A DNA stretch of 64,000 nucleotides, taken from assembly GCF_001678675.1 (NCBI RefSeq), contig NZ_LZRN01000001.1:62001-126000 (forward strand), read 5' to 3'. A model generated the notes under the pieces. The model was not told the origin of the DNA. It was given only the letters and a program-made list of their open reading frames with translations, and did not search any database. This DNA comes from Gelidibacter algens (GTDB lineage Bacteria; Bacteroidota; Bacteroidia; Flavobacteriales; Flavobacteriaceae). The position numbers and the translations under genes were made by a program. Positions 1 to 64,000 of the stretch are shown piece after piece; within the stretch, counting starts at the first letter, position 1; every line of letters begins with the position of its first letter.

Positions 1-425
1 ATGGCTGCAATAAGCAAAATCACATCGGCTCCGTAGGCTTTTGCTTCCAGAATTTGATAGGTGTCAATAATAAATTCTTTCCTGAGCAAAGGCAATTGGC
101 AACTTGCTCTTGCCAACAACAAATCGTCCAGAGATCCTCCAAAATATTTGCCATCCGTTAAAACAGAAATCCCGCAAACTCCCGCATCTTCATAACCCTT
201 GGCCACGTCAAAAACATTCAGGTTTTGGTTGATAACCGATTTTGATGGCGAACGTCGTTTGTGCTCGGCAATGATTCCTGAAGAGCTGTGCTGCAATTTG
301 TTGACTAAAGAAACAGTTGCTCTTTCAAAAAACACCGATTGTTCCAATTGTGAGACAGGAATAATCAATTTTTTGAAGTCAACTTCTTTGCGCTTATCAG
401 CGACGATATGGTCTAAAATGTTCAT
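1..425 (-). CDS. trpC: Indole-3-glycerol phosphate synthase, N-terminal part (cut by window edge)
   Basis: Catalyses ring closure of CdRP to indole-3-glycerol phosphate in tryptophan synthesis. Reading the complement from the ATG at 425 gives 141 residues starting MNILDHIVADKRKEVDFKKL, running off the left edge. Visible family motifs are AEHKRRSPSK (catalytic lysine region near residue 55), GISVLTDGKYFGGS and LLRKEFIID (second catalytic Lys), then ADVILLIAA of the TIM barrel. It follows trpD in the trp operon, separated by an about 200-base repeat-rich spacer. Only the N-terminal half or so is in the window, so completeness cannot be judged. Confidence 0.95.
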   Translation of the reverse strand, partial: MNILDHIVADKRKEVDFKKLIIPVSQLEQSVFFERATVSLVNKLQHSSSGIIAEHKRRSPSKSVINQNLNVFDVAKGYEDAGVCGISVLTDGKYFGGSLDDLLLARASCQLPLLRKEFIIDTYQILEAKAYGADVILLIAA

Positions 426-435
426 TTTATAATCT

Positions 436-577
436 GTTGTGTGTTGTGTGTTGTGTGTTGTGTGTTGTGTGTTGTGTGTTGTGGGTTTTGTGTTGTGGGT
501 TGTGGGTTGTGGGTTTTGTGTTGTGTGTTTTGTGTTGTGTGTTGTGTGTTGTGTGTTTTGTGTTGTGTGTTGTGTGT
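436..577. repeat. TGTGTTG heptamer-type low-complexity tract in trpD-trpC spacer
   Basis: Tandem, partly degenerate repeats of a 7-base unit (GTTGTGT on the plus strand, ACACAAC on the coding strand), with variants GTGGGTT and GTTTTGT. The adjoining stretch 590-632 is a second imperfect repeat built of ACTGCTA/ACTGCCA-like 7-mers. The trpD stop codon lies inside that second tract. The Cys/Val-rich ORF readable through the tract is a composition artefact. Copy-number variation here would change the trpD-trpC spacing. Confidence 0.85.
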
Positions 578-622
578 CTGCTATGTCGACTTGACTGCTA
601 ACTGCCAACTGCTGACTGCCGA

Positions 623-1618
623 CTAACTGCTACTTATTTTAACTAAGGTCTCAAACTTCTCTCTCGCTCGTCCGCTCAACAATGCTTCTTTGGCCAATTC
701 AAAACTGTCTTCAACAGATTTTTTGGTAACTGTGGCAATGGCCATGGCGGCATTGGCGCAAACCACATTATTTTGTGCTTCTGTGCCTTGGCCATTTAGG
801 ACCTGCGTGAATATTTTTGCTGCGTCTTCTACAGATTCGCCGCCATAAATATCATGTTGATTTAAAGTCTCCACACCAAAATACTCTGGATTGATAATTG
901 TTTCTGAAGCATTGCGGATCACTTTTGCTGGTCCAGTCAATGAGATTTCATCATAGCCATCCAGAGCATGAATAATCGTGTAATTTTTATCGGTATTTTG
1001 ATAAAGATAGCTGTACATCCTCAACAACTCCAAATTGAAAACACCCACCATCTGATTTTTTGGAAATGCTGGATTCACCATTGGTCCCAACATGTTGAAA
1101 AATGTTTTTACGGCGAGATCCTTACGGATAGGCGCCACATTTTTCATAGCAGGGTGAAAGAGTGGTGCATGCAGCACACAAATACCGGCCTCGTCTAAGG
1201 AACGTTTTAGAAAATCGATGTCAGCGGTGAATTTAATACCTAAATGCTCCATCACGTTAGACGATCCGCAGGCAGAAGATACACCATAATTACCATGTTT
1301 GGTGACGTTAACGCCAGCGCCTGCAGTGACAAATGACGCCAATGTTGAAATATTAAAGGTGTCTTTACCATCGCCACCTGTGCCGCATAAATCAATGCCA
1401 TTGTAGGCGTCTAAATTGACGTGTAAGCAAAGTTCCAAAAGTGCATCTCTAAAGCCTTGTAATTCTTCAATAGTGACGCTTCGCATCATATAAACTGTAA
1501 GGAATGATGCAATCTGGCTTTGATTATAATCGCCTTTGGAGATGTTGACCAGCACCTGTTTGGCTTCTTCACTAGAGATGCTTTCTTGATTGATGAGTCT
1601 GTTGAGTATGTGTTTCAT
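623..1618 (-). CDS. trpD: Anthranilate phosphoribosyltransferase
   Basis: Transfers the phosphoribosyl group of PRPP to anthranilate, second step of the tryptophan branch. 331 residues from the ATG at 1618, the usual family length. A start 12 bases further upstream would place four codons in a palindromic repeat and is less likely. Motifs: DLCGTGGDGKDTFN (PRPP-binding glycine loop, about residues 77-90), KHGNYGVSSACGSSNVMEHLG (anthranilate/Mg site), NMLGPMVNP. Its last codons and stop fall in a 7-mer-like repeat, so the extreme C-terminus may be recently reshaped. Lies between trpG and trpC on the same strand, so co-transcribed and under the trp attenuator. Confidence 0.97.
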   Translation of the reverse strand: MKHILNRLINQESISSEEAKQVLVNISKGDYNQSQIASFLTVYMMRSVTIEELQGFRDALLELCLHVNLDAYNGIDLCGTGGDGKDTFNISTLASFVTAGAGVNVTKHGNYGVSSACGSSNVMEHLGIKFTADIDFLKRSLDEAGICVLHAPLFHPAMKNVAPIRKDLAVKTFFNMLGPMVNPAFPKNQMVGVFNLELLRMYSYLYQNTDKNYTIIHALDGYDEISLTGPAKVIRNASETIINPEYFGVETLNQHDIYGGESVEDAAKIFTQVLNGQGTEAQNNVVCANAAMAIATVTKKSVEDSFELAKEALLSGRAREKFETLVKISSS

Positions 1619-1623
1619 GCTAC

Positions 1624-1641
1624 TTCCCACGAAAGTGGGAA
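1624..1641. repeat. REP-like palindrome P1 upstream of trpD
   Basis: Stem TTCCCAC / GTGGGAA with a GAAA loop, followed by ATCTTTTTTGATTAAA. It is one of three related palindromes in the trp spacers (others at 1798-1817 and 2382-2399), each with a 4-base loop of GAAA, CTTC or GAAG. P1 sits 6 bases upstream of the trpD start codon. Confidence 0.7.
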
Positions 1642-1713
1642 TCTTTTTTGATTAAACTAAGTTTTTTGTACCTGTATAAAATAGAATTTACTTTTACATA
1701 AACGCTTCCTGAC

Positions 1714-1760
1714 TCATCCCGTTTTCCTGGGATGATTCCACCTTCCCTATTAAAGGAAGG
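1714..1760. repeat. Composite repeat E1 (TCATCCCGTTTTC...CCACCTTCCC) in trpG-trpD spacer
   Basis: A hairpin CATCCC/GGGATG followed by ATTCCACCTTCCC and a second hairpin CCTTCC/GGAAGG. The same composite order recurs at 2473-2520 in the trpE-trpG spacer. Both copies lie about 75-90 bases beyond a P-type palindrome, so the two spacers flanking trpG share a two-part arrangement. Confidence 0.65.
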
Positions 1761-1790
1761 CATTTTGATCACTCTTATTTAAACTTAAAT

Positions 1791-2375
1791 TCATGAGATT
1801 CCTGCCTTCGCAGGAATTTTAATCCAATTTTCTAAAATCTTTTTCCCATGCGGTGTCAACACCGATTCTGGATGGTATTGAACCCCTTTTAAATCGTATA
1901 CCTTATGGCGTAAGGACATCACCTGACCATTTTCATCATAGGAGGTGGCTTCCAATTCTTCTGGCAAATTTGGATCCAACACCCAAGAATGGTAACGCCC
2001 AACTTCAATGGTTTTATCCAATCCGTTAAAGAGCGATTCGTCGGTAACACAACTGGTCACTTTGGTAGCCACACCATGATAAACATTCTCAAGGTTGATT
2101 AAGGTGCCGCCATAAACTTCGCCAATGGCTTGCTGACCGAGGCAAACTCCTAAAATGCTTTTTGTGGGTGCATAGGTTTTTATAATGGCCTTTAGCAGTC
2201 CCGCTTCATCTGGAATTCCTGGTCCTGGGGATAGCACGATTTTTTCAAAAGCATCCACCTCGTCTAAGGTGAGTTGATCGTTCCGTTTTACGGTAACCTC
2301 ACAGCCCAAATCTTCAAGGTAATGAACGAGGTTGTAGGTAAAACTGTCGTAATTGTCTATAACTAGTACTTTCAT
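1791..2375 (-). CDS. trpG: Anthranilate synthase component II, glutamine amidotransferase
   Basis: Supplies ammonia from glutamine to TrpE. Class I glutamine amidotransferase: VIDNYDSFTYNLVHYL at the N-terminus, oxyanion/nucleophile motif GVCLGQQAIGEVYGG (catalytic Cys near residue 82), PGPGIPDEA, and the His/Glu pair in HPESVLTPHG. 194 residues from the ATG at 2375; another ATG two codons upstream is possible. The final residues IPAKAGIS are encoded by a palindromic repeat (1798-1817), i.e. a repeat insertion has supplied the C-terminal tail. In operon between trpE and trpD. Confidence 0.96.
   Translation of the reverse strand: MKVLVIDNYDSFTYNLVHYLEDLGCEVTVKRNDQLTLDEVDAFEKIVLSPGPGIPDEAGLLKAIIKTYAPTKSILGVCLGQQAIGEVYGGTLINLENVYHGVATKVTSCVTDESLFNGLDKTIEVGRYHSWVLDPNLPEELEATSYDENGQVMSLRHKVYDLKGVQYHPESVLTPHGKKILENWIKIPAKAGIS
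1798..1817. repeat. REP-like palindrome P2 inside the trpG 3' end
   Basis: Perfect stem ATTCCTGC / GCAGGAAT with a CTTC loop. It overlaps the last codons of trpG and encodes most of the IPAKAGIS tail. Same general design as P1 and P3. Confidence 0.7.
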
Positions 2376-2381
2376 ATGCAT

Positions 2382-2399
2382 TCCCCGCGAAGGCGGGGA
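2382..2399. repeat. REP-like palindrome P3 upstream of trpG
   Basis: Stem TCCCCGC / GCGGGGA with a GAAG loop, followed by TCTTTTTTGATTAAA, the same downstream string as next to P1. Directly precedes the trpG start. Confidence 0.7.
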
Positions 2400-2472
2400 T
2401 CTTTTTTGATTAAAATTAAAACTCGGTGTGGATGCTAGAGTAAACGTAAAGCTCTTAAAAACCCTTCCGTCA

Positions 2473-2520
2473 TCATCCCGTTTTCTCGGTATGAATCCAC
2501 CTTCCCTTGAAATAAGGGAA
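2473..2520. repeat. Composite repeat E2 in trpE-trpG spacer
   Basis: Begins TCATCCCGTTTTC and continues AATCCACCTTCCCTT with a TTCCCTT/AAGGGAA hairpin. It matches E1 (1714-1760) in order and sequence, although the first hairpin is degenerate here. Confidence 0.65.
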
Positions 2521-2534
2521 TTAATTCTTTGCGT

Positions 2535-3938
2535 TTATATTTCCTTCCCCATCTCAATTGCCTTCGTCAATGCACCCAACTTATTGTACACTTCCTGCAG
2601 CTCATCTTCGGGCTTTGACTTAGACACTATGCCGGCACCTGCCTGCCAATGTAGTTGGTGGTTTTTGCTCAAAAACGTTCGGATCATAATGGCGTGATTA
2701 AAGTTACCTTCAAAATCCATAAATCCGATGGCGCCGCCATAAAAATCACGGCTCGTTTTTTCGTATTTCTCGATGAGTTGCATGGCCCTATGTTTTGGCG
2801 CACCGCTTAAGGTTCCCGCAGGAAAGGTGTCGGCAACCATTTGCATGGTGGTCGTGTCTTTATGTTTTTGACCAGTGACCTTACTTACTAAGTGAATAAC
2901 GTGCGAAAAGAACTGCACTTCTCTATATTTTTCTACCGTTACCTGACTGCCGTGACGGCTCAAATCATTTCGAGCCAAATCAACAAGCATCACATGTTCA
3001 GCATTTTCTTTATCGTCAACTGCTAATTGTTTGGCGAGTTCAGCGTCCTTTTCATCGTTTCCGGTCCGTTTGAAGGTGCCTGCAATTGGATGGATTTCGG
3101 CTTTGTCTTTATTGATGACCAATTGTGCTTCTGGCGAGCTGCCAAAAATCTTAAAATCGCCATAATCAAAATAGAAAAGATACGGAGAAGGGTTGATGCT
3201 TCTCAAAGCGCGATAGACATTAAATTCATCACCTTTAAATTGCTGTGAGAATTTTTTGGAAAGTACCAATTGAAACACATCGCCTCTGGCACAGTGCTTT
3301 TTTGCTAGGATTACATTGTCTTTGTACTCATCATCGGTTAAATTTGAAGCGGTCTCACCATCTGTTGAAAAATTAAAGGCCGCAAAGTTTTTTGATTTGA
3401 TGAGCTGTAAAATTTCATCGATATTGTTATCAGTATCATAGCAATGGGCGAATACATAGGCCTCATTTTTAAAGTGGTTGATAGCGATGATGTTCTGATA
3501 AACCGCATAATAAATATCAGGAATATTTTGATGGCCTTCTTTTTTTGCAATGTCTACATCTTCAAAATAGCGCACCGCATCATAAGCAATGTATCCAAAA
3601 ATGCCATTATTAATGAACTTGAAGCTCTCTTCAGAATGGATTTTAAAGCGCTGTGTAAAATTATGGATTACATTGGCCACATCAGTATCCGGAGTGATGT
3701 GAGTAAACACTTGACTTTTATCAGGAAAGGTTTCTGTAATGGTTTCATCCTTCACTTTTATGGAAGCAATTGGGTTGCAACAGATATAGGAAAAACTGTT
3801 ATCATTGGCATGATAGTCACTACTTTCCAAAAGAATGCTGTTTGGGAATTTATCCCTGATTTTTAGATAGATGCTTACTGGCGTGATGGTGTCAGCCAGT
3901 ATTTTTTTGTAATGTGTGTATAGACTAAACGTCTTCAT
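2535..3938 (-). CDS. trpE: Anthranilate synthase component I
   Basis: Converts chorismate plus ammonia to anthranilate, the committed and feedback-regulated step of tryptophan synthesis. 467 residues from the ATG at 3938; the longer frame would need a TTG three codons upstream. Visible: ILLESSDYH (the LLES-type tryptophan-binding motif, so feedback inhibition is expected), GDVFQLVLSKKF, PSPYLFYFDYGDFKIFGSSPE, HPIAGTFKRTG, AEHVMLVDLARNDL, FPAGTLSGAPKHRAM and GGAIGFMDFEGN, all signatures of the chorismate-utilising fold. First structural gene of the operon; the leader peptide and terminator lie just upstream. Confidence 0.97.
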   Translation of the reverse strand: MKTFSLYTHYKKILADTITPVSIYLKIRDKFPNSILLESSDYHANDNSFSYICCNPIASIKVKDETITETFPDKSQVFTHITPDTDVANVIHNFTQRFKIHSEESFKFINNGIFGYIAYDAVRYFEDVDIAKKEGHQNIPDIYYAVYQNIIAINHFKNEAYVFAHCYDTDNNIDEILQLIKSKNFAAFNFSTDGETASNLTDDEYKDNVILAKKHCARGDVFQLVLSKKFSQQFKGDEFNVYRALRSINPSPYLFYFDYGDFKIFGSSPEAQLVINKDKAEIHPIAGTFKRTGNDEKDAELAKQLAVDDKENAEHVMLVDLARNDLSRHGSQVTVEKYREVQFFSHVIHLVSKVTGQKHKDTTTMQMVADTFPAGTLSGAPKHRAMQLIEKYEKTSRDFYGGAIGFMDFEGNFNHAIMIRTFLSKNHQLHWQAGAGIVSKSKPEDELQEVYNKLGALTKAIEMGKEI

Positions 3939-3962
3939 AGGTTTCAAAGGTTATAAAAATGC

Positions 3963-3990
3963 AAAAAGGCCTGTCGTGAATGACAAGCCT
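3963..3990 (-). terminator. trp leader intrinsic terminator (attenuator)
   Basis: On the minus strand a 9-bp stem AGGCTTGTC / GACAGGCCT (one G-U pair) with loop ATTCAC is followed by TTTTT. It stands between the Trp-codon leader ORF and trpE, 35 bases after the leader stop codon. TCGTGA at the end of the leader ORF is complementary to TCACGA in the terminator loop and 3' arm, a candidate antiterminator pairing. The position and the leader make a transcription attenuator the natural reading. Confidence 0.85.
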
Positions 3991-4025
3991 TTTTTATATT
4001 AAATTAAATATACTATAGCGTTACC

Positions 4026-4082
4026 TCACGAATGTTGTTTCGAAAAGTTCCACCACCAAGTATGATTTAAAATTGTGTACAT
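4026..4082 (-). CDS. trpL: trp operon leader peptide with three consecutive Trp codons
   Basis: The complement from the ATG at 4082 reads MYTILNHTWWWNFSKQHS and stops at 4026-4028. Three TGG codons in a row at 4050-4058 are very unlikely by chance immediately upstream of trpE. A promoter-like TTTG-N20-TATATTTG ends 13 bases before the ATG, so the leader is near the 5' end of the transcript. An intrinsic terminator follows. Role inferred: ribosome stalling at the Trp codons when charged tRNA-Trp is scarce favours readthrough into trpEGDC. Too short for ordinary gene finders. Confidence 0.88.
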   Translation of the reverse strand: MYTILNHTWWWNFSKQHS

Positions 4083-4095
4083 GTTTTTGTTTTGT

Positions 4096-4127
4096 CAAAT
4101 ATAGAAATGAAAATTAAGTTTTTCAAA
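4096..4127 (-). promoter_or_regulatory. trp operon promoter, Bacteroidota type
   Basis: Minus strand TTTG (4124-4127), 20-base spacer, TATATTTG (4096-4103). This fits the Bacteroidota primary sigma consensus TTTG/TAnnTTTG. Predicted transcription start near 4091, leaving only about 9 bases before the leader ATG. Confidence 0.75.
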
Positions 4128-4146
4128 CAAATTGAAAAGAAATTCT

Positions 4147-4186
4147 AAAAAAGAATCCACTTCCTAAGTTTTTGGAAGTAGGATTC
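4147..4186 (-). terminator. Terminator after the YceI-family gene
   Basis: Stem GAATCC-ACTTCC / GGAAGT-A-GGATTC (one bulge) around an 8-9 base loop. On the minus strand it is followed by TTTTTT. It separates the YceI gene from the trp promoter. Confidence 0.8.
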
Positions 4187-4222
4187 TCGTTATTTGATGT
4201 GGCTACTAACCAATTTTAAAGT

Positions 4223-4777
4223 TTAGAATTTAAGGTTGATGCTTAAATCAAATTCATCATAGATAGCTTTATCTTTCAAGTTGTCAAAGAAACTTGCTGA
4301 GCCATATTTGATGTCATATTTTGTTCTGTCAATCTTTAAGTTAGCAATAGCAGAGTTATTGTCTTTTATAGTCATGTTAAAAGTGTTTGGAAAGCTGATG
4401 CCCTTGATGGTCAAATCTCCTGTGACTTTATATTTACCGTCTTTGCCTTCTACCTTGGTAATCACAAATTTTGAGGTCTCGTGATTGGTAGTTCCAAAAA
4501 AGTCATCTGATTTTAAATGACCTTCAAGCTTGCCTTTCATTTCTCCTTCTAAATCTGTTACGGTCAATGTTGACATGTCCATAATGAAAGATCCTCCTGT
4601 TAATTGGTTGTTGTCATTAAATTGGAGAGTACCTTCTTGAAGTTTAATGGTACCTTCATGTTGTCCTGTTACTTTTTCTCCTTTCCAGTTGATTTTACTG
4701 TTAACCACGTCAACTTCTTTTTCTGTTGACACTGTAAAAGCGGCGAATGCCATTGCTAAGATTATTGTAGTTTTCAT
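4223..4777 (-). CDS. YceI-family lipocalin-fold protein
   Basis: 184 residues with a short N-terminal hydrophobic segment (MKTTIILAMAFAAFTVS) suggesting export. YceI features: DVVNSKINWKGEKVTGQHEGTI at the N-terminus, GGSFIMDMSTLTVTDLEG, LKSDDFFGTTNHETSKFVIT, GDLTIKGISFPNTF, and the closing IYDEFDLSINLKF. Family members bind isoprenoid/quinone-like lipids in the periplasm and are often induced by stress; substrate unknown here. It lies 39 bases downstream of a MarR-type regulator on the same strand, so the two are probably one operon. Confidence 0.9.
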   Translation of the reverse strand: MKTTIILAMAFAAFTVSTEKEVDVVNSKINWKGEKVTGQHEGTIKLQEGTLQFNDNNQLTGGSFIMDMSTLTVTDLEGEMKGKLEGHLKSDDFFGTTNHETSKFVITKVEGKDGKYKVTGDLTIKGISFPNTFNMTIKDNNSAIANLKIDRTKYDIKYGSASFFDNLKDKAIYDEFDLSINLKF

Positions 4778-4816
4778 AAGAATTTGTTTTTGATATTAGT
4801 ATTTAAATTAATGGTT

Positions 4817-5272
4817 TTAATCTCTGAGTTTTGTTAATAAATGATTCAAGGTTTGAAGTTCTTCCTGAGTTAGGGGAGACGCTATGTGTGCTTCTGTTTT
4901 TTCAATGACCGGATCAATCTCCAATAAGGCTTTCAAACCTTTTTCTGTGATGAAAATGTCAACCTTACGCCTATTTTTTTCACATATAAATCGTTCTACA
5001 AAGCCTTTCAAAATGAGCTTATCCACCAACCTTGTGGTATTACTCATCTTACTGACCATTCTGTCCTGAATGTCCTGAAGGTTGGTCGGTTTGCCGTGTT
5101 GGCCCCTTAGAATTCTGAGTACGTTAAACTGTTCAATAGAAATATCAAAGGGTTTTAGTACATGTAACATACTGTCCTTAATTGTCGTACTGGTGTAGGA
5201 AATATTCAAAACGGTCTTTTTTGCCAATGGCATTTCGGATTTTGTTTTTAAAATATCTTCCAACTCTTTCAT
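4817..5272 (-). CDS. MarR-family transcriptional regulator
   Basis: 151 residues from the ATG at 5272 (upstream TTG starts overlap the presumed operator). Winged-helix MarR signature: SIEQFNVLRILRGQHGKPTNLQDIQDRMVSKMSNTTRLVDKLILKGFVER, then the wing CEKNRRKVDIFITEKGLKAL. Probably controls itself and the downstream YceI gene: a perfect 12-base palindrome lies 9 bases upstream of the start and overlaps a TACATTTG -7-like element. Ligand unknown. Confidence 0.92.
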   Translation of the reverse strand: MKELEDILKTKSEMPLAKKTVLNISYTSTTIKDSMLHVLKPFDISIEQFNVLRILRGQHGKPTNLQDIQDRMVSKMSNTTRLVDKLILKGFVERFICEKNRRKVDIFITEKGLKALLEIDPVIEKTEAHIASPLTQEELQTLNHLLTKLRD

Positions 5273-5281
5273 GTACAACAA

Positions 5282-5298
5282 TTGTATATACAAATGTA
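5282..5298 (-). promoter_or_regulatory. Putative MarR operator palindrome and -7 element
   Basis: TTGTATATACAA (5282-5293) is a perfect palindrome. The overlapping TACATTTG on the minus strand (5291-5298) fits a TAnnTTTG -7 element. The placement suits autorepression. No clear -33 TTTG is seen at the usual distance. Confidence 0.55.
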
Positions 5299-5385
5299 AT
5301 CGTTCTTTTTAAATTAACATCGATGCGGTATATAATTTTTTGTTAAAATTCCAGTTGAGATCAAATGGATTTTTATTTTTATGAC

Positions 5386-5913
5386 ATGAGAATACTGTGT
5401 TTATTAGTGTTGGTTTTATTGATGTCATGCAAGAATGAATCTCAAAAGAATGGGACGGTTGTAGATGCACATAGCCCAGTTGAGGTACGAGAGCGCCCGT
5501 TAGAGATCTATGACTTTGAAGGCTTAAAGCCGTTTTTAAAAACTACATCAGATACGGTGTATGTGGTTAATTTTTGGGCCACTTGGTGTGCACCCTGCAT
5601 TAAAGAAATGCCATATTTTGAAACTTTGAACGCGAGGTATAAAAACAAAAATGTAGAAGTGCTATTGGTGAGTTTGGACTTTCCTAAGAAGTACGATTCC
5701 CATTTAAGGCCCTTCATAAAGAAAAACGGATTACAATCTAAAGTTGTAGCTTTGGATGACGCCGACTTTAACTCATGGATCCCGCAAGTTGATCCAGATT
5801 GGTCAGGGTCTATACCTGCAACGCTCATCTTTAACAAAGACAAACGTGAGTTTTATGAACAATCCTTTACCTATGACGAATTGGAAACCGAACTTCTAAA
5901 ATTCATCAAATAA
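5386..5913 (+). CDS. TlpA/ResA-like thioredoxin-fold lipoprotein
   Basis: Start chosen at the ATG at 5386 because it gives a lipoprotein signal MRILCLLVLVLLMSC with the lipobox Cys followed by KNES; an upstream ATG at 5365 would add seven residues. The thioredoxin fold contains VNFWATWCAPCIKEMP, whose WCAPC is a redox-active CXXC, and the cis-Pro motif SIPATLIF. Expected to be a membrane-anchored periplasmic thiol oxidoreductase or reductase. Followed after 72 bases by another redoxin on the same strand. Confidence 0.9.
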   Translation: MRILCLLVLVLLMSCKNESQKNGTVVDAHSPVEVRERPLEIYDFEGLKPFLKTTSDTVYVVNFWATWCAPCIKEMPYFETLNARYKNKNVEVLLVSLDFPKKYDSHLRPFIKKNGLQSKVVALDDADFNSWIPQVDPDWSGSIPATLIFNKDKREFYEQSFTYDELETELLKFIK

Positions 5914-5985
5914 CATTCGCTTCATTCCCTTTTAATAATGGAACGTTTCTTGAAGTGTTAATGAAACTATTTAAAAGAACATCAC

Positions 5986-6591
5986 ATGAAAAAAATAAAA
6001 GGAATTATAGCCATCGCCGCAATTATGATGCTTTCGGCTTTTACAACGGTAAGCAATGGGTACAAGGTTGGAGACATCGCCACAGATTTCAATCTGAAGA
6101 ATGTTGATGGGACCATGGTGTCGTTGTCAGATTATAAAGACGCCAAAGGATTTATCGTCATTTTCACCTGCAACACATGTCCTTATGCGGTGGCTTATGA
6201 AGATCGAATCATTGCCCTTGATAAAAAGTACGCATCCAAAGGCTACCCTGTTATTGCCATCATGCCCAATAATCCTGAGATCCAACCAGGAGATTCTATG
6301 GAAGCGATGAAGCAAAGAGCACAGAAAAAGGGCTTTACATTTCCGTATCTAATGGATGAAGGCCAAAAAATTTATCCCCAATATGGCGCTACAAAAACAC
6401 CACAAGTGTATGTGCTTCAAAAAACCAGTAAAGGCAATGAAGTAAAATATATTGGAGCCATAGATGATAATTATCAAGATGCTAAAGCGGTCAAAACCAA
6501 ATATGTTGAAAATGCTGTTGACGCTTTAATGTCAGGTCAACCTATTAAAGAAACTGAGACCAGAGCGATTGGGTGTTCTATAAAGTCTTAA
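5986..6591 (+). CDS. Secreted thioredoxin/AhpC-TSA-like redoxin
   Basis: 201 residues with a signal peptide (MKKIKGIIAIAAIMMLSAFTT). Redoxin fold: VGDIATDFNLKNVDGTMVSLSDYK, then FTCNTCPYAVAYEDR with CNTC as the CXXC-type site, and KTPQVYVL with the cis-Pro. A further Cys in the C-terminal AIGCSIK could be a resolving cysteine. Resembles the extracytoplasmic peroxiredoxin-like thioredoxin family common in Flavobacteriia. Substrate not evident. Confidence 0.88.
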   Translation: MKKIKGIIAIAAIMMLSAFTTVSNGYKVGDIATDFNLKNVDGTMVSLSDYKDAKGFIVIFTCNTCPYAVAYEDRIIALDKKYASKGYPVIAIMPNNPEIQPGDSMEAMKQRAQKKGFTFPYLMDEGQKIYPQYGATKTPQVYVLQKTSKGNEVKYIGAIDDNYQDAKAVKTKYVENAVDALMSGQPIKETETRAIGCSIKS

Positions 6592-6718
6592 TTAGTTGGC
6601 GTTAAACGATGTCTGAAAAATTTATTGAATTCTTATAATTAGAAATATTTTTTTAGAACGCTATTATTTGATTGTCCATGTAAACAGCAACCAAATTGAC
6701 GCGTAACTGTTAAAAATT

Positions 6719-6750
6719 AAATCTGAGGTGTAACACTTCGGATTTTTTTT
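6719..6750 (+). terminator. Intrinsic terminator after the redoxin gene
   Basis: Stem AAATCTGAGGTG / CACTTCGGATTT (two G-U pairs) with a TAA loop and a T-rich tail. It lies 128 bases beyond the redoxin stop and before the rhodanese promoter region (TAAATTTG at 6773-6780). Confidence 0.75.
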
Positions 6751-6800
6751 CGTCTTTGTCCTAAAGAAATGTTAAATTTGCATCTTTGAATATAATTTCT

Positions 6801-7112
6801 ATGGCAGATTTAACACAACAACAATGGTCTTCTCAAATGGAGAATGACAAGGATGCAGTAGTTCTAGATGTTAGAACACAAGAAGAAGTCGATGAAGGCT
6901 ATATTCCTGGAGCGATCCATCTAGACATTCATCAAGGTCAGGAGTTTATCGAAGCGATTAAAAAATTGGATGCAAACAAGAGCTATTATGTGTATTGCAG
7001 ATCAGGCGCTAGAAGTGGACAAGCCTGTTCCATAATGAATCAGTTAGGATTTGAAAAAGCATACAATTTAATGGGCGGTTTCAGTAAATGGGACGGACCA
7101 TCCACACAATAA
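6801..7112 (+). CDS. Cytoplasmic rhodanese-like sulfurtransferase
   Basis: 103 residues from the ATG at 6801; the longer frame starts at TTG inside the promoter region. Single rhodanese domain: VVLDVRTQEEVDEGYIPGAIHLDI, active-site loop YCRSGARSGQA with the catalytic Cys, and NLMGGFSKWDG. No signal peptide. Transfers sulfane sulfur; acceptor unknown. A second, exported rhodanese follows 40 bases later. Confidence 0.92.
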   Translation: MADLTQQQWSSQMENDKDAVVLDVRTQEEVDEGYIPGAIHLDIHQGQEFIEAIKKLDANKSYYVYCRSGARSGQACSIMNQLGFEKAYNLMGGFSKWDGPSTQ

Positions 7113-7152
7113 AAAATAATTTTTTCTTTATAAAAAGAATAAACCAAAGATT

Positions 7153-7551
7153 ATGAAACGCCTTTTACTAGTATTTACAGTTGTTGCGGCCTCATTCTTG
7201 GCAAGTTGTGAAGATGATCATGGCAGCGAAATAAAAGTGGTGACCCCTGAAGAAATGCAGTCATTAATGGAGTTGGAAGACGTGCAACTGGTAGACGTCA
7301 GATCTGCCAAAGAGCGGGTGGATGGCTTTATCAAGAATTCACAAAATATCGATTTCAATTCTCCAACTTTTGATGAAGACATCCTAAAGTTAGACAAAAC
7401 CAAGCCTGTCATTTTATATTGCCATGCTGGCGGACGTAGCGCAAAATGTGCCAAAAAGCTTCAAGAGGCGGGTTTTATTAAAATATATGATCTTAAAGGT
7501 GGCATCACCCAATGGAAATTTGAAGGCTTTGATTTAGAGTTGGCCAATTAA
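7153..7551 (+). CDS. Rhodanese-like lipoprotein
   Basis: 132 residues with the lipoprotein signal MKRLLLVFTVVAASFLASCEDD. Rhodanese domain: VQLVDVRSAKERVDGFIKNSQNIDF, active loop YCHAGGRSAKCAK and DLKGGITQWKFEG. Probably anchored in the periplasm, downstream of a cytoplasmic paralogue, so the pair could act on both sides of the inner membrane (inference). Confidence 0.92.
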   Translation: MKRLLLVFTVVAASFLASCEDDHGSEIKVVTPEEMQSLMELEDVQLVDVRSAKERVDGFIKNSQNIDFNSPTFDEDILKLDKTKPVILYCHAGGRSAKCAKKLQEAGFIKIYDLKGGITQWKFEGFDLELAN

Positions 7552-7802
7552 ATACTTCCTAGTTTTTTACTCTTATTTTTCTAATGGTGTAGCGTTTCTT
7601 CTTTCGGGCTTATGTTCCCTACATCACCCTCCATCCGCTAATTTTTACGGTAATTCATCGTGGTTTTTGTTGAAAAATAAATACATTAGCCTGTTAAGAT
7701 GTGATGGCTTTTCTATGAGTCGATTAGAAGGGACAGATTCCTGATAATAAATCTTATCTACCATCAAGTTGAAGAACCCATAATTTCCAATAGCTTATAA
7801 AC

Positions 7803-8372
7803 TTGGACCAGCATAAAAATAGAACACTTCGTTTATGGAGAAAGCTTAAGGATGGTGATGTTGAGGCTATGGGTGATCTTTATGATATTTATGCTGATGA
7901 ATTATTTGCATATGGCATGCAGTTTTCGGCCGATAAGGGTCTCGTCATGGATGCCATACACGATTTGTTTTTAAATCTTTACAAATACCGAAAAACGATA
8001 GCCGAAACGGATAATGTTACCTACTATCTGTTCCGTTGCCTCAAAAACAATATTCTTAAAAAAGCGACAAAAGGGCTTTCTCTAGTTGCATATTCTCAAA
8101 ATCATGAATTGAATCATGATGAGCCATCTGTGGAAGAGCACATTTGTGCTAAAGAATTTGAAAACGAACGCGCCTACAAACTTGCAAAGGCCATCACCAG
8201 GTTAAGTAAAAAGCAGAGAAAAGCCCTATCCTTAAGGTTTACAGAAGAACATTCTTACGAGGACATTGCCGCCATTATGGACGTTTCCGTTCAAACTTCA
8301 AGAACAATTATTTATAGGGCTATCAAGACGTTGAGAAAACAGCTCTACCTATTTATGACCTTCTTTTTTTAA
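7803..8372 (+). CDS. ECF-type RNA polymerase sigma factor
   Basis: 189 residues from a TTG start at 7803; no in-frame ATG precedes residue 23, and an in-frame TAG lies 10 bases upstream. Sigma-70 region 2 in VEAMGDLYDIYADELFAYGMQFSADKGLVMDAIHDLFLNLYKYR, and region 4 in ITRLSKKQRKALSLRFTEEHSYEDIAAIMDVSVQTSRTIIYRAIKTLRKQL. Followed by a FecR-type anti-sigma gene and a SusC with an STN domain, the classical trans-envelope signalling arrangement. It therefore probably drives the SusCD locus when the receptor is occupied. Confidence 0.92.
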   Translation: MDQHKNRTLRLWRKLKDGDVEAMGDLYDIYADELFAYGMQFSADKGLVMDAIHDLFLNLYKYRKTIAETDNVTYYLFRCLKNNILKKATKGLSLVAYSQNHELNHDEPSVEEHICAKEFENERAYKLAKAITRLSKKQRKALSLRFTEEHSYEDIAAIMDVSVQTSRTIIYRAIKTLRKQLYLFMTFFF

Positions 8373-8501
8373 AGTTTTTAATCTTTTCAAAAAAAAAGTG
8401 TCTATAAACTAACCCTATCTGACTTACTATAGTAAGACACCCCGTGTTTTGATGTCCACCGTCAAATACAATGTGCTTTAGTAATCTATTTAGATAGTCC
8501 T

Positions 8502-9560
8502 ATGCAAGATCATTCGAAAAATAATATAAATTTTCAACAGCTTTCAAAACATGAGAAAGCTCGTATTAAACAGCGCATCGCCAGTTCAGTGTATGCCTAT
8601 ATAAGACGCCGAAGAACTAAAAAATATGGTTTTGGAATTGTGGCGGCTAGCGTTGTCATGCTCCTTTCTATAGGATTTTTTAACAGTATTAAAGAAGATT
8701 CCTCTATTGAGGTTTTTGCAAAAACCGTAAAAGATCAAAAATCTACTCATAAGGTGCAGTTGGTCTTGAATGATGATCAACAGGTTGAAATAGAAGGAGA
8801 CCACTCGTCAATTAGTTACTCAAGTACGGGAGACGAAGTTAAGATCGGGAAAGAGCAATATGTAAGTCAAAACACTTCAAATTCAGAGACCATCGTATAT
8901 AATACGCTCATCGTTCCTTTTGGTAAGCGTTCAGAAATTGTGTTGTCAGATGGGAGCAAGGTTTGGTTGAATTCTGGTTCAAAGCTGATATTTCCTGCTC
9001 AATTTTCTAAAGATAAACGAGAGGTCTACCTAGAAGGTGAAGCTATTTTTGAAGTGGCACATCGTCAAAAACAGCCATTTTTGGTAACATCTGAACATCA
9101 CGAAATTGAGGTGTTGGGAACGGTTTTCAATATCAGCAACTATAAGGATGATACTGCAATTACTACAGTTCTACAAAGTGGAAGTATTCAAATCAACTTT
9201 ACTGAGGATCAACTTTTCAATGCTGATAAGGCCATTAAAATATCTCCAGGAACACTAGCTTCTTTCAATAAAAATAACAGAGCCATCACCACCAAAACTG
9301 TAGCAACTGAGCCCTATTTTTCATGGCGCAACGGAATTTTTATTTTTAGAAACGACTCGTTAAAATCCATTATGAAAAAAATCTCACGCTACTACAATGT
9401 GGACATTGTGATTAATGATGAACACTTGGCCAACGAAACTTTTTCAGGTTATCTGGATGTCAAGGAAAACATTGAACATGTGATGCAAACTATAAAAGAG
9501 ACAGAATCTTCAAAATTTGAATATGAACTAACGCAAGATAACAAACTCATTATTAACTAA
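8502..9560 (+). CDS. FecR-family anti-sigma factor
   Basis: 352 residues: cytoplasmic N-terminus (about 1-42), one membrane segment YGFGIVAASVVMLLSIGFF, and a periplasmic FecR domain with FGKRSEIVLSDGSKVWLNSGSKLIFP, REVYLEGEAIFEVAHRQKQPFLV and HEIEVLGTVFNISNY. A C-terminal domain (FRNDSLKSIMKKISRYYNVDIVI) is STN-like (DUF4974 type). Sequesters the ECF factor until the SusC STN domain signals. Located between sigma and receptor genes. Confidence 0.93.
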   Translation: MQDHSKNNINFQQLSKHEKARIKQRIASSVYAYIRRRRTKKYGFGIVAASVVMLLSIGFFNSIKEDSSIEVFAKTVKDQKSTHKVQLVLNDDQQVEIEGDHSSISYSSTGDEVKIGKEQYVSQNTSNSETIVYNTLIVPFGKRSEIVLSDGSKVWLNSGSKLIFPAQFSKDKREVYLEGEAIFEVAHRQKQPFLVTSEHHEIEVLGTVFNISNYKDDTAITTVLQSGSIQINFTEDQLFNADKAIKISPGTLASFNKNNRAITTKTVATEPYFSWRNGIFIFRNDSLKSIMKKISRYYNVDIVINDEHLANETFSGYLDVKENIEHVMQTIKETESSKFEYELTQDNKLIIN

Positions 9561-9600
9561 AACCTTATCAGCAATTGAAAAAATAATCTGTAAAAAAAAA

Positions 9601-9626
9601 CTAGAAGATGCGTCAACATCCTCTAG
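9601..9626 (+). promoter_or_regulatory. Hairpin in the SusC 5' untranslated region
   Basis: CTAGAAGATG / CATCCTCTAG with a CGTCAA loop, one mismatch, 56 bases before the SusC start. It is followed by CATTTAAAAAA rather than a T-run, so it is not a standard terminator. It may be a leader structure for post-transcriptional control. Confidence 0.45.
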
Positions 9627-9682
9627 CATTTAAAAAATCAACATTACCGTAAGTCAGCAATATTAACCACTAAAACAAAATT

Positions 9683-12600
9683 ATGAATAAAAATGAGAAC
9701 CTTTATTCTTTTAAAAGGATAAAATCTTTTAGATACTATTTGGTACATATGATGCGAGTTTTCCTCTTATTAGTCACCCTTGGTCTCAGTTCAGCTTTTG
9801 CAAATTTTTCGAAAGCTCAAACCAAGATGGATATCAACGTGAAGGATGTTTCCTTGGAAGAATTATTTAAAGAAATTCAAAACAAGAGCGAGTTTATTTT
9901 CTTTTATAAGGACGATGTTTTGAAACATAAAGTGTCGCTATCATTGAAAAATGCAACTGTAGCAACCATTTTGGATACGGCTTTAAAAAACACCAACCTG
10001 ATCTATAAAATTGATTATAGGCAAGTGGTCATTAAAGAAGATTTGAGTGTTGATGCCAAGCAAATGGCTAACCAAAACCAACAGCAACGTACCATAAAAG
10101 GAAAAGTGTTGGATGAAGCTGGGGTGCCACTTTTGGGAGCCACAGTACAGCTAAAAGGGACAAATAAGGGTGTTACTACAGATTTTGATGGTAATTATGA
10201 ATTGTCCGTTCCAGAAAACGCGACAACTTTAGTCATCTCTTACTTGGGGTTCGTTACTCAGGAAGTCTCCATAGATGGGCAATCAACAATTAACGTTACC
10301 ATGGTGGCTGATAACATGGCTTTGGAAGAAATTGTCGTTATTGGTTATGGTACAGAACGAAAATCATTAATAAGTGATGCCGTTACCGCAATCAGTTCAA
10401 AACAAATTGAAGATTTACCTGTGTCATCAGTAGATGGTATTCTACAAGGACAGGCTTCTGGTGTTCAGGTCATGCAAAACTCAGGAACTCCTGGTGGCGA
10501 AATGTCAGTGCGTATTCGTGGTTTAACGTCTATTAGTGGTTCTAGTCAGCCGCTTTATATTATTGATGGAATTCCAGTAACTACGGGCGATTTTGGACAA
10601 ATTGGCTATTCCGGACAAGGGTCTAGTGCCTTGACTGATTTAAATCCGAGTGATATTGCCTCCATCAGTATCTTAAAAGATGCGTCTGCAACAGCCATTT
10701 ATGGTGCTAGAGCGTCCAATGGTATTGTGTTGATTACCACCAAACGTGGTAAGGCACAACAATCGGTTGTGAGTGTCAACGTGTATTCTGGGGTTCAACG
10801 TGCTTGGAATAAATTGGATATGTTGGATGCAAGACAGTGGATGGACTATAGAAATGATCTCACAGGAACGACCGTTTTTACGCCTGAGCAAATGAACAAC
10901 ATCACTATTGATACCAATTGGCAAGATGTTATTTTTAGAACAGCACCTGTAAGTAGCTATGAGGTTTCTGCAACTGGAGGCTCAGAAAAGACCAAATTTT
11001 TTATCAGTGGAACGTTGTTTGACCAAGAAGGAATTTTGATAGGTACAGATTACCGAAGAATGAACGCACGTGTCAACATTGACCATCAACTTTCAGATAA
11101 GGTAACCATTGGAACCAGTATCGGGTTGACCTATGCTAAAACGGATCGTGTGGAAAGTGACCAAACACTTCATGGGCCGCTTCCAAATGGTATTTCAACA
11201 CCAGCCATTTTTCCTGTTTATAATGAAGACGGGTCTTACAATCAGTCAGGACCTTATTCAAATCCGGTATCTATCGCTAATGAAGCTATTAATGAGAATT
11301 TCTCTTACAGAACTAATTCCAATATCTATATAGACTGGAAAATTATAGAAGATTTGACCTTCTCATCAAAATGGGGTGTTGATTTTTTAAATTTCAGAGA
11401 ACATGGGTATGAATCGACAAGAACGGTACAAGGTGCAAAATATAACGGTCTTGGATTTGAAACGTATAGCAACGTCACCAATGTGGTGTCCAATAACCTT
11501 TTAAAGTATAATAAACAGTTCAATAAACACAAAATAGAAGCTTTGTTAGGGTACAGTTTTGAAAGCTATAGTTACCGTTCCTCTTTTATTAGGGGGCAGG
11601 ATTTTGCGGATGATGATTTAGAATATATAGCTTCTGCAGCGACCATTGTTTCAGCAAGTGCAGGTGCAACTGACACAGGGTTGAGATCTTATTTTGGACG
11701 TTTAAATTACAATTTTGATGATAAGTATATTGCTACGTTTTCAGGACGCTCTGATACGTCAACAAAATTTGGAGAAAATAACAGAACAGGGTTTTTCCCA
11801 GCAGCATCTGTGGCATGGCGTATTATTCAAGAAGATTTTATGGAAAGCCTAACGCCTATTTCTGATTTGAAACTTCGTGTGAGTTATGGTTTGACAGGCA
11901 ACGATGACATCAGTCCATTTTTGTTTTCTGAGCTTTATGGCAACACAGCGTATGGCGGTTTGCCTGCCATCTATCCTAGCAATATTCCCAATCCGGATTT
12001 GAAGTGGGAGAGTACTTCACAGTTAAATATTGGTTTGAATTTAGGCTTGTTTAATGATAGAATTACACTGACTGCTGATTATTATGACAAACAAACCAAT
12101 GATTTGTTATTGAGCCGGCCATTGCCGCCAACCTCTGGTTTTTCATCTATAACAGAAAACGTAGGAAAGGTCGAAAACAAAGGGATTGAAGTGTCATTAT
12201 CCACTCAAAATTTTATTGGCGATTTCACTTGGAACACAACCATGAATATTTCAGGAAACAGAAATAAAGTATTGGAACTCTACAACGGGCAGCCCATTGA
12301 CGATATTGGTCGTGGTGGTAACCGGATTATGGAAGGCCAACCCATTGGTGTTTTCTACAGCTTTAAATCGTTGGGTGTAGATCCTTCCACAGGAGATATT
12401 GTGTATGCCGATACCAATTTTGATGGGGTCATTACCTCTGCCGATAGAACCATTGTTGGGAATCCGCATCCAGATTTTATCTTCGGGTTGACTAATAACT
12501 TTGCTTACAAAGGACTCGATTTAAGTATATTCCTTCAAGGATCCTATGGCAATGATGTATTTCACGGTTCAAGATTGTTTCTGGAATCCCTTCAAGGAGG

Positions 12601-12976
12601 TGATAACCAATTGGAAGCTGTTACCAGACGTTGGCAACAACCAGGGGATATTACAGATATTCCAAGAGCCACTAATGATCCTGTGGCATCTTCTCAAAAC
12701 AAACGTGTCTCTTCAAGGTATATTGAAGATGGCTCCTATTTGAGAGTAAAAAATGTCACATTAGGTTACACTTTAAATACTGACGTTTTAAGAAAAACCT
12801 TCTTTAGCTCTATTCGTGTGTATTTGAGTGCACAGAACTTGTTCACGTTTACAAAATATACAGGTTTGGATCCTGAGGTTAATTACAGAGGTGATGATAA
12901 TTCAGTTATTGGAACTGATTTCTTTACCTATCCGCAGGCGCAAACATTCACTTTAGGTGTTAATTTAAAACTTTAA
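9683..12976 (+). CDS. SusC/RagA-family TonB-dependent outer membrane transporter with STN domain
   Basis: 1097 residues. Signal region about 1-45; STN signalling domain about 47-122 (TKMDINVKDVSLEELFKEIQ, LSLKNATVATILDTAL); carboxypeptidase-D-like domain about 133-212 (GKVLDEAGVPLLGATVQLKG); plug with LEEIVVIGYGTERKS, DLPVSSVDGILQGQASGVQV and PLYIIDGIPV; then a beta-barrel ending TFTLGVNLKL. Energised import of oligomers with the SusD partner that follows 4 bases downstream. The STN domain matches control by the upstream FecR/sigma pair. Downstream peptidases suggest a peptide-like cargo. Confidence 0.96.
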   Translation: MNKNENLYSFKRIKSFRYYLVHMMRVFLLLVTLGLSSAFANFSKAQTKMDINVKDVSLEELFKEIQNKSEFIFFYKDDVLKHKVSLSLKNATVATILDTALKNTNLIYKIDYRQVVIKEDLSVDAKQMANQNQQQRTIKGKVLDEAGVPLLGATVQLKGTNKGVTTDFDGNYELSVPENATTLVISYLGFVTQEVSIDGQSTINVTMVADNMALEEIVVIGYGTERKSLISDAVTAISSKQIEDLPVSSVDGILQGQASGVQVMQNSGTPGGEMSVRIRGLTSISGSSQPLYIIDGIPVTTGDFGQIGYSGQGSSALTDLNPSDIASISILKDASATAIYGARASNGIVLITTKRGKAQQSVVSVNVYSGVQRAWNKLDMLDARQWMDYRNDLTGTTVFTPEQMNNITIDTNWQDVIFRTAPVSSYEVSATGGSEKTKFFISGTLFDQEGILIGTDYRRMNARVNIDHQLSDKVTIGTSIGLTYAKTDRVESDQTLHGPLPNGISTPAIFPVYNEDGSYNQSGPYSNPVSIANEAINENFSYRTNSNIYIDWKIIEDLTFSSKWGVDFLNFREHGYESTRTVQGAKYNGLGFETYSNVTNVVSNNLLKYNKQFNKHKIEALLGYSFESYSYRSSFIRGQDFADDDLEYIASAATIVSASAGATDTGLRSYFGRLNYNFDDKYIATFSGRSDTSTKFGENNRTGFFPAASVAWRIIQEDFMESLTPISDLKLRVSYGLTGNDDISPFLFSELYGNTAYGGLPAIYPSNIPNPDLKWESTSQLNIGLNLGLFNDRITLTADYYDKQTNDLLLSRPLPPTSGFSSITENVGKVENKGIEVSLSTQNFIGDFTWNTTMNISGNRNKVLELYNGQPIDDIGRGGNRIMEGQPIGVFYSFKSLGVDPSTGDIVYADTNFDGVITSADRTIVGNPHPDFIFGLTNNFAYKGLDLSIFLQGSYGNDVFHGSRLFLESLQGGDNQLEAVTRRWQQPGDITDIPRATNDPVASSQNKRVSSRYIEDGSYLRVKNVTLGYTLNTDVLRKTFFSSIRVYLSAQNLFTFTKYTGLDPEVNYRGDDNSVIGTDFFTYPQAQTFTLGVNLKL

Positions 12977-12980
12977 AAAA

Positions 12981-14309
12981 ATGAAGAAGATTATACTCAT
13001 AGCCTTAATCATCGTCACAACATTTTCTTGTGATGTGCTGGAAGTTGAACCGCAAAATTCAATTCCTGCGGCTGAGGCATTTAAAACGAAAGAAGATATT
13101 GACAAGGGTATTTTGGGAGCGTATGCAACATTTCAAAGTTTGAGTTATTACGGCAGAACCTATAGCATTTTTTCAGACCTAGGTGCTGATAATTTAGCCC
13201 ATCCTTTGGCTGCAACAGCCACTGAGTATGCGGAAGTAGATAACAATAATATTTTGCCTGAAAATAGCTCCATAGATGGTATTTGGAGCGTCATTTATGA
13301 CGGCATCAATGTGACCAATAATGTCATTGATAAAGTGCCTGGCATTGCAGATATGACTGACGCTGAAAAGAACAAGGCCTTGGGAGAACTCTATTTTATA
13401 AGAGCCTTAAACCATTTCAACGTTTTGAATTATTTTGGCGCTGTGCCAATTAAGGTAACACCAACGGTAGGTGTTGGTAATTTGGATGTGCCAAGAGATC
13501 CTGTAGAGGCAGTATATAGCCAAATCATCAATGATCTACTGTTTGCCTCAGAGAATCTTCCCACATCAGGCAACAAAGTAAGAACGTCCAAATATGCTGC
13601 AAAAGCATTATTGGCCCGTGTATATTTGTACAAAGGAGAGTATGCGCAAGCCGTAACATTGGCTACTGATGTCATTCAAAACGGAGGGTACACCTTATTA
13701 AGTGATTATGCTGAGGTTTTTGAAGCAGATCAATCTCCAGAATCAATTTTTGAAATCTATTTTTCCCAAACCGAGAGAAACAGGATTGCAGAATATAATT
13801 TTCCAACGGCCTTAAATGGAAGACGGGAAGTGGAACCATCTGCAGATTTGCTTACAGCCTATGAAACCAGTGATGAACGCTATGACGCGACTATCGCTTT
13901 TGCGGGCACTAGTGCTTATGCCATTAAATACGACGATTTAAGCCTTGGAGCCGATAATTTCGTGGTCTTACGGCTGTCAGAAATGTATTTGATAAGAGCG
14001 GAAGCTGAAGCTAATAAAACGACGCCAAATGTGGAGGCTATCCAAAGTGATATCAATCAAATTAGAAATCGTGCAAACCTGTCATCAACCTCTGAAACGT
14101 CTCTAGCGCAATTGCTCAGAATTATTGAAAAGGAGAGACGTGTTGAATTTGCATTTGAAGGCCACCGATGGTTTGACTTGGTAAGAACAGGAAGAGCAAT
14201 TGCTGTACTGCCTAATGTTAACACTGTCAATCAGACCTTGTTTCCAATTCCATCTGATGAAATCCAAACCAATAATGACCCAGGAATGACGCAAAATCCG
14301 GGCTACTAA
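12981..14309 (+). CDS. SusD/RagB-family nutrient-binding lipoprotein
   Basis: 442 residues with lipobox TTFSCDVLEVEPQ. RagB/SusD signatures: AAEAFKTKEDIDKGILGAYATFQS, LGELYFIRALNHFNVLNYFGAVPI, KYAAKALLARVYLYKGEYAQAV (TPR-like helices), and the C-terminal LRLSEMYLIRAEAEA and RIIEKERRVEFAFEGHRWFDLVRTG. Acts as the lid of the SusC barrel at the cell surface. Immediately downstream of SusC in the same transcript. Confidence 0.96.
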   Translation: MKKIILIALIIVTTFSCDVLEVEPQNSIPAAEAFKTKEDIDKGILGAYATFQSLSYYGRTYSIFSDLGADNLAHPLAATATEYAEVDNNNILPENSSIDGIWSVIYDGINVTNNVIDKVPGIADMTDAEKNKALGELYFIRALNHFNVLNYFGAVPIKVTPTVGVGNLDVPRDPVEAVYSQIINDLLFASENLPTSGNKVRTSKYAAKALLARVYLYKGEYAQAVTLATDVIQNGGYTLLSDYAEVFEADQSPESIFEIYFSQTERNRIAEYNFPTALNGRREVEPSADLLTAYETSDERYDATIAFAGTSAYAIKYDDLSLGADNFVVLRLSEMYLIRAEAEANKTTPNVEAIQSDINQIRNRANLSSTSETSLAQLLRIIEKERRVEFAFEGHRWFDLVRTGRAIAVLPNVNTVNQTLFPIPSDEIQTNNDPGMTQNPGY

Positions 14310-14340
14310 ATAACTCATGACCATATTTAAAATAGATCTT

Positions 14341-15693
14341 ATGAAAACTAAATTTCTAAATTACATACTACTAAGTTTCTTCACTTTAGCATTTGTTTCA
14401 TGTCAAAATGATGATGATGTAGTGCCACCACAATCGCAGGCTGAGTTTACAGCTAGCCCGTCAGAAGTTAAGGTAGGCCAAGACATTCAATTTACTAACA
14501 ACTCTCAAAATGCGACAGCCTATTTGTGGAGTTTTGGAGATGGTACGACTTCCAATCAAGTATCACCAAGAAAATCATACCAGTCTAGTGACGTATTTTT
14601 GGTGAGTTTGGTATCCACAGGAGCTGGCGGTTCTACAATTTCCAATATGGAAGTTACGGTAACGCCTGCCAGTGCTTTTACGGTTGCTGATGTGGATGAT
14701 TTGACGGCTAAAATCCCCGTACAATTTACAAACACCTCATTAGGTGCTGCAAGTTACAGTTGGTCTTTTGGAGATGTCAACAACTCAACTTCTACCGAAC
14801 AAAACCCAAACTTTGCTTATCCTTCAGCAGGCACGTATACCGTGAGTCTTACGGCAACAAGTAGTGCTGGTTCCAATACCTTCACCAAAGAGATCATGAT
14901 TGCCGTAGCTCCAGAATCACCTGGTGAGTTATATTACATTGATTTAAGTGATGAGTTTATAAGAAAACTATCTCTTGACGGTTCAGGCACTGTTATGGAT
15001 GTCCTAGATTTAGTAGGTAAAGGCGGTGTAGGCATGGCCTATGATGCGACCAACGAGAAAATTTACTTTAGTGATTTTGACACGTATCCATTTGGAAATA
15101 TTTGGAGAGTCAATCGTGACGGTACTGGTTTAGAAGTTGTTGTTACAAATATTGGAGATCCTTATGCCATCGCCTTAGATGTTGCAGGTAATAAAATGTA
15201 TTGGGTAGATGATGAGGGTAATGTGTCTAGAGCAAACTTAGATGGTACAAGTTTAGAAATAGGAATCTTAAATGTACCAACGGCATCTTGGAGAGCTTTG
15301 GCTTTAGATGTAGAAAACGGAAAGTTGTATGCTTATGATGCCTCCCTTGACGAAAATTTAATTGTTGCAAATCTTGATGGTACTAATCCGCAAATTATCA
15401 TATCAGGAGTTTATGGGTATGCCATTGCTGTAGATACTGTCAATGATAAAATCTATTTTGATGACCAGAATTCGGGAGAACTTAAAATTGCCAATTTGGA
15501 TGGTACTAATATTGAAACCGTTGATACCGATGGGACTCGTATTTACGGGATCCAAATAGATTATGATTCCAACAAACTCTATTGGTCAGGAAGGGATTCT
15601 GGAGAATTATACCGCGCTGATTTGGACGGATCAAACAAAGAAGTTTTAAAATCTGGTTTAGGTAGTGTAAGAGGCATTGTATTAATTAAATAA
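14341..15693 (+). CDS. PKD and YWTD-repeat surface lipoprotein (first copy)
   Basis: 450 residues from the ATG at 14341, which gives a proper lipoprotein signal (...FFTLAFVSCQNDDD). Two PKD-like domains (FTASPSEVKVGQDIQFTNNS with WSFGDGTT; SYSWSFGDVNNST), then a beta-propeller of LDL-receptor YWTD type repeats (NKMYWVDDEGNVSRANLDGT, GKLYAYDASLDENLIVANLDGT, NKLYWSGRDSGELYRADLDGS). Probably a surface binding protein of the SusCD system, in the position where glycan-binding lipoproteins usually sit. Ligand unknown. Confidence 0.88.
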   Translation: MKTKFLNYILLSFFTLAFVSCQNDDDVVPPQSQAEFTASPSEVKVGQDIQFTNNSQNATAYLWSFGDGTTSNQVSPRKSYQSSDVFLVSLVSTGAGGSTISNMEVTVTPASAFTVADVDDLTAKIPVQFTNTSLGAASYSWSFGDVNNSTSTEQNPNFAYPSAGTYTVSLTATSSAGSNTFTKEIMIAVAPESPGELYYIDLSDEFIRKLSLDGSGTVMDVLDLVGKGGVGMAYDATNEKIYFSDFDTYPFGNIWRVNRDGTGLEVVVTNIGDPYAIALDVAGNKMYWVDDEGNVSRANLDGTSLEIGILNVPTASWRALALDVENGKLYAYDASLDENLIVANLDGTNPQIIISGVYGYAIAVDTVNDKIYFDDQNSGELKIANLDGTNIETVDTDGTRIYGIQIDYDSNKLYWSGRDSGELYRADLDGSNKEVLKSGLGSVRGIVLIK

Positions 15694-15789
15694 AAGACTA
15701 TGAAATGGCCATTATCAAATTCGGAAATCGAACGATATGATCAATAGGACATTCCATCTGACCATAAAAAAATCAATAAAACATAACAG

Positions 15790-16920
15790 ATGAAAAATTT
15801 AGTTATAATAACCTTAATGTTGACCCTTGGAGTAGGCTTTCAGTCGTGTAGTGATGATGATTTTCCGGTACCTCCAGCAAGTACGGTGCCTTCATTTACT
15901 TACAATATAAGTAACGACGAGTTTGCACCGGCAACGGTAAGTTTCAGCAACACCTCTATTGTTCCAGAAACTGTTGGTACTGCCACCTATTATTGGAATT
16001 TTGGAGATGGCGAATCGTCTTCAGAAGCCAATCCTACCTATGTGTATGATGAAGCTGGAGCGTATGTGGTTAATTTGGTGGTGACTACTTCACAATCTTT
16101 AGAAATAAAGAAGTCTTCACAAACCATCGTCATTAAAGACCCGAATGCTACCGGAACGCCAATTTATTATACGGACGGTGCTCAAGTGTATCAAGGTCTT
16201 ATCAATACGCAAGCCCCAATTTTTACACCGCTCAGTGGTGTAGCGCCGCAATCGTCTTACGGCATGGTGATGGATACGTTAAATCTTAAATTATACATTA
16301 GTGATTATGACGCTGACAAAATCTATAGAGCCAATTTAGACGGCAGTAATTTTGAAGATTTTAGAACAGGCCTAAACAGTCCTAACGGAATGGCTATCGA
16401 CTATCAGGAAAATCAAATCTATTTTGATAGTAGTGATGGTATCCAACGAGCAGATTTAGATGTTACAGACCTTTCACAGAAAGAAGATTTTGTTTCAGGT
16501 CAAGCAAATGATCCTGACGGTGTGAGTATTGATGTTCAAAACCGAAAACTCTACTGGATTAATTATGATGGTGGTGTGTGGTCTAAAAATCTGGACGGCA
16601 CAGGAGAAGCGGAGATTATTCCAGGTGTTGAAGGTGGTAGTATCTTAGTGGTGGGCAATCGTATTTATTATGATGAGTTTGTGGCTTCTGGAGATATCAG
16701 GTTGAAATCGGCTAATTTGGATGGTACTGGTGTGACCACCATTGCTGTAGGAATTACAAGAGTTGTTTATGGTTTGGCATATGATGCCAACGCACAGAAA
16801 CTATATTGGGGAGACCGAAATAATGATACGATGATGCGCGCTAATTTAGATGGCTCAAATGCCGAAGTTTGGTACCAAGCCACTAGTGATACAAGAGGTA
16901 TTGTCATAGGAAAACAATAA
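15790..16920 (+). CDS. PKD and YWTD-repeat surface lipoprotein (second copy)
   Basis: 376 residues; signal with lipobox GVGFQSCSDDD. One PKD domain (ATYYWNFGDGESSSEANPTYVYDEAG), then YWTD-like repeats (LKLYISDYDADKIYRANLDGS, NQIYFDSSDGIQRADLD, RKLYWINYDGGVWSKNLDGT, QKLYWGDRNNDTMMRANLDGS). Paralogue of the preceding gene with one PKD domain fewer. In the same operon, 5 bases before the S51 peptidase gene. Confidence 0.88.
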   Translation: MKNLVIITLMLTLGVGFQSCSDDDFPVPPASTVPSFTYNISNDEFAPATVSFSNTSIVPETVGTATYYWNFGDGESSSEANPTYVYDEAGAYVVNLVVTTSQSLEIKKSSQTIVIKDPNATGTPIYYTDGAQVYQGLINTQAPIFTPLSGVAPQSSYGMVMDTLNLKLYISDYDADKIYRANLDGSNFEDFRTGLNSPNGMAIDYQENQIYFDSSDGIQRADLDVTDLSQKEDFVSGQANDPDGVSIDVQNRKLYWINYDGGVWSKNLDGTGEAEIIPGVEGGSILVVGNRIYYDEFVASGDIRLKSANLDGTGVTTIAVGITRVVYGLAYDANAQKLYWGDRNNDTMMRANLDGSNAEVWYQATSDTRGIVIGKQ

Positions 16921-16925
16921 GAAAG

Positions 16926-17777
16926 ATGAATATTAGTAGATTAATAGCAGTCTGTGTGCTTGTCGGTAGTTTCTTGCAAACTACCGTTAGCGCGCAGGAA
17001 ACACAAAGTAAAGGCAAACTCTTTATCATAGGCGGAGGCTCAAGACCTGCAGCCATGGTGGATAGAATGATACAAGACTCAGGAATTGATAAAGAAGGTT
17101 ATGGCATTATTTTACCAATGTCTAGTGCTGAACCTGATTCTGCCGTGTATTATGCCAAAAAACAGTTTGTAGAAAAAGGACTAAAAAATATTTTCGGATT
17201 GCATTTTAGTAAAGATGAGGTGCTGACCAAATCAAAAATTGATTCCATCAAAAACGCAAAATTGATCTACATTTCTGGAGGTGATCAAAACAGATTTATG
17301 GATGTGGTTGCTGGAACTGACATTGAAAAAGCAATCCATCAATCCTATCAAAATGGGCATATGATAGCAGGAACAAGTGCAGGAGCAGCAGTGATGAGCA
17401 AAATGATGATTACCGGGAACGAATTGAAACACCCTGATTACTCTTCGACATTTAGAAACATTGAATCTGACAATATTGAAATCAAGACCGGTTTGGGAAT
17501 GTTGACCAACGTGATCATCGATCAGCATTTTGTGAAACGGAGCCGTTACAACCGATTGATAAGTGCCGTGATTGAACATCCTGATATGATGGGGATTGGT
17601 ATTGATGAAGCCACCGCTATTTTGGTGGAAGGTACAACGGCTGAAATTGTTGGAGATTCACAAGTTATTGTGCTACGAAATTCCAACAGTTCAAAAAACC
17701 AGCATGGAGAAAAACTGGGCGCCCATGACCTACAACTGAATATCTATTTGCCCGGAGAAAAATTCACACTAAATTAA
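16926..17777 (+). CDS. Cyanophycinase-family peptidase (S51), exported
   Basis: 283 residues with signal peptide (LIAVCVLVGSFLQTTVSAQE). S51 features: GKLFIIGGGSRP, YISGGDQNRFMDV, nucleophile motif AGTSAGAAVMS (catalytic Ser), then IIDQHFVKRSRYNRLISAV and GIGIDEATAILVEG, which are the strings typical of cyanophycinase rather than of the shorter cytosolic PepE dipeptidase. Cyanophycinases cleave multi-L-arginyl-poly-L-aspartate into beta-Asp-Arg dipeptides. Co-transcribed with SusCD and an M20 peptidase. Substrate assignment is by family; activity on cyanophycin is inferred. Confidence 0.88.
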   Translation: MNISRLIAVCVLVGSFLQTTVSAQETQSKGKLFIIGGGSRPAAMVDRMIQDSGIDKEGYGIILPMSSAEPDSAVYYAKKQFVEKGLKNIFGLHFSKDEVLTKSKIDSIKNAKLIYISGGDQNRFMDVVAGTDIEKAIHQSYQNGHMIAGTSAGAAVMSKMMITGNELKHPDYSSTFRNIESDNIEIKTGLGMLTNVIIDQHFVKRSRYNRLISAVIEHPDMMGIGIDEATAILVEGTTAEIVGDSQVIVLRNSNSSKNQHGEKLGAHDLQLNIYLPGEKFTLN

Positions 17778-17787
17778 ACAGATAATT

Positions 17788-19101
17788 TTGAAGACTATAT
17801 CAAGAAGAGTTTTAGTAATTTCAATAGCATTCATAAGTGCATTTGCATTTGCGCAGAATGAAAAAATGGAAAAAAAAATAATAAAATCTGTCGATCAACA
17901 TTCTGATGCGGCTATTGATTTGCTTAAAAAGGCAGTCAATATCAATAGCGGCACCATGAATTTTGAGGGCGTGAGAAAAGTAGGTGAGTTATTCAAAGCG
18001 GAATTGGAGCCATTGGGCTTCCAAACGGAATTGACTAATGGCGATGCCTATGGCCGTGCAGGACATTTGATCGCCAAGAGAGAAGGCAAGAAAGGTCCAA
18101 AATTTCTATTGATTGGACATTTGGATACGGTTTTTGAATTGGATAGTCCGTTTCAAGAATACACAATGTTGGATGGTACCATGATCAAAGGTCCAGGAGT
18201 TGCCGATATGAAAGGTGGGGATGTCATCATCATTTTGGCGATGAAAGCGCTTAAAGATGCCGGTGTTTTGGAAGATATGTCCATAGAAATTATCATGACT
18301 GGGGATGAAGAAAAAAGCGGAGAGCCTATTGAATTGTCCAAAAAGGATTTGATAGAGGGTGCCAAACGTGCTGATATTGCTTTAGGTTTTGAAAATGGTG
18401 ATAACAATCCGAAAACCATTGTGGTTTCTCGCAGAGGATCGTCAGATTGGCAATTGAAAGTTACAGGAACACCCGCCCATTCCTCCCAAATTTTTACTAA
18501 AGAAATTGGTGTAGGTGCTATTTATGAAACCTCACGCATTTTAAATGAGTTTTATGTACAGCTATCCAAAGAGAAAGATTTGACCTTCAATCCGGGGTTT
18601 GTTATTGCCGGTACAGATTTGGATTTGAACGATGATCTCACGGGAGGTACTGCCTTTGGAAAAAACAATGTGGTAGCGCAACATGCCATTGTACATGGCG
18701 ATATCAGAGCCACCTCACCAGAGCAATTGGAAAATGCTCAAACCATTATGAAGCAAATAGTAGCCAATAATTATCCCAACACTACCGCAGAATTGATATT
18801 CAATACGGGCGGTTATCCACCTTTGGCTTTGACAGAAGGCAACACCAAACTTTTACAATTCTATGATGGTGTAAGTCAGGATCTGGGTTTTGGTTATGTG
18901 GCAGCAGTAAATCCTAGAAATGCAGGAGCAGCGGATATTTCGTTTACCTCGGGGTATGTCGATATGGCGCTTGATGGCTTAGGATTGACTGGTGGCTCGG
19001 GAGATCATACAATTGAAGAAACTGGCGATTTGAGTACGGTGGCTACCCAAGCAAAAATTACTGCCGTGATGCTTTATCGATTAACGCAGCAGAAAAAATA
19101 A
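17788..19101 (+). CDS. M20-family metallopeptidase (glutamate carboxypeptidase type), exported
   Basis: 437 residues from a TTG at 17788, chosen because it supplies a signal peptide (RRVLVISIAFISAFAFAQ). Zinc-site motifs: LIGHLDTVF (His ligand and Asp), GPGVADMKGGDV (bridging Asp), MTGDEEKSGEP (catalytic Glu and Glu ligand), and a late GGSGDHTIEE supplying the last ligand. Dimerisation lid with GTPAHSSQIF. Carboxypeptidase G2-like enzymes remove C-terminal acidic residues. Here it probably trims the peptides released by the S51 enzymes. Gap to upstream gene is 10 bases. Confidence 0.9.
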   Translation: MKTISRRVLVISIAFISAFAFAQNEKMEKKIIKSVDQHSDAAIDLLKKAVNINSGTMNFEGVRKVGELFKAELEPLGFQTELTNGDAYGRAGHLIAKREGKKGPKFLLIGHLDTVFELDSPFQEYTMLDGTMIKGPGVADMKGGDVIIILAMKALKDAGVLEDMSIEIIMTGDEEKSGEPIELSKKDLIEGAKRADIALGFENGDNNPKTIVVSRRGSSDWQLKVTGTPAHSSQIFTKEIGVGAIYETSRILNEFYVQLSKEKDLTFNPGFVIAGTDLDLNDDLTGGTAFGKNNVVAQHAIVHGDIRATSPEQLENAQTIMKQIVANNYPNTTAELIFNTGGYPPLALTEGNTKLLQFYDGVSQDLGFGYVAAVNPRNAGAADISFTSGYVDMALDGLGLTGGSGDHTIEETGDLSTVATQAKITAVMLYRLTQQKK

Positions 19102-19122
19102 ATCGCAAAACAGAAGAGACCC

Positions 19123-20403
19123 ATGAAAAAAATTACATTTCTCTTTTTACTGAGTATCCAAACGATATTGGCTCAGAATTATAAAGAATATTTGACCGGT
19201 AGTGCTATTGACGTTGCAACCAATCATCAAGCAGGGGTTTGTTTGATGGGTGGCGCTTCAGAGCAAAAAGAGGCCATGATTTGGTTTTTGAACCAAACCA
19301 ATGGCGGTGATGTTGTGGTATTGAGAGCCGACGATAGTGATGGGTATAACGATTATTTTTATTCAGATTTGGGTGTGACGATCAATTCGGTAAGAACCTT
19401 TGTCATAAATAATTCTGACGGTGCCGTTGATCCAGATGTTTTGGAACACGTAGGCAATGCTGAAGCTGTTTGGTTTGCGGGCGGCGACCAGTATGATTAT
19501 ATCACGTATTTTAAGGATAATGCTATGGAAGGTGTCTTAAATACATTTATTAATACCAAACAGGGTGTTATTGGTGGCACGAGTGCTGGTTTGGCTATCA
19601 TGGGAAGTTCTTATTTTTCGGCACAATATGGAACTCTTGACAGCGATGTAGCCTTAAGCAATCCTTATCATCCGCGCGTGCAGTTAGGTTATAATGACTT
19701 TTTGGAAGTGCCTTTTATGGAAGATGTTATTGCCGATTCGCATTTTGCAAATCGTGATAGAGAAGGGCGCTTGAGTGTTTTTATGGCACGCTTTGCTAAA
19801 GATAATAACAGACGTTCCTTTGGCATTGCCGTTAATGATCATACAGCCATTTGTGTAGATGCCAACGGAAAAGCTTCTGTATATGGAGATTATCCCGGGT
19901 ATCAGGATTTTGCCTACTTTTTGCAGTCCAATTGTGTGGCAGCTTATGCACCAGAAACGGTTGTAGCATTCACACCCGTCACTTGGAATAGAGGAGGAGA
20001 GGCCATAAAAGTTTTTAAAGTTCCTGGAACAGGTGCAGGCACCAATTATTTTGATCTGTCAGACTGGGAAACCGGGAATGGCGGAACTTGGGAAAATTGG
20101 TCCATCAATAATGGTGTTTTTACAATGGCAGCAGGAACAAATCCGATGTGTGATCGACTTTCTACTTCAGATTTTGAGAATCTAGAGGTCAACGTTTATC
20201 CTAATCCAGTTGTGGACAGAATTTTTATAAAATCACAGTCACCTATCAATTCCGTAAAGGTTTTCAACATGTTAGGAAAGGAAATTCAAGTCCGTAGGAT
20301 GGAAGACAATAGTATTGACGCATCTAATTTAAGTTCTGGACTCTATATTTTGAAACTGCGTTCAGAAACATCAGAGCAAACTTTTAAATTTTTGAAGAGA
20401 TAA
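19123..20403 (+). CDS. Cyanophycinase-like S51 protein with T9SS sorting domain
   Basis: 426 residues: signal peptide (MKKITFLFLLSIQTILAQN), S51 domain about 35-290 with VCLMGGASEQKEAMIW, VWFAGGDQYDYITYF, GGTSAGLAIMGSSYFS (catalytic Ser) and VIADSHFANRDREGRLSVF, a linker, and a C-terminal type-A sorting domain (NLEVNVYPNPVVDRIFI to GLYILKLRSE). Therefore secreted or surface-anchored by type IX secretion, whereas the other S51 enzyme lacks this tail. The outer enzyme would act on the polymer outside the cell. Last gene of the operon before a strong terminator. Confidence 0.92.
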   Translation: MKKITFLFLLSIQTILAQNYKEYLTGSAIDVATNHQAGVCLMGGASEQKEAMIWFLNQTNGGDVVVLRADDSDGYNDYFYSDLGVTINSVRTFVINNSDGAVDPDVLEHVGNAEAVWFAGGDQYDYITYFKDNAMEGVLNTFINTKQGVIGGTSAGLAIMGSSYFSAQYGTLDSDVALSNPYHPRVQLGYNDFLEVPFMEDVIADSHFANRDREGRLSVFMARFAKDNNRRSFGIAVNDHTAICVDANGKASVYGDYPGYQDFAYFLQSNCVAAYAPETVVAFTPVTWNRGGEAIKVFKVPGTGAGTNYFDLSDWETGNGGTWENWSINNGVFTMAAGTNPMCDRLSTSDFENLEVNVYPNPVVDRIFIKSQSPINSVKVFNMLGKEIQVRRMEDNSIDASNLSSGLYILKLRSETSEQTFKFLKR

Positions 20404-20425
20404 CCAACCAATTATTTAGTAGTAG

Positions 20426-20462
20426 AACCTTGTATGAGCTTGTATCATGCAAGGTTTTTTTT
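20426..20462 (+). terminator. Terminator of the SusCD/cyanophycinase operon
   Basis: Twelve-bp stem AACCTTGTATGA / TCATGCAAGGTT (one G-U pair) followed by an eight-base T-run. Confidence 0.9.
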
Positions 20463-20568
20463 ATGTCTAACGGCTGGAGATACACACTACCTGAGAAAAC
20501 ACTGTGCAGATGGGGCAACTCTGATTCTTATAGGTACAATGACAGAACTTTCATGATACAGTAGTTTA

Positions 20569-20612
20569 ATGACTAAAATCATGGCGTAGGTGTAGATACT
20601 TACGTAATTTTA
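20569..20612 (+). promoter_or_regulatory. FNR-like box 1 with -7 element, upstream of Usp 20632
   Basis: ATGAC-TAAA-ATCAT at 20569-20582, then 22 bases, then TAATTTTA at 20605-20612. One mismatch to the ATGAT-N4-ATCAT palindrome. The box centre would lie at about -41.5 from a start about 5 bases after the -7 element. Confidence 0.8.
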
Positions 20613-20631
20613 TAAGATCAAATTCAAACCC

Positions 20632-21465
20632 ATGAAAAACATTCTGCTATTAACTGATTTTTCCGACACATCGAAAAATGCAATTCGTTATGCTTTGGAG
20701 TTGTTTAAAGATGAGCACTGTACTTTTTATGTGCTTTATGTTCAAGATGCCACCACATACACCACCGATGATGTTGTAGCAACCGCATCATCAAGCTTAT
20801 ATGATTCGCTCATTAATAAAAACCGGATCAAATTGGCTACTTATGTGTCTGATCTCAAAGCGGAATATGATGTTGAACATTTCAATTTTAAAACCATTGT
20901 CGACTTTGATTCGTTTATAGCCGCCATTCATCAGAGCATAAAAACCAAAGACATAGATGTGATAGTTATGGGGACCAACGGCGCCACTGGCGCTAAAGAA
21001 ACTGTTTTTGGCAGTAATACACTCAAGGTCATCCGTAGGGTCAATTGTACAACCCTGATCATTCCTGAAAATTTTGCTTATGTGGCCCCTAAAGAAATGT
21101 TATTGGCTTTGGATCCGTCAGATCAATTGAATGGAAAAGCAATAGCCGATTTTTTTAAATTCCTTAAGCGCCATAGCACGAGATTGCATGTTTTGAGAGT
21201 CAGTTCTGAGAGTGACACTCATGAGCTTCCGGATACTGATAAGAAAAATTTAAACCATTACATGACTGGTGAAAACTACCTGTATGATCTTGTGGAGAAT
21301 ATACCCATGGAACATGCAGTGGATACCTATATACAAACCCATCAGATTGATATGTTAAGCCTCATTGTACAGAAGGAGTCATTTTTGGAGCGTTTATTTG
21401 TGGGCTCGCCTACCACCAAAATCAATCAAAATACGCATTTGCCATTGCTTATTTTTCATTCCTAA
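20632..21465 (+). CDS. Universal stress protein, tandem UspA domains
   Basis: 277 residues, two Usp domains. First domain: KNILLLTDFSDTSKNAIRYALELF and the nucleotide-binding signature VMGTNGATGAKETVFGSNTLKVI. Second domain (about 150-277) is degenerate, ends in LPLLIFHS and has no G-2X-G-9X-G motif. Same architecture as the paralogues on the minus strand at 24263-29696. Preceded by FNR-like box 1. Cytoplasmic stress or dormancy protein; exact role unknown. Confidence 0.92.
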   Translation: MKNILLLTDFSDTSKNAIRYALELFKDEHCTFYVLYVQDATTYTTDDVVATASSSLYDSLINKNRIKLATYVSDLKAEYDVEHFNFKTIVDFDSFIAAIHQSIKTKDIDVIVMGTNGATGAKETVFGSNTLKVIRRVNCTTLIIPENFAYVAPKEMLLALDPSDQLNGKAIADFFKFLKRHSTRLHVLRVSSESDTHELPDTDKKNLNHYMTGENYLYDLVENIPMEHAVDTYIQTHQIDMLSLIVQKESFLERLFVGSPTTKINQNTHLPLLIFHS

Positions 21466-21514
21466 GAGGCCTCTACAAAAGAGCCGTGTTGAACTAACCT
21501 TGCTTACCCAAATC

Positions 21515-21928
21515 TTAAATGATAAGTCCTTCAAGATACTCCATGATCTCAGATTTTAATTTGGCGGTTTGCGTTAAGAAATTGACAACATCCAACTCTA
21601 TTTCATTATTTTTTCTGACGAAATAATCATCGCAGGACAGCTCGTCACATTCAATTTTGAGTTGAACCTCATTGTGTTGCCTTTCAATTACAATAGCCAA
21701 TTTGGAGGTTTTTTTTAAATTGATGTCGATCTGCTTCTTAAAAAGCGTGACCTTTTCAAACAGGTTGAGCGTTTTTGGATCGAAACTATTAGAATCCAGC
21801 AACTGTTTAAAGAATTCCAACTCTTTAGTGAGTAGCGTCAAACGTGATTTGTAAAAGGACAAATTAAACCTAAGCTCTTCTATACTCTTGTCTCTATAAG
21901 GGTTTTCGTCATTATTAAATTGTTCCAT
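21515..21928 (-). CDS. Hypothetical coiled-coil protein
   Basis: 137 residues, no family recognised. Rich in Lys/Glu/Leu with heptad-like stretches (LRFNLSFYKSRLTLLTKELEFFKQLLDS; LFEKVTLFKKQIDINLKKTSKLAIVIERQ), so probably alpha-helical. No signal peptide or membrane segment. Start 12 bases downstream of the beta-CASP nuclease gene on the same strand, so it is the last gene of that operon. Confidence 0.75.
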   Translation of the reverse strand: MEQFNNDENPYRDKSIEELRFNLSFYKSRLTLLTKELEFFKQLLDSNSFDPKTLNLFEKVTLFKKQIDINLKKTSKLAIVIERQHNEVQLKIECDELSCDDYFVRKNNEIELDVVNFLTQTAKLKSEIMEYLEGLII

Positions 21929-21940
21929 GGGTGCAGTTTT

Positions 21941-23314
21941 TTAAATGATTATGTGTTCTACATCAGATAGTTTGGGAATGCTCACATTCCAATGGTAGGT
22001 ATCTTTTATTTTTACTCTAAAGGCATCTAAAGCAGACGGCTCACCATGGATGAGGTACACTTTTTCAGGAATATTGATAATGTCACCCATCCAATGTAGC
22101 AATTCATTCTGGTCCGCATGGGCCGATAAACTTTCAAGATGTTTGATGGTTGCTTTTACTGGGTGGTATTTTCCCGAAAACTTGATCTCATGGGCACCGT
22201 CAAACAGCAGTCTTCCACGGGTGCCTTCAGCTTGATAACCTACCAATAAAACAGTCGTGGACGCATCATCGATAAGTTGCTGCAAATAGGTGAGGACTCT
22301 TCCGCCAGTAACCATACCGCTTCCTGCAATGATTATTTTAGAGCGTTTGTCATCAATCGTTTCCCAGGTTTCCTTGTATGATTCAATAATAGTTACATGG
22401 TTGCACATCGCATTATAATCAGAATCAGACAGTTTATGCCATTTTGGAAAGCGTTTAAAAACATTCAACACATTGTTTCCCATTGGGCTATCTACAAAAA
22501 TAGGAATATTGGGAATCTTATTTTTCTGATATAATTTCCAAAGGATAAACATCAAGGTTTGAAGGCGTTCTACCGCAAAACTAGGGATGATGAGGTTGCC
22601 TTTTTTGTGAAGGGTCTCAACAATAATATCAGCAAGCAGTTGCTCTACATCTTCTGTTGGATGGAGTTTATCGCCATAGGTACTTTCTACAAAAAGAAAA
22701 TCTGCCTGATCGGGACGTTTAGGATCATCCAATAAGTAATCATTGGTTCTCCCAATATCTCCAGAAAACACAAACCGTTTGGAATTGATGTCCAATTCTA
22801 TAAACGTCGCCCCAAGAATGTGTCCGTTGTATTGAAATCGGTATAAAATGTGCTCTGATAAACTAATCCATTGGTCTTCGGCTTCTGCCTGAAACAAAAG
22901 GATTGTTTTTTCAGCCTCCGCAACGGTATAAAAAGGAAGCGCAGGGCTATGTTTAGTGTATTTTTCGTCGTTGGCCTTTTCTGCTTCTTCTTCATGTATT
23001 TTAGCACTGTCCCTTAAAATGATTTCGGCAATGGCCAAGGTAGGTGCGGTGCCAATTATTTTACCACTAAAACCTTGTTTTACCAAGCGTGGTAAATAGC
23101 CAACATGGTCTAGATGTCCATGGGTAAGTAAAACTAAATCTATTGTGGCAACATCTATAGGGAGGTCCGTCCAATTGAGTTCTCGCAGTTCCTTTAAGCC
23201 TTGGAACATACCACAATCAATCAGAATATTTTTTTCAGAGGTTTGAATATAAAATTTTGAGCCTGTAACCACACCGGCGGCTCCCAGAAAATTAATTTTT
23301 ACATGATGGTTCAT
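21941..23314 (-). CDS. MBL-fold beta-CASP ribonuclease
   Basis: 457 residues. Metallo-beta-lactamase core: LGAAGVVTGSKFYIQT, LIDCGMFQG, LLTHGHLDHVGYLPRLV (HxHxDH zinc site), GDIGRTNDYL (metal Asp), VESTYGDKLH. Beta-CASP insert and C-terminal motifs: IIPSFAVERLQTLMFIL, GSGMVTGGRVLTYL, SLSAHADQNELLHWM and LIHGEPSALDAF. Matches the CPSF73-like RNase/exonuclease family. Sits 4 bases after an ATP-cone/Mrr-like gene and before a coiled-coil gene; in a stress island, so RNA turnover under energy limitation is plausible. Confidence 0.93.
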   Translation of the reverse strand: MNHHVKINFLGAAGVVTGSKFYIQTSEKNILIDCGMFQGLKELRELNWTDLPIDVATIDLVLLTHGHLDHVGYLPRLVKQGFSGKIIGTAPTLAIAEIILRDSAKIHEEEAEKANDEKYTKHSPALPFYTVAEAEKTILLFQAEAEDQWISLSEHILYRFQYNGHILGATFIELDINSKRFVFSGDIGRTNDYLLDDPKRPDQADFLFVESTYGDKLHPTEDVEQLLADIIVETLHKKGNLIIPSFAVERLQTLMFILWKLYQKNKIPNIPIFVDSPMGNNVLNVFKRFPKWHKLSDSDYNAMCNHVTIIESYKETWETIDDKRSKIIIAGSGMVTGGRVLTYLQQLIDDASTTVLLVGYQAEGTRGRLLFDGAHEIKFSGKYHPVKATIKHLESLSAHADQNELLHWMGDIINIPEKVYLIHGEPSALDAFRVKIKDTYHWNVSIPKLSDVEHIII

Positions 23315-23318
23315 AATT

Positions 23319-24164
23319 TTAGATTTTACAGAGCATTTTTATCTCGTTTTTGATCTTTGATTTGCGAGATTCTGAAATCCCGAGATGGTCCAAGAAAAAA
23401 ACGTCGTCTATCAAGTCTCGACACAGCACAACATCTCTACTTAGCAAAAATTGTTTTTCCCGTTTGGTCAATAGTGTTGAAACGGTGATGGGATATAATC
23501 CCAATCGGTCTATCCTGTTTCGCAATCCGTCATGTTTTGGATAGTCCCAACTCAAAAGGTATAAACCTATACAATTTCCGTATTGAAGGGCATCTTCCGT
23601 AAAACGTGTGTTGGTCACCACCCAACCTACATCCAATACTGTTTCATGTGGTTTTGAGTTCCAATGTATTTTGACATCCTTAAACCGAGAGGCTATATAT
23701 AAAGGAACTTTAACATTGCAATTTCTACCTTCTTCACTATGGAATTTACATTCTATAAGGGTGGTGTTGCCATTTTTTGTGGCGATAACATCTATTTCAT
23801 GGCTCACACATTGGCCTTGCACTATCTCACTCACATGAGTGTCATAACCTGAATATCTTAAAATGGCGCTTATAAAACGTTCAAACGGATATCCTGTAGG
23901 ACCCAACTCATAAATGGCTTTTTTAAGCTTGTATTTTGAGGCTAAGTAGCTTCCTTTTTTTTTAAGTAAAGCAAAGGCCCTGTTATAGATTTCCTTGGTT
24001 GAAATGCCGTGGTATAATTCTTTCTGCACTTGTTCAATAATATCACTTACTGTATGCTTGTCGGCACCTGATTTCCCTAAAGATGCACGCAATTTGTCCA
24101 ATGAAAATTTTACTTTTTCACCTGATGACTTAATGATGTCAATGTTAGTATCCATAGTTTTCAT
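23319..24164 (-). CDS. ATP-cone domain fused to an Mrr-like PD-(D/E)XK nuclease domain
   Basis: 281 residues. N-terminal ATP-cone (about 6-95): IIKSSGEKVKFSLDKLRASLGKSGAD, GISTKEIYNRAFALLKK, YKLKKAIYELGPTGYPFE. Then a restriction-endonuclease-like domain (about 95-190): FERFISAILRYSGYDTHV, CVSHEIDVIATKNGNTTLIECKFH, giving the D...ExK core. The C-terminal 90 residues (TKREKQFLLSRDVVLC, LGISESRKSKIKNEI) are uncharacterised, possibly helical DNA-binding. An ATP-cone usually senses ATP/dATP, suggesting nucleotide-gated nuclease activity (inference). Operon with the beta-CASP RNase. Confidence 0.88.
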   Translation of the reverse strand: MKTMDTNIDIIKSSGEKVKFSLDKLRASLGKSGADKHTVSDIIEQVQKELYHGISTKEIYNRAFALLKKKGSYLASKYKLKKAIYELGPTGYPFERFISAILRYSGYDTHVSEIVQGQCVSHEIDVIATKNGNTTLIECKFHSEEGRNCNVKVPLYIASRFKDVKIHWNSKPHETVLDVGWVVTNTRFTEDALQYGNCIGLYLLSWDYPKHDGLRNRIDRLGLYPITVSTLLTKREKQFLLSRDVVLCRDLIDDVFFLDHLGISESRKSKIKNEIKMLCKI

Positions 24165-24262
24165 AGAAATAGTTTAAAATCAAACGCTGACTGTAAAAAT
24201 ACCTTCACTTAAGTTTATGCGTTGTCGTTATTTCTGATTTTGAGAATTAACGTCTTAAGTCA

Positions 24263-25102
24263 CCTATTTACTTGGAATAATTAAAAATGGAATGGTAGGG
24301 TGGTAACCTATGTTTTTAATAATAGGCTCTTTGGTGATATTCTCAATAATGCTATGCTTATAGTTGAACATGGCCAAAATATCAATATCTAAATACTTCA
24401 ATAAAGTACATTAATCACGTCAGATTTTTTGTGATAGGCAGGCATCCAATGGAAGCTATGTTCAGTGTCCTTTAAGTACTCTTTGAGGATGCTTATATTT
24501 TTATTTTGCTTTTCACTCAAATCCTCTTCCACATTAATGTGCAATACGTTGATATGAGCATCATACAACGACGCAAAATCTTGTAAGGTTTTTAGCGTCT
24601 TGGCATCATATGGACGATTAAAATCTGTGGGAAAAGCTATTTTTTTTGGAGTCTTAAAGTCTTGCTTATTTAACACAACCAATACCGGGCAACTTTTTAT
24701 ATGTTTAATAGTCTTCACGGTATAACTGCCAAAAAAGAACGCGTCTACACCAATTGCACCTTTGGTACCCATGACGACCAAGTCAATATCATGTTGTTTG
24801 ATGCTTGCTTCAATGGCATGTGGCAATTCATCACTACTTGAAATCATTCCGAAAGTGTGATTTGTGTTCGTGTTTTCTTCATCCATTTTCGCTTTGAGTT
24901 TGGTCAAGTCTCTTTTTGAGTTGTCTCTAAAAGTACCAATAAAATTACTGCTCATTAACGAAGGAGACCTTGAACTTGAGAAAGCATATGAATTTAGAAA
25001 ATAGAAGGTACACGTTTCATTGGCATACAGTTTTAAAGCATAAGATAGTGCGCTCTTTGAATTTTCAGAAAAATCTGTTGGAATTAAAATTGACTTCTTC
25101 AT
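24263..25102 (-). pseudogene. Universal stress protein, frameshifted near the C-terminus
   Basis: The open frame runs from ATG at 25102 to a stop at 24398 (234 residues, ending KSDVINVLY). In another frame the sequence continues at once as LKYLDIDILAMFNYKHSI, IIENITKEPIIKNIGY, HPTIPFLIIPSK to a stop at 24263-24265. This is nearly identical to the C-terminus of the intact paralogue at 26177-27013. Small insertions around 24375-24405, about two bases net, explain the break. The first Usp domain with MGTKGAIGVDAFFFGSYTVK is intact, so a truncated product could still be made. Confidence 0.88.
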
Positions 25103-25254
25103 GTGTTGTAAATTTGATTGTTATTAGATGACGGCTCAACCACGACCGGAACTGTTTTATGAAATGTGATGTGGTTGCCTGTCGATTTAAAAAATATAGT
25201 CTTAAAAAATGATTTTTTGATATTGATGATGACTAGCTTATCAACTGCGATATT
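25099..25254 (-). pseudogene. C-terminal fragment of a deleted universal stress protein gene
   Basis: The 52-codon frame reading NIAVDKLVIINIKKSFFK, then TVPVVVEP, ends in a TGA overlapping the ATG of the next gene. It begins directly after the stop of Usp 25255-26109. It aligns with the C-terminus of Usp 27068-27880 (NAVDMLAMINNKKSYF), also at DNA level (shared TTGACTGTCGATTTAAAAAA-like string). It is therefore the remnant of a Usp gene whose first about 230 codons are gone. Confidence 0.82.
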
Positions 25255-26109
25255 TTAACCTCTTAAGTCGTGCATGACCAATATAGGTACTTTGGAATCA
25301 TACGCAATTCCTTTGACCAAGGGTTGATTAATGATACTTGCAAAAAAAGTATGTTTTTTATTAATAAATGCGACCATATCACTTTCTCTACTTTCAACAA
25401 AGCAGTTTATAGCAGCCGGAACAGACATATTTCTCAGAAAATGGAATGAATGATTGACATCAACAAAATAATCTTCCAATTGTGTTTTCGTGTCCATCTG
25501 TTTGTCACTCAATTTGTCTTCTACCATAATATGCAGTACTTTTATTGAAGCGCCGCATCTTTTGGTGATATCCATAAGATAATTCAATTCTCTCCTTTTA
25601 AAGTGTGTTTTGTAACTTGTTGGAAAGACAATCTCTTTTGGAAGGTTTAGTTTTGCCAATTGCGGAACCACAATAACAGGACAATTCCTAATGTCTTCCA
25701 TTACCCTCAACGCTGTGCTGCCATAAATTTTATTTTTCGAGTTTGTTTCACCCTGAGTTCCCATAACGATAAGCTCGATATCTTTCTCTTCCACTACTCT
25801 TTCAATACCATCTAAAGGATAACTGGACGTAGAGATGGTTTGAAAACTATGCTTTGAATTTCCATTTTCTCCAAAAGCCAAATCGTTCAAGAGTTTGTCC
25901 AACCCTCTCATAGATGCTATTTTTGAGGTTTCATAAAGTTCACTTCCTGGTTCCATGTTTATGATGCTATCTAGATCATTTGCATCAATATAGAATACGT
26001 TGAGAAGATAAAAAATACAAGGTTCATCTTTATAAAGTTCCAGTGCATAATTAACGGCTTGTAAGGCGTTAACTGAAAAGTCTGTTGGTAATAATATCCG
26101 TCGTTTCAT
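25255..26109 (-). CDS. Universal stress protein, tandem UspA domains
   Basis: 284 residues from the ATG at 26109 (MKRRILLPTDFSVNALQAVNYALELY). First-domain signature VMGTQGETNSKNKIYGSTALRVM; second domain degenerate, ending VPILVMHDLRG. Paralogue of five other recognisable Usp genes in the island. Lies between the two copies of a duplicated segment (24263-25254 and 26177-27200). No FNR-like box directly upstream, so probably transcribed from the promoter at 28774-28817. Confidence 0.92.
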   Translation of the reverse strand: MKRRILLPTDFSVNALQAVNYALELYKDEPCIFYLLNVFYIDANDLDSIINMEPGSELYETSKIASMRGLDKLLNDLAFGENGNSKHSFQTISTSSYPLDGIERVVEEKDIELIVMGTQGETNSKNKIYGSTALRVMEDIRNCPVIVVPQLAKLNLPKEIVFPTSYKTHFKRRELNYLMDITKRCGASIKVLHIMVEDKLSDKQMDTKTQLEDYFVDVNHSFHFLRNMSVPAAINCFVESRESDMVAFINKKHTFFASIINQPLVKGIAYDSKVPILVMHDLRG

Positions 26110-26176
26110 GAGTGCTTTTTTTAATTTTATGAGTAAACCTATAGGTGTCAATGGTAATGACCCTAGTCTATATTAA

Positions 26177-27013
26177 CTATTCACTTGGGATAATCAAAAA
26201 TGGAATGGTAGGTTGGTAACCTATATTTTTAATAATAGGCTCTTTGGTTATATTTTCAATAATGCTATGCTTATAGTTGAACATGGCCAGAATATCTATA
26301 TTTAAATCTGCAATAAAATCATTAATTACTGCCGATTTTTTGTTGTACGCGGGCATCCAATGGAAGCTGTGTTTATTTTCCCTTAAGTGCTCTTTGAGGA
26401 TGACCATATTTTTGTTTTGTTCATTGCTCAAATTCTCTTCTACATTAATATGCAGTATGTTGATGTGGGCATCATACAATGCCGCAAAATTCTGCAAAGG
26501 TTGCAGCATCTTAGTGTCGTAAGGGCGGTTAAAATCTGTTGGAAAGGCAATTTGCTTCGGGATTCTAAATTCAGTGGTGCCAGGTACAGCTAGTACAGGA
26601 CAACCTTTTATGTTTTGAACAGTCTTTACTGTGTTACTGCCAAAAAAGAACTTATTCACGCCTGTTGCGCCTTTGGTGCCCATGACCACCATGTCAATAG
26701 TATATTTTTTAATGCTATTTGCAATGGCATACAATAATTCATCACCGCTTGCGATGATTTCAAAAGTATGGCCCGCATTGGTGTTTTCTTTTTCGGCCTT
26801 AGCTTTGAGTTCTTTCAAGTCTCTTACTGAACTGTCTTTTAGGATCTGAATAAAATGCGTTGTGATAAATGTTCTGGATTGTGAGCTGGAAAAGTAGAAT
26901 GAATTCAAGAAATAGAATGTACATTCTTCTTTGGTGTATAATTTTAAGGCATAAGCTAATGCGCGCCATGCATTATCAGAAAAATCAGTAGGGATTAAAA
27001 TGGACCTTTTCAT
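26177..27013 (-). CDS. Universal stress protein, tandem UspA domains (intact copy of the frameshifted paralogue)
   Basis: 278 residues: MKRSILIPTDFSDNAWRALAYALKLYTKEE, MGTKGATGVNKFFFGSNTVKTV, second domain IAFPTDFNRPYDTKMLQPLQNFAALYDAHINILHI, ending IPFLIIPSE. Very similar to the pseudogene at 24263-25102, including the shared FPTDFNRPYD and FNYKHSIIENITKEPIIKNI strings, so the two arose by recent duplication. Its ATG overlaps the TGA of the restored frame of the upstream Usp gene. Confidence 0.93.
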   Translation of the reverse strand: MKRSILIPTDFSDNAWRALAYALKLYTKEECTFYFLNSFYFSSSQSRTFITTHFIQILKDSSVRDLKELKAKAEKENTNAGHTFEIIASGDELLYAIANSIKKYTIDMVVMGTKGATGVNKFFFGSNTVKTVQNIKGCPVLAVPGTTEFRIPKQIAFPTDFNRPYDTKMLQPLQNFAALYDAHINILHINVEENLSNEQNKNMVILKEHLRENKHSFHWMPAYNKKSAVINDFIADLNIDILAMFNYKHSIIENITKEPIIKNIGYQPTIPFLIIPSE

Positions 27014-27067
27014 GTGGTTTTAGTTTTTTGAGTGTTAAGTTGTGAAGGCATGACCAAAAAAGGAGCG

Positions 27068-27880
27068 TTAAATGGAATCCGATTTGGTTGACTGTCGATT
27101 TAAAAAAGTAATATTTTCTAAAAAATAAGATTTTTTGTTATTGATCATCGCCAACATATCTACTGCATTTTTTTCTTGATAGGCAAGTATGCCACGCATA
27201 ACATTGTCGCCTTTTAGGTCGTGAAACTCATGATTACCTTGTGGCAAAATCTTTTGTAAAGACGCTTTGTTATTGAGTTGTACTTCAGATAAGTCAGTGG
27301 TGAGCACATGGAGAATGTCAATTCTTGAATGGTGCGTTTTGGCAAGTGCCAACAACGGTTCCAATTGGCTTGTGTGGTACGCAAGCCCATAATCTGAAGG
27401 AAATAAAATAGACGAAGGTGTTATATAGATAAAACCATCAGGAATTGCCAATACTGGACATTTTACATTTTTAAAAACTTGAACCGTATTCGATCCAAAA
27501 AGCACTTCTTCTGCGCCTGTAGCTCCTTTAGTTCCCATGACAATCATATGTATGGTATGCGACTCCATAAAATCATGTATCCCAGAAATCAAAGTATCAA
27601 AGCGGGCCATGGTTTGAAACTCATGGTTGGAATTGTTTCCAAAGGTATCAGAAATGCGTTGTTTTAAAGTTTTTAAATGCTCAAGTGAGGTGTTTCTTAT
27701 GGTGTCTTCCAAACCAAATTGTGCAGGATACCCCAACACATACTCCACATGATAGATTACTGGTGTGTACGTATTAAGCAGATAGAAAGTGCAGGCGTCA
27801 TCTTTAAAAAGATGGATGGCATAGCTGATGGCGTTCCATGAATTCTCAGAAAAATCAGTTGGTAGGAGAATATGTTTCAT
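27068..27880 (-). CDS. Universal stress protein with frameshifted C-terminus
   Basis: 270 residues from the ATG at 27880 (MKHILLPTDFSENSWNAISYAIHLF); MGTKGATGAEEVLFGSNTVQVF. The frame ends ...RQSTKSDSI at 27068, lacking the usual final strand. Removing one A from the AAA near 27081-27083 restores NRIPFNAPFLVMPSQLN and runs to a TGA at 27010-27012 that overlaps the next ATG. Either a recent single-base insertion or a sequencing error at that site. The main nucleotide-binding domain is intact. Confidence 0.88.
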   Translation of the reverse strand: MKHILLPTDFSENSWNAISYAIHLFKDDACTFYLLNTYTPVIYHVEYVLGYPAQFGLEDTIRNTSLEHLKTLKQRISDTFGNNSNHEFQTMARFDTLISGIHDFMESHTIHMIVMGTKGATGAEEVLFGSNTVQVFKNVKCPVLAIPDGFIYITPSSILFPSDYGLAYHTSQLEPLLALAKTHHSRIDILHVLTTDLSEVQLNNKASLQKILPQGNHEFHDLKGDNVMRGILAYQEKNAVDMLAMINNKKSYFLENITFLNRQSTKSDSI

Positions 27881-27899
27881 AAATTTTAATTTGAATAAT

Positions 27900-28751
27900 T
27901 TATGCGTCACGTTTTAGGTTTTGCATCGCCAAAAACGGAACCTTAAGGTCTAAACTTAACTGATCAACACGAGAAGGATAAAGAAAAGATTCTAAAAATG
28001 ATTCTCTGGTATTGACCATCACAAGCATATCTATGGGATGGTCTTTAACATACTGCTCAATGGCCTCCACCACATTTTTGCTGTCAAGAGTTTTAAAATT
28101 AATCTCGTTTTTACACAATGCTTCTTTTATAAAAAGCTGGTTGTCTTCCTGTCTGATTGAAAGTTTAGTGCTTTTTGAAATATAGACCACATCAATGACA
28201 GATCTATACGGCGCCACCATATCACAGAACAATTTAAGCTCTCTTCTTTTAAAGGGGATAAGATAATTGGTAGGGAATAGAATCTTTTTTGGTTGTGTGT
28301 AGGTCTGTTTCTCAGGAATGGCCAAAACAGGACACTGTACATATTTTAAAACCTGCAATGTCTGGCTGCCAAAGGTGATGTTTTTGTCATTGCTCTTACC
28401 TCGGGTGCCCATGATAATGAGGTCTATATTCTTTTCATTTACAATGCTATCAGCCTCATCAATAAGAATGTTGTTGGCAGAAATGGAGTGATAGGTATGA
28501 CGTGGATTTGGAGAAATCTCATGGATGTCCTTCAAAATTTGCTCCAAATGTGCAGCAGATTTGGCAGCCATCATTTCAGTGACGTCATCAAGGTTTTCGC
28601 GGGTTAGCGCTGCCGTTTCTTTATGAATGGCATCTTCATAGGCATGCATGATATAAAACTCGCACTTTTCATATTTAAAAAGTTCTAGTGCATATTTTAC
28701 AGCATTCATAGAATTGTCTGAAAAATCAGTTGGAATCAATATATTTCTCAT
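27900..28751 (-). CDS. Universal stress protein, tandem UspA domains
   Basis: 283 residues: MRNILIPTDFSDNSMNAVKYALELF, signature IMGTRGKSNDKNITFGSQTLQVL, degenerate second domain with ILFPTNYLIPFKRRELKLF, ending VPFLAMQNLKRDA. First gene of the minus-strand Usp series below FNR-like box 2. Gap of 19 bases to the next Usp start, so co-transcription through 24263 is likely. Confidence 0.93.
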   Translation of the reverse strand: MRNILIPTDFSDNSMNAVKYALELFKYEKCEFYIMHAYEDAIHKETAALTRENLDDVTEMMAAKSAAHLEQILKDIHEISPNPRHTYHSISANNILIDEADSIVNEKNIDLIIMGTRGKSNDKNITFGSQTLQVLKYVQCPVLAIPEKQTYTQPKKILFPTNYLIPFKRRELKLFCDMVAPYRSVIDVVYISKSTKLSIRQEDNQLFIKEALCKNEINFKTLDSKNVVEAIEQYVKDHPIDMLVMVNTRESFLESFLYPSRVDQLSLDLKVPFLAMQNLKRDA

Positions 28752-28773
28752 AGTATTCTGTTTGTTTATACGT

Positions 28774-28817
28774 TAAAGTTAAGAAGCAAACGTGACAAAA
28801 ACTATGATAAATATCAG
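28774..28817 (-). promoter_or_regulatory. FNR-like box 2 with -7 element, upstream of Usp 27900-28751
   Basis: Plus strand ATGAT-AAAT-ATCAG at 28804-28817. On the minus strand, 22 bases further, TAACTTTA (28774-28781). Same spacing as the other six boxes; one mismatch in the palindrome. Confidence 0.82.
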
Positions 28818-28856
28818 ACGCTAAGGATAAAAGGAAAGGAAAATACTAAAATTTAG

Positions 28857-29696
28857 TTAATGCAGCACCAAAAATGGAACATCAGTATGGTAGCTTATTT
28901 TTTCAATTTTTGAGTGAAATAGGATATGCTGAAAATAATTCAGATTTTTTGCGACCATAACAATCATATCAATGTTCCTACTTTCAACAAAACACTGCAC
29001 GGCGTCCTCAACTTTTTTATTGGTCAAAAAATGGAAACTATGATCGAGATTACTGAAATAATCTTCTAACAGCTCTTTATTTTTATTTTGATCATTGTTT
29101 AAGACAGCATCTTTTTTACTGATATTTAAGATACGAATGGCAGCACCATGCTTTTCTGTTATATTGACTACTGGTTGAAGAATGTTAATGTTGTACAGCA
29201 TTGAAAAATCTGTTGGAAACGCCACCTCTTTGAGAGTTTTGAATTTTGCATTTTCAGGCACCACAAGGGTGTTACAATGAACTTTCGTAATAACATCCCC
29301 AGTGTTGCTGCCCACTATTATTTTTTTGAGCCCCGTAGCCCCTTTGGTGCCCATGACAATCATATTGATTTTTTTTTCACTGACTTGTTGTCTTATGGAC
29401 TCTACCAAGAAATTATGATCAGTTACGGTGTAAAATTTGTGTTTTTTGCTAGTAGATAGTTTTGTAGAAATATGGTTTAAGGTGTCTCTTAACCTTGCTT
29501 TTGCAGTTTGGGTGTAAACATCTTCAATTTGTGCAGTGGAGACAAGGTAAGGGGAGTCATTGATTCCGATAGCACTCGATTTTATGACATGCAGTAAATA
29601 AAAATTGCAGGCTGTTTCTTCAAATAACCTCAAGGCGTACTTGATAGCATTCAATGAATTCTCTGAAAAATCTGTGGGCAATAGTACATTTTTCAT
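28857..29696 (-). CDS. Universal stress protein, tandem UspA domains
   Basis: 279 residues: MKNVLLPTDFSENSLNAIKYALRLFEE, VMGTKGATGLKKIIVGSNTGDVI, second domain with VAFPTDFSMLYNINIL, ending TDVPFLVLH. Separate unit from the next Usp gene, with its own FNR-like box 49 bases upstream of the start codon. Cytoplasmic; role in oxygen- or energy-limited survival inferred from context. Confidence 0.93.
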   Translation of the reverse strand: MKNVLLPTDFSENSLNAIKYALRLFEETACNFYLLHVIKSSAIGINDSPYLVSTAQIEDVYTQTAKARLRDTLNHISTKLSTSKKHKFYTVTDHNFLVESIRQQVSEKKINMIVMGTKGATGLKKIIVGSNTGDVITKVHCNTLVVPENAKFKTLKEVAFPTDFSMLYNINILQPVVNITEKHGAAIRILNISKKDAVLNNDQNKNKELLEDYFSNLDHSFHFLTNKKVEDAVQCFVESRNIDMIVMVAKNLNYFQHILFHSKIEKISYHTDVPFLVLH

Positions 29697-29714
29697 TTCT
29701 TAATCTTCATGAAA

Positions 29715-29758
29715 CAAATGTAGAGGTCATTGCCTTTTCAAAAAATGATAAAAATCAT
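29715..29758 (-). promoter_or_regulatory. FNR-like box 3 with -7 element, upstream of Usp 28857-29696
   Basis: Perfect ATGAT-AAAA-ATCAT at 29745-29758, 22 bases, then TACATTTG on the minus strand (29715-29722). It lies between this Usp gene and the end of the REC-CRP regulator gene. Confidence 0.87.
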
Positions 29759-29777
29759 ATTTGATTTTGAGAAGTGG

Positions 29778-30827
29778 TTAGCTAATATTTTTGAGTTTTT
29801 CTAAATCTAGAATTCTGATGTTTCTGCCTTCTATTTCCAGAATACCCTCCTTTTTAAAAGAAGACATCGTTCTGATTAAAGTTTCAGTAGCAATGCCTGC
29901 CACACTTGCCAAATCATTTCTGGAGATTCTGATAGGATCTTCTGGTTTTTTATTTAGTTTTTCTGCAAATTTCAGAATGGTCGTGGCTGTTTTTTTATGG
30001 ACAGAACTGTACGCCATTTGCAGCAGTTGGTCTTTGGTGCCTTTTAAATCTTCAGTCAATAAATGGATCAATTCTAAGGTCACATGATGGTTGGTGTTGA
30101 GAATTCCTTTAAGGGTATGACTGGAAACGCCTACCAATTCCGTTTTTTGAATGGCCGTCGCTGTTTCTTGATACGTGGTATTTTCAGTAAAAGACGTGTA
30201 GCCAAACAAATCATCTTCTCTGTGTAACGCTGTGGTCAATTCCTTGCCTTGCTCATCCAACTTATGGCATTTCACAAGGCCTTTAATGATCAGGTAAATA
30301 GTATTTGAGTGTTGGCCTTCTTCATAAATATACTGTCCTTCATCAACAACACTGTTTTCCCCATTATCATCAAAAAAGTTTTTGAGATCATTCAGGGTCC
30401 GCAAATCGTGTTTATTTTCTTCAAGGGTTTCTGCCCTTTCCTGAATGTCCTTTAAGATAGAAACTTTAGCCAACCTACTTTCTATGGCACTGATCAGTTC
30501 ATCTTCACTAAAAGGTTTGGTAATGTAATCATCAGCGCCCAAGTTCATCCCTCTTCTAACATCTTGCCGTTCTGTTTTTGCCGATAAATAAATAAAGGGG
30601 ATGTGTTTAGTACTCTCATTTTTTGATAACGCATCCAATACGGCATAACCGTCCATTTCTGGCATCATAATATCACAAACAATTAGTTCTGGAAGATGTT
30701 CCATTGCAAGATGCATCCCAATTTTGCCATTGGGTGCGGTCATCACTTGAAAATTTGAAAGTTCCAATAACTCTGCGGTGTTCTCTCTTAAAACGGTATC
30801 ATCTTCTATTAAAAGTATTCTTTTCAT
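29778..30827 (-). CDS. Response regulator fused to a CRP/FNR-type DNA-binding module
   Basis: 349 residues. REC domain 1-120: LLIEDDT acidic pair, phospho-acceptor Asp52 in VCDIMMPEMDG, YLSAKTE and DDYITKPFSEDE. Cyclic-nucleotide-binding-like beta-roll about 145-265 (VVDEGQYIYEEGQHSNTIYLIIKG, DDLFGYTSF). HTH about 300-335: RISRNDLASVAGIATETLIRTMSSFKKEGILEI. The recognition helix keeps the E and R of FNR-type ETxxR, with Ile where FNR has Ser. No FNR cysteine cluster. Its ATG overlaps the kinase stop by 4 bases. Probable activator at the ATGAT-N4-ATCAT boxes. Confidence 0.92.
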   Translation of the reverse strand: MKRILLIEDDTVLRENTAELLELSNFQVMTAPNGKIGMHLAMEHLPELIVCDIMMPEMDGYAVLDALSKNESTKHIPFIYLSAKTERQDVRRGMNLGADDYITKPFSEDELISAIESRLAKVSILKDIQERAETLEENKHDLRTLNDLKNFFDDNGENSVVDEGQYIYEEGQHSNTIYLIIKGLVKCHKLDEQGKELTTALHREDDLFGYTSFTENTTYQETATAIQKTELVGVSSHTLKGILNTNHHVTLELIHLLTEDLKGTKDQLLQMAYSSVHKKTATTILKFAEKLNKKPEDPIRISRNDLASVAGIATETLIRTMSSFKKEGILEIEGRNIRILDLEKLKNIS

Positions 30828-32071
30828 ATGATGCTTTGATTTGGTAATGTGATTGTAAAAACGCTACCATTATGCTCTTTACTTGCAAATTCAATGGAGC
30901 CTCCTAAATTTTCGAGATGGCTTTTAACAATGTTGAGGCCAATGCCGGTGCCTTGGATGTTTAGTACATTTTCAGCTCTAAAATACCGATTGAAGATGTT
31001 TTTTTGTTCAACTTCAGGAATGCCTATCCCACTATCCTTGATTTTAAACACTGTATTTTTATCATTTTGTACAATTTTGATATCAATATTGGTGTGCTCT
31101 GGAGAATATTTAATGGCATTATGGACAATGTTGGATAAAGATAGTTCTAAAATCTTTTCATCTTGATGTAGTGACATATCGTCAATGTTTTCAGGATAGT
31201 TAATTTTCTGTCCATCTTTTAAGAGCATGTTGGCATTGTAAATGACCTCATTGAGTATTTTACTCAATTTAAAGGTTTTAAATGTGTAGTTGACTTTTCC
31301 TGTTTCCAAGCGCTCTACAGATAGGAAATCATTGAGGATGTTGTTGAGATAATGCACTTTGTTGGTAATGGTATTCAAATGCTTATCCCTTTTTTCTTGG
31401 TCTTCAGCTAACTTGTATTTTCCCAACAAAACGGTGGAAGTCAAAATGCCGCTCAAGGGCGTTTTAAATTCATGAGATACCAACGATAGGAATTTGGTCT
31501 TCAATTCATTAAGTTCTTTTTCTTTTTTAAGTGCGATTTGGGTTTTTTCTTCAGCCTTGATGCGGCGTTTGTTTTCTTTGTCCAACTCAAAATTCACAAG
31601 TTTGAGTTCCTCTACAGTATGGTTCAATGTTTTGGTGCGTTCCTCAACCTTTTTCTCTAGTCTGTTGTTGAGGTCTAATATTTCCTGTTCTTGTTTTTTT
31701 CGATCACTAATATCAATTATAAGTGCCATGACATAGGTTCTATCATAAATGACAAAAGGGTTCAGTCCTGCTTCTACCGGAAAAACCGAGCCATCTTTTC
31801 TTTTTCCATAAATATCACGCCCTTTTCCCATTTGCCGACGCTCATGTTTTTCCATGAAGCCATCAAAATGCGCGCCGTGCTGAGCATGATATTGTTGAGG
31901 AATCAAGGTGTTGAGCGATTGGCCTACAAGATCTTCTCGTGTGTAACCAAAAATAGTCTCTGCAGAGGCATTTACCTCCTTAATGGTTTGTGTTTCATCA
32001 ACAATGATAACGCCTTCAGAAACGGCACCCAATAGCATGTTGAATACCTTTTTTTGGTCTTGTTTGAACAT
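30824..32071 (-). CDS. Soluble PAS-domain histidine kinase, FixL-like
   Basis: 415 residues from the ATG at 32071; no membrane segments. PAS domain about 8-130: IIVDETQTIKEVNASAETIFGYTREDLVGQSL, YHAQHGAHFDGF, MGKGRDIYGKRKDGSVFPVEAG. Aligned with rhizobial FixL, the His of QHGAHF falls on the heme-ligand position and the Arg of GKGRD on the distal Arg. Coiled-coil linker about 135-185; HisKA with SLVSHEFKTPLSGIL; HATPase with NIVHNAIKYSPEH, IKDSGIGIPE and GTGIGLNIV. Translationally coupled to the REC-CRP regulator. Heme binding is inferred. Confidence 0.9.
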   Translation of the reverse strand: MFKQDQKKVFNMLLGAVSEGVIIVDETQTIKEVNASAETIFGYTREDLVGQSLNTLIPQQYHAQHGAHFDGFMEKHERRQMGKGRDIYGKRKDGSVFPVEAGLNPFVIYDRTYVMALIIDISDRKKQEQEILDLNNRLEKKVEERTKTLNHTVEELKLVNFELDKENKRRIKAEEKTQIALKKEKELNELKTKFLSLVSHEFKTPLSGILTSTVLLGKYKLAEDQEKRDKHLNTITNKVHYLNNILNDFLSVERLETGKVNYTFKTFKLSKILNEVIYNANMLLKDGQKINYPENIDDMSLHQDEKILELSLSNIVHNAIKYSPEHTNIDIKIVQNDKNTVFKIKDSGIGIPEVEQKNIFNRYFRAENVLNIQGTGIGLNIVKSHLENLGGSIEFASKEHNGSVFTITLPNQSII

Positions 32072-32122
32072 AGATTTTAGACAAAAAATATAAGAAGTAA
32101 AAATACAAAAAATTGACCCCAA

Positions 32123-32501
32123 TAAAGGGTAATCCCGTCAGATATCCTGAATTAATAACCAATGGTCGAGTTTTGATAAAAAAATTAGGTGACTTAGTTC
32201 ATAGAATGATCTGTCTTGGAGCCTATAAAAACTCTCAATCCCTTTGATGAAGGGATAAGGACACGTTTGTAAGGGGTTATAGAGGACAAAAATAATCCTT
32301 GATGTCATTTTTAGAACCTAATGCTAAGTATTTCAAGGGATCCAATTATTGCCTCCTTATGATGGATATCATTTTATAACATCATAATTTGAGATACCTT
32401 TAAATACAAAACCTAAATGATAGAACCAATAAACGGACGTCTCTCTTATACTTTAGGCGATTAAATTTATCAATCAATTCAAACAAAACAAGATTTTATA
32501 A
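32123..32501. other. Divergent regulatory region between the kinase and M50 operons
   Basis: No gene seen. It holds a small hairpin ATCCCTT/AAGGGAT at 32238-32256, FNR-like box 4 at 32359-32372 and its -7 element at 32395-32402. I found no convincing promoter or box for the kinase. Confidence 0.6.
32359..32402 (+). promoter_or_regulatory. FNR-like box 4 with -7 element, upstream of the M50 operon
   Basis: Perfect ATGAT-GGAT-ATCAT at 32359-32372, 22 bases, then TACCTTTA at 32395-32402. The flank ATCATTTTATAAC is shared with box 7. Drives the five-gene unit 32502-37579. Confidence 0.87.
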
Positions 32502-33590
32502 ATGAAAGCCAATCTCAATTTAGGTAAATACTACGGCACGGAGGTTCAAATCCATTGGACATTTTTCCTGTTAATTGCATGGATTGTTTTTAGTGAGATT
32601 TTAAGTGGTTCATCTACGGATCGTATTTTGTTCAATCTTCAGTTCATTTTAGCGGTTATGATTTGCGTGCTATTGCATGAACTTGGGCATTTATTGGCCG
32701 CCAAAAGATTCGGTGTTAAAACCAAAAAAATGGTATTGCTGCCTATTGGCGGTATTTCAACGGTCGATAATACAACCGAATCTCCCAAAGTAGAATTCTT
32801 GATCACCCTAGCTGGTCCGCTAGTAAATATTATCATAGCTATTGTCCTGTTTTTTGTAATTCCTGTACGTGACTATATCAGTTTTAATCTTGGTGAATAT
32901 TTTACAGCCCTAAACGATTTTTCTGTTAGGACCTTTCTTTTCTTTTTGTTTATTGTGAATGTAGCCTTAGCTGTTTTCAACATGATCCCCGCTTTTCCTT
33001 TAGATGGCGGCCGAATTTTGAGAGCATTATTGGATGTGAAATTCACGCGTGTAAAAGCCACATTTTTAGCAACAAGGATAAGCAATGTTATAGCGATTGT
33101 ATTGTTATTGATTGGCTTGCTGTTCAATCCGATATTGGTATTCTTATCATTATTCCTCTTGATTGGAAGTTTTAGTGAAAACAGAATCGTACATCAAATG
33201 GGATTGCTCAAAGGACATCAGGTTAGGGAAGCCATGCTAAAAAATATTACGGTTTTTGACCCTGAAGATACTATGGAAGCTATTGTAAAAGTTATTCTTA
33301 CGGGCTCTGAAACCAACTTTGTTGTAGTGAGTGATAAGAAGATAGTTGGGCTACTGTACCATAAGGATATTATTCAAAACTCACATAAAAGAACGCTCTT
33401 GGTTCGCGATTTCATGACGGTCGATTTTAAAACTATAAAAGCCCGAGAAGGACTATCTGTTGCCTATCGTCTTTTGCAAGATGAACCGCACCCTTTTTTA
33501 CCTGTCACAGAAAATGACGAACTTGTTGGTGCCATTAATTTTGCAAATTTGCATGAGTTTTTATTGATGGAAGACAAATTAAAACACTAA
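32502..33590 (+). CDS. Site-2 protease-like M50 metallopeptidase with CBS domains
   Basis: 362 residues. Several membrane segments; catalytic HELGHLLAAKRFG (HExxH) and second zinc motif NMIPAFPLDGGRILRALL, then two CBS domains in the C-terminal about 140 residues (MLKNITVFDPEDTMEAIVKVI; DFMTVDFKTIKAREGLSVAYRLL). Intramembrane protease possibly gated by adenine nucleotides through CBS. Such M50-CBS proteins frequently accompany Usp genes in hypoxia or dormancy gene sets. First gene behind FNR-like box 4; substrate unknown. Confidence 0.93.
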   Translation: MKANLNLGKYYGTEVQIHWTFFLLIAWIVFSEILSGSSTDRILFNLQFILAVMICVLLHELGHLLAAKRFGVKTKKMVLLPIGGISTVDNTTESPKVEFLITLAGPLVNIIIAIVLFFVIPVRDYISFNLGEYFTALNDFSVRTFLFFLFIVNVALAVFNMIPAFPLDGGRILRALLDVKFTRVKATFLATRISNVIAIVLLLIGLLFNPILVFLSLFLLIGSFSENRIVHQMGLLKGHQVREAMLKNITVFDPEDTMEAIVKVILTGSETNFVVVSDKKIVGLLYHKDIIQNSHKRTLLVRDFMTVDFKTIKAREGLSVAYRLLQDEPHPFLPVTENDELVGAINFANLHEFLLMEDKLKH

Positions 33591-33604
33591 ACACGCTCTA
33601 ATTA

Positions 33605-34687
33605 ATGAGGTTTCCAATATACATAAGTTTACTGTTTTTGATGGGGTCCTGCAAGAGTAAAGAGGACAACAGATACCCTGAATACAAGACGCTTACAGAA
33701 TCTGTCTATGCTTCAATACTCATTCAGCCCGATAGTTCATATCAAGCTTATGCCAGTGTCGCGGGAATTTTAGAAAGAAATTTTGTTGTAGAAGGTGATT
33801 TGGTTCTTAAAAACCAGATACTGCTTCAAATTAATAACAGTGTCCCACAAGTGACCATTGAAAACGCAAAACTGTCCTTGCAACTTGCCCAGCAAAATTA
33901 TACAGGAGAGGCTGCAGTTTTAAATGGGATTAGAGATGAGATGGCTTCAGCTAATCTGCGATATAAAAATGATTCCATAGTTTATAAGCGTCAAGAAAAC
34001 CTCTGGAAACAAAAAATCGGTTCCAAAGCCGATTATGATGCCAAAAAATTAAATTATGAAGTATCGCAGAAAAACCTTCAACAATTAAAGAATTCATACG
34101 AGCAAACAAAAAATCAATTGCAGACTTCCATAAAACAGGCAAACAATAGTTTAAAGACGTCTATAATTTCTAATAAGGATTTCACCATCCAAAGTAAAAT
34201 CAATGGAAAAGTTTATGCCCTATACAAAGAACCTGGGGAGATCATTACAACGATGGAGCCCTTGGTTTCAGTTGGGAGTGCTTCGGTTTTTGTGATTGAG
34301 ATGTTGGTAGATGAAGTTGATATCGTCAAAATAGCCTTAAATCAATCGGTGGTCATTACGCTTGATGCTTACAAAGGAATGGTGTTTAATGGAAAGGTTT
34401 CTAAAATCTACCCGCAAAAAGATGAACGCAACCAAACGTTTAAAGTAGAAGCACGATTTGAGAAGCAGCCCGAGGTGTTATATCCTGGGCTTTCTGGCGA
34501 AGCGAATATCATTATTTCCAAAAAAGAAAATGTCCTGACCATCCCTAAATATTATTTGATAGATGGCACCAAAGTAGAAACAGATCAGGGCATTGTCACC
34601 ATAAAAACAGGCGTGGAAAATATGGAGTTTATTGAAATTATAGAAGGTATTACGGATAGCACCTTGCTGCACAAACCAAAATACTGA
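33605..34687 (+). CDS. HlyD/MacA-like membrane fusion lipoprotein
   Basis: 360 residues with lipobox LLFLMGSCKSKED. Periplasmic adaptor architecture: beta-barrel/lipoyl part (QAYASVAGILERNFVVEGDLVLKNQILLQI), coiled-coil hairpin about 85-190 rich in Gln/Lys/Leu, return lipoyl strand KINGKVYALYKEPGEIIT, and barrel PGLSGEANIIISKK. Partner of the FtsX-type permease whose ATG overlaps its stop codon by one base, and of the ATPase after that. Confidence 0.9.
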   Translation: MRFPIYISLLFLMGSCKSKEDNRYPEYKTLTESVYASILIQPDSSYQAYASVAGILERNFVVEGDLVLKNQILLQINNSVPQVTIENAKLSLQLAQQNYTGEAAVLNGIRDEMASANLRYKNDSIVYKRQENLWKQKIGSKADYDAKKLNYEVSQKNLQQLKNSYEQTKNQLQTSIKQANNSLKTSIISNKDFTIQSKINGKVYALYKEPGEIITTMEPLVSVGSASVFVIEMLVDEVDIVKIALNQSVVITLDAYKGMVFNGKVSKIYPQKDERNQTFKVEARFEKQPEVLYPGLSGEANIIISKKENVLTIPKYYLIDGTKVETDQGIVTIKTGVENMEFIEIIEGITDSTLLHKPKY

Positions 34688-35946
34688 TGAACTGGAAGGT
34701 CATTCTCAATATTGCCAAGACCCATTTGATTACAAAAATCAAACAAACGGCTATCGCAGCCTTGGGCGTGACGTTTGGTATAGGATCTTACATTACGTTG
34801 GTGTCTTTTATGACCGGGTTGAATACGATGCTGGATGACTTAATGCTGAATCAAACACCTCACATCCATATTTACAATGAAATTAAGCCCTCTAAAAATC
34901 AACCCCTCACGCTCTATGATGAACTCAGCAACAGTTTCCATGTGGTCCATTCCATTAAGCCCAAATTAAATCAAAAAAAGATCCATAATGCACTCCCAAT
35001 CATTCAATATTTAGAAGAGGATGATCAGGTAAGAGGCGCACTGCCTCAAATAAAAACATCCATCTTTTATATTGCAGGATCTATAGAAATTGGTGGGACA
35101 CTAACAGGAATCAACGTTATTGATGAGGCTAATTTATTCAATTTAAGAGATTACATCGTACAAGGGACTCCTGAAGCTTTGGACATTACTGACAATGGTA
35201 TTTTACTGGGTATAGGGCTTGCGGAAAAGATGTCGCTTGCCGTGGGAGACCGTGTTCAGGTGAGCACTAGTAAAGGTGATGTTTTTCCGTTAAAAATAGT
35301 CGGGTTTTATCAAAGCGGGGTGGCAGATATTGATGCTGTCCAAAGTTTTGCCAATCTTAAAACAGTGCAGCGCATTTTGGGTGAAGCTGAAAATTACATT
35401 ACAGATATTAACGTCAAATTGAAGGATATAGAAATGGCATTGCCCATGTCAAAAAAAATAGAGAACCAATTTGATTTAACGGCTGTAGACATAAAAACTG
35501 CCAATGCACAATTTGAAACAGGTACAACGGTCAGAAATTTGATCACCTATGCCGTTTCAATTACCTTACTTATTGTTGCCGGTTTTGGCATTTACAACAT
35601 TCTGAATATGCTTATTTATGAAAAGATGAATGACATTGCCATTTTGAAAGCGACGGGATTTTCTGGGAAAGATGTCCAATATATTTTTATGAGTCAAGCC
35701 ATGATTATCGGATTTGTGGGCGGTATTTTAGGCCTGTTGGTTGGCTATGTTTTGGCAAAATTTATAGGCACCATTCCCTTTGAAACGGCTGCCTTACCCA
35801 GAGTTAAAACATACCCAGTAAATCTCAATCCTATGTTTTTTTTGTTCGGGTTTATATTTGCTATGGTATCCACGTTCTTGTCGGGCTATCTTCCTTCTAA
35901 AAAAGCAAAAAGAATAGATCCAGTAACCATTATTAGAGGACAATGA
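34687..35946 (+). CDS. FtsX/MacB-type ABC transporter permease
   Basis: 419 residues. N-terminal membrane helix (KQTAIAALGVTFGIGSYITLVSFMTG), large periplasmic MacB-PCD domain about 50-270, and three C-terminal helices (LITYAVSITLLIVAGFGIYNILNMLIYEKMNDIAILKATGFSGKDVQYIF; IIGFVGGILGLLVGYVLA; FFLFGFIFAMVSTFLSGYLPSKKAKRIDPVTIIRG). Mechanotransmission-type permease for lipoprotein or small-molecule handling. Overlaps the downstream ATPase gene by 4 bases. Confidence 0.92.
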   Translation: MNWKVILNIAKTHLITKIKQTAIAALGVTFGIGSYITLVSFMTGLNTMLDDLMLNQTPHIHIYNEIKPSKNQPLTLYDELSNSFHVVHSIKPKLNQKKIHNALPIIQYLEEDDQVRGALPQIKTSIFYIAGSIEIGGTLTGINVIDEANLFNLRDYIVQGTPEALDITDNGILLGIGLAEKMSLAVGDRVQVSTSKGDVFPLKIVGFYQSGVADIDAVQSFANLKTVQRILGEAENYITDINVKLKDIEMALPMSKKIENQFDLTAVDIKTANAQFETGTTVRNLITYAVSITLLIVAGFGIYNILNMLIYEKMNDIAILKATGFSGKDVQYIFMSQAMIIGFVGGILGLLVGYVLAKFIGTIPFETAALPRVKTYPVNLNPMFFLFGFIFAMVSTFLSGYLPSKKAKRIDPVTIIRGQ

Positions 35947-36623
35947 TGACCCCAATATTAGAAGCGAGACATATTGATAAATATTTCAAGAAACCTGTGA
36001 AATTTCAGGTGCTGAAAGATATTAGTTTTGGAATTAACGCGGGCGAATTTGTGTCCATTATGGGCAAATCTGGATGTGGAAAATCGACGCTGCTCTATAT
36101 TTTATCAACCATGGATACGGCTTATGAAGGAGAACTCTATTTGAACAACGAGCTTATTACGGGGCAAAACCCAGATAAATTATCATATATACGAAATAAG
36201 CATATTGGGTTTGTATTTCAATTTCATTATTTGCTATCAGATTTTTCAGTATTGGAAAATGTGATGTTACCAGCTAAAAAATTGGCAGAAAAATCACCTC
36301 AGGAAATTGAATACGATGCTATAGGAAAACTTCAGATACTCAATATCCCACATTTGGCAAAAAAAAAGGCTTCGCAAATTTCAGGTGGGGAAAAGCAACG
36401 AGTAGCTATTGCAAGGGCACTGATTAATAGTCCTTCTATAATTATGGGCGATGAACCTACAGGAAATTTGGACAGTCATAATTCTGATAATGTATTCAAT
36501 ATTTTTAAACAGTTAAGTGAAGAGCAGGGCTTATCATTATTAATTGTAACCCACGACGAAGATTTTGCCAACCGCACCCATAGGATTGTCACCATGGAAG
36601 ACGGAAGAATAATAAGCGTTTAA
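35943..36623 (+). CDS. LolD/MacB-type ABC transporter ATPase
   Basis: 226 residues. Walker A MGKSGCGKSTLLYIL, Q-loop GFVFQFHYLLSDFSVLENVMLP, signature QISGGEKQRVAIARALI, Walker B SIIMGDEPTGNLDSHN, H-loop IVTHDEDFA. Complete nucleotide-binding subunit, same operon as the adaptor and permease. Substrate not evident; the export of envelope-damaging compounds or lipoproteins is typical of the family. Confidence 0.95.
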   Translation: MMTPILEARHIDKYFKKPVKFQVLKDISFGINAGEFVSIMGKSGCGKSTLLYILSTMDTAYEGELYLNNELITGQNPDKLSYIRNKHIGFVFQFHYLLSDFSVLENVMLPAKKLAEKSPQEIEYDAIGKLQILNIPHLAKKKASQISGGEKQRVAIARALINSPSIIMGDEPTGNLDSHNSDNVFNIFKQLSEEQGLSLLIVTHDEDFANRTHRIVTMEDGRIISV

Positions 36624-36676
36624 AGATTTTATCGACGTATGGCAATATCTCATTATTAATCTTTAATGAAAATAGT

Positions 36677-37579
36677 ATGGAACAAATTAAAATGTGGTTC
36701 GATGAAAATCCCATAGTGTATAGCATCTTCAAATACCTATTGATTGTTGCAGCTGTATTGATAGCTGTTCAGTTTTTAAGAAAGGCACTAAAGCGAAATA
36801 TACCAAACACTGCCATAAGATATAAGTCGCAGAAGGGTATAGAAATCTTGGGATATTTTGTCATCATAATTCTGTCAATCTCCTATTTTACTGGTAATAT
36901 CAAAGATTTTACGGTCGCCATAGGATTGTTTTCAGCAGGACTTGCGTTTACCTTGCAAGAGCTGATTTTGAGTATTGTGGGTTCTTTGTACATTTTTATT
37001 GTGAAAGTTTATACCCCAGGAGATCGGATAGAAATTAATGGCATTAAAGGCGATGTGATTGATGTGGACAGCATTTATACTACCATGATGGAAATTGGCC
37101 AATGGGTAGATAGTGATAATTATAGCGGACGTATTGTAAAATTGAGCAATGCCTTTGTATTTAAAGGTCCTATTTATAATTATTCGCAGGATTTTCCATT
37201 TATTTGGGATCAATTTGATTTGCCAATTCGCTATGGCTCTGATATGGAACTCGCAAAATCAATCATCGTAAAAATTGCATCCGAAACGCTTTCAGAGTAC
37301 ACCAAAGCCTCAAAGATGCAATGGGAAGATATTGTTAAAAAGTATTATATTGAAGATGCCCAGGTAGAGCCAACGCTTGCCATAGCATTGACAGATAATT
37401 GGGCACAATTTAACCTCAGATATATTGTAGATTACAAAAGGCGGCGTTCTATAAAGCATTTATTGAATTATTCTATTTTCAAAGCAATTGAACAAACTAA
37501 TGGTAAGGTCGTGTTGGCGTCTTCGACGTTAGAAATTATAAAAATTCCGCAATTGAAAGTAGATGTAAACAAAGAGTGA
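36677..37579 (+). CDS. MscS-family mechanosensitive ion channel
   Basis: 300 residues. Helices about 15-32 and 55-72, pore helix IGLFSAGLAFTLQELILSIVGSLYIFIVKVYTPGDRIEINGIKGDVIDVDSIYTTMME, which is the MscS signature region, then the cytoplasmic beta and alpha/beta domains (VKLSNAFVFKGPIYNYSQDFPFIWDQFDLPI). Osmotic or turgor release channel. Last gene of the box-4 unit, 53 bases after the ATPase. Confidence 0.92.
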   Translation: MEQIKMWFDENPIVYSIFKYLLIVAAVLIAVQFLRKALKRNIPNTAIRYKSQKGIEILGYFVIIILSISYFTGNIKDFTVAIGLFSAGLAFTLQELILSIVGSLYIFIVKVYTPGDRIEINGIKGDVIDVDSIYTTMMEIGQWVDSDNYSGRIVKLSNAFVFKGPIYNYSQDFPFIWDQFDLPIRYGSDMELAKSIIVKIASETLSEYTKASKMQWEDIVKKYYIEDAQVEPTLAIALTDNWAQFNLRYIVDYKRRRSIKHLLNYSIFKAIEQTNGKVVLASSTLEIIKIPQLKVDVNKE

Positions 37580-37603
37580 GTTGAAATCTTTATTATAGCT
37601 GAC

Positions 37604-37647
37604 ATGATATTTATCATTTCAATTTCCATTTATTGCAGTTATTTTTA
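37604..37647 (+). promoter_or_regulatory. FNR-like box 5 with -7 element, upstream of DUF2892 gene
   Basis: Perfect ATGAT-ATTT-ATCAT at 37604-37617, 22 bases, then TATTTTTA at 37640-37647. The DUF2892 start codon lies 17 bases after the -7 element. Confidence 0.87.
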
Positions 37648-37663
37648 TTAAAAATCACACCTT

Positions 37664-37882
37664 ATGAAAACAAATATGGGAAAATCCGATCGAATGATCA
37701 GATTGTTAATCGCTGCAGTTATTGTGATACTTTATATCGCCAACATCATCTCGGGAACTTTAGGGATCATTCTTTTGGTAGTTGCAGGCATTTTTATCTT
37801 GACCAGTGTGGTCAGTTTTTGTCCTTTATATGCGTTGCTTGGGATGAACACCTGCAAGACCAGTCAAAAGTGGAATGATTAA
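37664..37882 (+). CDS. DUF2892 (YgaP transmembrane-like) protein
   Basis: 72 residues: MGKSDRMIRLLIAAVIVILYIANIISGTLGIILLVVAGIFILTSVVSFCPLYALLGMNTC carries the DUF2892 pattern of a DR-x-R-x basic start, two membrane helices and the FCPLY...G-x-x-TC ending. Translation may start at the ATG at 37664 or four codons later. Small inner-membrane protein of unknown function, often near rhodaneses or redox genes. First gene behind FNR-like box 5. Confidence 0.9.
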   Translation: MKTNMGKSDRMIRLLIAAVIVILYIANIISGTLGIILLVVAGIFILTSVVSFCPLYALLGMNTCKTSQKWND

Positions 37883-37942
37883 GCGGGTAGTGCATACATC
37901 AAACCTTTAATGACATGAAAAACACTATAAAATCATAACGCC

Positions 37943-38410
37943 ATGTTTATAAATTTAGAGGATAAAAATATCAAGTTCATTTTAGAGAATAATTACATTG
38001 GGCATCTGGGTTATATCTATCATAACAAACCCTATGTTGTGCCAATTACCTATTATTTTGACAAAGAGGATAACAGTATTATTTGCTACTCCGGTGCAGG
38101 TCATAAAATGAATGCCATGAGAAAAAATAGCGCTGTATCGCTACAAGTAGAAGAAGTTGAATCGGTTAGCAACTGGAAGTCAGTATTGGTACACGGCACT
38201 TTTGAAGAATATTCTGGAAGCGATGCCAAAGCCTATCTTCATAAGTTTTCATTGGGAGTAAAAAATGTGATTCTTGAAAAAAAACACATTAAACTTGACT
38301 TTATCAGTGAGTTTTCTAGCAAGATCTATAATGATAACATTCCAGATGTGTTTGTTATCAAGATCGAGGAATTTAGTGGGAAAATGAGACAAAATAAATT
38401 TGAAAAATAG
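37943..38410 (+). CDS. Pyridoxamine 5'-phosphate oxidase-fold (Nim-like) flavoprotein
   Basis: 155 residues. LEDKNIKFILENNYIGHLGYIYHNKPYVVPITYYFDKEDNSIICYSGAGHKMNAMRKN is the FMN-binding split-barrel pattern seen in NimA-type nitroreductase-like proteins, followed by VSLQVEEVESVSNWKSVLVHGTFEE. Cytoplasmic. Such proteins are recurrent members of hypoxia regulons, matching the FNR-like box upstream of the neighbouring DUF2892 gene. 60 bases after that gene, same unit. Confidence 0.9.
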   Translation: MFINLEDKNIKFILENNYIGHLGYIYHNKPYVVPITYYFDKEDNSIICYSGAGHKMNAMRKNSAVSLQVEEVESVSNWKSVLVHGTFEEYSGSDAKAYLHKFSLGVKNVILEKKHIKLDFISEFSSKIYNDNIPDVFVIKIEEFSGKMRQNKFEK

Positions 38411-38415
38411 AGCAC

Positions 38416-39294
38416 ATGAAATATATATACATAGGCATACTGATGCTGTTATTTTTAAGTTGTAAGGATGATGGACGCCAAGAACAAACTCCTGAAACTG
38501 AAGAAACAGAAAATGTTGTAACACCTACCGAAGATACGCTTAAACCGGGGGACAGAGATGTCGATGCGTTAAACAAGTCAATTTCCATTGAAGTCAAACA
38601 AAAGGAATTGATTGAAAAAAAGGACCAGCGGTCTGAGTTTCAAAAATTGATCCTCGATAAAAAATATGTTATTGACCAGAAGGATTACACGATCAATTTT
38701 AAGTATCCCTTGCTTGACGAATCCCTTCATGCTTCAAACCGAAATTTCAACGAATTTATCACTAACTATTATGTTAATATCAAAAAAACACTTTCTGATA
38801 TACAAGCCAGCAAAATGCTGTGTGACAGTATTGAAACCATAAAATTTAGAGAAGAACGGTTTATAGATTACAAAATCTACATTGTTAATGATCAACTATT
38901 AAGTGTCCTCTTTTATAAAGAAAGCTTTTATTCAGGTGCCATGCATCCCAGCTATTCTTTTGACTGCTTTAATTTTGATTTAATCAACGGTGTGTTCATG
39001 ACGTATGAAGACTTTTTTAATCAAGGCTCTGAAGATGAATTATTGAATATTATAAATGAAAAAATACTGAAAAAAATTCAAAATTCAGACATGTATTATG
39101 ATTGTTGGGCATTATCTCCTTCTGATTTTTTTGAAAGCAAAAACAACTTCGTTCTTAATGATACCTATATAGAGTTTTATTTTGATGACTGTGTTATGTG
39201 TCCATCTTATACAGGGTCTTATTCCATTCAGCTTCCGCTCGTAGATTTGCTGTCGGTTTTGAAAAAGTCCAATTCAAATCCTTTGGTTTTTTAA
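38416..39294 (+). CDS. DUF3298/RsiV-like lipoprotein
   Basis: 292 residues with lipobox LLFLSCKDDGR and an acidic low-complexity linker (about 20-60). The C-terminal half resembles DUF3298/DUF4163 proteins: KYPLLDESLHASNRNFNEFI, KESFYSGAMHPSYSFDCFNFDLINGVFMTYEDFF, INEKILKKI and YIEFYFDDCVMCPSYTGSYSIQLPL. Periplasmic-facing lipoprotein of unknown role. Starts 5 bases after the PNPOx-like gene, so in the box-5 unit. Confidence 0.82.
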   Translation: MKYIYIGILMLLFLSCKDDGRQEQTPETEETENVVTPTEDTLKPGDRDVDALNKSISIEVKQKELIEKKDQRSEFQKLILDKKYVIDQKDYTINFKYPLLDESLHASNRNFNEFITNYYVNIKKTLSDIQASKMLCDSIETIKFREERFIDYKIYIVNDQLLSVLFYKESFYSGAMHPSYSFDCFNFDLINGVFMTYEDFFNQGSEDELLNIINEKILKKIQNSDMYYDCWALSPSDFFESKNNFVLNDTYIEFYFDDCVMCPSYTGSYSIQLPLVDLLSVLKKSNSNPLVF

Positions 39295-39358
39295 TAAAAA
39301 ATCGAAGAATTAGTGAATAAAAAAGATGCGTTTTCTGTGCTTAAGTGCTTCTCCATAA

Positions 39359-39402
39359 ATGATTAATATCATTTTAGTATTCCAAAGCGAGTGTTACTTT
39401 TA
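39359..39402 (+). promoter_or_regulatory. FNR-like box 6 with -7 element, upstream of the outer-membrane barrel gene
   Basis: Perfect ATGAT-TAAT-ATCAT at 39359-39372, 22 bases, then TACTTTTA at 39395-39402; start codon 25 bases further. Confidence 0.87.
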
Positions 39403-39427
39403 ACGTACTAATTCAAAATATAGCATC

Positions 39428-40000
39428 ATGAAAAAACTAATTAAAAATGGCGTTATCGTGTTGATTATGATACTCTCGAGCACGTCTTTTTCGCAAAACA
39501 AATGGTCTGTAGAATTTAGACCAGACATCAATTTCCCGACCGAAGATTTTGGCGATTCCAAGATAGAAACCGGTTACGGTTTTGAATTGACCGGTGCTTA
39601 CCGTTTTATGGAACATCTATCGGCCTACGCGGGATGGAGCTATAATACGTTTGGTATCAAAGACTCTGATTTGGACTTTGATGAAACCGGCTATACCTTC
39701 GGATTACAGTTTATACATCCTTTAGGTACTTCGGAAACGCTTTCTTATCTCTTGCGAGCAGGTGCTACTTATAACCATATCGAACTTGAAAACACAGATG
39801 GCGATATTACTTCCGACTCGGGTCACGGGTTGGGTTACCAAATTGAGGCAGGCTTGAATTATGACTTGGGCACCAATTGGGATTTACGTCCAACCATTAG
39901 ATACAGAGCCTTATCGAGAGACCTTGATATTGATAACACCACCCTCAATGTTGACCTCAATTATTTGTCCTTCGGACTTGGGATTGCAAAAACATTTTAA
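39428..40000 (+). CDS. Outer-membrane beta-barrel protein (porin/OmpW-like)
   Basis: 190 residues with a signal peptide (MKKLIKNGVIVLIMILSSTSFSQN). Alternating amphipathic strands with aromatic girdles (WSVEFRPDINFPT, YGFELTGAYRFMEHLSAYAGWSY, TFGLQFIHPLG, YLLRAGATYNHIEL, GYQIEAGLNYDLG) and C-terminal aromatic LSFGLGIAKTF indicate a small 8-stranded barrel. OmpW-type barrels are often oxygen-regulated, in line with FNR-like box 6. Precise family uncertain. Confidence 0.85.
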   Translation: MKKLIKNGVIVLIMILSSTSFSQNKWSVEFRPDINFPTEDFGDSKIETGYGFELTGAYRFMEHLSAYAGWSYNTFGIKDSDLDFDETGYTFGLQFIHPLGTSETLSYLLRAGATYNHIELENTDGDITSDSGHGLGYQIEAGLNYDLGTNWDLRPTIRYRALSRDLDIDNTTLNVDLNYLSFGLGIAKTF

Positions 40001-40010
40001 TCACAACTTC

Positions 40011-41096
40011 ATGCGTATCGCTTTTGCATTATTAATTATAGTCCATGGCCTCATTCATGTTTTGGGCTTTATCAAAGCATTTAAAATTGCAGATGTCAAC
40101 CAATTGAGCCAAAGTAGTTCCAAATCAATGGGAATGCTTTGGCTCTTTGTTGCGATTTTATTCTTAACATCGGCAGTACTCTATCTATTAAAGAAAGATT
40201 GGTGGTTCTATATTGCAATTGCAGCTATTGCGGTCTCACAAATCCTAATCATTATCTATTGGAAAGATGCCAAATTTGGTTCCATTGCCAATGTTATCAT
40301 TTTGATAGCGGCTATTATTGGTTTTGCCTCCGTCCAATTTGAAACGAGCTATAAAAAGGATGTCGCATCCGCAATGGAAAAAAATCCAGAGACCAATGAC
40401 GTTGTTACGGAAAAAGACCTAGAATACTTGCCGCCAATAGTTCAGAATTATTTACACTATGTTGGTGTCGTTGGCAAACCCAAAGTAAAAAATGTCAAAG
40501 TCGTATTTGAGGGCGAAATGAGGGATAAGGGAAAAGACTGGTTTAAATTCACTTCAGAACAATACAACTTTTTCGAATTCCCCGCCCGACTCTTTTTTAT
40601 GAAGGCCAAAGTTAAAGGATTGCCAACGCATGGCTATCATGCCTATAAAAACGAAGAAGCGCGTATGCAGATCAAAGTGCTTTCACTTTTTCCAGTGGTT
40701 CAGATCGATACACCTGAACTCTTTCCAGCGGAAACCGTTACTTTTTTTAACGATCTGTGCCTGTTTGCACCTGCAGCCTTAATCGATGACCGCATCGTAT
40801 GGGAACCCATTGACGAGCGTTCCGTAAAGGCGACTTTTACTAACAAGGGCACGAGCATTTCGGCCATTTTACATTTTAACGAAAAAGGACAGCTGGTCAA
40901 CTTTGTATCCAACGACCGAATAGCCATTGACCAAATGAAAGCCTTTCCGTTTTCTACACCAGCGAGTCATTATAAAAATATCGGAGGCTATAATTTGCCA
41001 ACCTATGGAGAAGCCGTATGGCATTATCCTGATGGCGAGTTTGTTTATGGGAAGTTCAATTTGAAAAGTATTGCGTATAATGTAAATACACAGTAA
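40011..41096 (+). CDS. Membrane protein, DUF6544-like
   Basis: 361 residues from the ATG at 40011, which is 11 bases after the barrel gene stop; the longer frame overlaps that gene. Four N-terminal helices (ALLIIVHGLIHVLGFIKAF; WLFVAILFLTSAVLYLL; YIAIAAIAVSQILIIIYW; IANVIILIAAIIGFASV), then a soluble part: YLPPIVQNYLHYVGVVGKPKVKNVKVVFEGEMR, FFEFPARLFFMKAKVKGLPTHGYHAY, LFPAETVTFFNDLCLFAPAALIDDRI and PTYGEAVWHYPDGEFVYGKF. The family name is from memory of these motifs; function unknown. Confidence 0.8.
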   Translation: MRIAFALLIIVHGLIHVLGFIKAFKIADVNQLSQSSSKSMGMLWLFVAILFLTSAVLYLLKKDWWFYIAIAAIAVSQILIIIYWKDAKFGSIANVIILIAAIIGFASVQFETSYKKDVASAMEKNPETNDVVTEKDLEYLPPIVQNYLHYVGVVGKPKVKNVKVVFEGEMRDKGKDWFKFTSEQYNFFEFPARLFFMKAKVKGLPTHGYHAYKNEEARMQIKVLSLFPVVQIDTPELFPAETVTFFNDLCLFAPAALIDDRIVWEPIDERSVKATFTNKGTSISAILHFNEKGQLVNFVSNDRIAIDQMKAFPFSTPASHYKNIGGYNLPTYGEAVWHYPDGEFVYGKFNLKSIAYNVNTQ

Positions 41097-41132
41097 AAAC
41101 CAGAAGTGAAGACACCTTAAAAAAGTGTTAAG

Positions 41133-41297
41133 ATGAAACTCAATAAAAAATGGCATCAAGCACATAAAATGCTAAAAAACATTACAATTGAAGAGCGCAT
41201 CGAATGGCATACTGAATATCTAAAAAATTGCCAGTGTAGGACAGATGTGCCCGAAAAGATAAAAGTGGCGATGGATAAAAGGAAAATAAAACCATGA
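41133..41297 (+). CDS. Small 54-residue CxC protein
   Basis: Reads MKLNKKWHQAHKMLKNITIE and continues ERIEWHTEYLKNCQCRTDVP to KRKIKP before a TGA at 41295-41297. Lys-rich, with a WH...EWH pattern and a CQC pair near residue 34, so a metal or redox role is conceivable. It looks like a widespread small Flavobacteriia protein type, but I cannot name a family. 36 bases after the DUF6544-like gene. Confidence 0.65.
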   Translation: MKLNKKWHQAHKMLKNITIEERIEWHTEYLKNCQCRTDVPEKIKVAMDKRKIKP

Positions 41298-41320
41298 TAT
41301 CCATTAAAAGATTAGCATAT

Positions 41321-41326
41321 AGGAGG
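41321..41326 (+). promoter_or_regulatory. Canonical Shine-Dalgarno AGGAGG
   Basis: AGGAGG sits 7 bases before the ATG at 41334. Strong Shine-Dalgarno sequences are unusual in Bacteroidota and no other start in this window shows one this good. Confidence 0.75.
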
Positions 41327-41333
41327 CGTCATC

Positions 41334-42446
41334 ATGAAAACTATCACTAAAATTTTCCGCATGGTCATAAGCGTTATCTTGGGATTCATAAGTATTCTTC
41401 TGGTTGTTTTGATCCTATACAGTCCAGGGAAATCAGAACCATTTTTAGATTCTGATGGAACTAAATTAGCTGGTAGCATTTCAGAGAAAACCTTTGTAAC
41501 CATTGGAGGTGTTCGTCAGGGAATGTTTATAAAGAGTAAAAACAAAAATAATCCAGTCTTGCTTTTCCTTCATGGTGGTATTCCCATGTACTATCTGACA
41601 AAAAAATATCCAACTGGACTCGAAGACTATTTCACCATTGTATGGTGGGAACAGCTAGGTTCAGGACTTTCATATAACAGCAATATTCCACCAGAAACAA
41701 TGACTTCTGAACAGATGATAAGTGATGCTGTAGAGCTAACAAATTACCTACGCCAGCGTTTTGGTCAGGAAAAAATATATCTGATGGCTCATTCAGGCGG
41801 CACTTTTTTCGGGATACAGACTGCCGCTCAACACCCTGAATTGTTCCATGCCTATATTGGTGTCAGTCAAATATCTAACCAGCTCAACTCTGAAAGATTG
41901 GCGTATGACTATATGTTGAAACGGTATAAAGAGACCGATAACAGAAAGATGGTCCGAAAACTTGAGAACGCATCTATTAGTGATGGCATTTCTGATTCTT
42001 ATCTTCAAATCCGCGACAAGGGCATGCACGAACTGGGTGTTGGCACAACTCGGGATATGAAATCGGTATTCACCGGAATTTTCATACCGTCCTTAACATG
42101 TAAAGAATATACTGTAAAGGAAAAGTTTAATATGTGGCGAGGTAAATCGCAATCTGGTGTTAGTTCAATGTGGGATGAAATACTCACAACAGATTTGAAG
42201 GATAAAGTGACAAACCTTGATATTCCTGTCTATTTTTTTTCTGGGGTTTACGATTACACCACATCCTACACCTTATCCAAAGCATATTTTGAAAGGCTAA
42301 ATGCACCTATAAAGGGATTTTATTCGTTTGAAAAATCAGCCCACAGTCCGATTTTTGAAGAACCATTGCGTTTAAGAGAAATTATTGAAAACGATGTATT
42401 GAATGGAAAAACAGGTTTATCTGATACTGTTTTAGAAGACTTCTGA
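41334..42446 (+). CDS. Alpha/beta hydrolase, prolyl-iminopeptidase-like
   Basis: 370 residues. N-terminal membrane anchor (IFRMVISVILGFISILLVVLILY), then an alpha/beta hydrolase fold: VLLFLHGGIPMYYL (oxyanion HGG), YFTIVWWEQLGSGLSY, nucleophile elbow YLMAHSGGTFFGIQ (Ser in HSGG), DIPVYFFSGVYDYTTSY (acid) and FEKSAHSPIFEEP (catalytic His). Peptide or ester substrate unknown. The strong Shine-Dalgarno upstream may hint at acquisition from another phylum. Confidence 0.88.
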   Translation: MKTITKIFRMVISVILGFISILLVVLILYSPGKSEPFLDSDGTKLAGSISEKTFVTIGGVRQGMFIKSKNKNNPVLLFLHGGIPMYYLTKKYPTGLEDYFTIVWWEQLGSGLSYNSNIPPETMTSEQMISDAVELTNYLRQRFGQEKIYLMAHSGGTFFGIQTAAQHPELFHAYIGVSQISNQLNSERLAYDYMLKRYKETDNRKMVRKLENASISDGISDSYLQIRDKGMHELGVGTTRDMKSVFTGIFIPSLTCKEYTVKEKFNMWRGKSQSGVSSMWDEILTTDLKDKVTNLDIPVYFFSGVYDYTTSYTLSKAYFERLNAPIKGFYSFEKSAHSPIFEEPLRLREIIENDVLNGKTGLSDTVLEDF

Positions 42447-42463
42447 AGAAATTATTAAGAGTC

Positions 42464-42802
42464 ATGAAACATCCGAATCTATTGATTATAAAAATCGTCC
42501 ACACCATTATTTGGCTGTTCTTTAATGTGGTTATTTTCTATCTTTTATATGCAGCAATAGTAAATAAAATTGATATTTGGGTTTGGATTTGCATCGGATT
42601 GGTGGTATTTGAAGTATTGGTTTTGTTGGCATTCAAGATGTTTTGTCCTTTGACGGTTATGGCAAGAAAATATTCGGATTCTACAAAAGACAATTTTGAT
42701 AATTTTTTGCCGAACTGGTTAGTGAAACATAATAAGCTGATTTACACCAGTATTTTTGGTGTCGCTATCGTAATTTTACTATTCCGATTGCTTTCAAATT
42801 AG
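42464..42802 (+). CDS. Small integral membrane protein of unknown function
   Basis: 112 residues with three membrane helices (IIKIVHTIIWLFFNVVIFYLLYAAIV; IWVWICIGLVVFEVLVLLAF; LIYTSIFGVAIVILLFRLL) and a conserved-looking FCPLTVMARKYSDSTKDNFDNFLPNW loop, reminiscent of DUF2784-type proteins but not certain. Starts 17 bases after the hydrolase gene. Confidence 0.75.
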   Translation: MKHPNLLIIKIVHTIIWLFFNVVIFYLLYAAIVNKIDIWVWICIGLVVFEVLVLLAFKMFCPLTVMARKYSDSTKDNFDNFLPNWLVKHNKLIYTSIFGVAIVILLFRLLSN

Positions 42803-42929
42803 AGTTCAATTTCTTCTTTTGCTGCTATTTTTCCTTTTATTTCTACGTTATAAAATAGCCTCTGGCTAGGAAGTTCCGTTTCCAAGGTGTCCCTATTTTG
42901 GTTAAACGTAGCTGCCCTAAGTGAATATT

Positions 42930-42973
42930 ATGATTGGTATCATTTTATAACCCATAAATAATGTTTATTTATG
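42930..42973 (+). promoter_or_regulatory. FNR-like box 7 with -7 element, upstream of patatin gene
   Basis: Perfect ATGAT-TGGT-ATCAT at 42930-42943, 22 bases, then TATTTATG at 42966-42973 (one mismatch to TAnnTTTG). The flank ATCATTTTATAAC is identical to box 4. Confidence 0.83.
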
Positions 42974-42989
42974 CAATAAAAATAGTCAT

Positions 42990-43778
42990 ATGAATGTTGG
43001 TTTGGTATTATCAGGAGGAGGGATGCGAGGTGCTGCCCATATTGGCGTGATCAAAGCGCTAGAAGAACATCAAATTTATCCTACGCATATTGCAGCGTCA
43101 AGTGCAGGCGCCATCGTGGGGTCTCTTTATGCTTATGGCTATAGCTGGGAGGAGATCTTAAGGTTTTTTAAGGATATTCAATTCTTGGATATTAAAAAAT
43201 ATGCCATCAATAAACCCGGATTTATTGATGCAGAAAAATTTTACGACGACTTTAAGGCCTATTTAATGGAGGATGATTTTTCGGTGCTCAAAAAGAAACT
43301 ATTCATCACAGCCACCAACATTTTGAATGGCAAGCTAAAAATATTTGAAAAAGGAGAGCTGATCAAACCGGTTTTGGCATCTGCTGCTTTTCCTGGCCTG
43401 TTTGCTCCCGTAAAAATTAAAAGTTCCTACTATATTGATGGGGGAGCGCTCAACAACTTTCCTCTGGAGGCCATAAAACAAAAATGTGATGCGATTATTG
43501 GCGTATATGTGGATGGCTTTGATGTGCTAAAGATGAAGGATCTAAAACATTCCCACAATGTGATAGAAAGGGTGTTTAAGCTTAAGGCCGTTGCCGACAA
43601 TCAGCATAAATTTGAAGAATGTGATGTCATGATCTATCCTGCTGAATTGAACAAATTTGGAACTTTTGATAAAAAAAACATCGATGAGATTTTCAATATA
43701 GGATACACTGCTGCAAAACATGCGCTTTCAAATTATGATCTGGAAAATTTTAGGACATCTTCCAAATCTTCTCAGTAA
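42990..43778 (+). CDS. Patatin-like phospholipase
   Basis: 262 residues. Glycine-rich oxyanion loop LVLSGGGMRGAAHIGVIKAL, nucleophile elbow AASSAGAIVGSLYA (Ser dyad position, Ala instead of the first Gly of GxSxG), and the catalytic Asp in YYIDGGALNNFPLEAI. Cytoplasmic lipid acyl hydrolase. Monocistronic behind FNR-like box 7, the last member of the regulon seen here. Confidence 0.92.
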   Translation: MNVGLVLSGGGMRGAAHIGVIKALEEHQIYPTHIAASSAGAIVGSLYAYGYSWEEILRFFKDIQFLDIKKYAINKPGFIDAEKFYDDFKAYLMEDDFSVLKKKLFITATNILNGKLKIFEKGELIKPVLASAAFPGLFAPVKIKSSYYIDGGALNNFPLEAIKQKCDAIIGVYVDGFDVLKMKDLKHSHNVIERVFKLKAVADNQHKFEECDVMIYPAELNKFGTFDKKNIDEIFNIGYTAAKHALSNYDLENFRTSSKSSQ

Positions 43779-44286
43779 CACCAGATCTTATTTTGTAGAA
43801 TGCTCAGAAAAGTATATCTTTTTTTTTTATTTCAATTATGAAAGGAATAACCAGCTATTGCTAACCTATTTTCAAGAACAATCATAAACCTACATCCAAA
43901 TATTATTTATTGAACGCAAGATTCTCGCTAATTTGAATACTTTTAGTATCTCAAGATAGTGGCGTGTTTAGAATTTAAAATCATGAAAAAGGCCTTAACA
44001 TTTAAAGAACTCAAGTATCTGCCTTTAGGTGCTAAGACCACAATTTTTATTATAGATTTGAGGTTTTGAACCGATTTAATGAATGACGCTAGGTAGTGAA
44101 AAACAAAATACCCCAACCATAATTTAGATAGGGCCAAGAATCAATTTAACCTGTTACAGAGTTTCAATGACAAATTGGGTGTGTCATTGGCCGAATTCAA
44201 AATTTAACACAACCTATATAATAAAAACATACGCTTGCGCTAACAAAAACTATAATCATTATGACCCTTAACAAAAACCTATCTTT
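43779..44286. other. Intergenic region without recognised gene
   Basis: About 500 bases, AT-rich. A 28-codon frame from 43983 (MKKALTFKELKYLPLGAKTT...) is open but has no support. No hairpin with a T-run or ATGAT-N4-ATCAT box was seen. Confidence 0.5.
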
Positions 44287-45597
44287 ATGAGTAAGACATC
44301 CAAAAACAATTTCGTCCCAATTGCAATCATTGGAGGGCTCTTCGCTATTTTTGGTTTTGTCACATGGATCAATGGCGCGTTGATTCCCTTCATGAAAACC
44401 ATCAATGAACTTACGCAAGCCCAATCTTATCTTGTAGCTACAGCATCATACATATCTTTTGTAGTTATGGCATTGCCTGCGTCATACCTCATAACTAAAA
44501 TTGGTTATAAAAACGGGATCTCATTAGGATTGGCTATTATGGCAATCGGTGCTTTGGTGTTTATTCCTGCAGCTGATGCCCGTACTTACTGGCTATTTCT
44601 AGTGGCCATTTTTATTCAAGGTATCGGCATGACCATCTGTCAAACCGCTGCCAACCCTTACATTACCATATTAGGTCCCATTGAAAGTGGTGCCAAACGC
44701 ATGGCGATGATGGGCATTGCCAATAAAGTGGCCGGTGCACTCGGATCAATCATTTTTGGCGCTTTGTTATTATCGGGTATTGATGAAGTCAATGAAAAAT
44801 TGGGAACTGTTTCTGTTGAAGAGAAAACGGTGCTTTTAGATACGATGGCAGACAGCGTGCATACCCCTTATATTGTTATGGCTATAACCTTATTTATATT
44901 TGCTTTTTTTATTAGAAAAGCACCTTTGCCTCATGTTGAAGCAACAGAGGATGAGCAAATAGCAGGAGGAGTAACAACCAAGAAAACCATATTTCAATTT
45001 CCACATTTATGGTTGGGAGTCTTGGCACTGTTTGTTTATGTTGGCGCTGAGGTGATTGCTGGAGACACGATTATTGCTTACGGGATATCTTTGGGAATTC
45101 CTGCTACTGATGCAAAATTCTTTACAACCTATACGCTAATGGCTATGGTGGTAACTTATGCTTTGGGCGTGTTCCTGATTCCTAAATATGTCAAACAAAA
45201 AACAGCACTTGTAGCGAGTGCCGTCTTAGGCATTGTGTTCAGTATTCTTATTTTATCGACTTCTGGGTTTACATCGGTATTATTTGTTGCCGCCTTGGGA
45301 ATTGCAAATGCTTTAGTTTGGCCGGCAATTTGGCCATTAACCTTAGATGGACTAGGAAAACACACTAAAACGGCCTCGGCATTATTGATTATGGCCATCT
45401 CTGGTGGTGCCATTATTCCGCCTTTATACGGGCGTTTGGTAGATGCCAATAAACATGAACTTATAACCAATGGAATTAATGAAGCTGATGCTTTGGCAGC
45501 CTCATCAACCAGTAGTTACTGGATTTTGATTCCGTGTTACCTGCTCATTTTGTTTTTTGCGCTCTGGGGCCATAAAATCAAAAGTTGGAAAAAATAG
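44287..45597 (+). CDS. FucP-type sugar:proton symporter (MFS)
   Basis: 436 residues, 12 membrane helices. FucP/NagP-like features: IAIIGGLFAIFGFVTWINGALIPFMKTINELTQAQSYLV, YKNGISLGLAIMAIGALVF, GIGMTICQTAANPYITILGPIESGAKRMAMMGIANKVAGALG. The subfamily carries fucose, glucose/galactose or N-acetylglucosamine. The downstream NagB-type gene favours an amino sugar. First gene of a three-gene unit. Confidence 0.9.
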   Translation: MSKTSKNNFVPIAIIGGLFAIFGFVTWINGALIPFMKTINELTQAQSYLVATASYISFVVMALPASYLITKIGYKNGISLGLAIMAIGALVFIPAADARTYWLFLVAIFIQGIGMTICQTAANPYITILGPIESGAKRMAMMGIANKVAGALGSIIFGALLLSGIDEVNEKLGTVSVEEKTVLLDTMADSVHTPYIVMAITLFIFAFFIRKAPLPHVEATEDEQIAGGVTTKKTIFQFPHLWLGVLALFVYVGAEVIAGDTIIAYGISLGIPATDAKFFTTYTLMAMVVTYALGVFLIPKYVKQKTALVASAVLGIVFSILILSTSGFTSVLFVAALGIANALVWPAIWPLTLDGLGKHTKTASALLIMAISGGAIIPPLYGRLVDANKHELITNGINEADALAASSTSSYWILIPCYLLILFFALWGHKIKSWKK

Positions 45598-45653
45598 AAA
45601 TGCCGTATGAGTTCAATTTTTGGAGTTAAAAGAAGTGCACGATTTTGAAAGTT

Positions 45654-46649
45654 ATGGAGAACAAAGTCTATAAATGGGGAATGATTGGCTGTGGCAGCGT
45701 GACCGAGCTAAAAAGTGCGCCTGCTTATCAAAAAACGGAAGGCTTTGAGCTTTATGCTGTGATGGGAAGAGATATCACTAAAGCAAAGGATTATGCCAAA
45801 AGACATCACGTGCCTCACTTTTATGATGATGCTGAGGCACTCATCAATCACCCAGAAATTGACGCCATTTATATTGCCACGCCACCCGATTCGCATGAAT
45901 ATTATGCCTTAAAAGTAGCAGAAGCGGGTAAAATATGTTGCATTGAAAAACCAATGGCACCAAGCTATGAGGCCTGTGTAAGAATCAACGCAGCTTTTGA
46001 GGATAGAAAATTACCCTTGTTTGTAGCCTATTACAGAAGATCGTTACCAAGGTTTTTACAAATTAAAGAATGGATCGATCAACATAAAATAGGAAGCATA
46101 AGACACATTCATTGGCACTTTAGCAAACCGGCCAACGCCATGGATAAATCAAGATCATACAATTGGCGCACAGATGCCACTATTGCACCTGGCGGCTATT
46201 TTGATGATTTGGCTTCCCACGGATTGGACTTAATTGTGTTCTTATTGGGTAGCATAAAAAGCGCAGAAGGAATGGCGGAAAATAAACTGGGTCTTTACAC
46301 CGCTAAAGATAACATCACAGGCCATTGGAAACATAGCTCGGGAGTTACGGGTTTTGGCACTTGGGATTTTGGTGCAGACAAACGTGAGGATGTCGTTAAA
46401 ATTTATGGTAATGAAGGCAATATTACCTTCTCTGTATTTGGAGAGGATCCTATCATTTTGGAACGTGATGATGAAACAAAACGTCTAAACATCGCACATC
46501 CGGAACACGTGCAATGGCATCATGTTCAAAATATGAAAGCAAATTTGCTGGAAAATGCGATGCATCCATCAACCGGAGAAACGGCAGCCCACACCGCTTG
46601 GGTAATGGAACGCATCTTGAAAAATAAAATTGAAGTCATTAATAATTAA
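45654..46649 (+). CDS. Gfo/Idh/MocA-family NAD(P)-dependent oxidoreductase
   Basis: 331 residues from the ATG at 45654; the longer frame needs a TTG. Rossmann fold KWGMIGCGSVTELKSAPAYQK, NAD region DAIYIATPPDSHEYYALKVAEAGKICCIEKPMAPSYEACV (EKP motif), and GYFDDLASHGLDLIVFLLG with the catalytic-region DxxxH. Sugar or amino-sugar dehydrogenase; substrate unknown. Between the permease and the NagB fusion; 10 bases to the latter. Confidence 0.9.
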   Translation: MENKVYKWGMIGCGSVTELKSAPAYQKTEGFELYAVMGRDITKAKDYAKRHHVPHFYDDAEALINHPEIDAIYIATPPDSHEYYALKVAEAGKICCIEKPMAPSYEACVRINAAFEDRKLPLFVAYYRRSLPRFLQIKEWIDQHKIGSIRHIHWHFSKPANAMDKSRSYNWRTDATIAPGGYFDDLASHGLDLIVFLLGSIKSAEGMAENKLGLYTAKDNITGHWKHSSGVTGFGTWDFGADKREDVVKIYGNEGNITFSVFGEDPIILERDDETKRLNIAHPEHVQWHHVQNMKANLLENAMHPSTGETAAHTAWVMERILKNKIEVINN

Positions 46650-46659
46650 ATACATAGGC

Positions 46660-48588
46660 ATGTTAAAAAGCACAATTGATAAAGCGACTGGTTTTGAAAA
46701 AAGGTTTGAAAGCATTGATACATTAATGTTTGAAGATTCTCAAGCAGCTTCGAAGGCTGTCGCTAAAGAAATAGCGAAACTTATTAAGGTGAAACAATCA
46801 CAAAAACAACCTTGTGTGCTAGGATTGGCAACAGGTTCTTCACCAAAAGGGCTGTATGCTGAGTTGGTGCGATTGCACAAAGAAGAAGGTTTGAGCTTTA
46901 AAAATGTGGTGACGTTTAATTTGGATGAATACTATCCAATGCAGCCCGACGCTGTTAACAGTTATGTGCGCTTTATGAAGAAGTTGCTATTTGACCAAAT
47001 AGACATTCTTCCAGAAAACTGTTACATCCCTGACGGAACATTGCCTAAAGAAGACATTGCTGATTATTGTAGCCGCTACGAATCGAGAATTGAAGCCGTT
47101 GGAGGTATCGACCTACAAGTTTTGGGTATAGGTGGTAATGGACATATTGGTTTTAACGAATCTGGATCCCTTCAAAACTCTAAAACCCGTTTGGTGGCTT
47201 TAGACCATATTACAAGAGTTGCTGCCAGTAAAGATTTTGCGGGCCTATCAAATACCCCAAGAACGGCTATTACCTTAGGCGTCAAAAAAATCATGGAAGC
47301 CAAACGCGTTATTTTGTTGGCATGGGGTGAAGGTAAATCCAACATCATCAAAACATCAGTAGAAGGGCAGATAACCAATCAGGTGCCGGCATCTTTCTTA
47401 CAAGAACATAACAATGCAACTTTTGTGCTCGATAAAGAAGCGGCATCTAAGTTATCACGTATCAATACGCCTTGGCTGGTTGAAAAGGTAGCGTGGACCG
47501 ATAAGCTTATCAGAAAAGCGGTAACAGGTTTGGCCCTGCATCTCAAAAAACCAATTCTAATGCTCACCGATGCAGATTATATTGAGAATGGAATGAGTGA
47601 TTTGTTGGCCGATTTTGGACAGGGTTACGATATCAACATTAAAATTTTTAACGATTTACAGCATACCATTACTGGTTGGCCAGGAGGCAAACCAAATGCT
47701 GAAGATACCAAAAGACCAGAACGTGCCGAGCCTGCCAAAAAACGTGTCTTGATCTTCAGTCCGCATCCAGATGATGATATTATCAGTATGGGGGGTACTT
47801 TTAGAAGACTTCACGAACAGGGTCATGAAGTGCATGTGGCTTACCAAACTTCAGGAAATATTGCCGTAGCAGATGAAGAGGCCTTAAGATTTGCAAGCTT
47901 TGTGTGCGACTACAATGATAAATTTGGTATTCAGAATGAGGAAACCGAAAAGATCCAAAAGAAAATGGTAAAGTCTCTCAAGGATAAAAAACCAAGTGAA
48001 ATGGATATTCCAGAATCACGATATATCAAAGGATTGATTAGAAAGGGTGAAGCTCGGGCGACCAGTCATTTTATCGGATTGACAGATAAGCAAATTCACT
48101 TTATGGAACTGCCATTTTATGAAACTGGGACTATCGACAAAAATCCTTTGGGCGAAGAGGATATTCAGTTGACGGTAGATTTGATTGAAAGCATCAAACC
48201 CCATCAAATATATGCTGCTGGAGATTTAGCTGATCCTCACGGCACGCACAAAGTATGTTTGGATGCTGTTTTTGAATCTGTCAGGAGGTTAAAGTCAAAA
48301 CCATTTATGAAAGATTGCTGGGTGTGGCTTTATAGAGGCGCATGGCAAGAGTGGGGTGTTGACGAAATTGAAATGGCAGTGCCAATGAGTCCTGATCAGG
48401 TATTGGAAAAACGTAACGGAATCTTTAAGCACCAATCGCAAAAAGATGGTGTGGTATTCCAAGGTTCAGATTCTAGAGAGTTTTGGCAACGTGCTGAAGA
48501 TCGAAACAAAGAAACTGCTGAACTCTATGATCAACTGGGCTTGTCACATTATGCCGCAATGGAGGCCTTTGTAAGATGGCATTTTTAA
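46660..48588 (+). CDS. nagB: NagB-like glucosamine-6-phosphate deaminase fused to a LmbE/PIG-L deacetylase-like domain
   Basis: 642 residues from the ATG at 46660. N-terminal NagB domain about 15-270: LGLATGSSPKGLYAELVRLHKEEGLSFKNVVTFNLDEYYPM, GIGGNGHIGFNESGS, AITLGVKKIMEAKRVILLAWGEGKSNIIK. C-terminal LmbE-like domain about 365-600: KKRVLIFSPHPDDDIISMGGTFRRLHEQGHEVHVAYQTSGN, DLADPHGTHKVCLDAV. The HPDDD and HGTH motifs are the zinc site of PIG-L deacetylases. Converts GlcN-6-P to Fru-6-P plus ammonia, possibly with deacetylation in one chain. This fusion is known in Bacteroidota. Confidence 0.92.
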   Translation: MLKSTIDKATGFEKRFESIDTLMFEDSQAASKAVAKEIAKLIKVKQSQKQPCVLGLATGSSPKGLYAELVRLHKEEGLSFKNVVTFNLDEYYPMQPDAVNSYVRFMKKLLFDQIDILPENCYIPDGTLPKEDIADYCSRYESRIEAVGGIDLQVLGIGGNGHIGFNESGSLQNSKTRLVALDHITRVAASKDFAGLSNTPRTAITLGVKKIMEAKRVILLAWGEGKSNIIKTSVEGQITNQVPASFLQEHNNATFVLDKEAASKLSRINTPWLVEKVAWTDKLIRKAVTGLALHLKKPILMLTDADYIENGMSDLLADFGQGYDINIKIFNDLQHTITGWPGGKPNAEDTKRPERAEPAKKRVLIFSPHPDDDIISMGGTFRRLHEQGHEVHVAYQTSGNIAVADEEALRFASFVCDYNDKFGIQNEETEKIQKKMVKSLKDKKPSEMDIPESRYIKGLIRKGEARATSHFIGLTDKQIHFMELPFYETGTIDKNPLGEEDIQLTVDLIESIKPHQIYAAGDLADPHGTHKVCLDAVFESVRRLKSKPFMKDCWVWLYRGAWQEWGVDEIEMAVPMSPDQVLEKRNGIFKHQSQKDGVVFQGSDSREFWQRAEDRNKETAELYDQLGLSHYAAMEAFVRWHF

Positions 48589-48968
48589 TTATAAGAAAAT
48601 AGTTATGATGGAAGTAACCATGAAAACCTTGTCCTGAATGAGAGGCTATTCTATGTCTACGGTTTCCAGGGACCTCACCCTTAATTTTATTCCTGGGAAT
48701 ATGGGGGTAAAGAAAGAAAGAGTTGGTAATCCTACACTACTTCTAAAATACTTCTGTTGCGTTAGTGCGAGGAGTTCGGTTTGAAAATCAGCAAAAACTA
48801 TCATAATTTATCGATCATTAGAAAAATGCACTACCTCAACCAAATATAGTTTAAGTGCATTTGTTAGTGAATATTGAAACCCCGTAAACCACAATAAGTT
48901 TATGGGGTTTTATCAAAATACCATGTTCAAAATCATGACGTTGATGATACTGTGGTTGTGCAGAGAAA
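48589..48968. other. Intergenic region between convergent genes
   Basis: No gene recognised; only the bidirectional terminator at 48877-48910 stands out. Confidence 0.6.
48877..48910. terminator. Bidirectional terminator
   Basis: Stem AAACCCCGTAAAC / GTTTATGGGGTTT (one G-U pair) with a CACAATAA loop between the convergent NagB fusion and EEP-nuclease genes. Confidence 0.8.
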
Positions 48969-49931
48969 TCAAATTTTAAACTCTGCCCACAAGGGATAGT
49001 GATCTGAAATAAGCCAGGACAAACTGTTTTTTGTTAATTGACGGTTTTGAAGGGCAAATGGAACAAAGTCGTAATTGCCGCCACTTAAAAATTCCATAGA
49101 AAGTTTAGGTCCGTTGGTCTGACTGTTAAACCAAGCAATCTGATCATAATATTTTGTGGCGTTGAAGATGGATCTTGTGACGCGCTCATTTTGAAGTTGT
49201 GGAGGGATGTACAATCCTTCTGAAAGAAAGGTTCTTTCTAAAAGATCACCACGCTCATCAATATTAAAATCTCCCAAGGCAATCAAATCTTGATGATAGG
49301 CGTTGATATTACCTGCCCAACTTGAAAGCCATTTGGCAATCCCTCTCAATTCCTCGATTCGGCTTTCTGGACTTGTGCCATATAGGATATGCAAAGTGAC
49401 TAATATAAACGTGTGTTTGTTTGACTGAAAACTCACTGCGTAAGGAGATCTTACAAATTGTTTCGATAATGCGTGGTCTCCAATATTTTCTTCCCATTCC
49501 TCAGGGACCACCAATTCTCCTGCCAATCCTGATAACCGTACGCGTCTTGTATCAAAAAGATATGCCATACGTTCGCCATTGCCCACCTTGCCCTTATTGA
49601 CATCAGTAAGTAGAAATGACCAGTTTTCTCCAAGAACTTTAAGGGTATCTCTCAAGGCTCTGATATTATCCTTTACCTCCTGTACGGCAATGATATCAAA
49701 ACGACTTATAATTTCGGCAATACATAAAACGGAATGTAAATCACGTTTAGGAGAATCGTCATCATCAGAATCCCATTTTCGGGTTAAATTTCCAAATGCG
49801 CGTATGTTCCATGTGGCAATTAGAAGATTTCTATCCAACTGTTTGGATGGAATTTTAGAGTTTAAATCTGCTATTAACAAATTCAAATTTTCCTGGACAG
49901 CAATCGGTGGTATGTCTGTTATAGAAATCAT
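48969..49931 (-). CDS. Endonuclease/exonuclease/phosphatase-family protein
   Basis: 320 residues. EEP motifs: LIATWNIRAFGNLTRKW, FDIIAVQEVKDNIRALRDTL (metal Glu), FVRSPYAVSFQ, FILVTLHILYGTS, IALGDFNIDERGD (GDFN), and SWLISDHYPLWAEF (SDH). No signal peptide, so a cytoplasmic DNase- or phosphodiesterase-type hydrolase. Monocistronic; substrate not evident. Confidence 0.9.
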   Translation of the reverse strand: MISITDIPPIAVQENLNLLIADLNSKIPSKQLDRNLLIATWNIRAFGNLTRKWDSDDDDSPKRDLHSVLCIAEIISRFDIIAVQEVKDNIRALRDTLKVLGENWSFLLTDVNKGKVGNGERMAYLFDTRRVRLSGLAGELVVPEEWEENIGDHALSKQFVRSPYAVSFQSNKHTFILVTLHILYGTSPESRIEELRGIAKWLSSWAGNINAYHQDLIALGDFNIDERGDLLERTFLSEGLYIPPQLQNERVTRSIFNATKYYDQIAWFNSQTNGPKLSMEFLSGGNYDFVPFALQNRQLTKNSLSWLISDHYPLWAEFKI

Positions 49932-50306
49932 ACTCTAAATATAATGCAATATTGCTTTAGATGTTCAGTACACTATATAAAAAATTGAATTTCAGTATAT
50001 TGACGTGTTGTACTTGGGGTTGTCGTAATAGTATTGAGCATGACATAGTTTGAATCCTCAAATTCCATTTCGCCATTAAATATCCTTTTTTATTGAATAG
50101 AATTTAATTTTTCACTCCTATTCTGTATACCAATGGGCAGGTGCGATCTTTTGGATTTTTTTTCCAACTATTTAGTCATAAGAAAAGCGCAATCGAATAT
50201 TTATCGATCGCGCTTTTCTTGTTTTAAATTACGATTAATTTTGATGTAATTGTAGAGATTAACCTGTTTGTTATAAGTTAATACTACGTATAAGTAAAAA
50301 AGCAAG
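49932..50306. other. Intergenic region with a bidirectional hairpin
   Basis: No gene seen. Contains the terminator at 50180-50220. Confidence 0.5.
50180..50220. terminator. Bidirectional terminator
   Basis: Perfect 11-bp stem AAGAAAAGCGC / GCGCTTTTCTT with a 19-base loop. It follows the 48-residue ORF on the minus strand. Confidence 0.75.
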
Positions 50307-50453
50307 TTATTCTTCCTCCTCTTCTTTTCTAGCTTTTTTATTTGCGGCTTCTTTTTTCTGCTTCTCTATATCTGAAGTTTCGTCTTTAGCTATCCCTTTC
50401 GCATGTGGAATTGGATGTTTTCCTACTGTGTTATCATAATTTGGTGTTTTCAT
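50307..50453 (-). CDS. Small charged hypothetical protein (48 residues)
   Basis: The complement from the ATG at 50453 reads MKTPNYDNTVGKHPIPHAKG, then a Lys/Glu-rich tail ending ARKEEEEE. No known domain. The terminator about 90 bases downstream (50180-50220) supports it being a transcribed unit. Predicted disordered or helical. Could be chance, but the ordered N-terminus and highly charged tail resemble genuine small proteins. Confidence 0.5.
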   Translation of the reverse strand: MKTPNYDNTVGKHPIPHAKGIAKDETSDIEKQKKEAANKKARKEEEEE

Positions 50454-50927
50454 AATGTTTATTTTTAGATTATTAATTAATTACTTATTTGTAGTTTTCA
50501 ATTCAGCTGTTTGAATTATATCTCCTGAAAAATGTACAATTTTTTGAGACCGGAATTTTTTGATTCACTATAACCGATAGGGTGTATTCTAGCGGGTTTT
50601 ATTGACAATTGTTCTTCAAGCTACAAATTTTTAGATCACATTGTGGAGGTATTAACGCTATTTAACATTTTGTTAGTGGATAATTAAGACCATCTAATAA
50701 TTCGAGATTTCAACGGCCTGTTTGTAATGGTCGTTTTCTGAAAACAACAAAATCCGTTCAAGTAAGCTTGACGGATTTTGATGTTTTCTCTCATAACATT
50801 GTGGTGAGTGTAGTGGAGTCGATAGTATCGACATGTTCAACTTCTCGCCGTTTATAAGACTTCGAAAAGGGTCGCTTTTTTACTTGATATTTGTTAATGC
50901 CAGACGGCCTCTTCCGCTAAGAAACTC

Positions 50928-50955
50928 ATAATAATAATAATAATAATAATAATAA
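50928..50955. repeat. (AAT)n microsatellite, first tract
   Basis: About nine uninterrupted AAT units, same orientation and nearly same length as the tract at 51175-51201. Confidence 0.9.
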
Positions 50956-51174
50956 CTATTGTCCGATAAAGAATCAAGACCGCTGCGCTTCTAGAATATA
51001 GAACAAAGACTTGATTGCAACTAACTGACTAATATCTATCGTTTAAATTAAAATCACCCCATCACTCTCGGTAGTAGTAGTTTCTAAATGTCAAGGTGTC
51101 ATTTTGAAAATCTCGTGGAATCCCTTCCTTTAAATGGGTGTATTAACTTTTTTTGTTTTACCGGACACTAATGA

Positions 51175-51201
51175 AATAATAATAATAATAATAATAATAA
51201 T
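51175..51201. repeat. (AAT)9 microsatellite, second tract
   Basis: Nine uninterrupted AAT units, 20 bases downstream of the TonB receptor stop codon. Confidence 0.9.
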
Positions 51202-51221
51202 CTATAATAGGGTAAGCGCAA

Positions 51222-53450
51222 CTAAAACCTAACGGATATCTTGCCTCTTGCATAAAACGGGGTGCCGGGTGTAAAATGAATTTCTTCAACTGACGCTGCC
51301 TCGTTAAACAACCTACTTTCAGTGGCAAATTGGGTCTCGTTCCATTCGGTATCGAATAAATTTTCAATGATGATACCAATCGTCCAATTCTTAATAGAAT
51401 AATTAAGGTTCATATCTGTCACAAGATAACCTTTGGCCACGATGGAATTATCTTCATTAGCAGGCCTATCATTTACGAAGCGATAGTTTATTCCGCCAGA
51501 AAAATCACCAACATCCCTAAAATTAAGTCCAGCCGATGACGTAAGATTTGGTGCTAAGGGTATGTAATCTTGTCCCTCTGGCTCTTCAGCACTTCTAGCA
51601 TGGGTATAGTTCACATCACCGTTTAGGTATAGCCAATCAGCCAGTTGGTATCGCAATCCAAAATCAACGCCCCAACGTTGTGTTTTTCCACTGGGTTCTA
51701 CTATGGCAGCATCACCTACATACACAAATTCTTGTTGTAGGTATAGCGTCCAAAGAGCAGCATTGAGCACTAATTTTCCCATAGGTTTGTAAATAGCTCC
51801 AAAATCGACTCCAAAAGCGAGTGGAAGAATTTCTTTCCCATTGTTAGCGGTCACTACCCTGGTGTCATTGGAATGAAAACCAATTCCTGATTTTGCGAAC
51901 ACTTGAAAGTTGGGAGACGCGGCGTAAAGAACGTTTAGTTTAGGGCCTAAAAACACTTTGTCTTCACTTTTGTTGTCGTATGTTTCCGTAAGCAAATTAA
52001 TATAATCAAATCTGAAGTAATCGAGACGAAGGCCAGGATTGATGGTCCATTTGTTTTTCTTATAAGTAAGGTCAAGGTAGCCGTATAGATTTAGCTCATC
52101 GGTGTTTCCATATGCCAAACGTTCCAACAAAGTTTGCCGATTTTTAGTTCGGGAAAGTTGAACATCGTTAATGTCATCATATCTAAAACCAATTCCGGTG
52201 TTATACTTCAACTGTGAGTCGTGGTCTCCTACATGAATTGAATGTTCATAACTGGTTTCTGCCCCAATAATGGTACGGTTTTCCGTCTGGCGTATCTGAT
52301 CTGCATTTACCGGATCTTCCAAGAAAAAAGTGAAATTCGAAAACAATTCAAAATCATATGCAGAAATAAAAGCTTTCGATTTTATTCTTGAGTGCTCATC
52401 AAGTTGCTGTGAATGATTTACGATAATGTTAGACCTGCTGGTATTGCCTCCTTCAGTATCATCGATAGCGCCAAACCGAGTAATCAGACCTTGATCAACA
52501 GCTCGTTGAGGTATTTGACCCGAAGCATCCCACTTACTTTGAAAATGGGAAAGTGTCAAACTCAACTCTTGATCTTCACGATTGTTAAAATGGTATCGAC
52601 CCATAACATTGAATCGATTGAAATCTTGTGGTGATTCGAAAGCACCATCTGACAGCACCATTTCTGAGGCGACATAGGCGTTTGCAAAGTCGCCTTGATA
52701 TATTTTCATCATTCCCAAAGTTCGGATCGAGTTAAACTGACCTGCCTCAACAGATATAAGGTTTTGGTCGATTTTTTCCTTCGTTTTTAAATCAATATAA
52801 CCGGCAGTATTGAAATTACCTTTTTGTGCGTAATAGGGTCCCATTCCAAAATCGATATTGTCAATCGTTTCAGGAATGATAAAGTGCATGTCAGCATAAC
52901 CTTGACCATGTGCATGAGAAACCAAATTGACGGGAAGTCCATCAACATCTATAGTAATATCGGTGCCATGGTCAATATCAAAACCTCTTAAGAATATTTG
53001 TTCCGCCTTTCCGCCCCCTGCATGCTGGCCTATGATCAGGCCTGGTACTTTTCTTAGAATCTCTTGTGAAGATTTTACTGGGTTGGCTTTGACGTCAACA
53101 TTCACAAAATTACTCAAGACATTTACCTTAGAAACCAAAACGACCTGATCTAAAGATACGGCGGACTCTTCAAGAACGACTTTAATGAAGCCATCCAACT
53201 GGTTTTCAGCGATGGTTAATTGGTGTTTTTTATAGCCGAGACCATAAAAGGAGATGATGTCTCCTACTGATATGTCATCGAGTTCAAAATATCCGGAAAC
53301 ATTGGAATGGGTATATGCCCCAGTGGTATTGTTATAAACACTGACGCCTTCTAGTGCTTCATTACCTTGTGATGCAACTGTGCCACTCAGGTTATGGGCA
53401 TACATTATACTCCCTAAAAGAGTAAATAAAACTGTAAAATATTTTATCAT
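51222..53450 (-). CDS. TonB-dependent outer membrane receptor
   Basis: 742 residues: signal peptide (MIKYFTVLFTLLGSIMYAHN), carboxypeptidase-D-like domain about 20-105 (LSGTVASQGNEALEGVSVYNN), plug about 115-230 (SSQEILRKVPGLIIGQHAGGGKAEQIFLRGFDIDHGTDITIDVDGLPVNLVSHAHGQGYADMHF), then a 22-strand-type barrel ending FYARGKISVRF. No SusD partner, so more like a metal-chelate or cofactor receptor. Last gene of the minus-strand NRPS cluster, 101 bases after a His-rich protein; a metallophore receptor by inference. Confidence 0.92.
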   Translation of the reverse strand: MIKYFTVLFTLLGSIMYAHNLSGTVASQGNEALEGVSVYNNTTGAYTHSNVSGYFELDDISVGDIISFYGLGYKKHQLTIAENQLDGFIKVVLEESAVSLDQVVLVSKVNVLSNFVNVDVKANPVKSSQEILRKVPGLIIGQHAGGGKAEQIFLRGFDIDHGTDITIDVDGLPVNLVSHAHGQGYADMHFIIPETIDNIDFGMGPYYAQKGNFNTAGYIDLKTKEKIDQNLISVEAGQFNSIRTLGMMKIYQGDFANAYVASEMVLSDGAFESPQDFNRFNVMGRYHFNNREDQELSLTLSHFQSKWDASGQIPQRAVDQGLITRFGAIDDTEGGNTSRSNIIVNHSQQLDEHSRIKSKAFISAYDFELFSNFTFFLEDPVNADQIRQTENRTIIGAETSYEHSIHVGDHDSQLKYNTGIGFRYDDINDVQLSRTKNRQTLLERLAYGNTDELNLYGYLDLTYKKNKWTINPGLRLDYFRFDYINLLTETYDNKSEDKVFLGPKLNVLYAASPNFQVFAKSGIGFHSNDTRVVTANNGKEILPLAFGVDFGAIYKPMGKLVLNAALWTLYLQQEFVYVGDAAIVEPSGKTQRWGVDFGLRYQLADWLYLNGDVNYTHARSAEEPEGQDYIPLAPNLTSSAGLNFRDVGDFSGGINYRFVNDRPANEDNSIVAKGYLVTDMNLNYSIKNWTIGIIIENLFDTEWNETQFATESRLFNEAASVEEIHFTPGTPFYARGKISVRF

Positions 53451-53551
53451 TGTGCACTGTTTTTTTATGCAAATGGATTATTGCGAATTGGAAAATAAAT
53501 TTGATAATAGGAGGGGAGCTGAGTCGCCATGTAGATGGCAACCTAAAGCGT

Positions 53552-54013
53552 TCAAGAAAATTGCGGAGGTTGCTTGCTCATATTTAAATAACCGGCTGTG
53601 ACTTTTTTGATAAGCGGATTGTATTCGCCTCTAAAAAATGTCATAAGTATTTGTGGTGAAGTGTAGGCATGGGTGGTAATATGTTTGTCCAACTTATCAA
53701 TGCTTGGTACTGTTTCGTTGTCGGAATCATGGTCGTCTGACGTATTGAATAGGGATTCATAAAGGTCAATTGCTACATGCGTGTGCTCTTTTAGCGATAG
53801 ATCATGTTCATGATAGGAATGCGTGATACCTTCCTGTTCGGAAACAGAGTCATGCCCAATGAGACCACTAGGAGCTTTGGCTACATGCGAAATTTCATGA
53901 AAAACGGAGCTTATTTCATGATGTAAAGGATTGGCCAAATAGCAAAGCCCTATGAGCAATGCCAAATAGTTCATAACGCAGGGCTTCAAGCCTTTTTTGT
54001 GACTGAGGTTCAT
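53552..54013 (-). CDS. His-rich small protein, possible metal-binding
   Basis: 153 residues, family not recognised. One hydrophobic segment near the N-terminus (VMNYLALLIGLCYLANPL), then an acidic, histidine-rich stretch with HHEISSVFHEISHV, HSYHEHDLSLKEHTHV and DDHDSDNE. Likely anchored with the His-rich part in the periplasm. Located between the NRPS and the TonB receptor; metal sensing or buffering would fit but is inference. Confidence 0.7.
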   Translation of the reverse strand: MNLSHKKGLKPCVMNYLALLIGLCYLANPLHHEISSVFHEISHVAKAPSGLIGHDSVSEQEGITHSYHEHDLSLKEHTHVAIDLYESLFNTSDDHDSDNETVPSIDKLDKHITTHAYTSPQILMTFFRGEYNPLIKKVTAGYLNMSKQPPQFS

Positions 54014-54052
54014 AGGGTATGCTATATTAACGAAAACTTAAGTTAGAAGGTT

Positions 54053-57000
54053 TTATTCTTCTAAAAGTGCCATTAATGTTTGTTCTATATATGCACTATA
54101 TTCTGCAATAGTGGGTAGTTCAAAGATTTTATTCAAAGGGAAATTTAATTCAATTTCGTCATTAATTCTGGCCGTTGCACGAATGGCGGCCAAAGAGTGT
54201 CCTCCCAAAGCAATAAAATTATCATAAATACCAACTTTTTTAAGTTGTAAAACTTCTTGCCATATACGTTCCAAAATTTCTTCTATTTCGTTTCTTGGGG
54301 CTGCATAAGGCGTGTCTAATTCCAATTGAACGCTAGTTAGATTTTTCAAAGCTTTTTTGTCGACTTTGCCGTTTTTGGTTAAGGGAATTTCGTTTAAATG
54401 CTTAAAAACGGTGGGCACCATATAGGAAGGCAGTCTTTGTTCTGCGAATTCTCTAATGTCCTTTAGTGATAAATTGGGGTTACCAGTATAATAGGCTACC
54501 AGTTTGTCAGAATTCTGCCAATCATCATCGGATTTGTCATAACCGATTTCTTTCATAATACGTTTAACCTCGGTCTCGTCAATAACCTCATTGATTTCTT
54601 CAAGACTTTCGTCACGTGTTTTATGTCCTAATCTGACGTCCCAACTGTACGGAAATGAATAATTGCTATAGCCCATTTCTTTTTTATGGACATAAATTCC
54701 GACTTGGTTGATGAGACAATTGGTAGACCTACCAGTATCAGTAGGTCGAACCCAGCCTACATTCTCCTTTAAATACACGAGCAGTTCTTCAAGACTCACA
54801 TCGCTAAAACGATAGAAATCCACGAATTCCACTTTTTCGTAAAGCTTATCGTCGTCAAACATAGAAACGTCTAAAAGTTTCTTCACGGCATCGTCTTCCT
54901 GATGGTAAAGTTTTCGGGCCTCTAGAATGGTTTGATCAATCTTCTTGGTATCTAACGCTTCGTCCCAAAACAATTCTTCGGTCAGTCTCGTCTCAAAAAA
55001 TTGACCTCTTGAAAGACCGGTTACGATAAAGGGGATCTCTTTTTCTAAAGCTATTTGGGTACTGAGGGTATATATCGTTTTAAAGCAACCGTTGCACACA
55101 TTATGATGCCTGTGCAGACTATCGACAAAAATGTCGTTCATATGAGGTGTTTCTCCATAAACATGGTCCACACCTAATTTTTTAATGATGGTATCAATAT
55201 TTGCTTTGGCCTGATCAGAAATGTAGCCATTGTCCATCGTAAAAGCCAGCACCCTTAAGCCCATATTGACCAATCTGGCCAAGACGTAGGTACTATCTTT
55301 ACCACCACTCAAAAGCGAAATACAGTCATAGTTAGGATTTTGATTTCTTTTGGAAGTCAACACCTGGAGCAGCTCATCATCGTTTTTGAAATAGCGTTCA
55401 GCTTTCACTTTATAACTTTCAAATGCCGTACAGAGATGGCATACCCCGTTTTCGTTGAAATCAGTATTGGGATAGTTTGAAGGAAGCCCACATTCTATAC
55501 AATTCACCACGTCTTCTTCAGGAATAGACGTTTTGTCTTCTATCAATACAACGGCACAGAGGTCAATTTCTGGATAATTGACAAGATTCGATTCGATATC
55601 AGATAACTCGATACGATACCCTCTTAATTTTACTTGGTCATCGGTTCTTCCTAAATATTCAAATTCTCCGTTCCCGTTTATTCGGCACAAGTCACCAGAA
55701 CGGTACATTTTAGAATCTTTAAAAAAAGGATTTGCGACAAATTTAGCTTCTGTCATTTCAGGAGCATCGACATAGCCTTCCGCCAAACCGATGCCGCTCA
55801 AATATAGTTCTCCAACAACACCTTGGGGCACTATATTGTTATGGCTATCCAGAACATAGGCTTGCATATTCGCGATTGGCGTACCTATTGGGACGGATGT
55901 TCCTAGATGTTTTTGAGAGTCAAATTCACTCACTATGCAGCCAATAGTAGCCTCGGTTGGACCATATTCATTAAAGATTCTTAACGGATTGGGGAATGCA
56001 GATTGCATAGATTTTGCAAGGGCTATTTTAAGGTCTTCACCACCAATAATCATGGTATGGATGTAGGAAGAACTGATTTTTTTTTCTTGAACAAGAGCCA
56101 AGTGCGAAGGTGTCAGTTTAATGGTATTCACCATGTTGTCTTCAAAAACCTGCATCAGGCTCATATCGGCACCAAAAGTGTTCTCTTTATAGGTTATAAT
56201 TCTGCCACCACTAATCAATGGTAACAGCGTCGAAGTGATGGTGAGGTCAAAACCGATGGAACTAAATAAGGGGAAAATCGATTTTTCATTGATGTTGTAA
56301 GCTGCCTTTGCCCAACCCAAATAATTGCTAAGAGCGCTGTGGGATATGCGAACGCCTTTAGGTTTACCAGTACTGCCCGATGTATATAAGATATAGGCCA
56401 TGTCATTCTTTTTTAAATCCGATTGAATGGCCGTAAACGGCTGTTTCGAGATTTCTGAGCGTTCCTTGGTTATATCACATAATCGGTTTGAGTCTATATC
56501 TAAGTTTTTGATCAATCCACTTTCGGTCAATACCAGTGAGGCATCCGAATTTCCGATAATAAACCTAATACGTTCAGAGGGTTGGTCAGAGGGTATAGGT
56601 ATAAAAGTGGCGCCCAATTTTAAAACCGCTAAAACCGCAATAATATACTCTGGATTTCTATAAAAATGAAGTGCTACTTTTTGGTTTTCAAGTATTTTTT
56701 TCTCATACAAATAATGAGCAAGTTGATTGGCTTTCTTGTTCAGCTCAGAATAGGTTAATGTTTGTTTGTCGCCCTGTAAGGCTACCGAATTAGGTCTTTT
56801 TAAGGCATTTTCTTCAAAGTAGGTAAGTGCAGTTGTTGTTGGTTCAACTATTTTAAAATCAGGGTCTATAAGTAATTTTTGCTCTTTAGGGGTTACTAAA
56901 CTGGGCACTGAAATATCCATTTCAATATCCTGAAGCATGGCATCGAGAAGACTTAGCAAATGGTTAGGCACCTTTTGTTGCAGCTCATGATCAAAAGTAC

Positions 57001-58180
57001 CGTGATTCAAGTCTAGCATTATCTTGTATTCTCCATTTGTTTCAGGGACCATGACATGACATCTCATTTGATGGTTACTATCAATATGACCAGTGTAAAT
57101 CCATTCGGAGGTAGTTTTGAAACCATTGAAATTGGAGAAGCCGGTATGTATATAATTGAGGACTACATTAAAGCTGTTGCTGATCTCAGACGTCACCGTA
57201 TCCTGTAACGCGTGTTTTAGGTTGTCGCTGTTTTCAAGTTTAACACGCTGTAACAGCGTTTTGAAACTATCGGCGTCATCAATTTCTGTCAACATGGGGA
57301 AAATCTCAAGAAAGTAGCCTACGGTGTGATGAAACTTTCTGCTGATCCTATTGTGCAAAGGCGCTCCGATAGATAACTTTTTTTGGCCACTGACCCTATA
57401 CATAAAAATGAACAGTAGGGTTGACATGACATTGAACAAGGCTAATTGTGCTGTCCATCCCTTTACTTCAGGACGTTGTAAAAAGAGTTGTAATTTTTGT
57501 GAACGTTCTCGCCCCAAATGAAGAAAGACTCTTGAGGCTTCCGTCGCATCTGGTTTGGGATGAATACCATAAAAGGAATGGATTTTTTCTATATCACGGA
57601 CCTTGGAAGACCAATAGCTGTCTTCGTGGGTTTTCGAACTGGCTGCATCCAATTCAGATTTGACATAGTCTAGATACGAGGCGCTATCAACGGGTTGAAT
57701 TCCGTCATGATGACCCGATAGAGCTTCATAATATTTATTCATTCTATCGAAAATGATTTTTCGAGATACCCCATCGGTAATCAAATGGTGCATGTTCATG
57801 AACCAGATATATGTGTTCTCACTTTTTTTGATCAGGACAGTGTCAAAAACTTGCTGCGATAAATCCAACTTTTTCAAACTGCGGTTCAGGAGCCAATCTG
57901 AGATCATATTAAATTCTGGGTCAGAAGAAAAATCGATGACTTCTATGTTATAGTCCAATTTATCCTTTGCCTCTTGATATGGAATTCCATCTTCTTCATA
58001 AAACCGAATTCTCAACGCATCAGTAGTATCGATGAGCAACTGAAAAGCCTTCTCAAAGATTTGCTTATCAATGGCACCTGATATCTCATAAGAATAGGCC
58101 GTGTTATATAAAGGAACGTCTGGATTCATTTTTTGACCGACCCAGAGAGACATTTGACTTGCGGTGAGCTTTAGCTTCAT
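54053..58180 (-). CDS. NRPS module C-A-PCP with a PP-loop ATPase inserted in the adenylation domain
   Basis: 1375 residues. C domain about 1-430 with HHLITDG at 131-137. A-domain core about 450-900: AYILYTSGSTGKPKGVRIS, NEYGPTEATIGC, YRSGDLCR, LGRTDDQVKLRGYRIEL. Insert about 905-1190: zinc-ribbon-like CIECGLP...CHLCTAFE, PP-loop SLLSGGKDSTYVLARL, CNGCFKTIYTLS and PTDTGRSTNC, as in N-acetyl-sugar amidotransferase-like ATPases. A-domain tail about 1215-1290 (LPSYMVP, LTKNGKVDKKAL). Carrier with LGGHSL, Ser1329. No thioesterase. Specificity residues read roughly DLTKIGEIGK, close to Asn codes. Follows the ACP gene by 27 bases. Confidence 0.92.
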   Translation of the reverse strand: MKLKLTASQMSLWVGQKMNPDVPLYNTAYSYEISGAIDKQIFEKAFQLLIDTTDALRIRFYEEDGIPYQEAKDKLDYNIEVIDFSSDPEFNMISDWLLNRSLKKLDLSQQVFDTVLIKKSENTYIWFMNMHHLITDGVSRKIIFDRMNKYYEALSGHHDGIQPVDSASYLDYVKSELDAASSKTHEDSYWSSKVRDIEKIHSFYGIHPKPDATEASRVFLHLGRERSQKLQLFLQRPEVKGWTAQLALFNVMSTLLFIFMYRVSGQKKLSIGAPLHNRISRKFHHTVGYFLEIFPMLTEIDDADSFKTLLQRVKLENSDNLKHALQDTVTSEISNSFNVVLNYIHTGFSNFNGFKTTSEWIYTGHIDSNHQMRCHVMVPETNGEYKIMLDLNHGTFDHELQQKVPNHLLSLLDAMLQDIEMDISVPSLVTPKEQKLLIDPDFKIVEPTTTALTYFEENALKRPNSVALQGDKQTLTYSELNKKANQLAHYLYEKKILENQKVALHFYRNPEYIIAVLAVLKLGATFIPIPSDQPSERIRFIIGNSDASLVLTESGLIKNLDIDSNRLCDITKERSEISKQPFTAIQSDLKKNDMAYILYTSGSTGKPKGVRISHSALSNYLGWAKAAYNINEKSIFPLFSSIGFDLTITSTLLPLISGGRIITYKENTFGADMSLMQVFEDNMVNTIKLTPSHLALVQEKKISSSYIHTMIIGGEDLKIALAKSMQSAFPNPLRIFNEYGPTEATIGCIVSEFDSQKHLGTSVPIGTPIANMQAYVLDSHNNIVPQGVVGELYLSGIGLAEGYVDAPEMTEAKFVANPFFKDSKMYRSGDLCRINGNGEFEYLGRTDDQVKLRGYRIELSDIESNLVNYPEIDLCAVVLIEDKTSIPEEDVVNCIECGLPSNYPNTDFNENGVCHLCTAFESYKVKAERYFKNDDELLQVLTSKRNQNPNYDCISLLSGGKDSTYVLARLVNMGLRVLAFTMDNGYISDQAKANIDTIIKKLGVDHVYGETPHMNDIFVDSLHRHHNVCNGCFKTIYTLSTQIALEKEIPFIVTGLSRGQFFETRLTEELFWDEALDTKKIDQTILEARKLYHQEDDAVKKLLDVSMFDDDKLYEKVEFVDFYRFSDVSLEELLVYLKENVGWVRPTDTGRSTNCLINQVGIYVHKKEMGYSNYSFPYSWDVRLGHKTRDESLEEINEVIDETEVKRIMKEIGYDKSDDDWQNSDKLVAYYTGNPNLSLKDIREFAEQRLPSYMVPTVFKHLNEIPLTKNGKVDKKALKNLTSVQLELDTPYAAPRNEIEEILERIWQEVLQLKKVGIYDNFIALGGHSLAAIRATARINDEIELNFPLNKIFELPTIAEYSAYIEQTLMALLEE

Positions 58181-58207
58181 GTATAAATTATTTGTGACTT
58201 AAAAAAC

Positions 58208-58444
58208 TTAGATTTGAGGTTTTGATAGATAGGTAGATATGCTGCGGACAGAATTGAAATTTTCGACCGTCATATCCTCTGGATTTATAGTTACTTGAAA
58301 TTCATTTTCCAAGAAGACCACTAGTTTCATCATTCCCAAAGAATCGACGATACCATTTCCTAAGAGGTCTTCATCCATATCTATGCTTTCTATAAATTCA
58401 ATAGAAAGTTCGTCTTTAATATAAGTAATGATCTTTTCGTTCAT
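58208..58444 (-). CDS. Acyl/peptidyl carrier protein
   Basis: 78 residues, four-helix carrier fold: IITYIKDELSIEFIESIDMDEDLLGNGIVDSLGMMKLVVFLENEFQVTINPEDMTVENFNSV. The phosphopantetheine Ser is in VDSLGMM. Its ATG overlaps the A-domain gene's TGA by 4 bases, so the two are coupled. It probably receives the aminoacyl group from that enzyme and hands it to the C domain of the NRPS. Confidence 0.93.
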   Translation of the reverse strand: MNEKIITYIKDELSIEFIESIDMDEDLLGNGIVDSLGMMKLVVFLENEFQVTINPEDMTVENFNSVRSISTYLSKPQI

Positions 58445-60012
58445 AAAGTTTGTGTTTCAAGCAGTTCGATTATTTTATTTCGATCTATTTTTCCGGTTCC
58501 TGTTCTTGGAAATTTGTGCATAATAGTAATGTTTTGTGGTACCATATAGGAGGGAAGGAATAGTTTGCAAAAATCAATAACATCATCGGCGTTGATTTTC
58601 GCTCCATCTGCTAAACAAACCACTGCTTCAAGTTCTCTTATTTCTAAATCCTTTTTCACCACTATTACGGCCGCTTCGGTGATGAGTTCATTTTTTAATA
58701 AGATGGCTTCAATGTCGTCTAACTCAATTCTATACCCCCTAAGTTTTACCTGACGATCTATTCGCCCTAAAAACATGAGCTCTTTTTGTTCATTCTCATA
58801 AACCAAATCGCCCGTCCTATAATAAATATGATCATACCCAGGAGCCATTTCTATTTTGAAAAAGGATTTTTCAGTAAGTTCTTTTCTATTCCAATAACCG
58901 ATCATCATTGTGGCTGTTCTGATCACTAGTTCTCCAGGTTCGCCATTATTTACCGGTTGATCGTCAGTGTCCAAGATTTTGAATTCGGTATTGTTCCAAA
59001 CGGTACCCAAGGGTATCGGGTCGTCAGTTTCGGGTGGTTTCTCTAAAATATAGTAGGTGCATCGTGCTAGTTCTGACGGCCCATAGGAGTTGATGAATTT
59101 GGCATGTGGCCATTTCAGCATCAACTGCCTAAGCTGCTTAACGGGAAATACTTCGCCCCCAAACCTTATCCATCGTAAAGCACTGAAATCATGTTTTTCA
59201 ATATGCCCATGCAATAAAACCTGTATCAAAATCAGGGGTACAGAAAACCAAATCGTAATGTTTTCCTTGGCTACCAATGCTGATAAACTTGCGGGAAGCT
59301 TTACGTAAGAATCGGGAAAAATTACCGTTGTGGCTCCTACTAAGGGTCCTGATAGGTACCCAAAAAGCGATTGGTCAAAATGCAGTGGCGCAAAATTTCC
59401 GATGATATCGCTATTGTCTAAATTATGTAAATCGGCTTCTAGCTTTGCCAAGCTCAGCAAACTGTGATGGGAGTGCATAATTCCTTTGGGCATTCCGGTA
59501 GATCCAGAAGTATATAAAATAGAGGCCAGATCATGTTCTAAAATTCTGGCCGGTGAATAATCATCCAATGTCCTAGAAAAGATAGCTTCCCAAGAAACGG
59601 TCTTTACGTCTAAATTTTCCGAGAGGCCAACTATGGATTTAAGAAAAGGGGCTTTTTGAGTAATTAATTTTATTTTTCTAGTTTGCGCTGGCGTTGTAAC
59701 GATATGTTCTATCCCACAATCATTTAAAATTATAAGTATTCTTTCTAAAGGTAAAAACGGGTCAATAGCTACGAAAGCTCCGCCAGACTTAAGAATGCCG
59801 TAAAATGCAACGGCGGTATCAAGACAACGATTCATAAAAATAGCCACGCGATCTCCTCTGATAAGGCCTTTGTCTAAAAGGTAAGACGCCAGCTGATCGG
59901 CTTTGCTATCTAATGCTTTGTAAGAAATAGAGTCGTCTAAACATTTAAACGCATCTTTTTCAGGGTAACGGACTGCCGATTGCTCGATTAAATTCGTAAT
60001 ATTATAAAGCAT
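58441..60012 (-). CDS. Free-standing NRPS adenylation enzyme
   Basis: 523 residues. A3 SILYTSGSTGMPKGIMHSH, A5 INSYGPSELARC, A7 YYRTGDLV, A8 FLGRIDRQVKLRGYRIELDDIE, A10 PRTGTGKIDRNKI with catalytic Lys. Specificity positions read roughly DQFFIFSRCK, which I do not recognise. Loads the adjacent stand-alone carrier, a typical starter-unit arrangement. First gene of the minus-strand cluster and divergent from the HupE gene. Confidence 0.92.
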   Translation of the reverse strand: MLYNITNLIEQSAVRYPEKDAFKCLDDSISYKALDSKADQLASYLLDKGLIRGDRVAIFMNRCLDTAVAFYGILKSGGAFVAIDPFLPLERILIILNDCGIEHIVTTPAQTRKIKLITQKAPFLKSIVGLSENLDVKTVSWEAIFSRTLDDYSPARILEHDLASILYTSGSTGMPKGIMHSHHSLLSLAKLEADLHNLDNSDIIGNFAPLHFDQSLFGYLSGPLVGATTVIFPDSYVKLPASLSALVAKENITIWFSVPLILIQVLLHGHIEKHDFSALRWIRFGGEVFPVKQLRQLMLKWPHAKFINSYGPSELARCTYYILEKPPETDDPIPLGTVWNNTEFKILDTDDQPVNNGEPGELVIRTATMMIGYWNRKELTEKSFFKIEMAPGYDHIYYRTGDLVYENEQKELMFLGRIDRQVKLRGYRIELDDIEAILLKNELITEAAVIVVKKDLEIRELEAVVCLADGAKINADDVIDFCKLFLPSYMVPQNITIMHKFPRTGTGKIDRNKIIELLETQTL

Positions 60013-60370
60013 GTATCATAAATTAATTATATGGAATGGTTTTTCATCAATATATTCCTGCTGACAATCCACTAATTTTGTAAATGACTAAGTTAAATCA
60101 AGATTATGAGGTTATCAAAAATAGGGGGTGTCCCTAAACCATTAAAACCGTAAGTTGGTCGAAAAAACAACAATTACGTGACAAATTTGTTAAATTAGTA
60201 TCATATTTATTTGAGACACATAAACTGTTTAAACTATCAATCTTATCAAAAAAGTATTTAAAATCAATAGTAATCTTATCTTCTAAAGATTTTGATAATT
60301 TATTTGCAGAACTATAGCTTAAACAAATATTTGGTCTTAACTACAACCAGTTTAAACTAACCAATACCTT
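60013..60370. other. Divergent promoter region between the two NRPS transcription units
   Basis: About 360 bases without a gene, very AT-rich. The plus strand has TTTG-N19-AATATTTG (60303-60333), close to the Bacteroidota promoter consensus, for HupE. The string GGGGGTGTCCC at 60123-60133 looks out of place but no inverted partner was found. No clear promoter for the A-domain gene. Confidence 0.5.
60303..60333 (+). promoter_or_regulatory. Candidate promoter of the HupE/NRPS unit
   Basis: TTTG (60303-60306), 19 bases, AATATTTG (60326-60333); one mismatch to TAnnTTTG. 37 bases before the HupE start. Confidence 0.45.
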
Positions 60371-61630
60371 ATGAGAAAGTTACATCTACAGATTACTTTC
60401 ATTTTGCTTTTTTTAATACCAATTTTCACTTATGCCCATAAACCTGATAGAAGTGTAGTTTATCTTAGGGTCTATGAAACTGGGGGTATTGAAGGTCATT
60501 TTGATCTCGGCGTCGAAGATTTAAAGAAATATTTAGGTCTTGATCTAAAGTTGCACCCAACTTTGGAGGAGGTTGAGGTTTATAAGGAGGTAATCAGGTC
60601 ATATATTTCAAAACACGCCTCATTTACTTCGCGATACGGAGAACATAAGATTGCGTTTACTGATGAGATGAGTATTTTATGGATAAGTTCAGGCTCGTTT
60701 GTTGTCTCTGATTTTTATCTGGAAAATATGGAAACGGTACCCGATAATTTGGAGGTAAGTTTCTCGGTATTTTTAGATGAGAATCCTATGCATACAAATG
60801 GTCTTGGAATAGAATATAATTGGAAGGCGGGACTAATCAATAACGAGAAAATTATTGCGTTAGATTTTACCACTAGCCACAGGACTAAAAATTTGGATTT
60901 AACGGACACCTCTGTTTGGAAAGGTTTCTTGGCAATGATAAAGCAAGGGATGTTGCATATCTGGGTAGGAATGGATCATGTGCTCTTTTTGTTGGCATTG
61001 ATATTGCCATCGGTTGTAAGAAGGAGAAGTTCACTTTTAGGGGGAGGAGTGGGCGCTGTTGAAGATTCAGGGTATCGCATCTGGGGATGGCAGCCGGTAC
61101 AGAAATTTAGACCTGCATTTTTGTATATTTTGAAAATCGTTACGTTTTTCACCATCGCCCATACCATTACGTTAAGTTTAGCTTCATTAAAAATTATAGT
61201 TTTACCTTCTTGGCTGGTAGAATCGATTATTGCCTTTTCCATAGGGCTTGCAGCCTTTCATAACATCAGACCTATTTTTAAAGGTAGAGATTGGATTATT
61301 GCGTTTGTTTTCGGGCTCTTTCACGGTTTCGGTTTTGCTACTGTTTTGGGCGAACTTGGCTTTAAGGGCGAAAATCTTTCGCTATCACTCTTTGGCTTTA
61401 ATATTGGGGTGGAAATAGGACAGGTTGTGATCATCGCTTTAATATTTCCCTTTCTATTTCTGATGAGGAAACTCAGATTCTATCCGAAGTTCATGGTTGG
61501 GATGTCCGTAATTTTAATAGTAATTTCTATGTATTGGATGATAGAACGACTTTTTGATGTCGATTTTCCGTTGGATGAATATTTGTTGAATAAACTGCTT
61601 CCACTCGCCAAATGGTCAGGTTTAAAATAA
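60371..61630 (+). CDS. HupE/UreJ-family membrane protein
   Basis: 419 residues: signal-like helix (LHLQITFILLFLIPIFTYAH), periplasmic domain about 22-185, then a HupE/UreJ_2 membrane domain: GMLHIWVGMDHVLFLLALILPSVV, FFTIAHTITLSLASL, AFSIGLAAFHNIRPIFKGRDWIIAFVFGLFHGFGFATVLGELG, GVEIGQVVII. The His motifs (GMDHxLF, AHTxTL, HGFGFA) suit nickel/cobalt or other metal permeation. First gene of the plus-strand unit, 24 bases before the second NRPS; supports a metal-related role for the cluster. Confidence 0.9.
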   Translation: MRKLHLQITFILLFLIPIFTYAHKPDRSVVYLRVYETGGIEGHFDLGVEDLKKYLGLDLKLHPTLEEVEVYKEVIRSYISKHASFTSRYGEHKIAFTDEMSILWISSGSFVVSDFYLENMETVPDNLEVSFSVFLDENPMHTNGLGIEYNWKAGLINNEKIIALDFTTSHRTKNLDLTDTSVWKGFLAMIKQGMLHIWVGMDHVLFLLALILPSVVRRRSSLLGGGVGAVEDSGYRIWGWQPVQKFRPAFLYILKIVTFFTIAHTITLSLASLKIIVLPSWLVESIIAFSIGLAAFHNIRPIFKGRDWIIAFVFGLFHGFGFATVLGELGFKGENLSLSLFGFNIGVEIGQVVIIALIFPFLFLMRKLRFYPKFMVGMSVILIVISMYWMIERLFDVDFPLDEYLLNKLLPLAKWSGLK

Positions 61631-61654
61631 TGCGTATCGTAAAAAAATAAGTAA

Positions 61655-64000
61655 GTGGACTCAAAAAAAACGCAGCGATTATTAGACACATGGAAGAACA
61701 GCGATAAAAAAAAGTCGCTGCAAACCTCTATTTCCAAAGTGCCCCTGGGACTTCCCATTCCGCTTACCAGTGGGCAGCAAAGGTTGTGGTTCTTACAGCG
61801 CTTACTGCCTGAAAACCCCGTTTATAACTATTCAGAAAGTTTTATGTTAACGGGCCAATTAAACAATGAGGCATTTGCGCATAGCTTAAAACAAGTAGTT
61901 GAAGACAACAGTATTTTAAGGTCTACTTACCCCTACCAAGACGATAAGCCCGTTCTGGTCATTCACTGCGGTGTTGAGGTCAAACTGAATATAATTGATT
62001 TAAGTAAGGAGTCTTCAGAAGATAGAGAAAAACACAAAATTGAAACCCTGTTATCAGATGCAACGCGTCCTTTCAATTTGGCCGAATTTCCACTCATAAG
62101 AACTACCTTAATAAAACTAAGCGTATCTCAGCATGTCTTTTTGATGACCATGCACCATATTATCTTTGATAAATGGTCTATGGATTTATTTTTAAAAGCT
62201 TTGGGTAATGAGTATCGTGCGTTTGTTTCAAACGATAGTAGTGTGAAGGAAGAGAACGAGCTTCAATTTTCCGATTATGCGTTTTGGCAGAGGAATAAAG
62301 CATTGGATCCCGGCCAAGTTGCCTATTGGAAAGTGAAATTGGGTGGTGAGATTCCAACCTTAGATCTGCCAACAGACTACCCTCAACCACCAAGACCAAC
62401 GTATAAAGGCACCTCATATAGGTCAAAATTTTCAGATGACTTATCCAAACGTGTACTGGATTTATCTAAAACTTTGGAGACCACACCGTATGTTTTGTTA
62501 CTGGCGGTTTATTATCTGTTACTTCATAAATACAGTGGACAGAAAGATATTTTGATTGGTTCACCAATTTCGCATAGGATAAACAAGGCCTTGGAGAACA
62601 TCATTGGCTTTTTTGATGAAACAATTGTTCTGCGCACCACTGTGATGCCGGAAATGACTTTTGCGGATGTTGTAAAAAGCGTAAGGGAGACAACATTGTA
62701 CGCTTTTGCTAACAAAGATGTACCGTTTGAAGTATTGGTCAAAGAACTCAGCCCACAAAGGTCCTTGAGCGTCAATCCTTTTTTTCGTGTGATGTTTATT
62801 TATCATGCTGTGCAAAAGTCGCCTTCCTTTGGCTCTGCAATGGAGCTTTCCCATTCGTTCTTCAACCCAGGCGTATCGAAGTTTGATCTGACACTGTATG
62901 TTGCAAATCAAGAAGGTAGACTCTCCTGCGGATTTGAATATGCCAGCGATATTTTTAAGGAATCAACAATTATCCAATTTCAGGAGCATCTGACACTGTT
63001 ACTGGAGGCGGTGACCACAAATCCAGATCAGAAGATTTTAGATATTGACATGTTGACGATCAAAGAAAGAAATTTCTTTTTTCAGGATCCTGATCTAGGC
63101 ATAGGCTCCTTTCAAGAATATCAGGGCATACATCACATTATTGAAGCGGTTGGGAAAACTTTTCCACACCAAACGGCCTTGACCTACAAAAACGAATCTC
63201 TAACGTATCAAACACTAAACGAGAAGGCCGATGCCTTGGCCATAGCAATACTTGAACATACAAAAAGTCGAAATGAGATTATAGGCTTGAGTGTAGACAG
63301 ATCTCTCGATATGATTATTGGCTTGCTCGGTATATTAAAGGCGGGTTGTGGTTATGTGCCACTTGACCCAAATTATCCGAAAGACCGTTTGGATTTTATT
63401 TTGAGAGATGCCGGATGCAACCTATTGATTACTCAAACACTCTTAGAGAAATATTTTGAGGGATCTGGCCAGCAAATCCTATGTATTGATGCTATTGAAG
63501 TTTCTAAAGACCGCCCTGTCCCAAGTCTCCCAATCGTAAGAGAAGATGATGTTGCTTATATCATATATACATCAGGGAGTACGGGCAGGCCGAAGGGCGT
63601 TCCAATTTCCCATAAAAACATTATTAATTCAACCGCTGGGCGTTTAGATTTTTACCCTGAAATTCCTGAGGTTTTTTTATTGATGTCTTCAATTTCTTTT
63701 GATAGTTCAAAGGCTGGTATTTTCTGGACATTATGCACGGGCGGTAATCTAGTCATTACTGAGAAACAAGCAGAACAAGATATAGCGCAAATTGAAGGTC
63801 TGATATCTAAGCATTCTGCAACACATACCCTTATGCTGCCCTCCCTATATAAGTTGATTCTTGAACATGGTTCGGTTTCTAATTTGACCAGCTTGAAAGC
63901 GGTGATTGTAGCGGGTGAGACCTGTTTGCCTTCGTTACGCAACTTACATTTTGAGAAACTGGCCCTACTGAGGGGACCGTGTGGTGTACCGCTTATCATA
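61655..64000 (+). CDS. Nonribosomal peptide synthetase, C-A, partial and apparently frameshifted
   Basis: Starts at GTG 61655 (VDSKKTQRLLDTWKNSD); no in-frame ATG occurs before the C domain. C domain about 28-450: PLTSGQQRLWFLQRLLP and HHIIFDKWS, where the usual Gly of HHxxxDG is Lys. A domain from about 485: LTYQTLNEKADALAIAIL, AYIIYTSGSTGRPKGVPIS, AVIVAGETCLP. Near 63950 the frame breaks: in-frame reading gives HFEKLALLRGPCG while the A5 motif ETGPTEGTVWCTAYH continues in another frame, implying an out-of-frame deletion. Continues beyond the window. Confidence 0.85.
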   Translation, partial: MDSKKTQRLLDTWKNSDKKKSLQTSISKVPLGLPIPLTSGQQRLWFLQRLLPENPVYNYSESFMLTGQLNNEAFAHSLKQVVEDNSILRSTYPYQDDKPVLVIHCGVEVKLNIIDLSKESSEDREKHKIETLLSDATRPFNLAEFPLIRTTLIKLSVSQHVFLMTMHHIIFDKWSMDLFLKALGNEYRAFVSNDSSVKEENELQFSDYAFWQRNKALDPGQVAYWKVKLGGEIPTLDLPTDYPQPPRPTYKGTSYRSKFSDDLSKRVLDLSKTLETTPYVLLLAVYYLLLHKYSGQKDILIGSPISHRINKALENIIGFFDETIVLRTTVMPEMTFADVVKSVRETTLYAFANKDVPFEVLVKELSPQRSLSVNPFFRVMFIYHAVQKSPSFGSAMELSHSFFNPGVSKFDLTLYVANQEGRLSCGFEYASDIFKESTIIQFQEHLTLLLEAVTTNPDQKILDIDMLTIKERNFFFQDPDLGIGSFQEYQGIHHIIEAVGKTFPHQTALTYKNESLTYQTLNEKADALAIAILEHTKSRNEIIGLSVDRSLDMIIGLLGILKAGCGYVPLDPNYPKDRLDFILRDAGCNLLITQTLLEKYFEGSGQQILCIDAIEVSKDRPVPSLPIVREDDVAYIIYTSGSTGRPKGVPISHKNIINSTAGRLDFYPEIPEVFLLMSSISFDSSKAGIFWTLCTGGNLVITEKQAEQDIAQIEGLISKHSATHTLMLPSLYKLILEHGSVSNLTSLKAVIVAGETCLPSLRNLHFEKLALLRGPCGVPLII

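Follow-up and report, generated by a model that had tools for sequence, protein, structure and literature searches.

A CRP/FNR-type operator at fixed spacing from the -7 element beside a receiver-CRP regulator and PAS kinase in Gelidibacter algens, and its probable role in an oxygen-controlled stress programme

The window analyzed here, a 64,000-nucleotide stretch of the Gelidibacter algens draft genome (G000:C1:62001-126000; 4.5 Mb in 140 contigs), contains seven sites at which, by sequence, the operator [A/C]TGAYnnnnRTCAT stands exactly 22 nt upstream of a Bacteroidota -7 element, in place of the -33 TTTG. We consider it likely that these are class II-type activator promoters of a single regulon, that they are regulated by a receiver-CRP fusion protein (REC-CRP) and a PAS kinase encoded in the same window, and that their output is a hypoxia or quiescence response. 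The sites probably belong to an oxygen-controlled stress programme common to related bacteria.

A search of the window allowing at most one mismatch recovered all seven boxes of the preliminary description at their starts; five were perfect, two carried a single mismatch, and each lay 22 nt from a TAnnTTTR-type -7 element (Table 1). The six fixed letters of that element were all present at six sites and five were present at 42930. Two boxes, at 28804 and 29745, had to be reassigned to the minus strand, where the first reads CTGATATTTATCAT. Most of the target names were upheld by Pfam. The small ORF 37633-37878, first called DUF2892, had no match in Pfam or NCBIfam, and the DUF3298 match of the lipoprotein 38416-39294 fell slightly below the Pfam cut-off. 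The Usp run from 28751 to 24398 on the minus strand would form one operon.

Table 1. Operator sites, adjoining genes, and regulators; positions are those of the window unless a contig is given
Feature	Position	Strand	Elements	Downstream genes or domains	Basis
Site	20569..20612	+	operator ATGACTAAAATCAT, 22 nt, -7 element TAATTTTA	before Usp gene 20632-21465 (+)	box search, shuffles, Pfam
Site	28774..28817	-	operator CTGATATTTATCAT (distal C), 22 nt, -7 element TAACTTTA	before Usp run 28751 to 24398 (-)	box search, shuffles
Site	29715..29758	-	operator ATGATTTTTATCAT, 22 nt, -7 element TACATTTG	before Usp gene 28857-29696 (-)	shuffles, related loci
Site	32359..32402	+	operator ATGATGGATATCAT, 22 nt, -7 element TACCTTTA	before M50-CBS peptidase 32502, HlyD, FtsX, ABC, MscS (to 37579)	shuffles, Pfam
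Site	37604..37647	+	operator ATGATATTTATCAT, 22 nt, -7 element TATTTTTA	before small ORF, PNPOx-like 37943-38410, lipoprotein 38416-39294	shuffles, Pfam
Site	39359..39402	+	operator ATGATTAATATCAT, 22 nt, -7 element TACTTTTA	before outer-membrane barrel gene 39428-40000	shuffles, Pfam
Site	42930..42973	+	operator ATGATTGGTATCAT, 22 nt, weak -7 element TATTTATG (5/6)	before patatin gene 42990-43778	shuffles, Pfam
Six Usp genes (24398, 25255, 26177, 27068, 27900, 28857)	24398..29696	-			Pfam for first and last, sequence likeness for the rest
REC-CRP regulator	29778..30827	-		receiver, cNMP-binding-like domain, CRP helix-turn-helix	Pfam, alignment
PAS sensor histidine kinase	30824..32122	-			domain annotation (Pfam), structure comparison, alignment
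FNR homologue	G000:C15:67739-68425			same genome as window	homology search

The spacing proved to be a rule among relatives. The best 80 of at least 578 REC-CRP homologue regions, taken as stretches of 5-17 kb, were combined with the window to give 81 stretches, in which 325 core boxes (TGAYnnnnRTCA) had a -7 element at 22 nt, against 0 to 11 at any other spacing from 5 to 45 nt; this is the fixed box-to-promoter distance of a class II arrangement. Nearly all of these sites (320/325) lay outside ORFs, with a median of 23 nt from the end of the -7 element to the next ORF start, and in 75 of the best 80 loci spacing 22 outnumbered the 20 other spacings between 12 and 32 nt combined. Within the window, the site at 29715..29758 was the most conserved across these best 80 loci. 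Among search matches with REC-CRP, from which the source genome itself may have been omitted, the nearest named relative was Gelidibacter sediminis (85% identical). A scan of 80 genomes of the family for ATGAYnnnnRTCAT with TAnnTTTR at 21-23 nt gave 577 matches, versus 14 for the reversed pattern, mostly in genomes where REC-CRP or an FNR homologue was present; with the spacing left free at 8-37 nt, 90 of the 150 matches listed fell at 22 nt, followed by 34 nt (7) and 23 nt (6). The absence of a -33 TTTG, remarked on at the outset, extended to the relatives, in which, together with the window, TTTG occurred 19-21 nt upstream of the -7 element at 3/325 sites (a raw count, with no background rate). 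If transcription starts 5-6 nt beyond the -7 element, 22 nt from box end to -7 element places the box centre near -41, in agreement with the class II-like geometry first proposed; judged from their letters, with the start set from the -7 element, the sites are class II-type CRP/FNR operators. For Flavobacterium psychrophilum, the available part of a transcriptome study gives the -7 consensus as TAnnTTTG and reports induction of cbb3 under oxygen limitation; CRP and FNR are absent from the accessible main text (PMC9723704).

The form of the operator was in part as first described. Its changed outer base pair relative to the FNR site was evident across the 80 genomes, where E. coli-type TTGAYnnnnRTCAA boxes with the promoter element were much weaker (50 matches versus 17 in the control) than ATGAYnnnnRTCAT boxes. 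The description of the boxes as palindromes was not sustained. Beside REC-CRP the motif was asymmetric, [C/A]TGAYnnnnRTCAT, with C (54%) or A (38%) at the distal outer base and T (96%) at the proximal one (best 80 of at least 578 loci plus the window), and in the 80 genomes CTGAY..RTCAT with the promoter element gave 332 matches (control 6) versus 57 (control 4) for the mirror form ATGAY..RTCAG, which rules out a symmetric palindrome. Since a distal C is regular beside REC-CRP, the "mismatch" at 28804 probably marks a regular rather than a degenerate site.

The proposal that REC-CRP is the likely regulator was supported by the presence of at least one site in all 81 stretches (best 80 of at least 578, plus the window). 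REC-CRP matched PF00027 and PF13545 above cut-off, which places it in the CRP/FNR superfamily; its receiver D52 was invariant in 80/80 aligned sequences, as were E315, I318, and R319 of the helix-turn-helix, and the window's protein has two cysteines, in contrast to the four of the Fe-S protein FNR proper. Among the best 80 of at least 578 loci, 79 REC-CRP ORFs were counted (L215 gave none with the ORF caller); the PAS kinase was the upstream same-strand gene at 76 of them and a Usp gene lay downstream at 75. The gap between REC-CRP and Usp held an exact site in 61 of these 75 loci and a one-mismatch site in 10 of the other 14; its counterpart in the window is the site at 29715..29758. Genes for cbb3 oxidase were present in 6/80 and FNR in 3/80 of these best loci, and two loci in the listed part of a set of 20 (G061 and G071) carried kinase, REC-CRP, FNR, CcoI, and CcoNO together, with boxes. 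Across the phylum, REC-CRP was found at E<=1e-60 in 43/296 genomes with nine family labels, at 37-47% identity outside the family.

A downstream gene was identified at 311/325 sites in the best 80 of at least 578 loci plus the window, target clusters being named from one member each. In this set the Usp cluster accounted for 166 sites in 77 loci, followed by a family of ~136 residues with no significant Pfam family (45 sites), the S30AE hibernation factor (17), a DUF3298-like lipoprotein and Hsp20 (8 each), a WG-repeat protein (7), a heavy-metal domain (6), thioredoxin (5), the kinase itself (4), and FixS, cbb3, HemN, M50, and PNPOx (2 each). The targets first named in the window stood, and the scope of the regulon had to be widened beyond it: elsewhere in the same genome, where 12 of 20 stretches were annotated (a set that leaves aside L137-L144), sites preceded hemN, nirK, the nos gene group (nosZ), ccoNO, a Usp group, and a CBS protein, and a weaker site preceded a CcoI-like ATPase. 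A truncated haemoglobin suspected next to the C45 site, for which Pfam gave no match, was discarded.

Whether the kinase senses oxygen bears on the most serious alternative, that REC-CRP does regulate these promoters while the signal is something other than oxygen: a heme-free PAS domain would sense NO, another ligand, redox state, or energy state. We regard this as unlikely, at perhaps one chance among several. Several heme-pocket positions of FixL are not kept, R206 being present in just 3/77 kinases and I215 being mostly Q or K; about half of the kinases exceed 450 residues, so that some may carry further domains. A metagenome study, in the part available, predicted carbon as the signal sensed by a CRP/FNR homologue of Flavobacteriales (PMC8510549); this does not speak for the reading preferred here, although that protein need not be the same. 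Against this alternative, FixL was the best match of the PAS domain among solved structures and DosP, also a heme PAS protein, the next; the heme His position of FixL was kept in 72/77 kinases and R220 in 58/77; and the box is common to cbb3, nir, nos, and hemN genes. From the alignment, heme binding by the PAS domain is plausible.

The box is not private to REC-CRP. The same genome encodes an FNR homologue with C8, C11, C57, and C110 invariant in 23/23 aligned sequences, which scored 76.7 bits with the NCBIfam Fnr model, below its cut-off of 228, and whose cysteine spacing differs from that of E. coli FNR. REC-CRP and this homologue share the recognition-helix signature E-x-x-I-R; the corresponding motif of E. 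coli FNR is E-x-x-S-R, a difference that may account for the changed outer base of the box; no literature on FNR helix residues was found. With class cut-offs that we set at E<=1e-70 (REC-CRP) and E<=1e-44 (FNR), mean ATGAY sites per genome were 14.5 with both regulators (n=17), 6.6 with REC-CRP only (16), 6.2 with FNR only (32), and 1.8 with neither (15), or 14.5 (17), 6.9 (15), 5.8 (26), and 0.33 (9) once 13 poor genomes of the 80 were left out, kinship being ignored throughout. The unfiltered mean for "neither" was mostly due to one incomplete genome, G048 (82% complete, 6% contamination), with 20 sites. Either regulator thus accompanies the motif, and with both together there are more sites; sites in FNR-only genomes rule out REC-CRP as sole user of the box.

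It is accordingly conceivable, if rather improbable, that the FNR homologue activates the window promoters while REC-CRP acts elsewhere or merely modulates. The near-equal means for the two single-regulator classes indicate that FNR could act on the window's boxes; 199 sites occurred in the 32 FNR-only genomes, the recognition helices agree, and five of the seven window boxes have the A..T form favoured at FNR loci, where the 24 sites are in part single promoters inherited by several related genomes. Yet 105 sites (control 1) persisted in the 16 REC-CRP genomes without an FNR match at the chosen cut-offs, the sites cluster beside REC-CRP in every one of the 81 stretches, and the distal base differs: C and A forms were about equal in REC-CRP-only genomes (109 versus 105; ratio 1.04) and not in FNR-only genomes (75 versus 199; 0.38). 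The C form averaged 8.2 per genome with both regulators, 6.8 with REC-CRP only, 2.3 with FNR only, and 0.5 with neither (kinship ignored). As the 32 FNR-only genomes still hold 75 C forms, the distal base biases the regulators and does not separate them. The fifth letter, T or C, was also considered as the mark of one regulator, and the classes showed no clear difference.

That the boxes are repressor or dual sites, at which bound protein blocks RNA polymerase, is very unlikely. Such an arrangement does appear where blocking would be expected, with a box 8-9 nt upstream of fnr's own -7 element in 10/22 loci and likewise in the window's genome (C15:67702), which makes negative autoregulation of fnr probable; the exact 22 nt at 325 sites instead puts the box where a class II activator sits, with the -33 TTTG missing. 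The box without a promoter element is uninformative: the genome holds 26 perfect copies (reversed pattern, 4), many lacking a -7 element. Of the 15 with a locus, five had an element with at least 5/6 letters at 22 nt, all in the window, and of the other 11, two had a full and three a 5/6 element. A genome-wide scan for box plus promoter with two mismatches allowed gave 56 sites versus 18 in the control, so the weak sites include chance matches. Within the window, 13 boxes with at most one mismatch compared with 6.33 expected by shuffling (0/100 shuffles reached 13); at the six that are not among the seven sites, no more than 3 of the 6 fixed letters of the -7 element were present 22 nt away in either direction, and pairs of a box with a full -7 element at spacings of 10-35 nt fell six times at 22, once at 19, and once at 27. 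Common as the box alone is, a chance or base-composition origin of the seven sites can be set aside for practical purposes, given a mean of 0.10 and a maximum of 2 in 300 dinucleotide shuffles, the reversed-pattern count in the 80 genomes, and the single spacing peak.

In the mechanism that we favour, with REC-CRP and its kinase in control, a fall in oxygen would strip O2 from the PAS heme and switch on the kinase encoded immediately upstream of REC-CRP; the kinase would phosphorylate REC-CRP, which amounts to a FixJ-like receiver fused with a DNA-binding protein of the FixK/FNR kind. The phosphorylated regulator would then occupy the box and bring in RNA polymerase. The resulting hypoxia or quiescence programme would comprise universal stress protein arrays with membrane and envelope genes, to which relatives would add the ribosome-hibernation factor, Hsp20, and thioredoxin. 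The FNR homologue with its four invariant cysteines would serve as a second regulator on the same core box at respiratory genes, with overlapping ranges. A broader reading, which we advance tentatively and hold at somewhat less than even chances, is that Flavobacteriaceae, and other Bacteroidota in a more distant form, run a DosR-like hypoxic-quiescence programme by means of a FixL-like kinase and a receiver-CRP fusion, with FixL-FixJ-FixK collapsed to two proteins; an Fe-S FNR would share the core operator, a distal C rather than A would bias sites toward REC-CRP, and the promoter-side half would be near-perfect because it also fills the role of the -33 element.

Flavobacteria are a large group of marine polymer degraders, and in open-licence papers we found no operator for oxygen control in them. 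The exact promoter grammar (box, 22 nt, -7 element) can be scanned in any genome, a regulator pair is named, and the role of Usp arrays becomes testable. The system would also be a natural example in which two regulators share an operator and a single base biases the choice between them, and in which activation of a class II-like kind operates in a phylum with promoters built from other elements.

We read the system as a variant of CRP/FNR class II control. At E. coli FNR/CRP class II promoters, a palindromic 5-4-5 box near -41, bound through a CRP-type helix-turn-helix, replaces the upstream promoter element. The flavobacterial sites have the same box architecture, a centre predicted near -41, the replaced upstream element, and a CRP-type helix-turn-helix, and they differ in the box itself (ATGAY..RTCAT or CTGAY..RTCAT versus TTGAT..ATCAA), in the -7 element TAnnTTTR, and in a receiver domain in place of Fe-S or cAMP control. 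In the mycobacterial DosR dormancy system, heme sensor kinases act with a LuxR-type regulator, and the regulon contains numerous Usp genes as well as an Hsp20 and a hibernation factor. Here the likeness is one of target content only (Usp, Hsp20, hibernation factor), since DosR is a LuxR/NarL-type protein with another operator, and REC-CRP therefore falls outside that class. The rhizobial FixL-FixJ-FixK cascade, as far as the available account goes, resembles the system in its PAS kinase, which here is FixL-like, in an additional regulator of FNR type (FnrN in rhizobia), and in microaerobic genes; that FixK and FnrN recognise very similar sites provides a precedent for a shared operator (PMC4999443). 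Unlike in rhizobia, a single polypeptide combines the receiver with the CRP-type protein, which removes the middle transcription step of the two-step cascade, and Usp, hibernation, and chaperone genes make up the main targets beside the REC-CRP gene. NmpRSTU of Myxococcus xanthus, in the portion of its description available, responds to hypoxia through a heme-dependent kinase and has targets including Usp, a CBS protein, cbb3 oxidase, and HemN (PMC11841059); these targets recur here, together with a putative hypoxia response and heme kinase, whereas its heme domain is globin-type, its regulators are NtrC-like, and the operator is not common to the two.

A family of about 136 residues lies downstream of 45 of the 325 sites at which a CRP/FNR-type operator stands 22 nt from a -7 element (in the best 80 of 578 loci of the receiver-CRP regulator, REC-CRP, plus the window), and was found at L167 and 43 other REC-CRP loci; Pfam gave no significant match for it. 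In 37 of these 45 sites the box carries C as its outer base on the side away from the promoter. Two genes within the Usp cluster of the window also recurred among the best 80 of 578 REC-CRP loci: the beta-CASP metallo-hydrolase in 24 and the ATP-cone/Mrr-like protein in 25. Between box and promoter, a spacing of 34 formed a small second peak (7/150 among the matches listed for 80 family genomes), and several of these matches were the reverse side of a box whose 22-nt promoter is on the opposite strand.

In this genome, hemN and several Usp genes appear truncated or broken across adjacent frames, reflecting either decay or draft sequence errors. An additional CRP-like gene adjoins a box whose -7 element scores 5/6.

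The -7 element of fnr itself is preceded by the common box at a gap of 8 to 9 nt, a position where protein binding would be expected to obstruct RNA polymerase. In G. algens, this box also faces the opposite strand, with 22-nt spacing toward a CcoI-like gene.

Positions of the features discussed (L, fetched stretches; L125, L126, L127 and L130 are from G. algens, G000)
Feature	Position	Remark
hemN/Usp genes appearing shortened or split	L125 8051-9130, 9244-10075; L127 8191-9386; window 24398-25102	
Additional CRP-like gene	L130 5814-6458 (G000:C45)	~215 residues
beta-CASP metallo-hydrolase and ATP-cone/Mrr-like protein	window 21941-24164	inside Usp cluster
Box before fnr	G000:C15 about 67702-67731	= L126 about 17703
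Other loci with box 8-9 nt before fnr -7 element	L146-L151, L153-L155, L162
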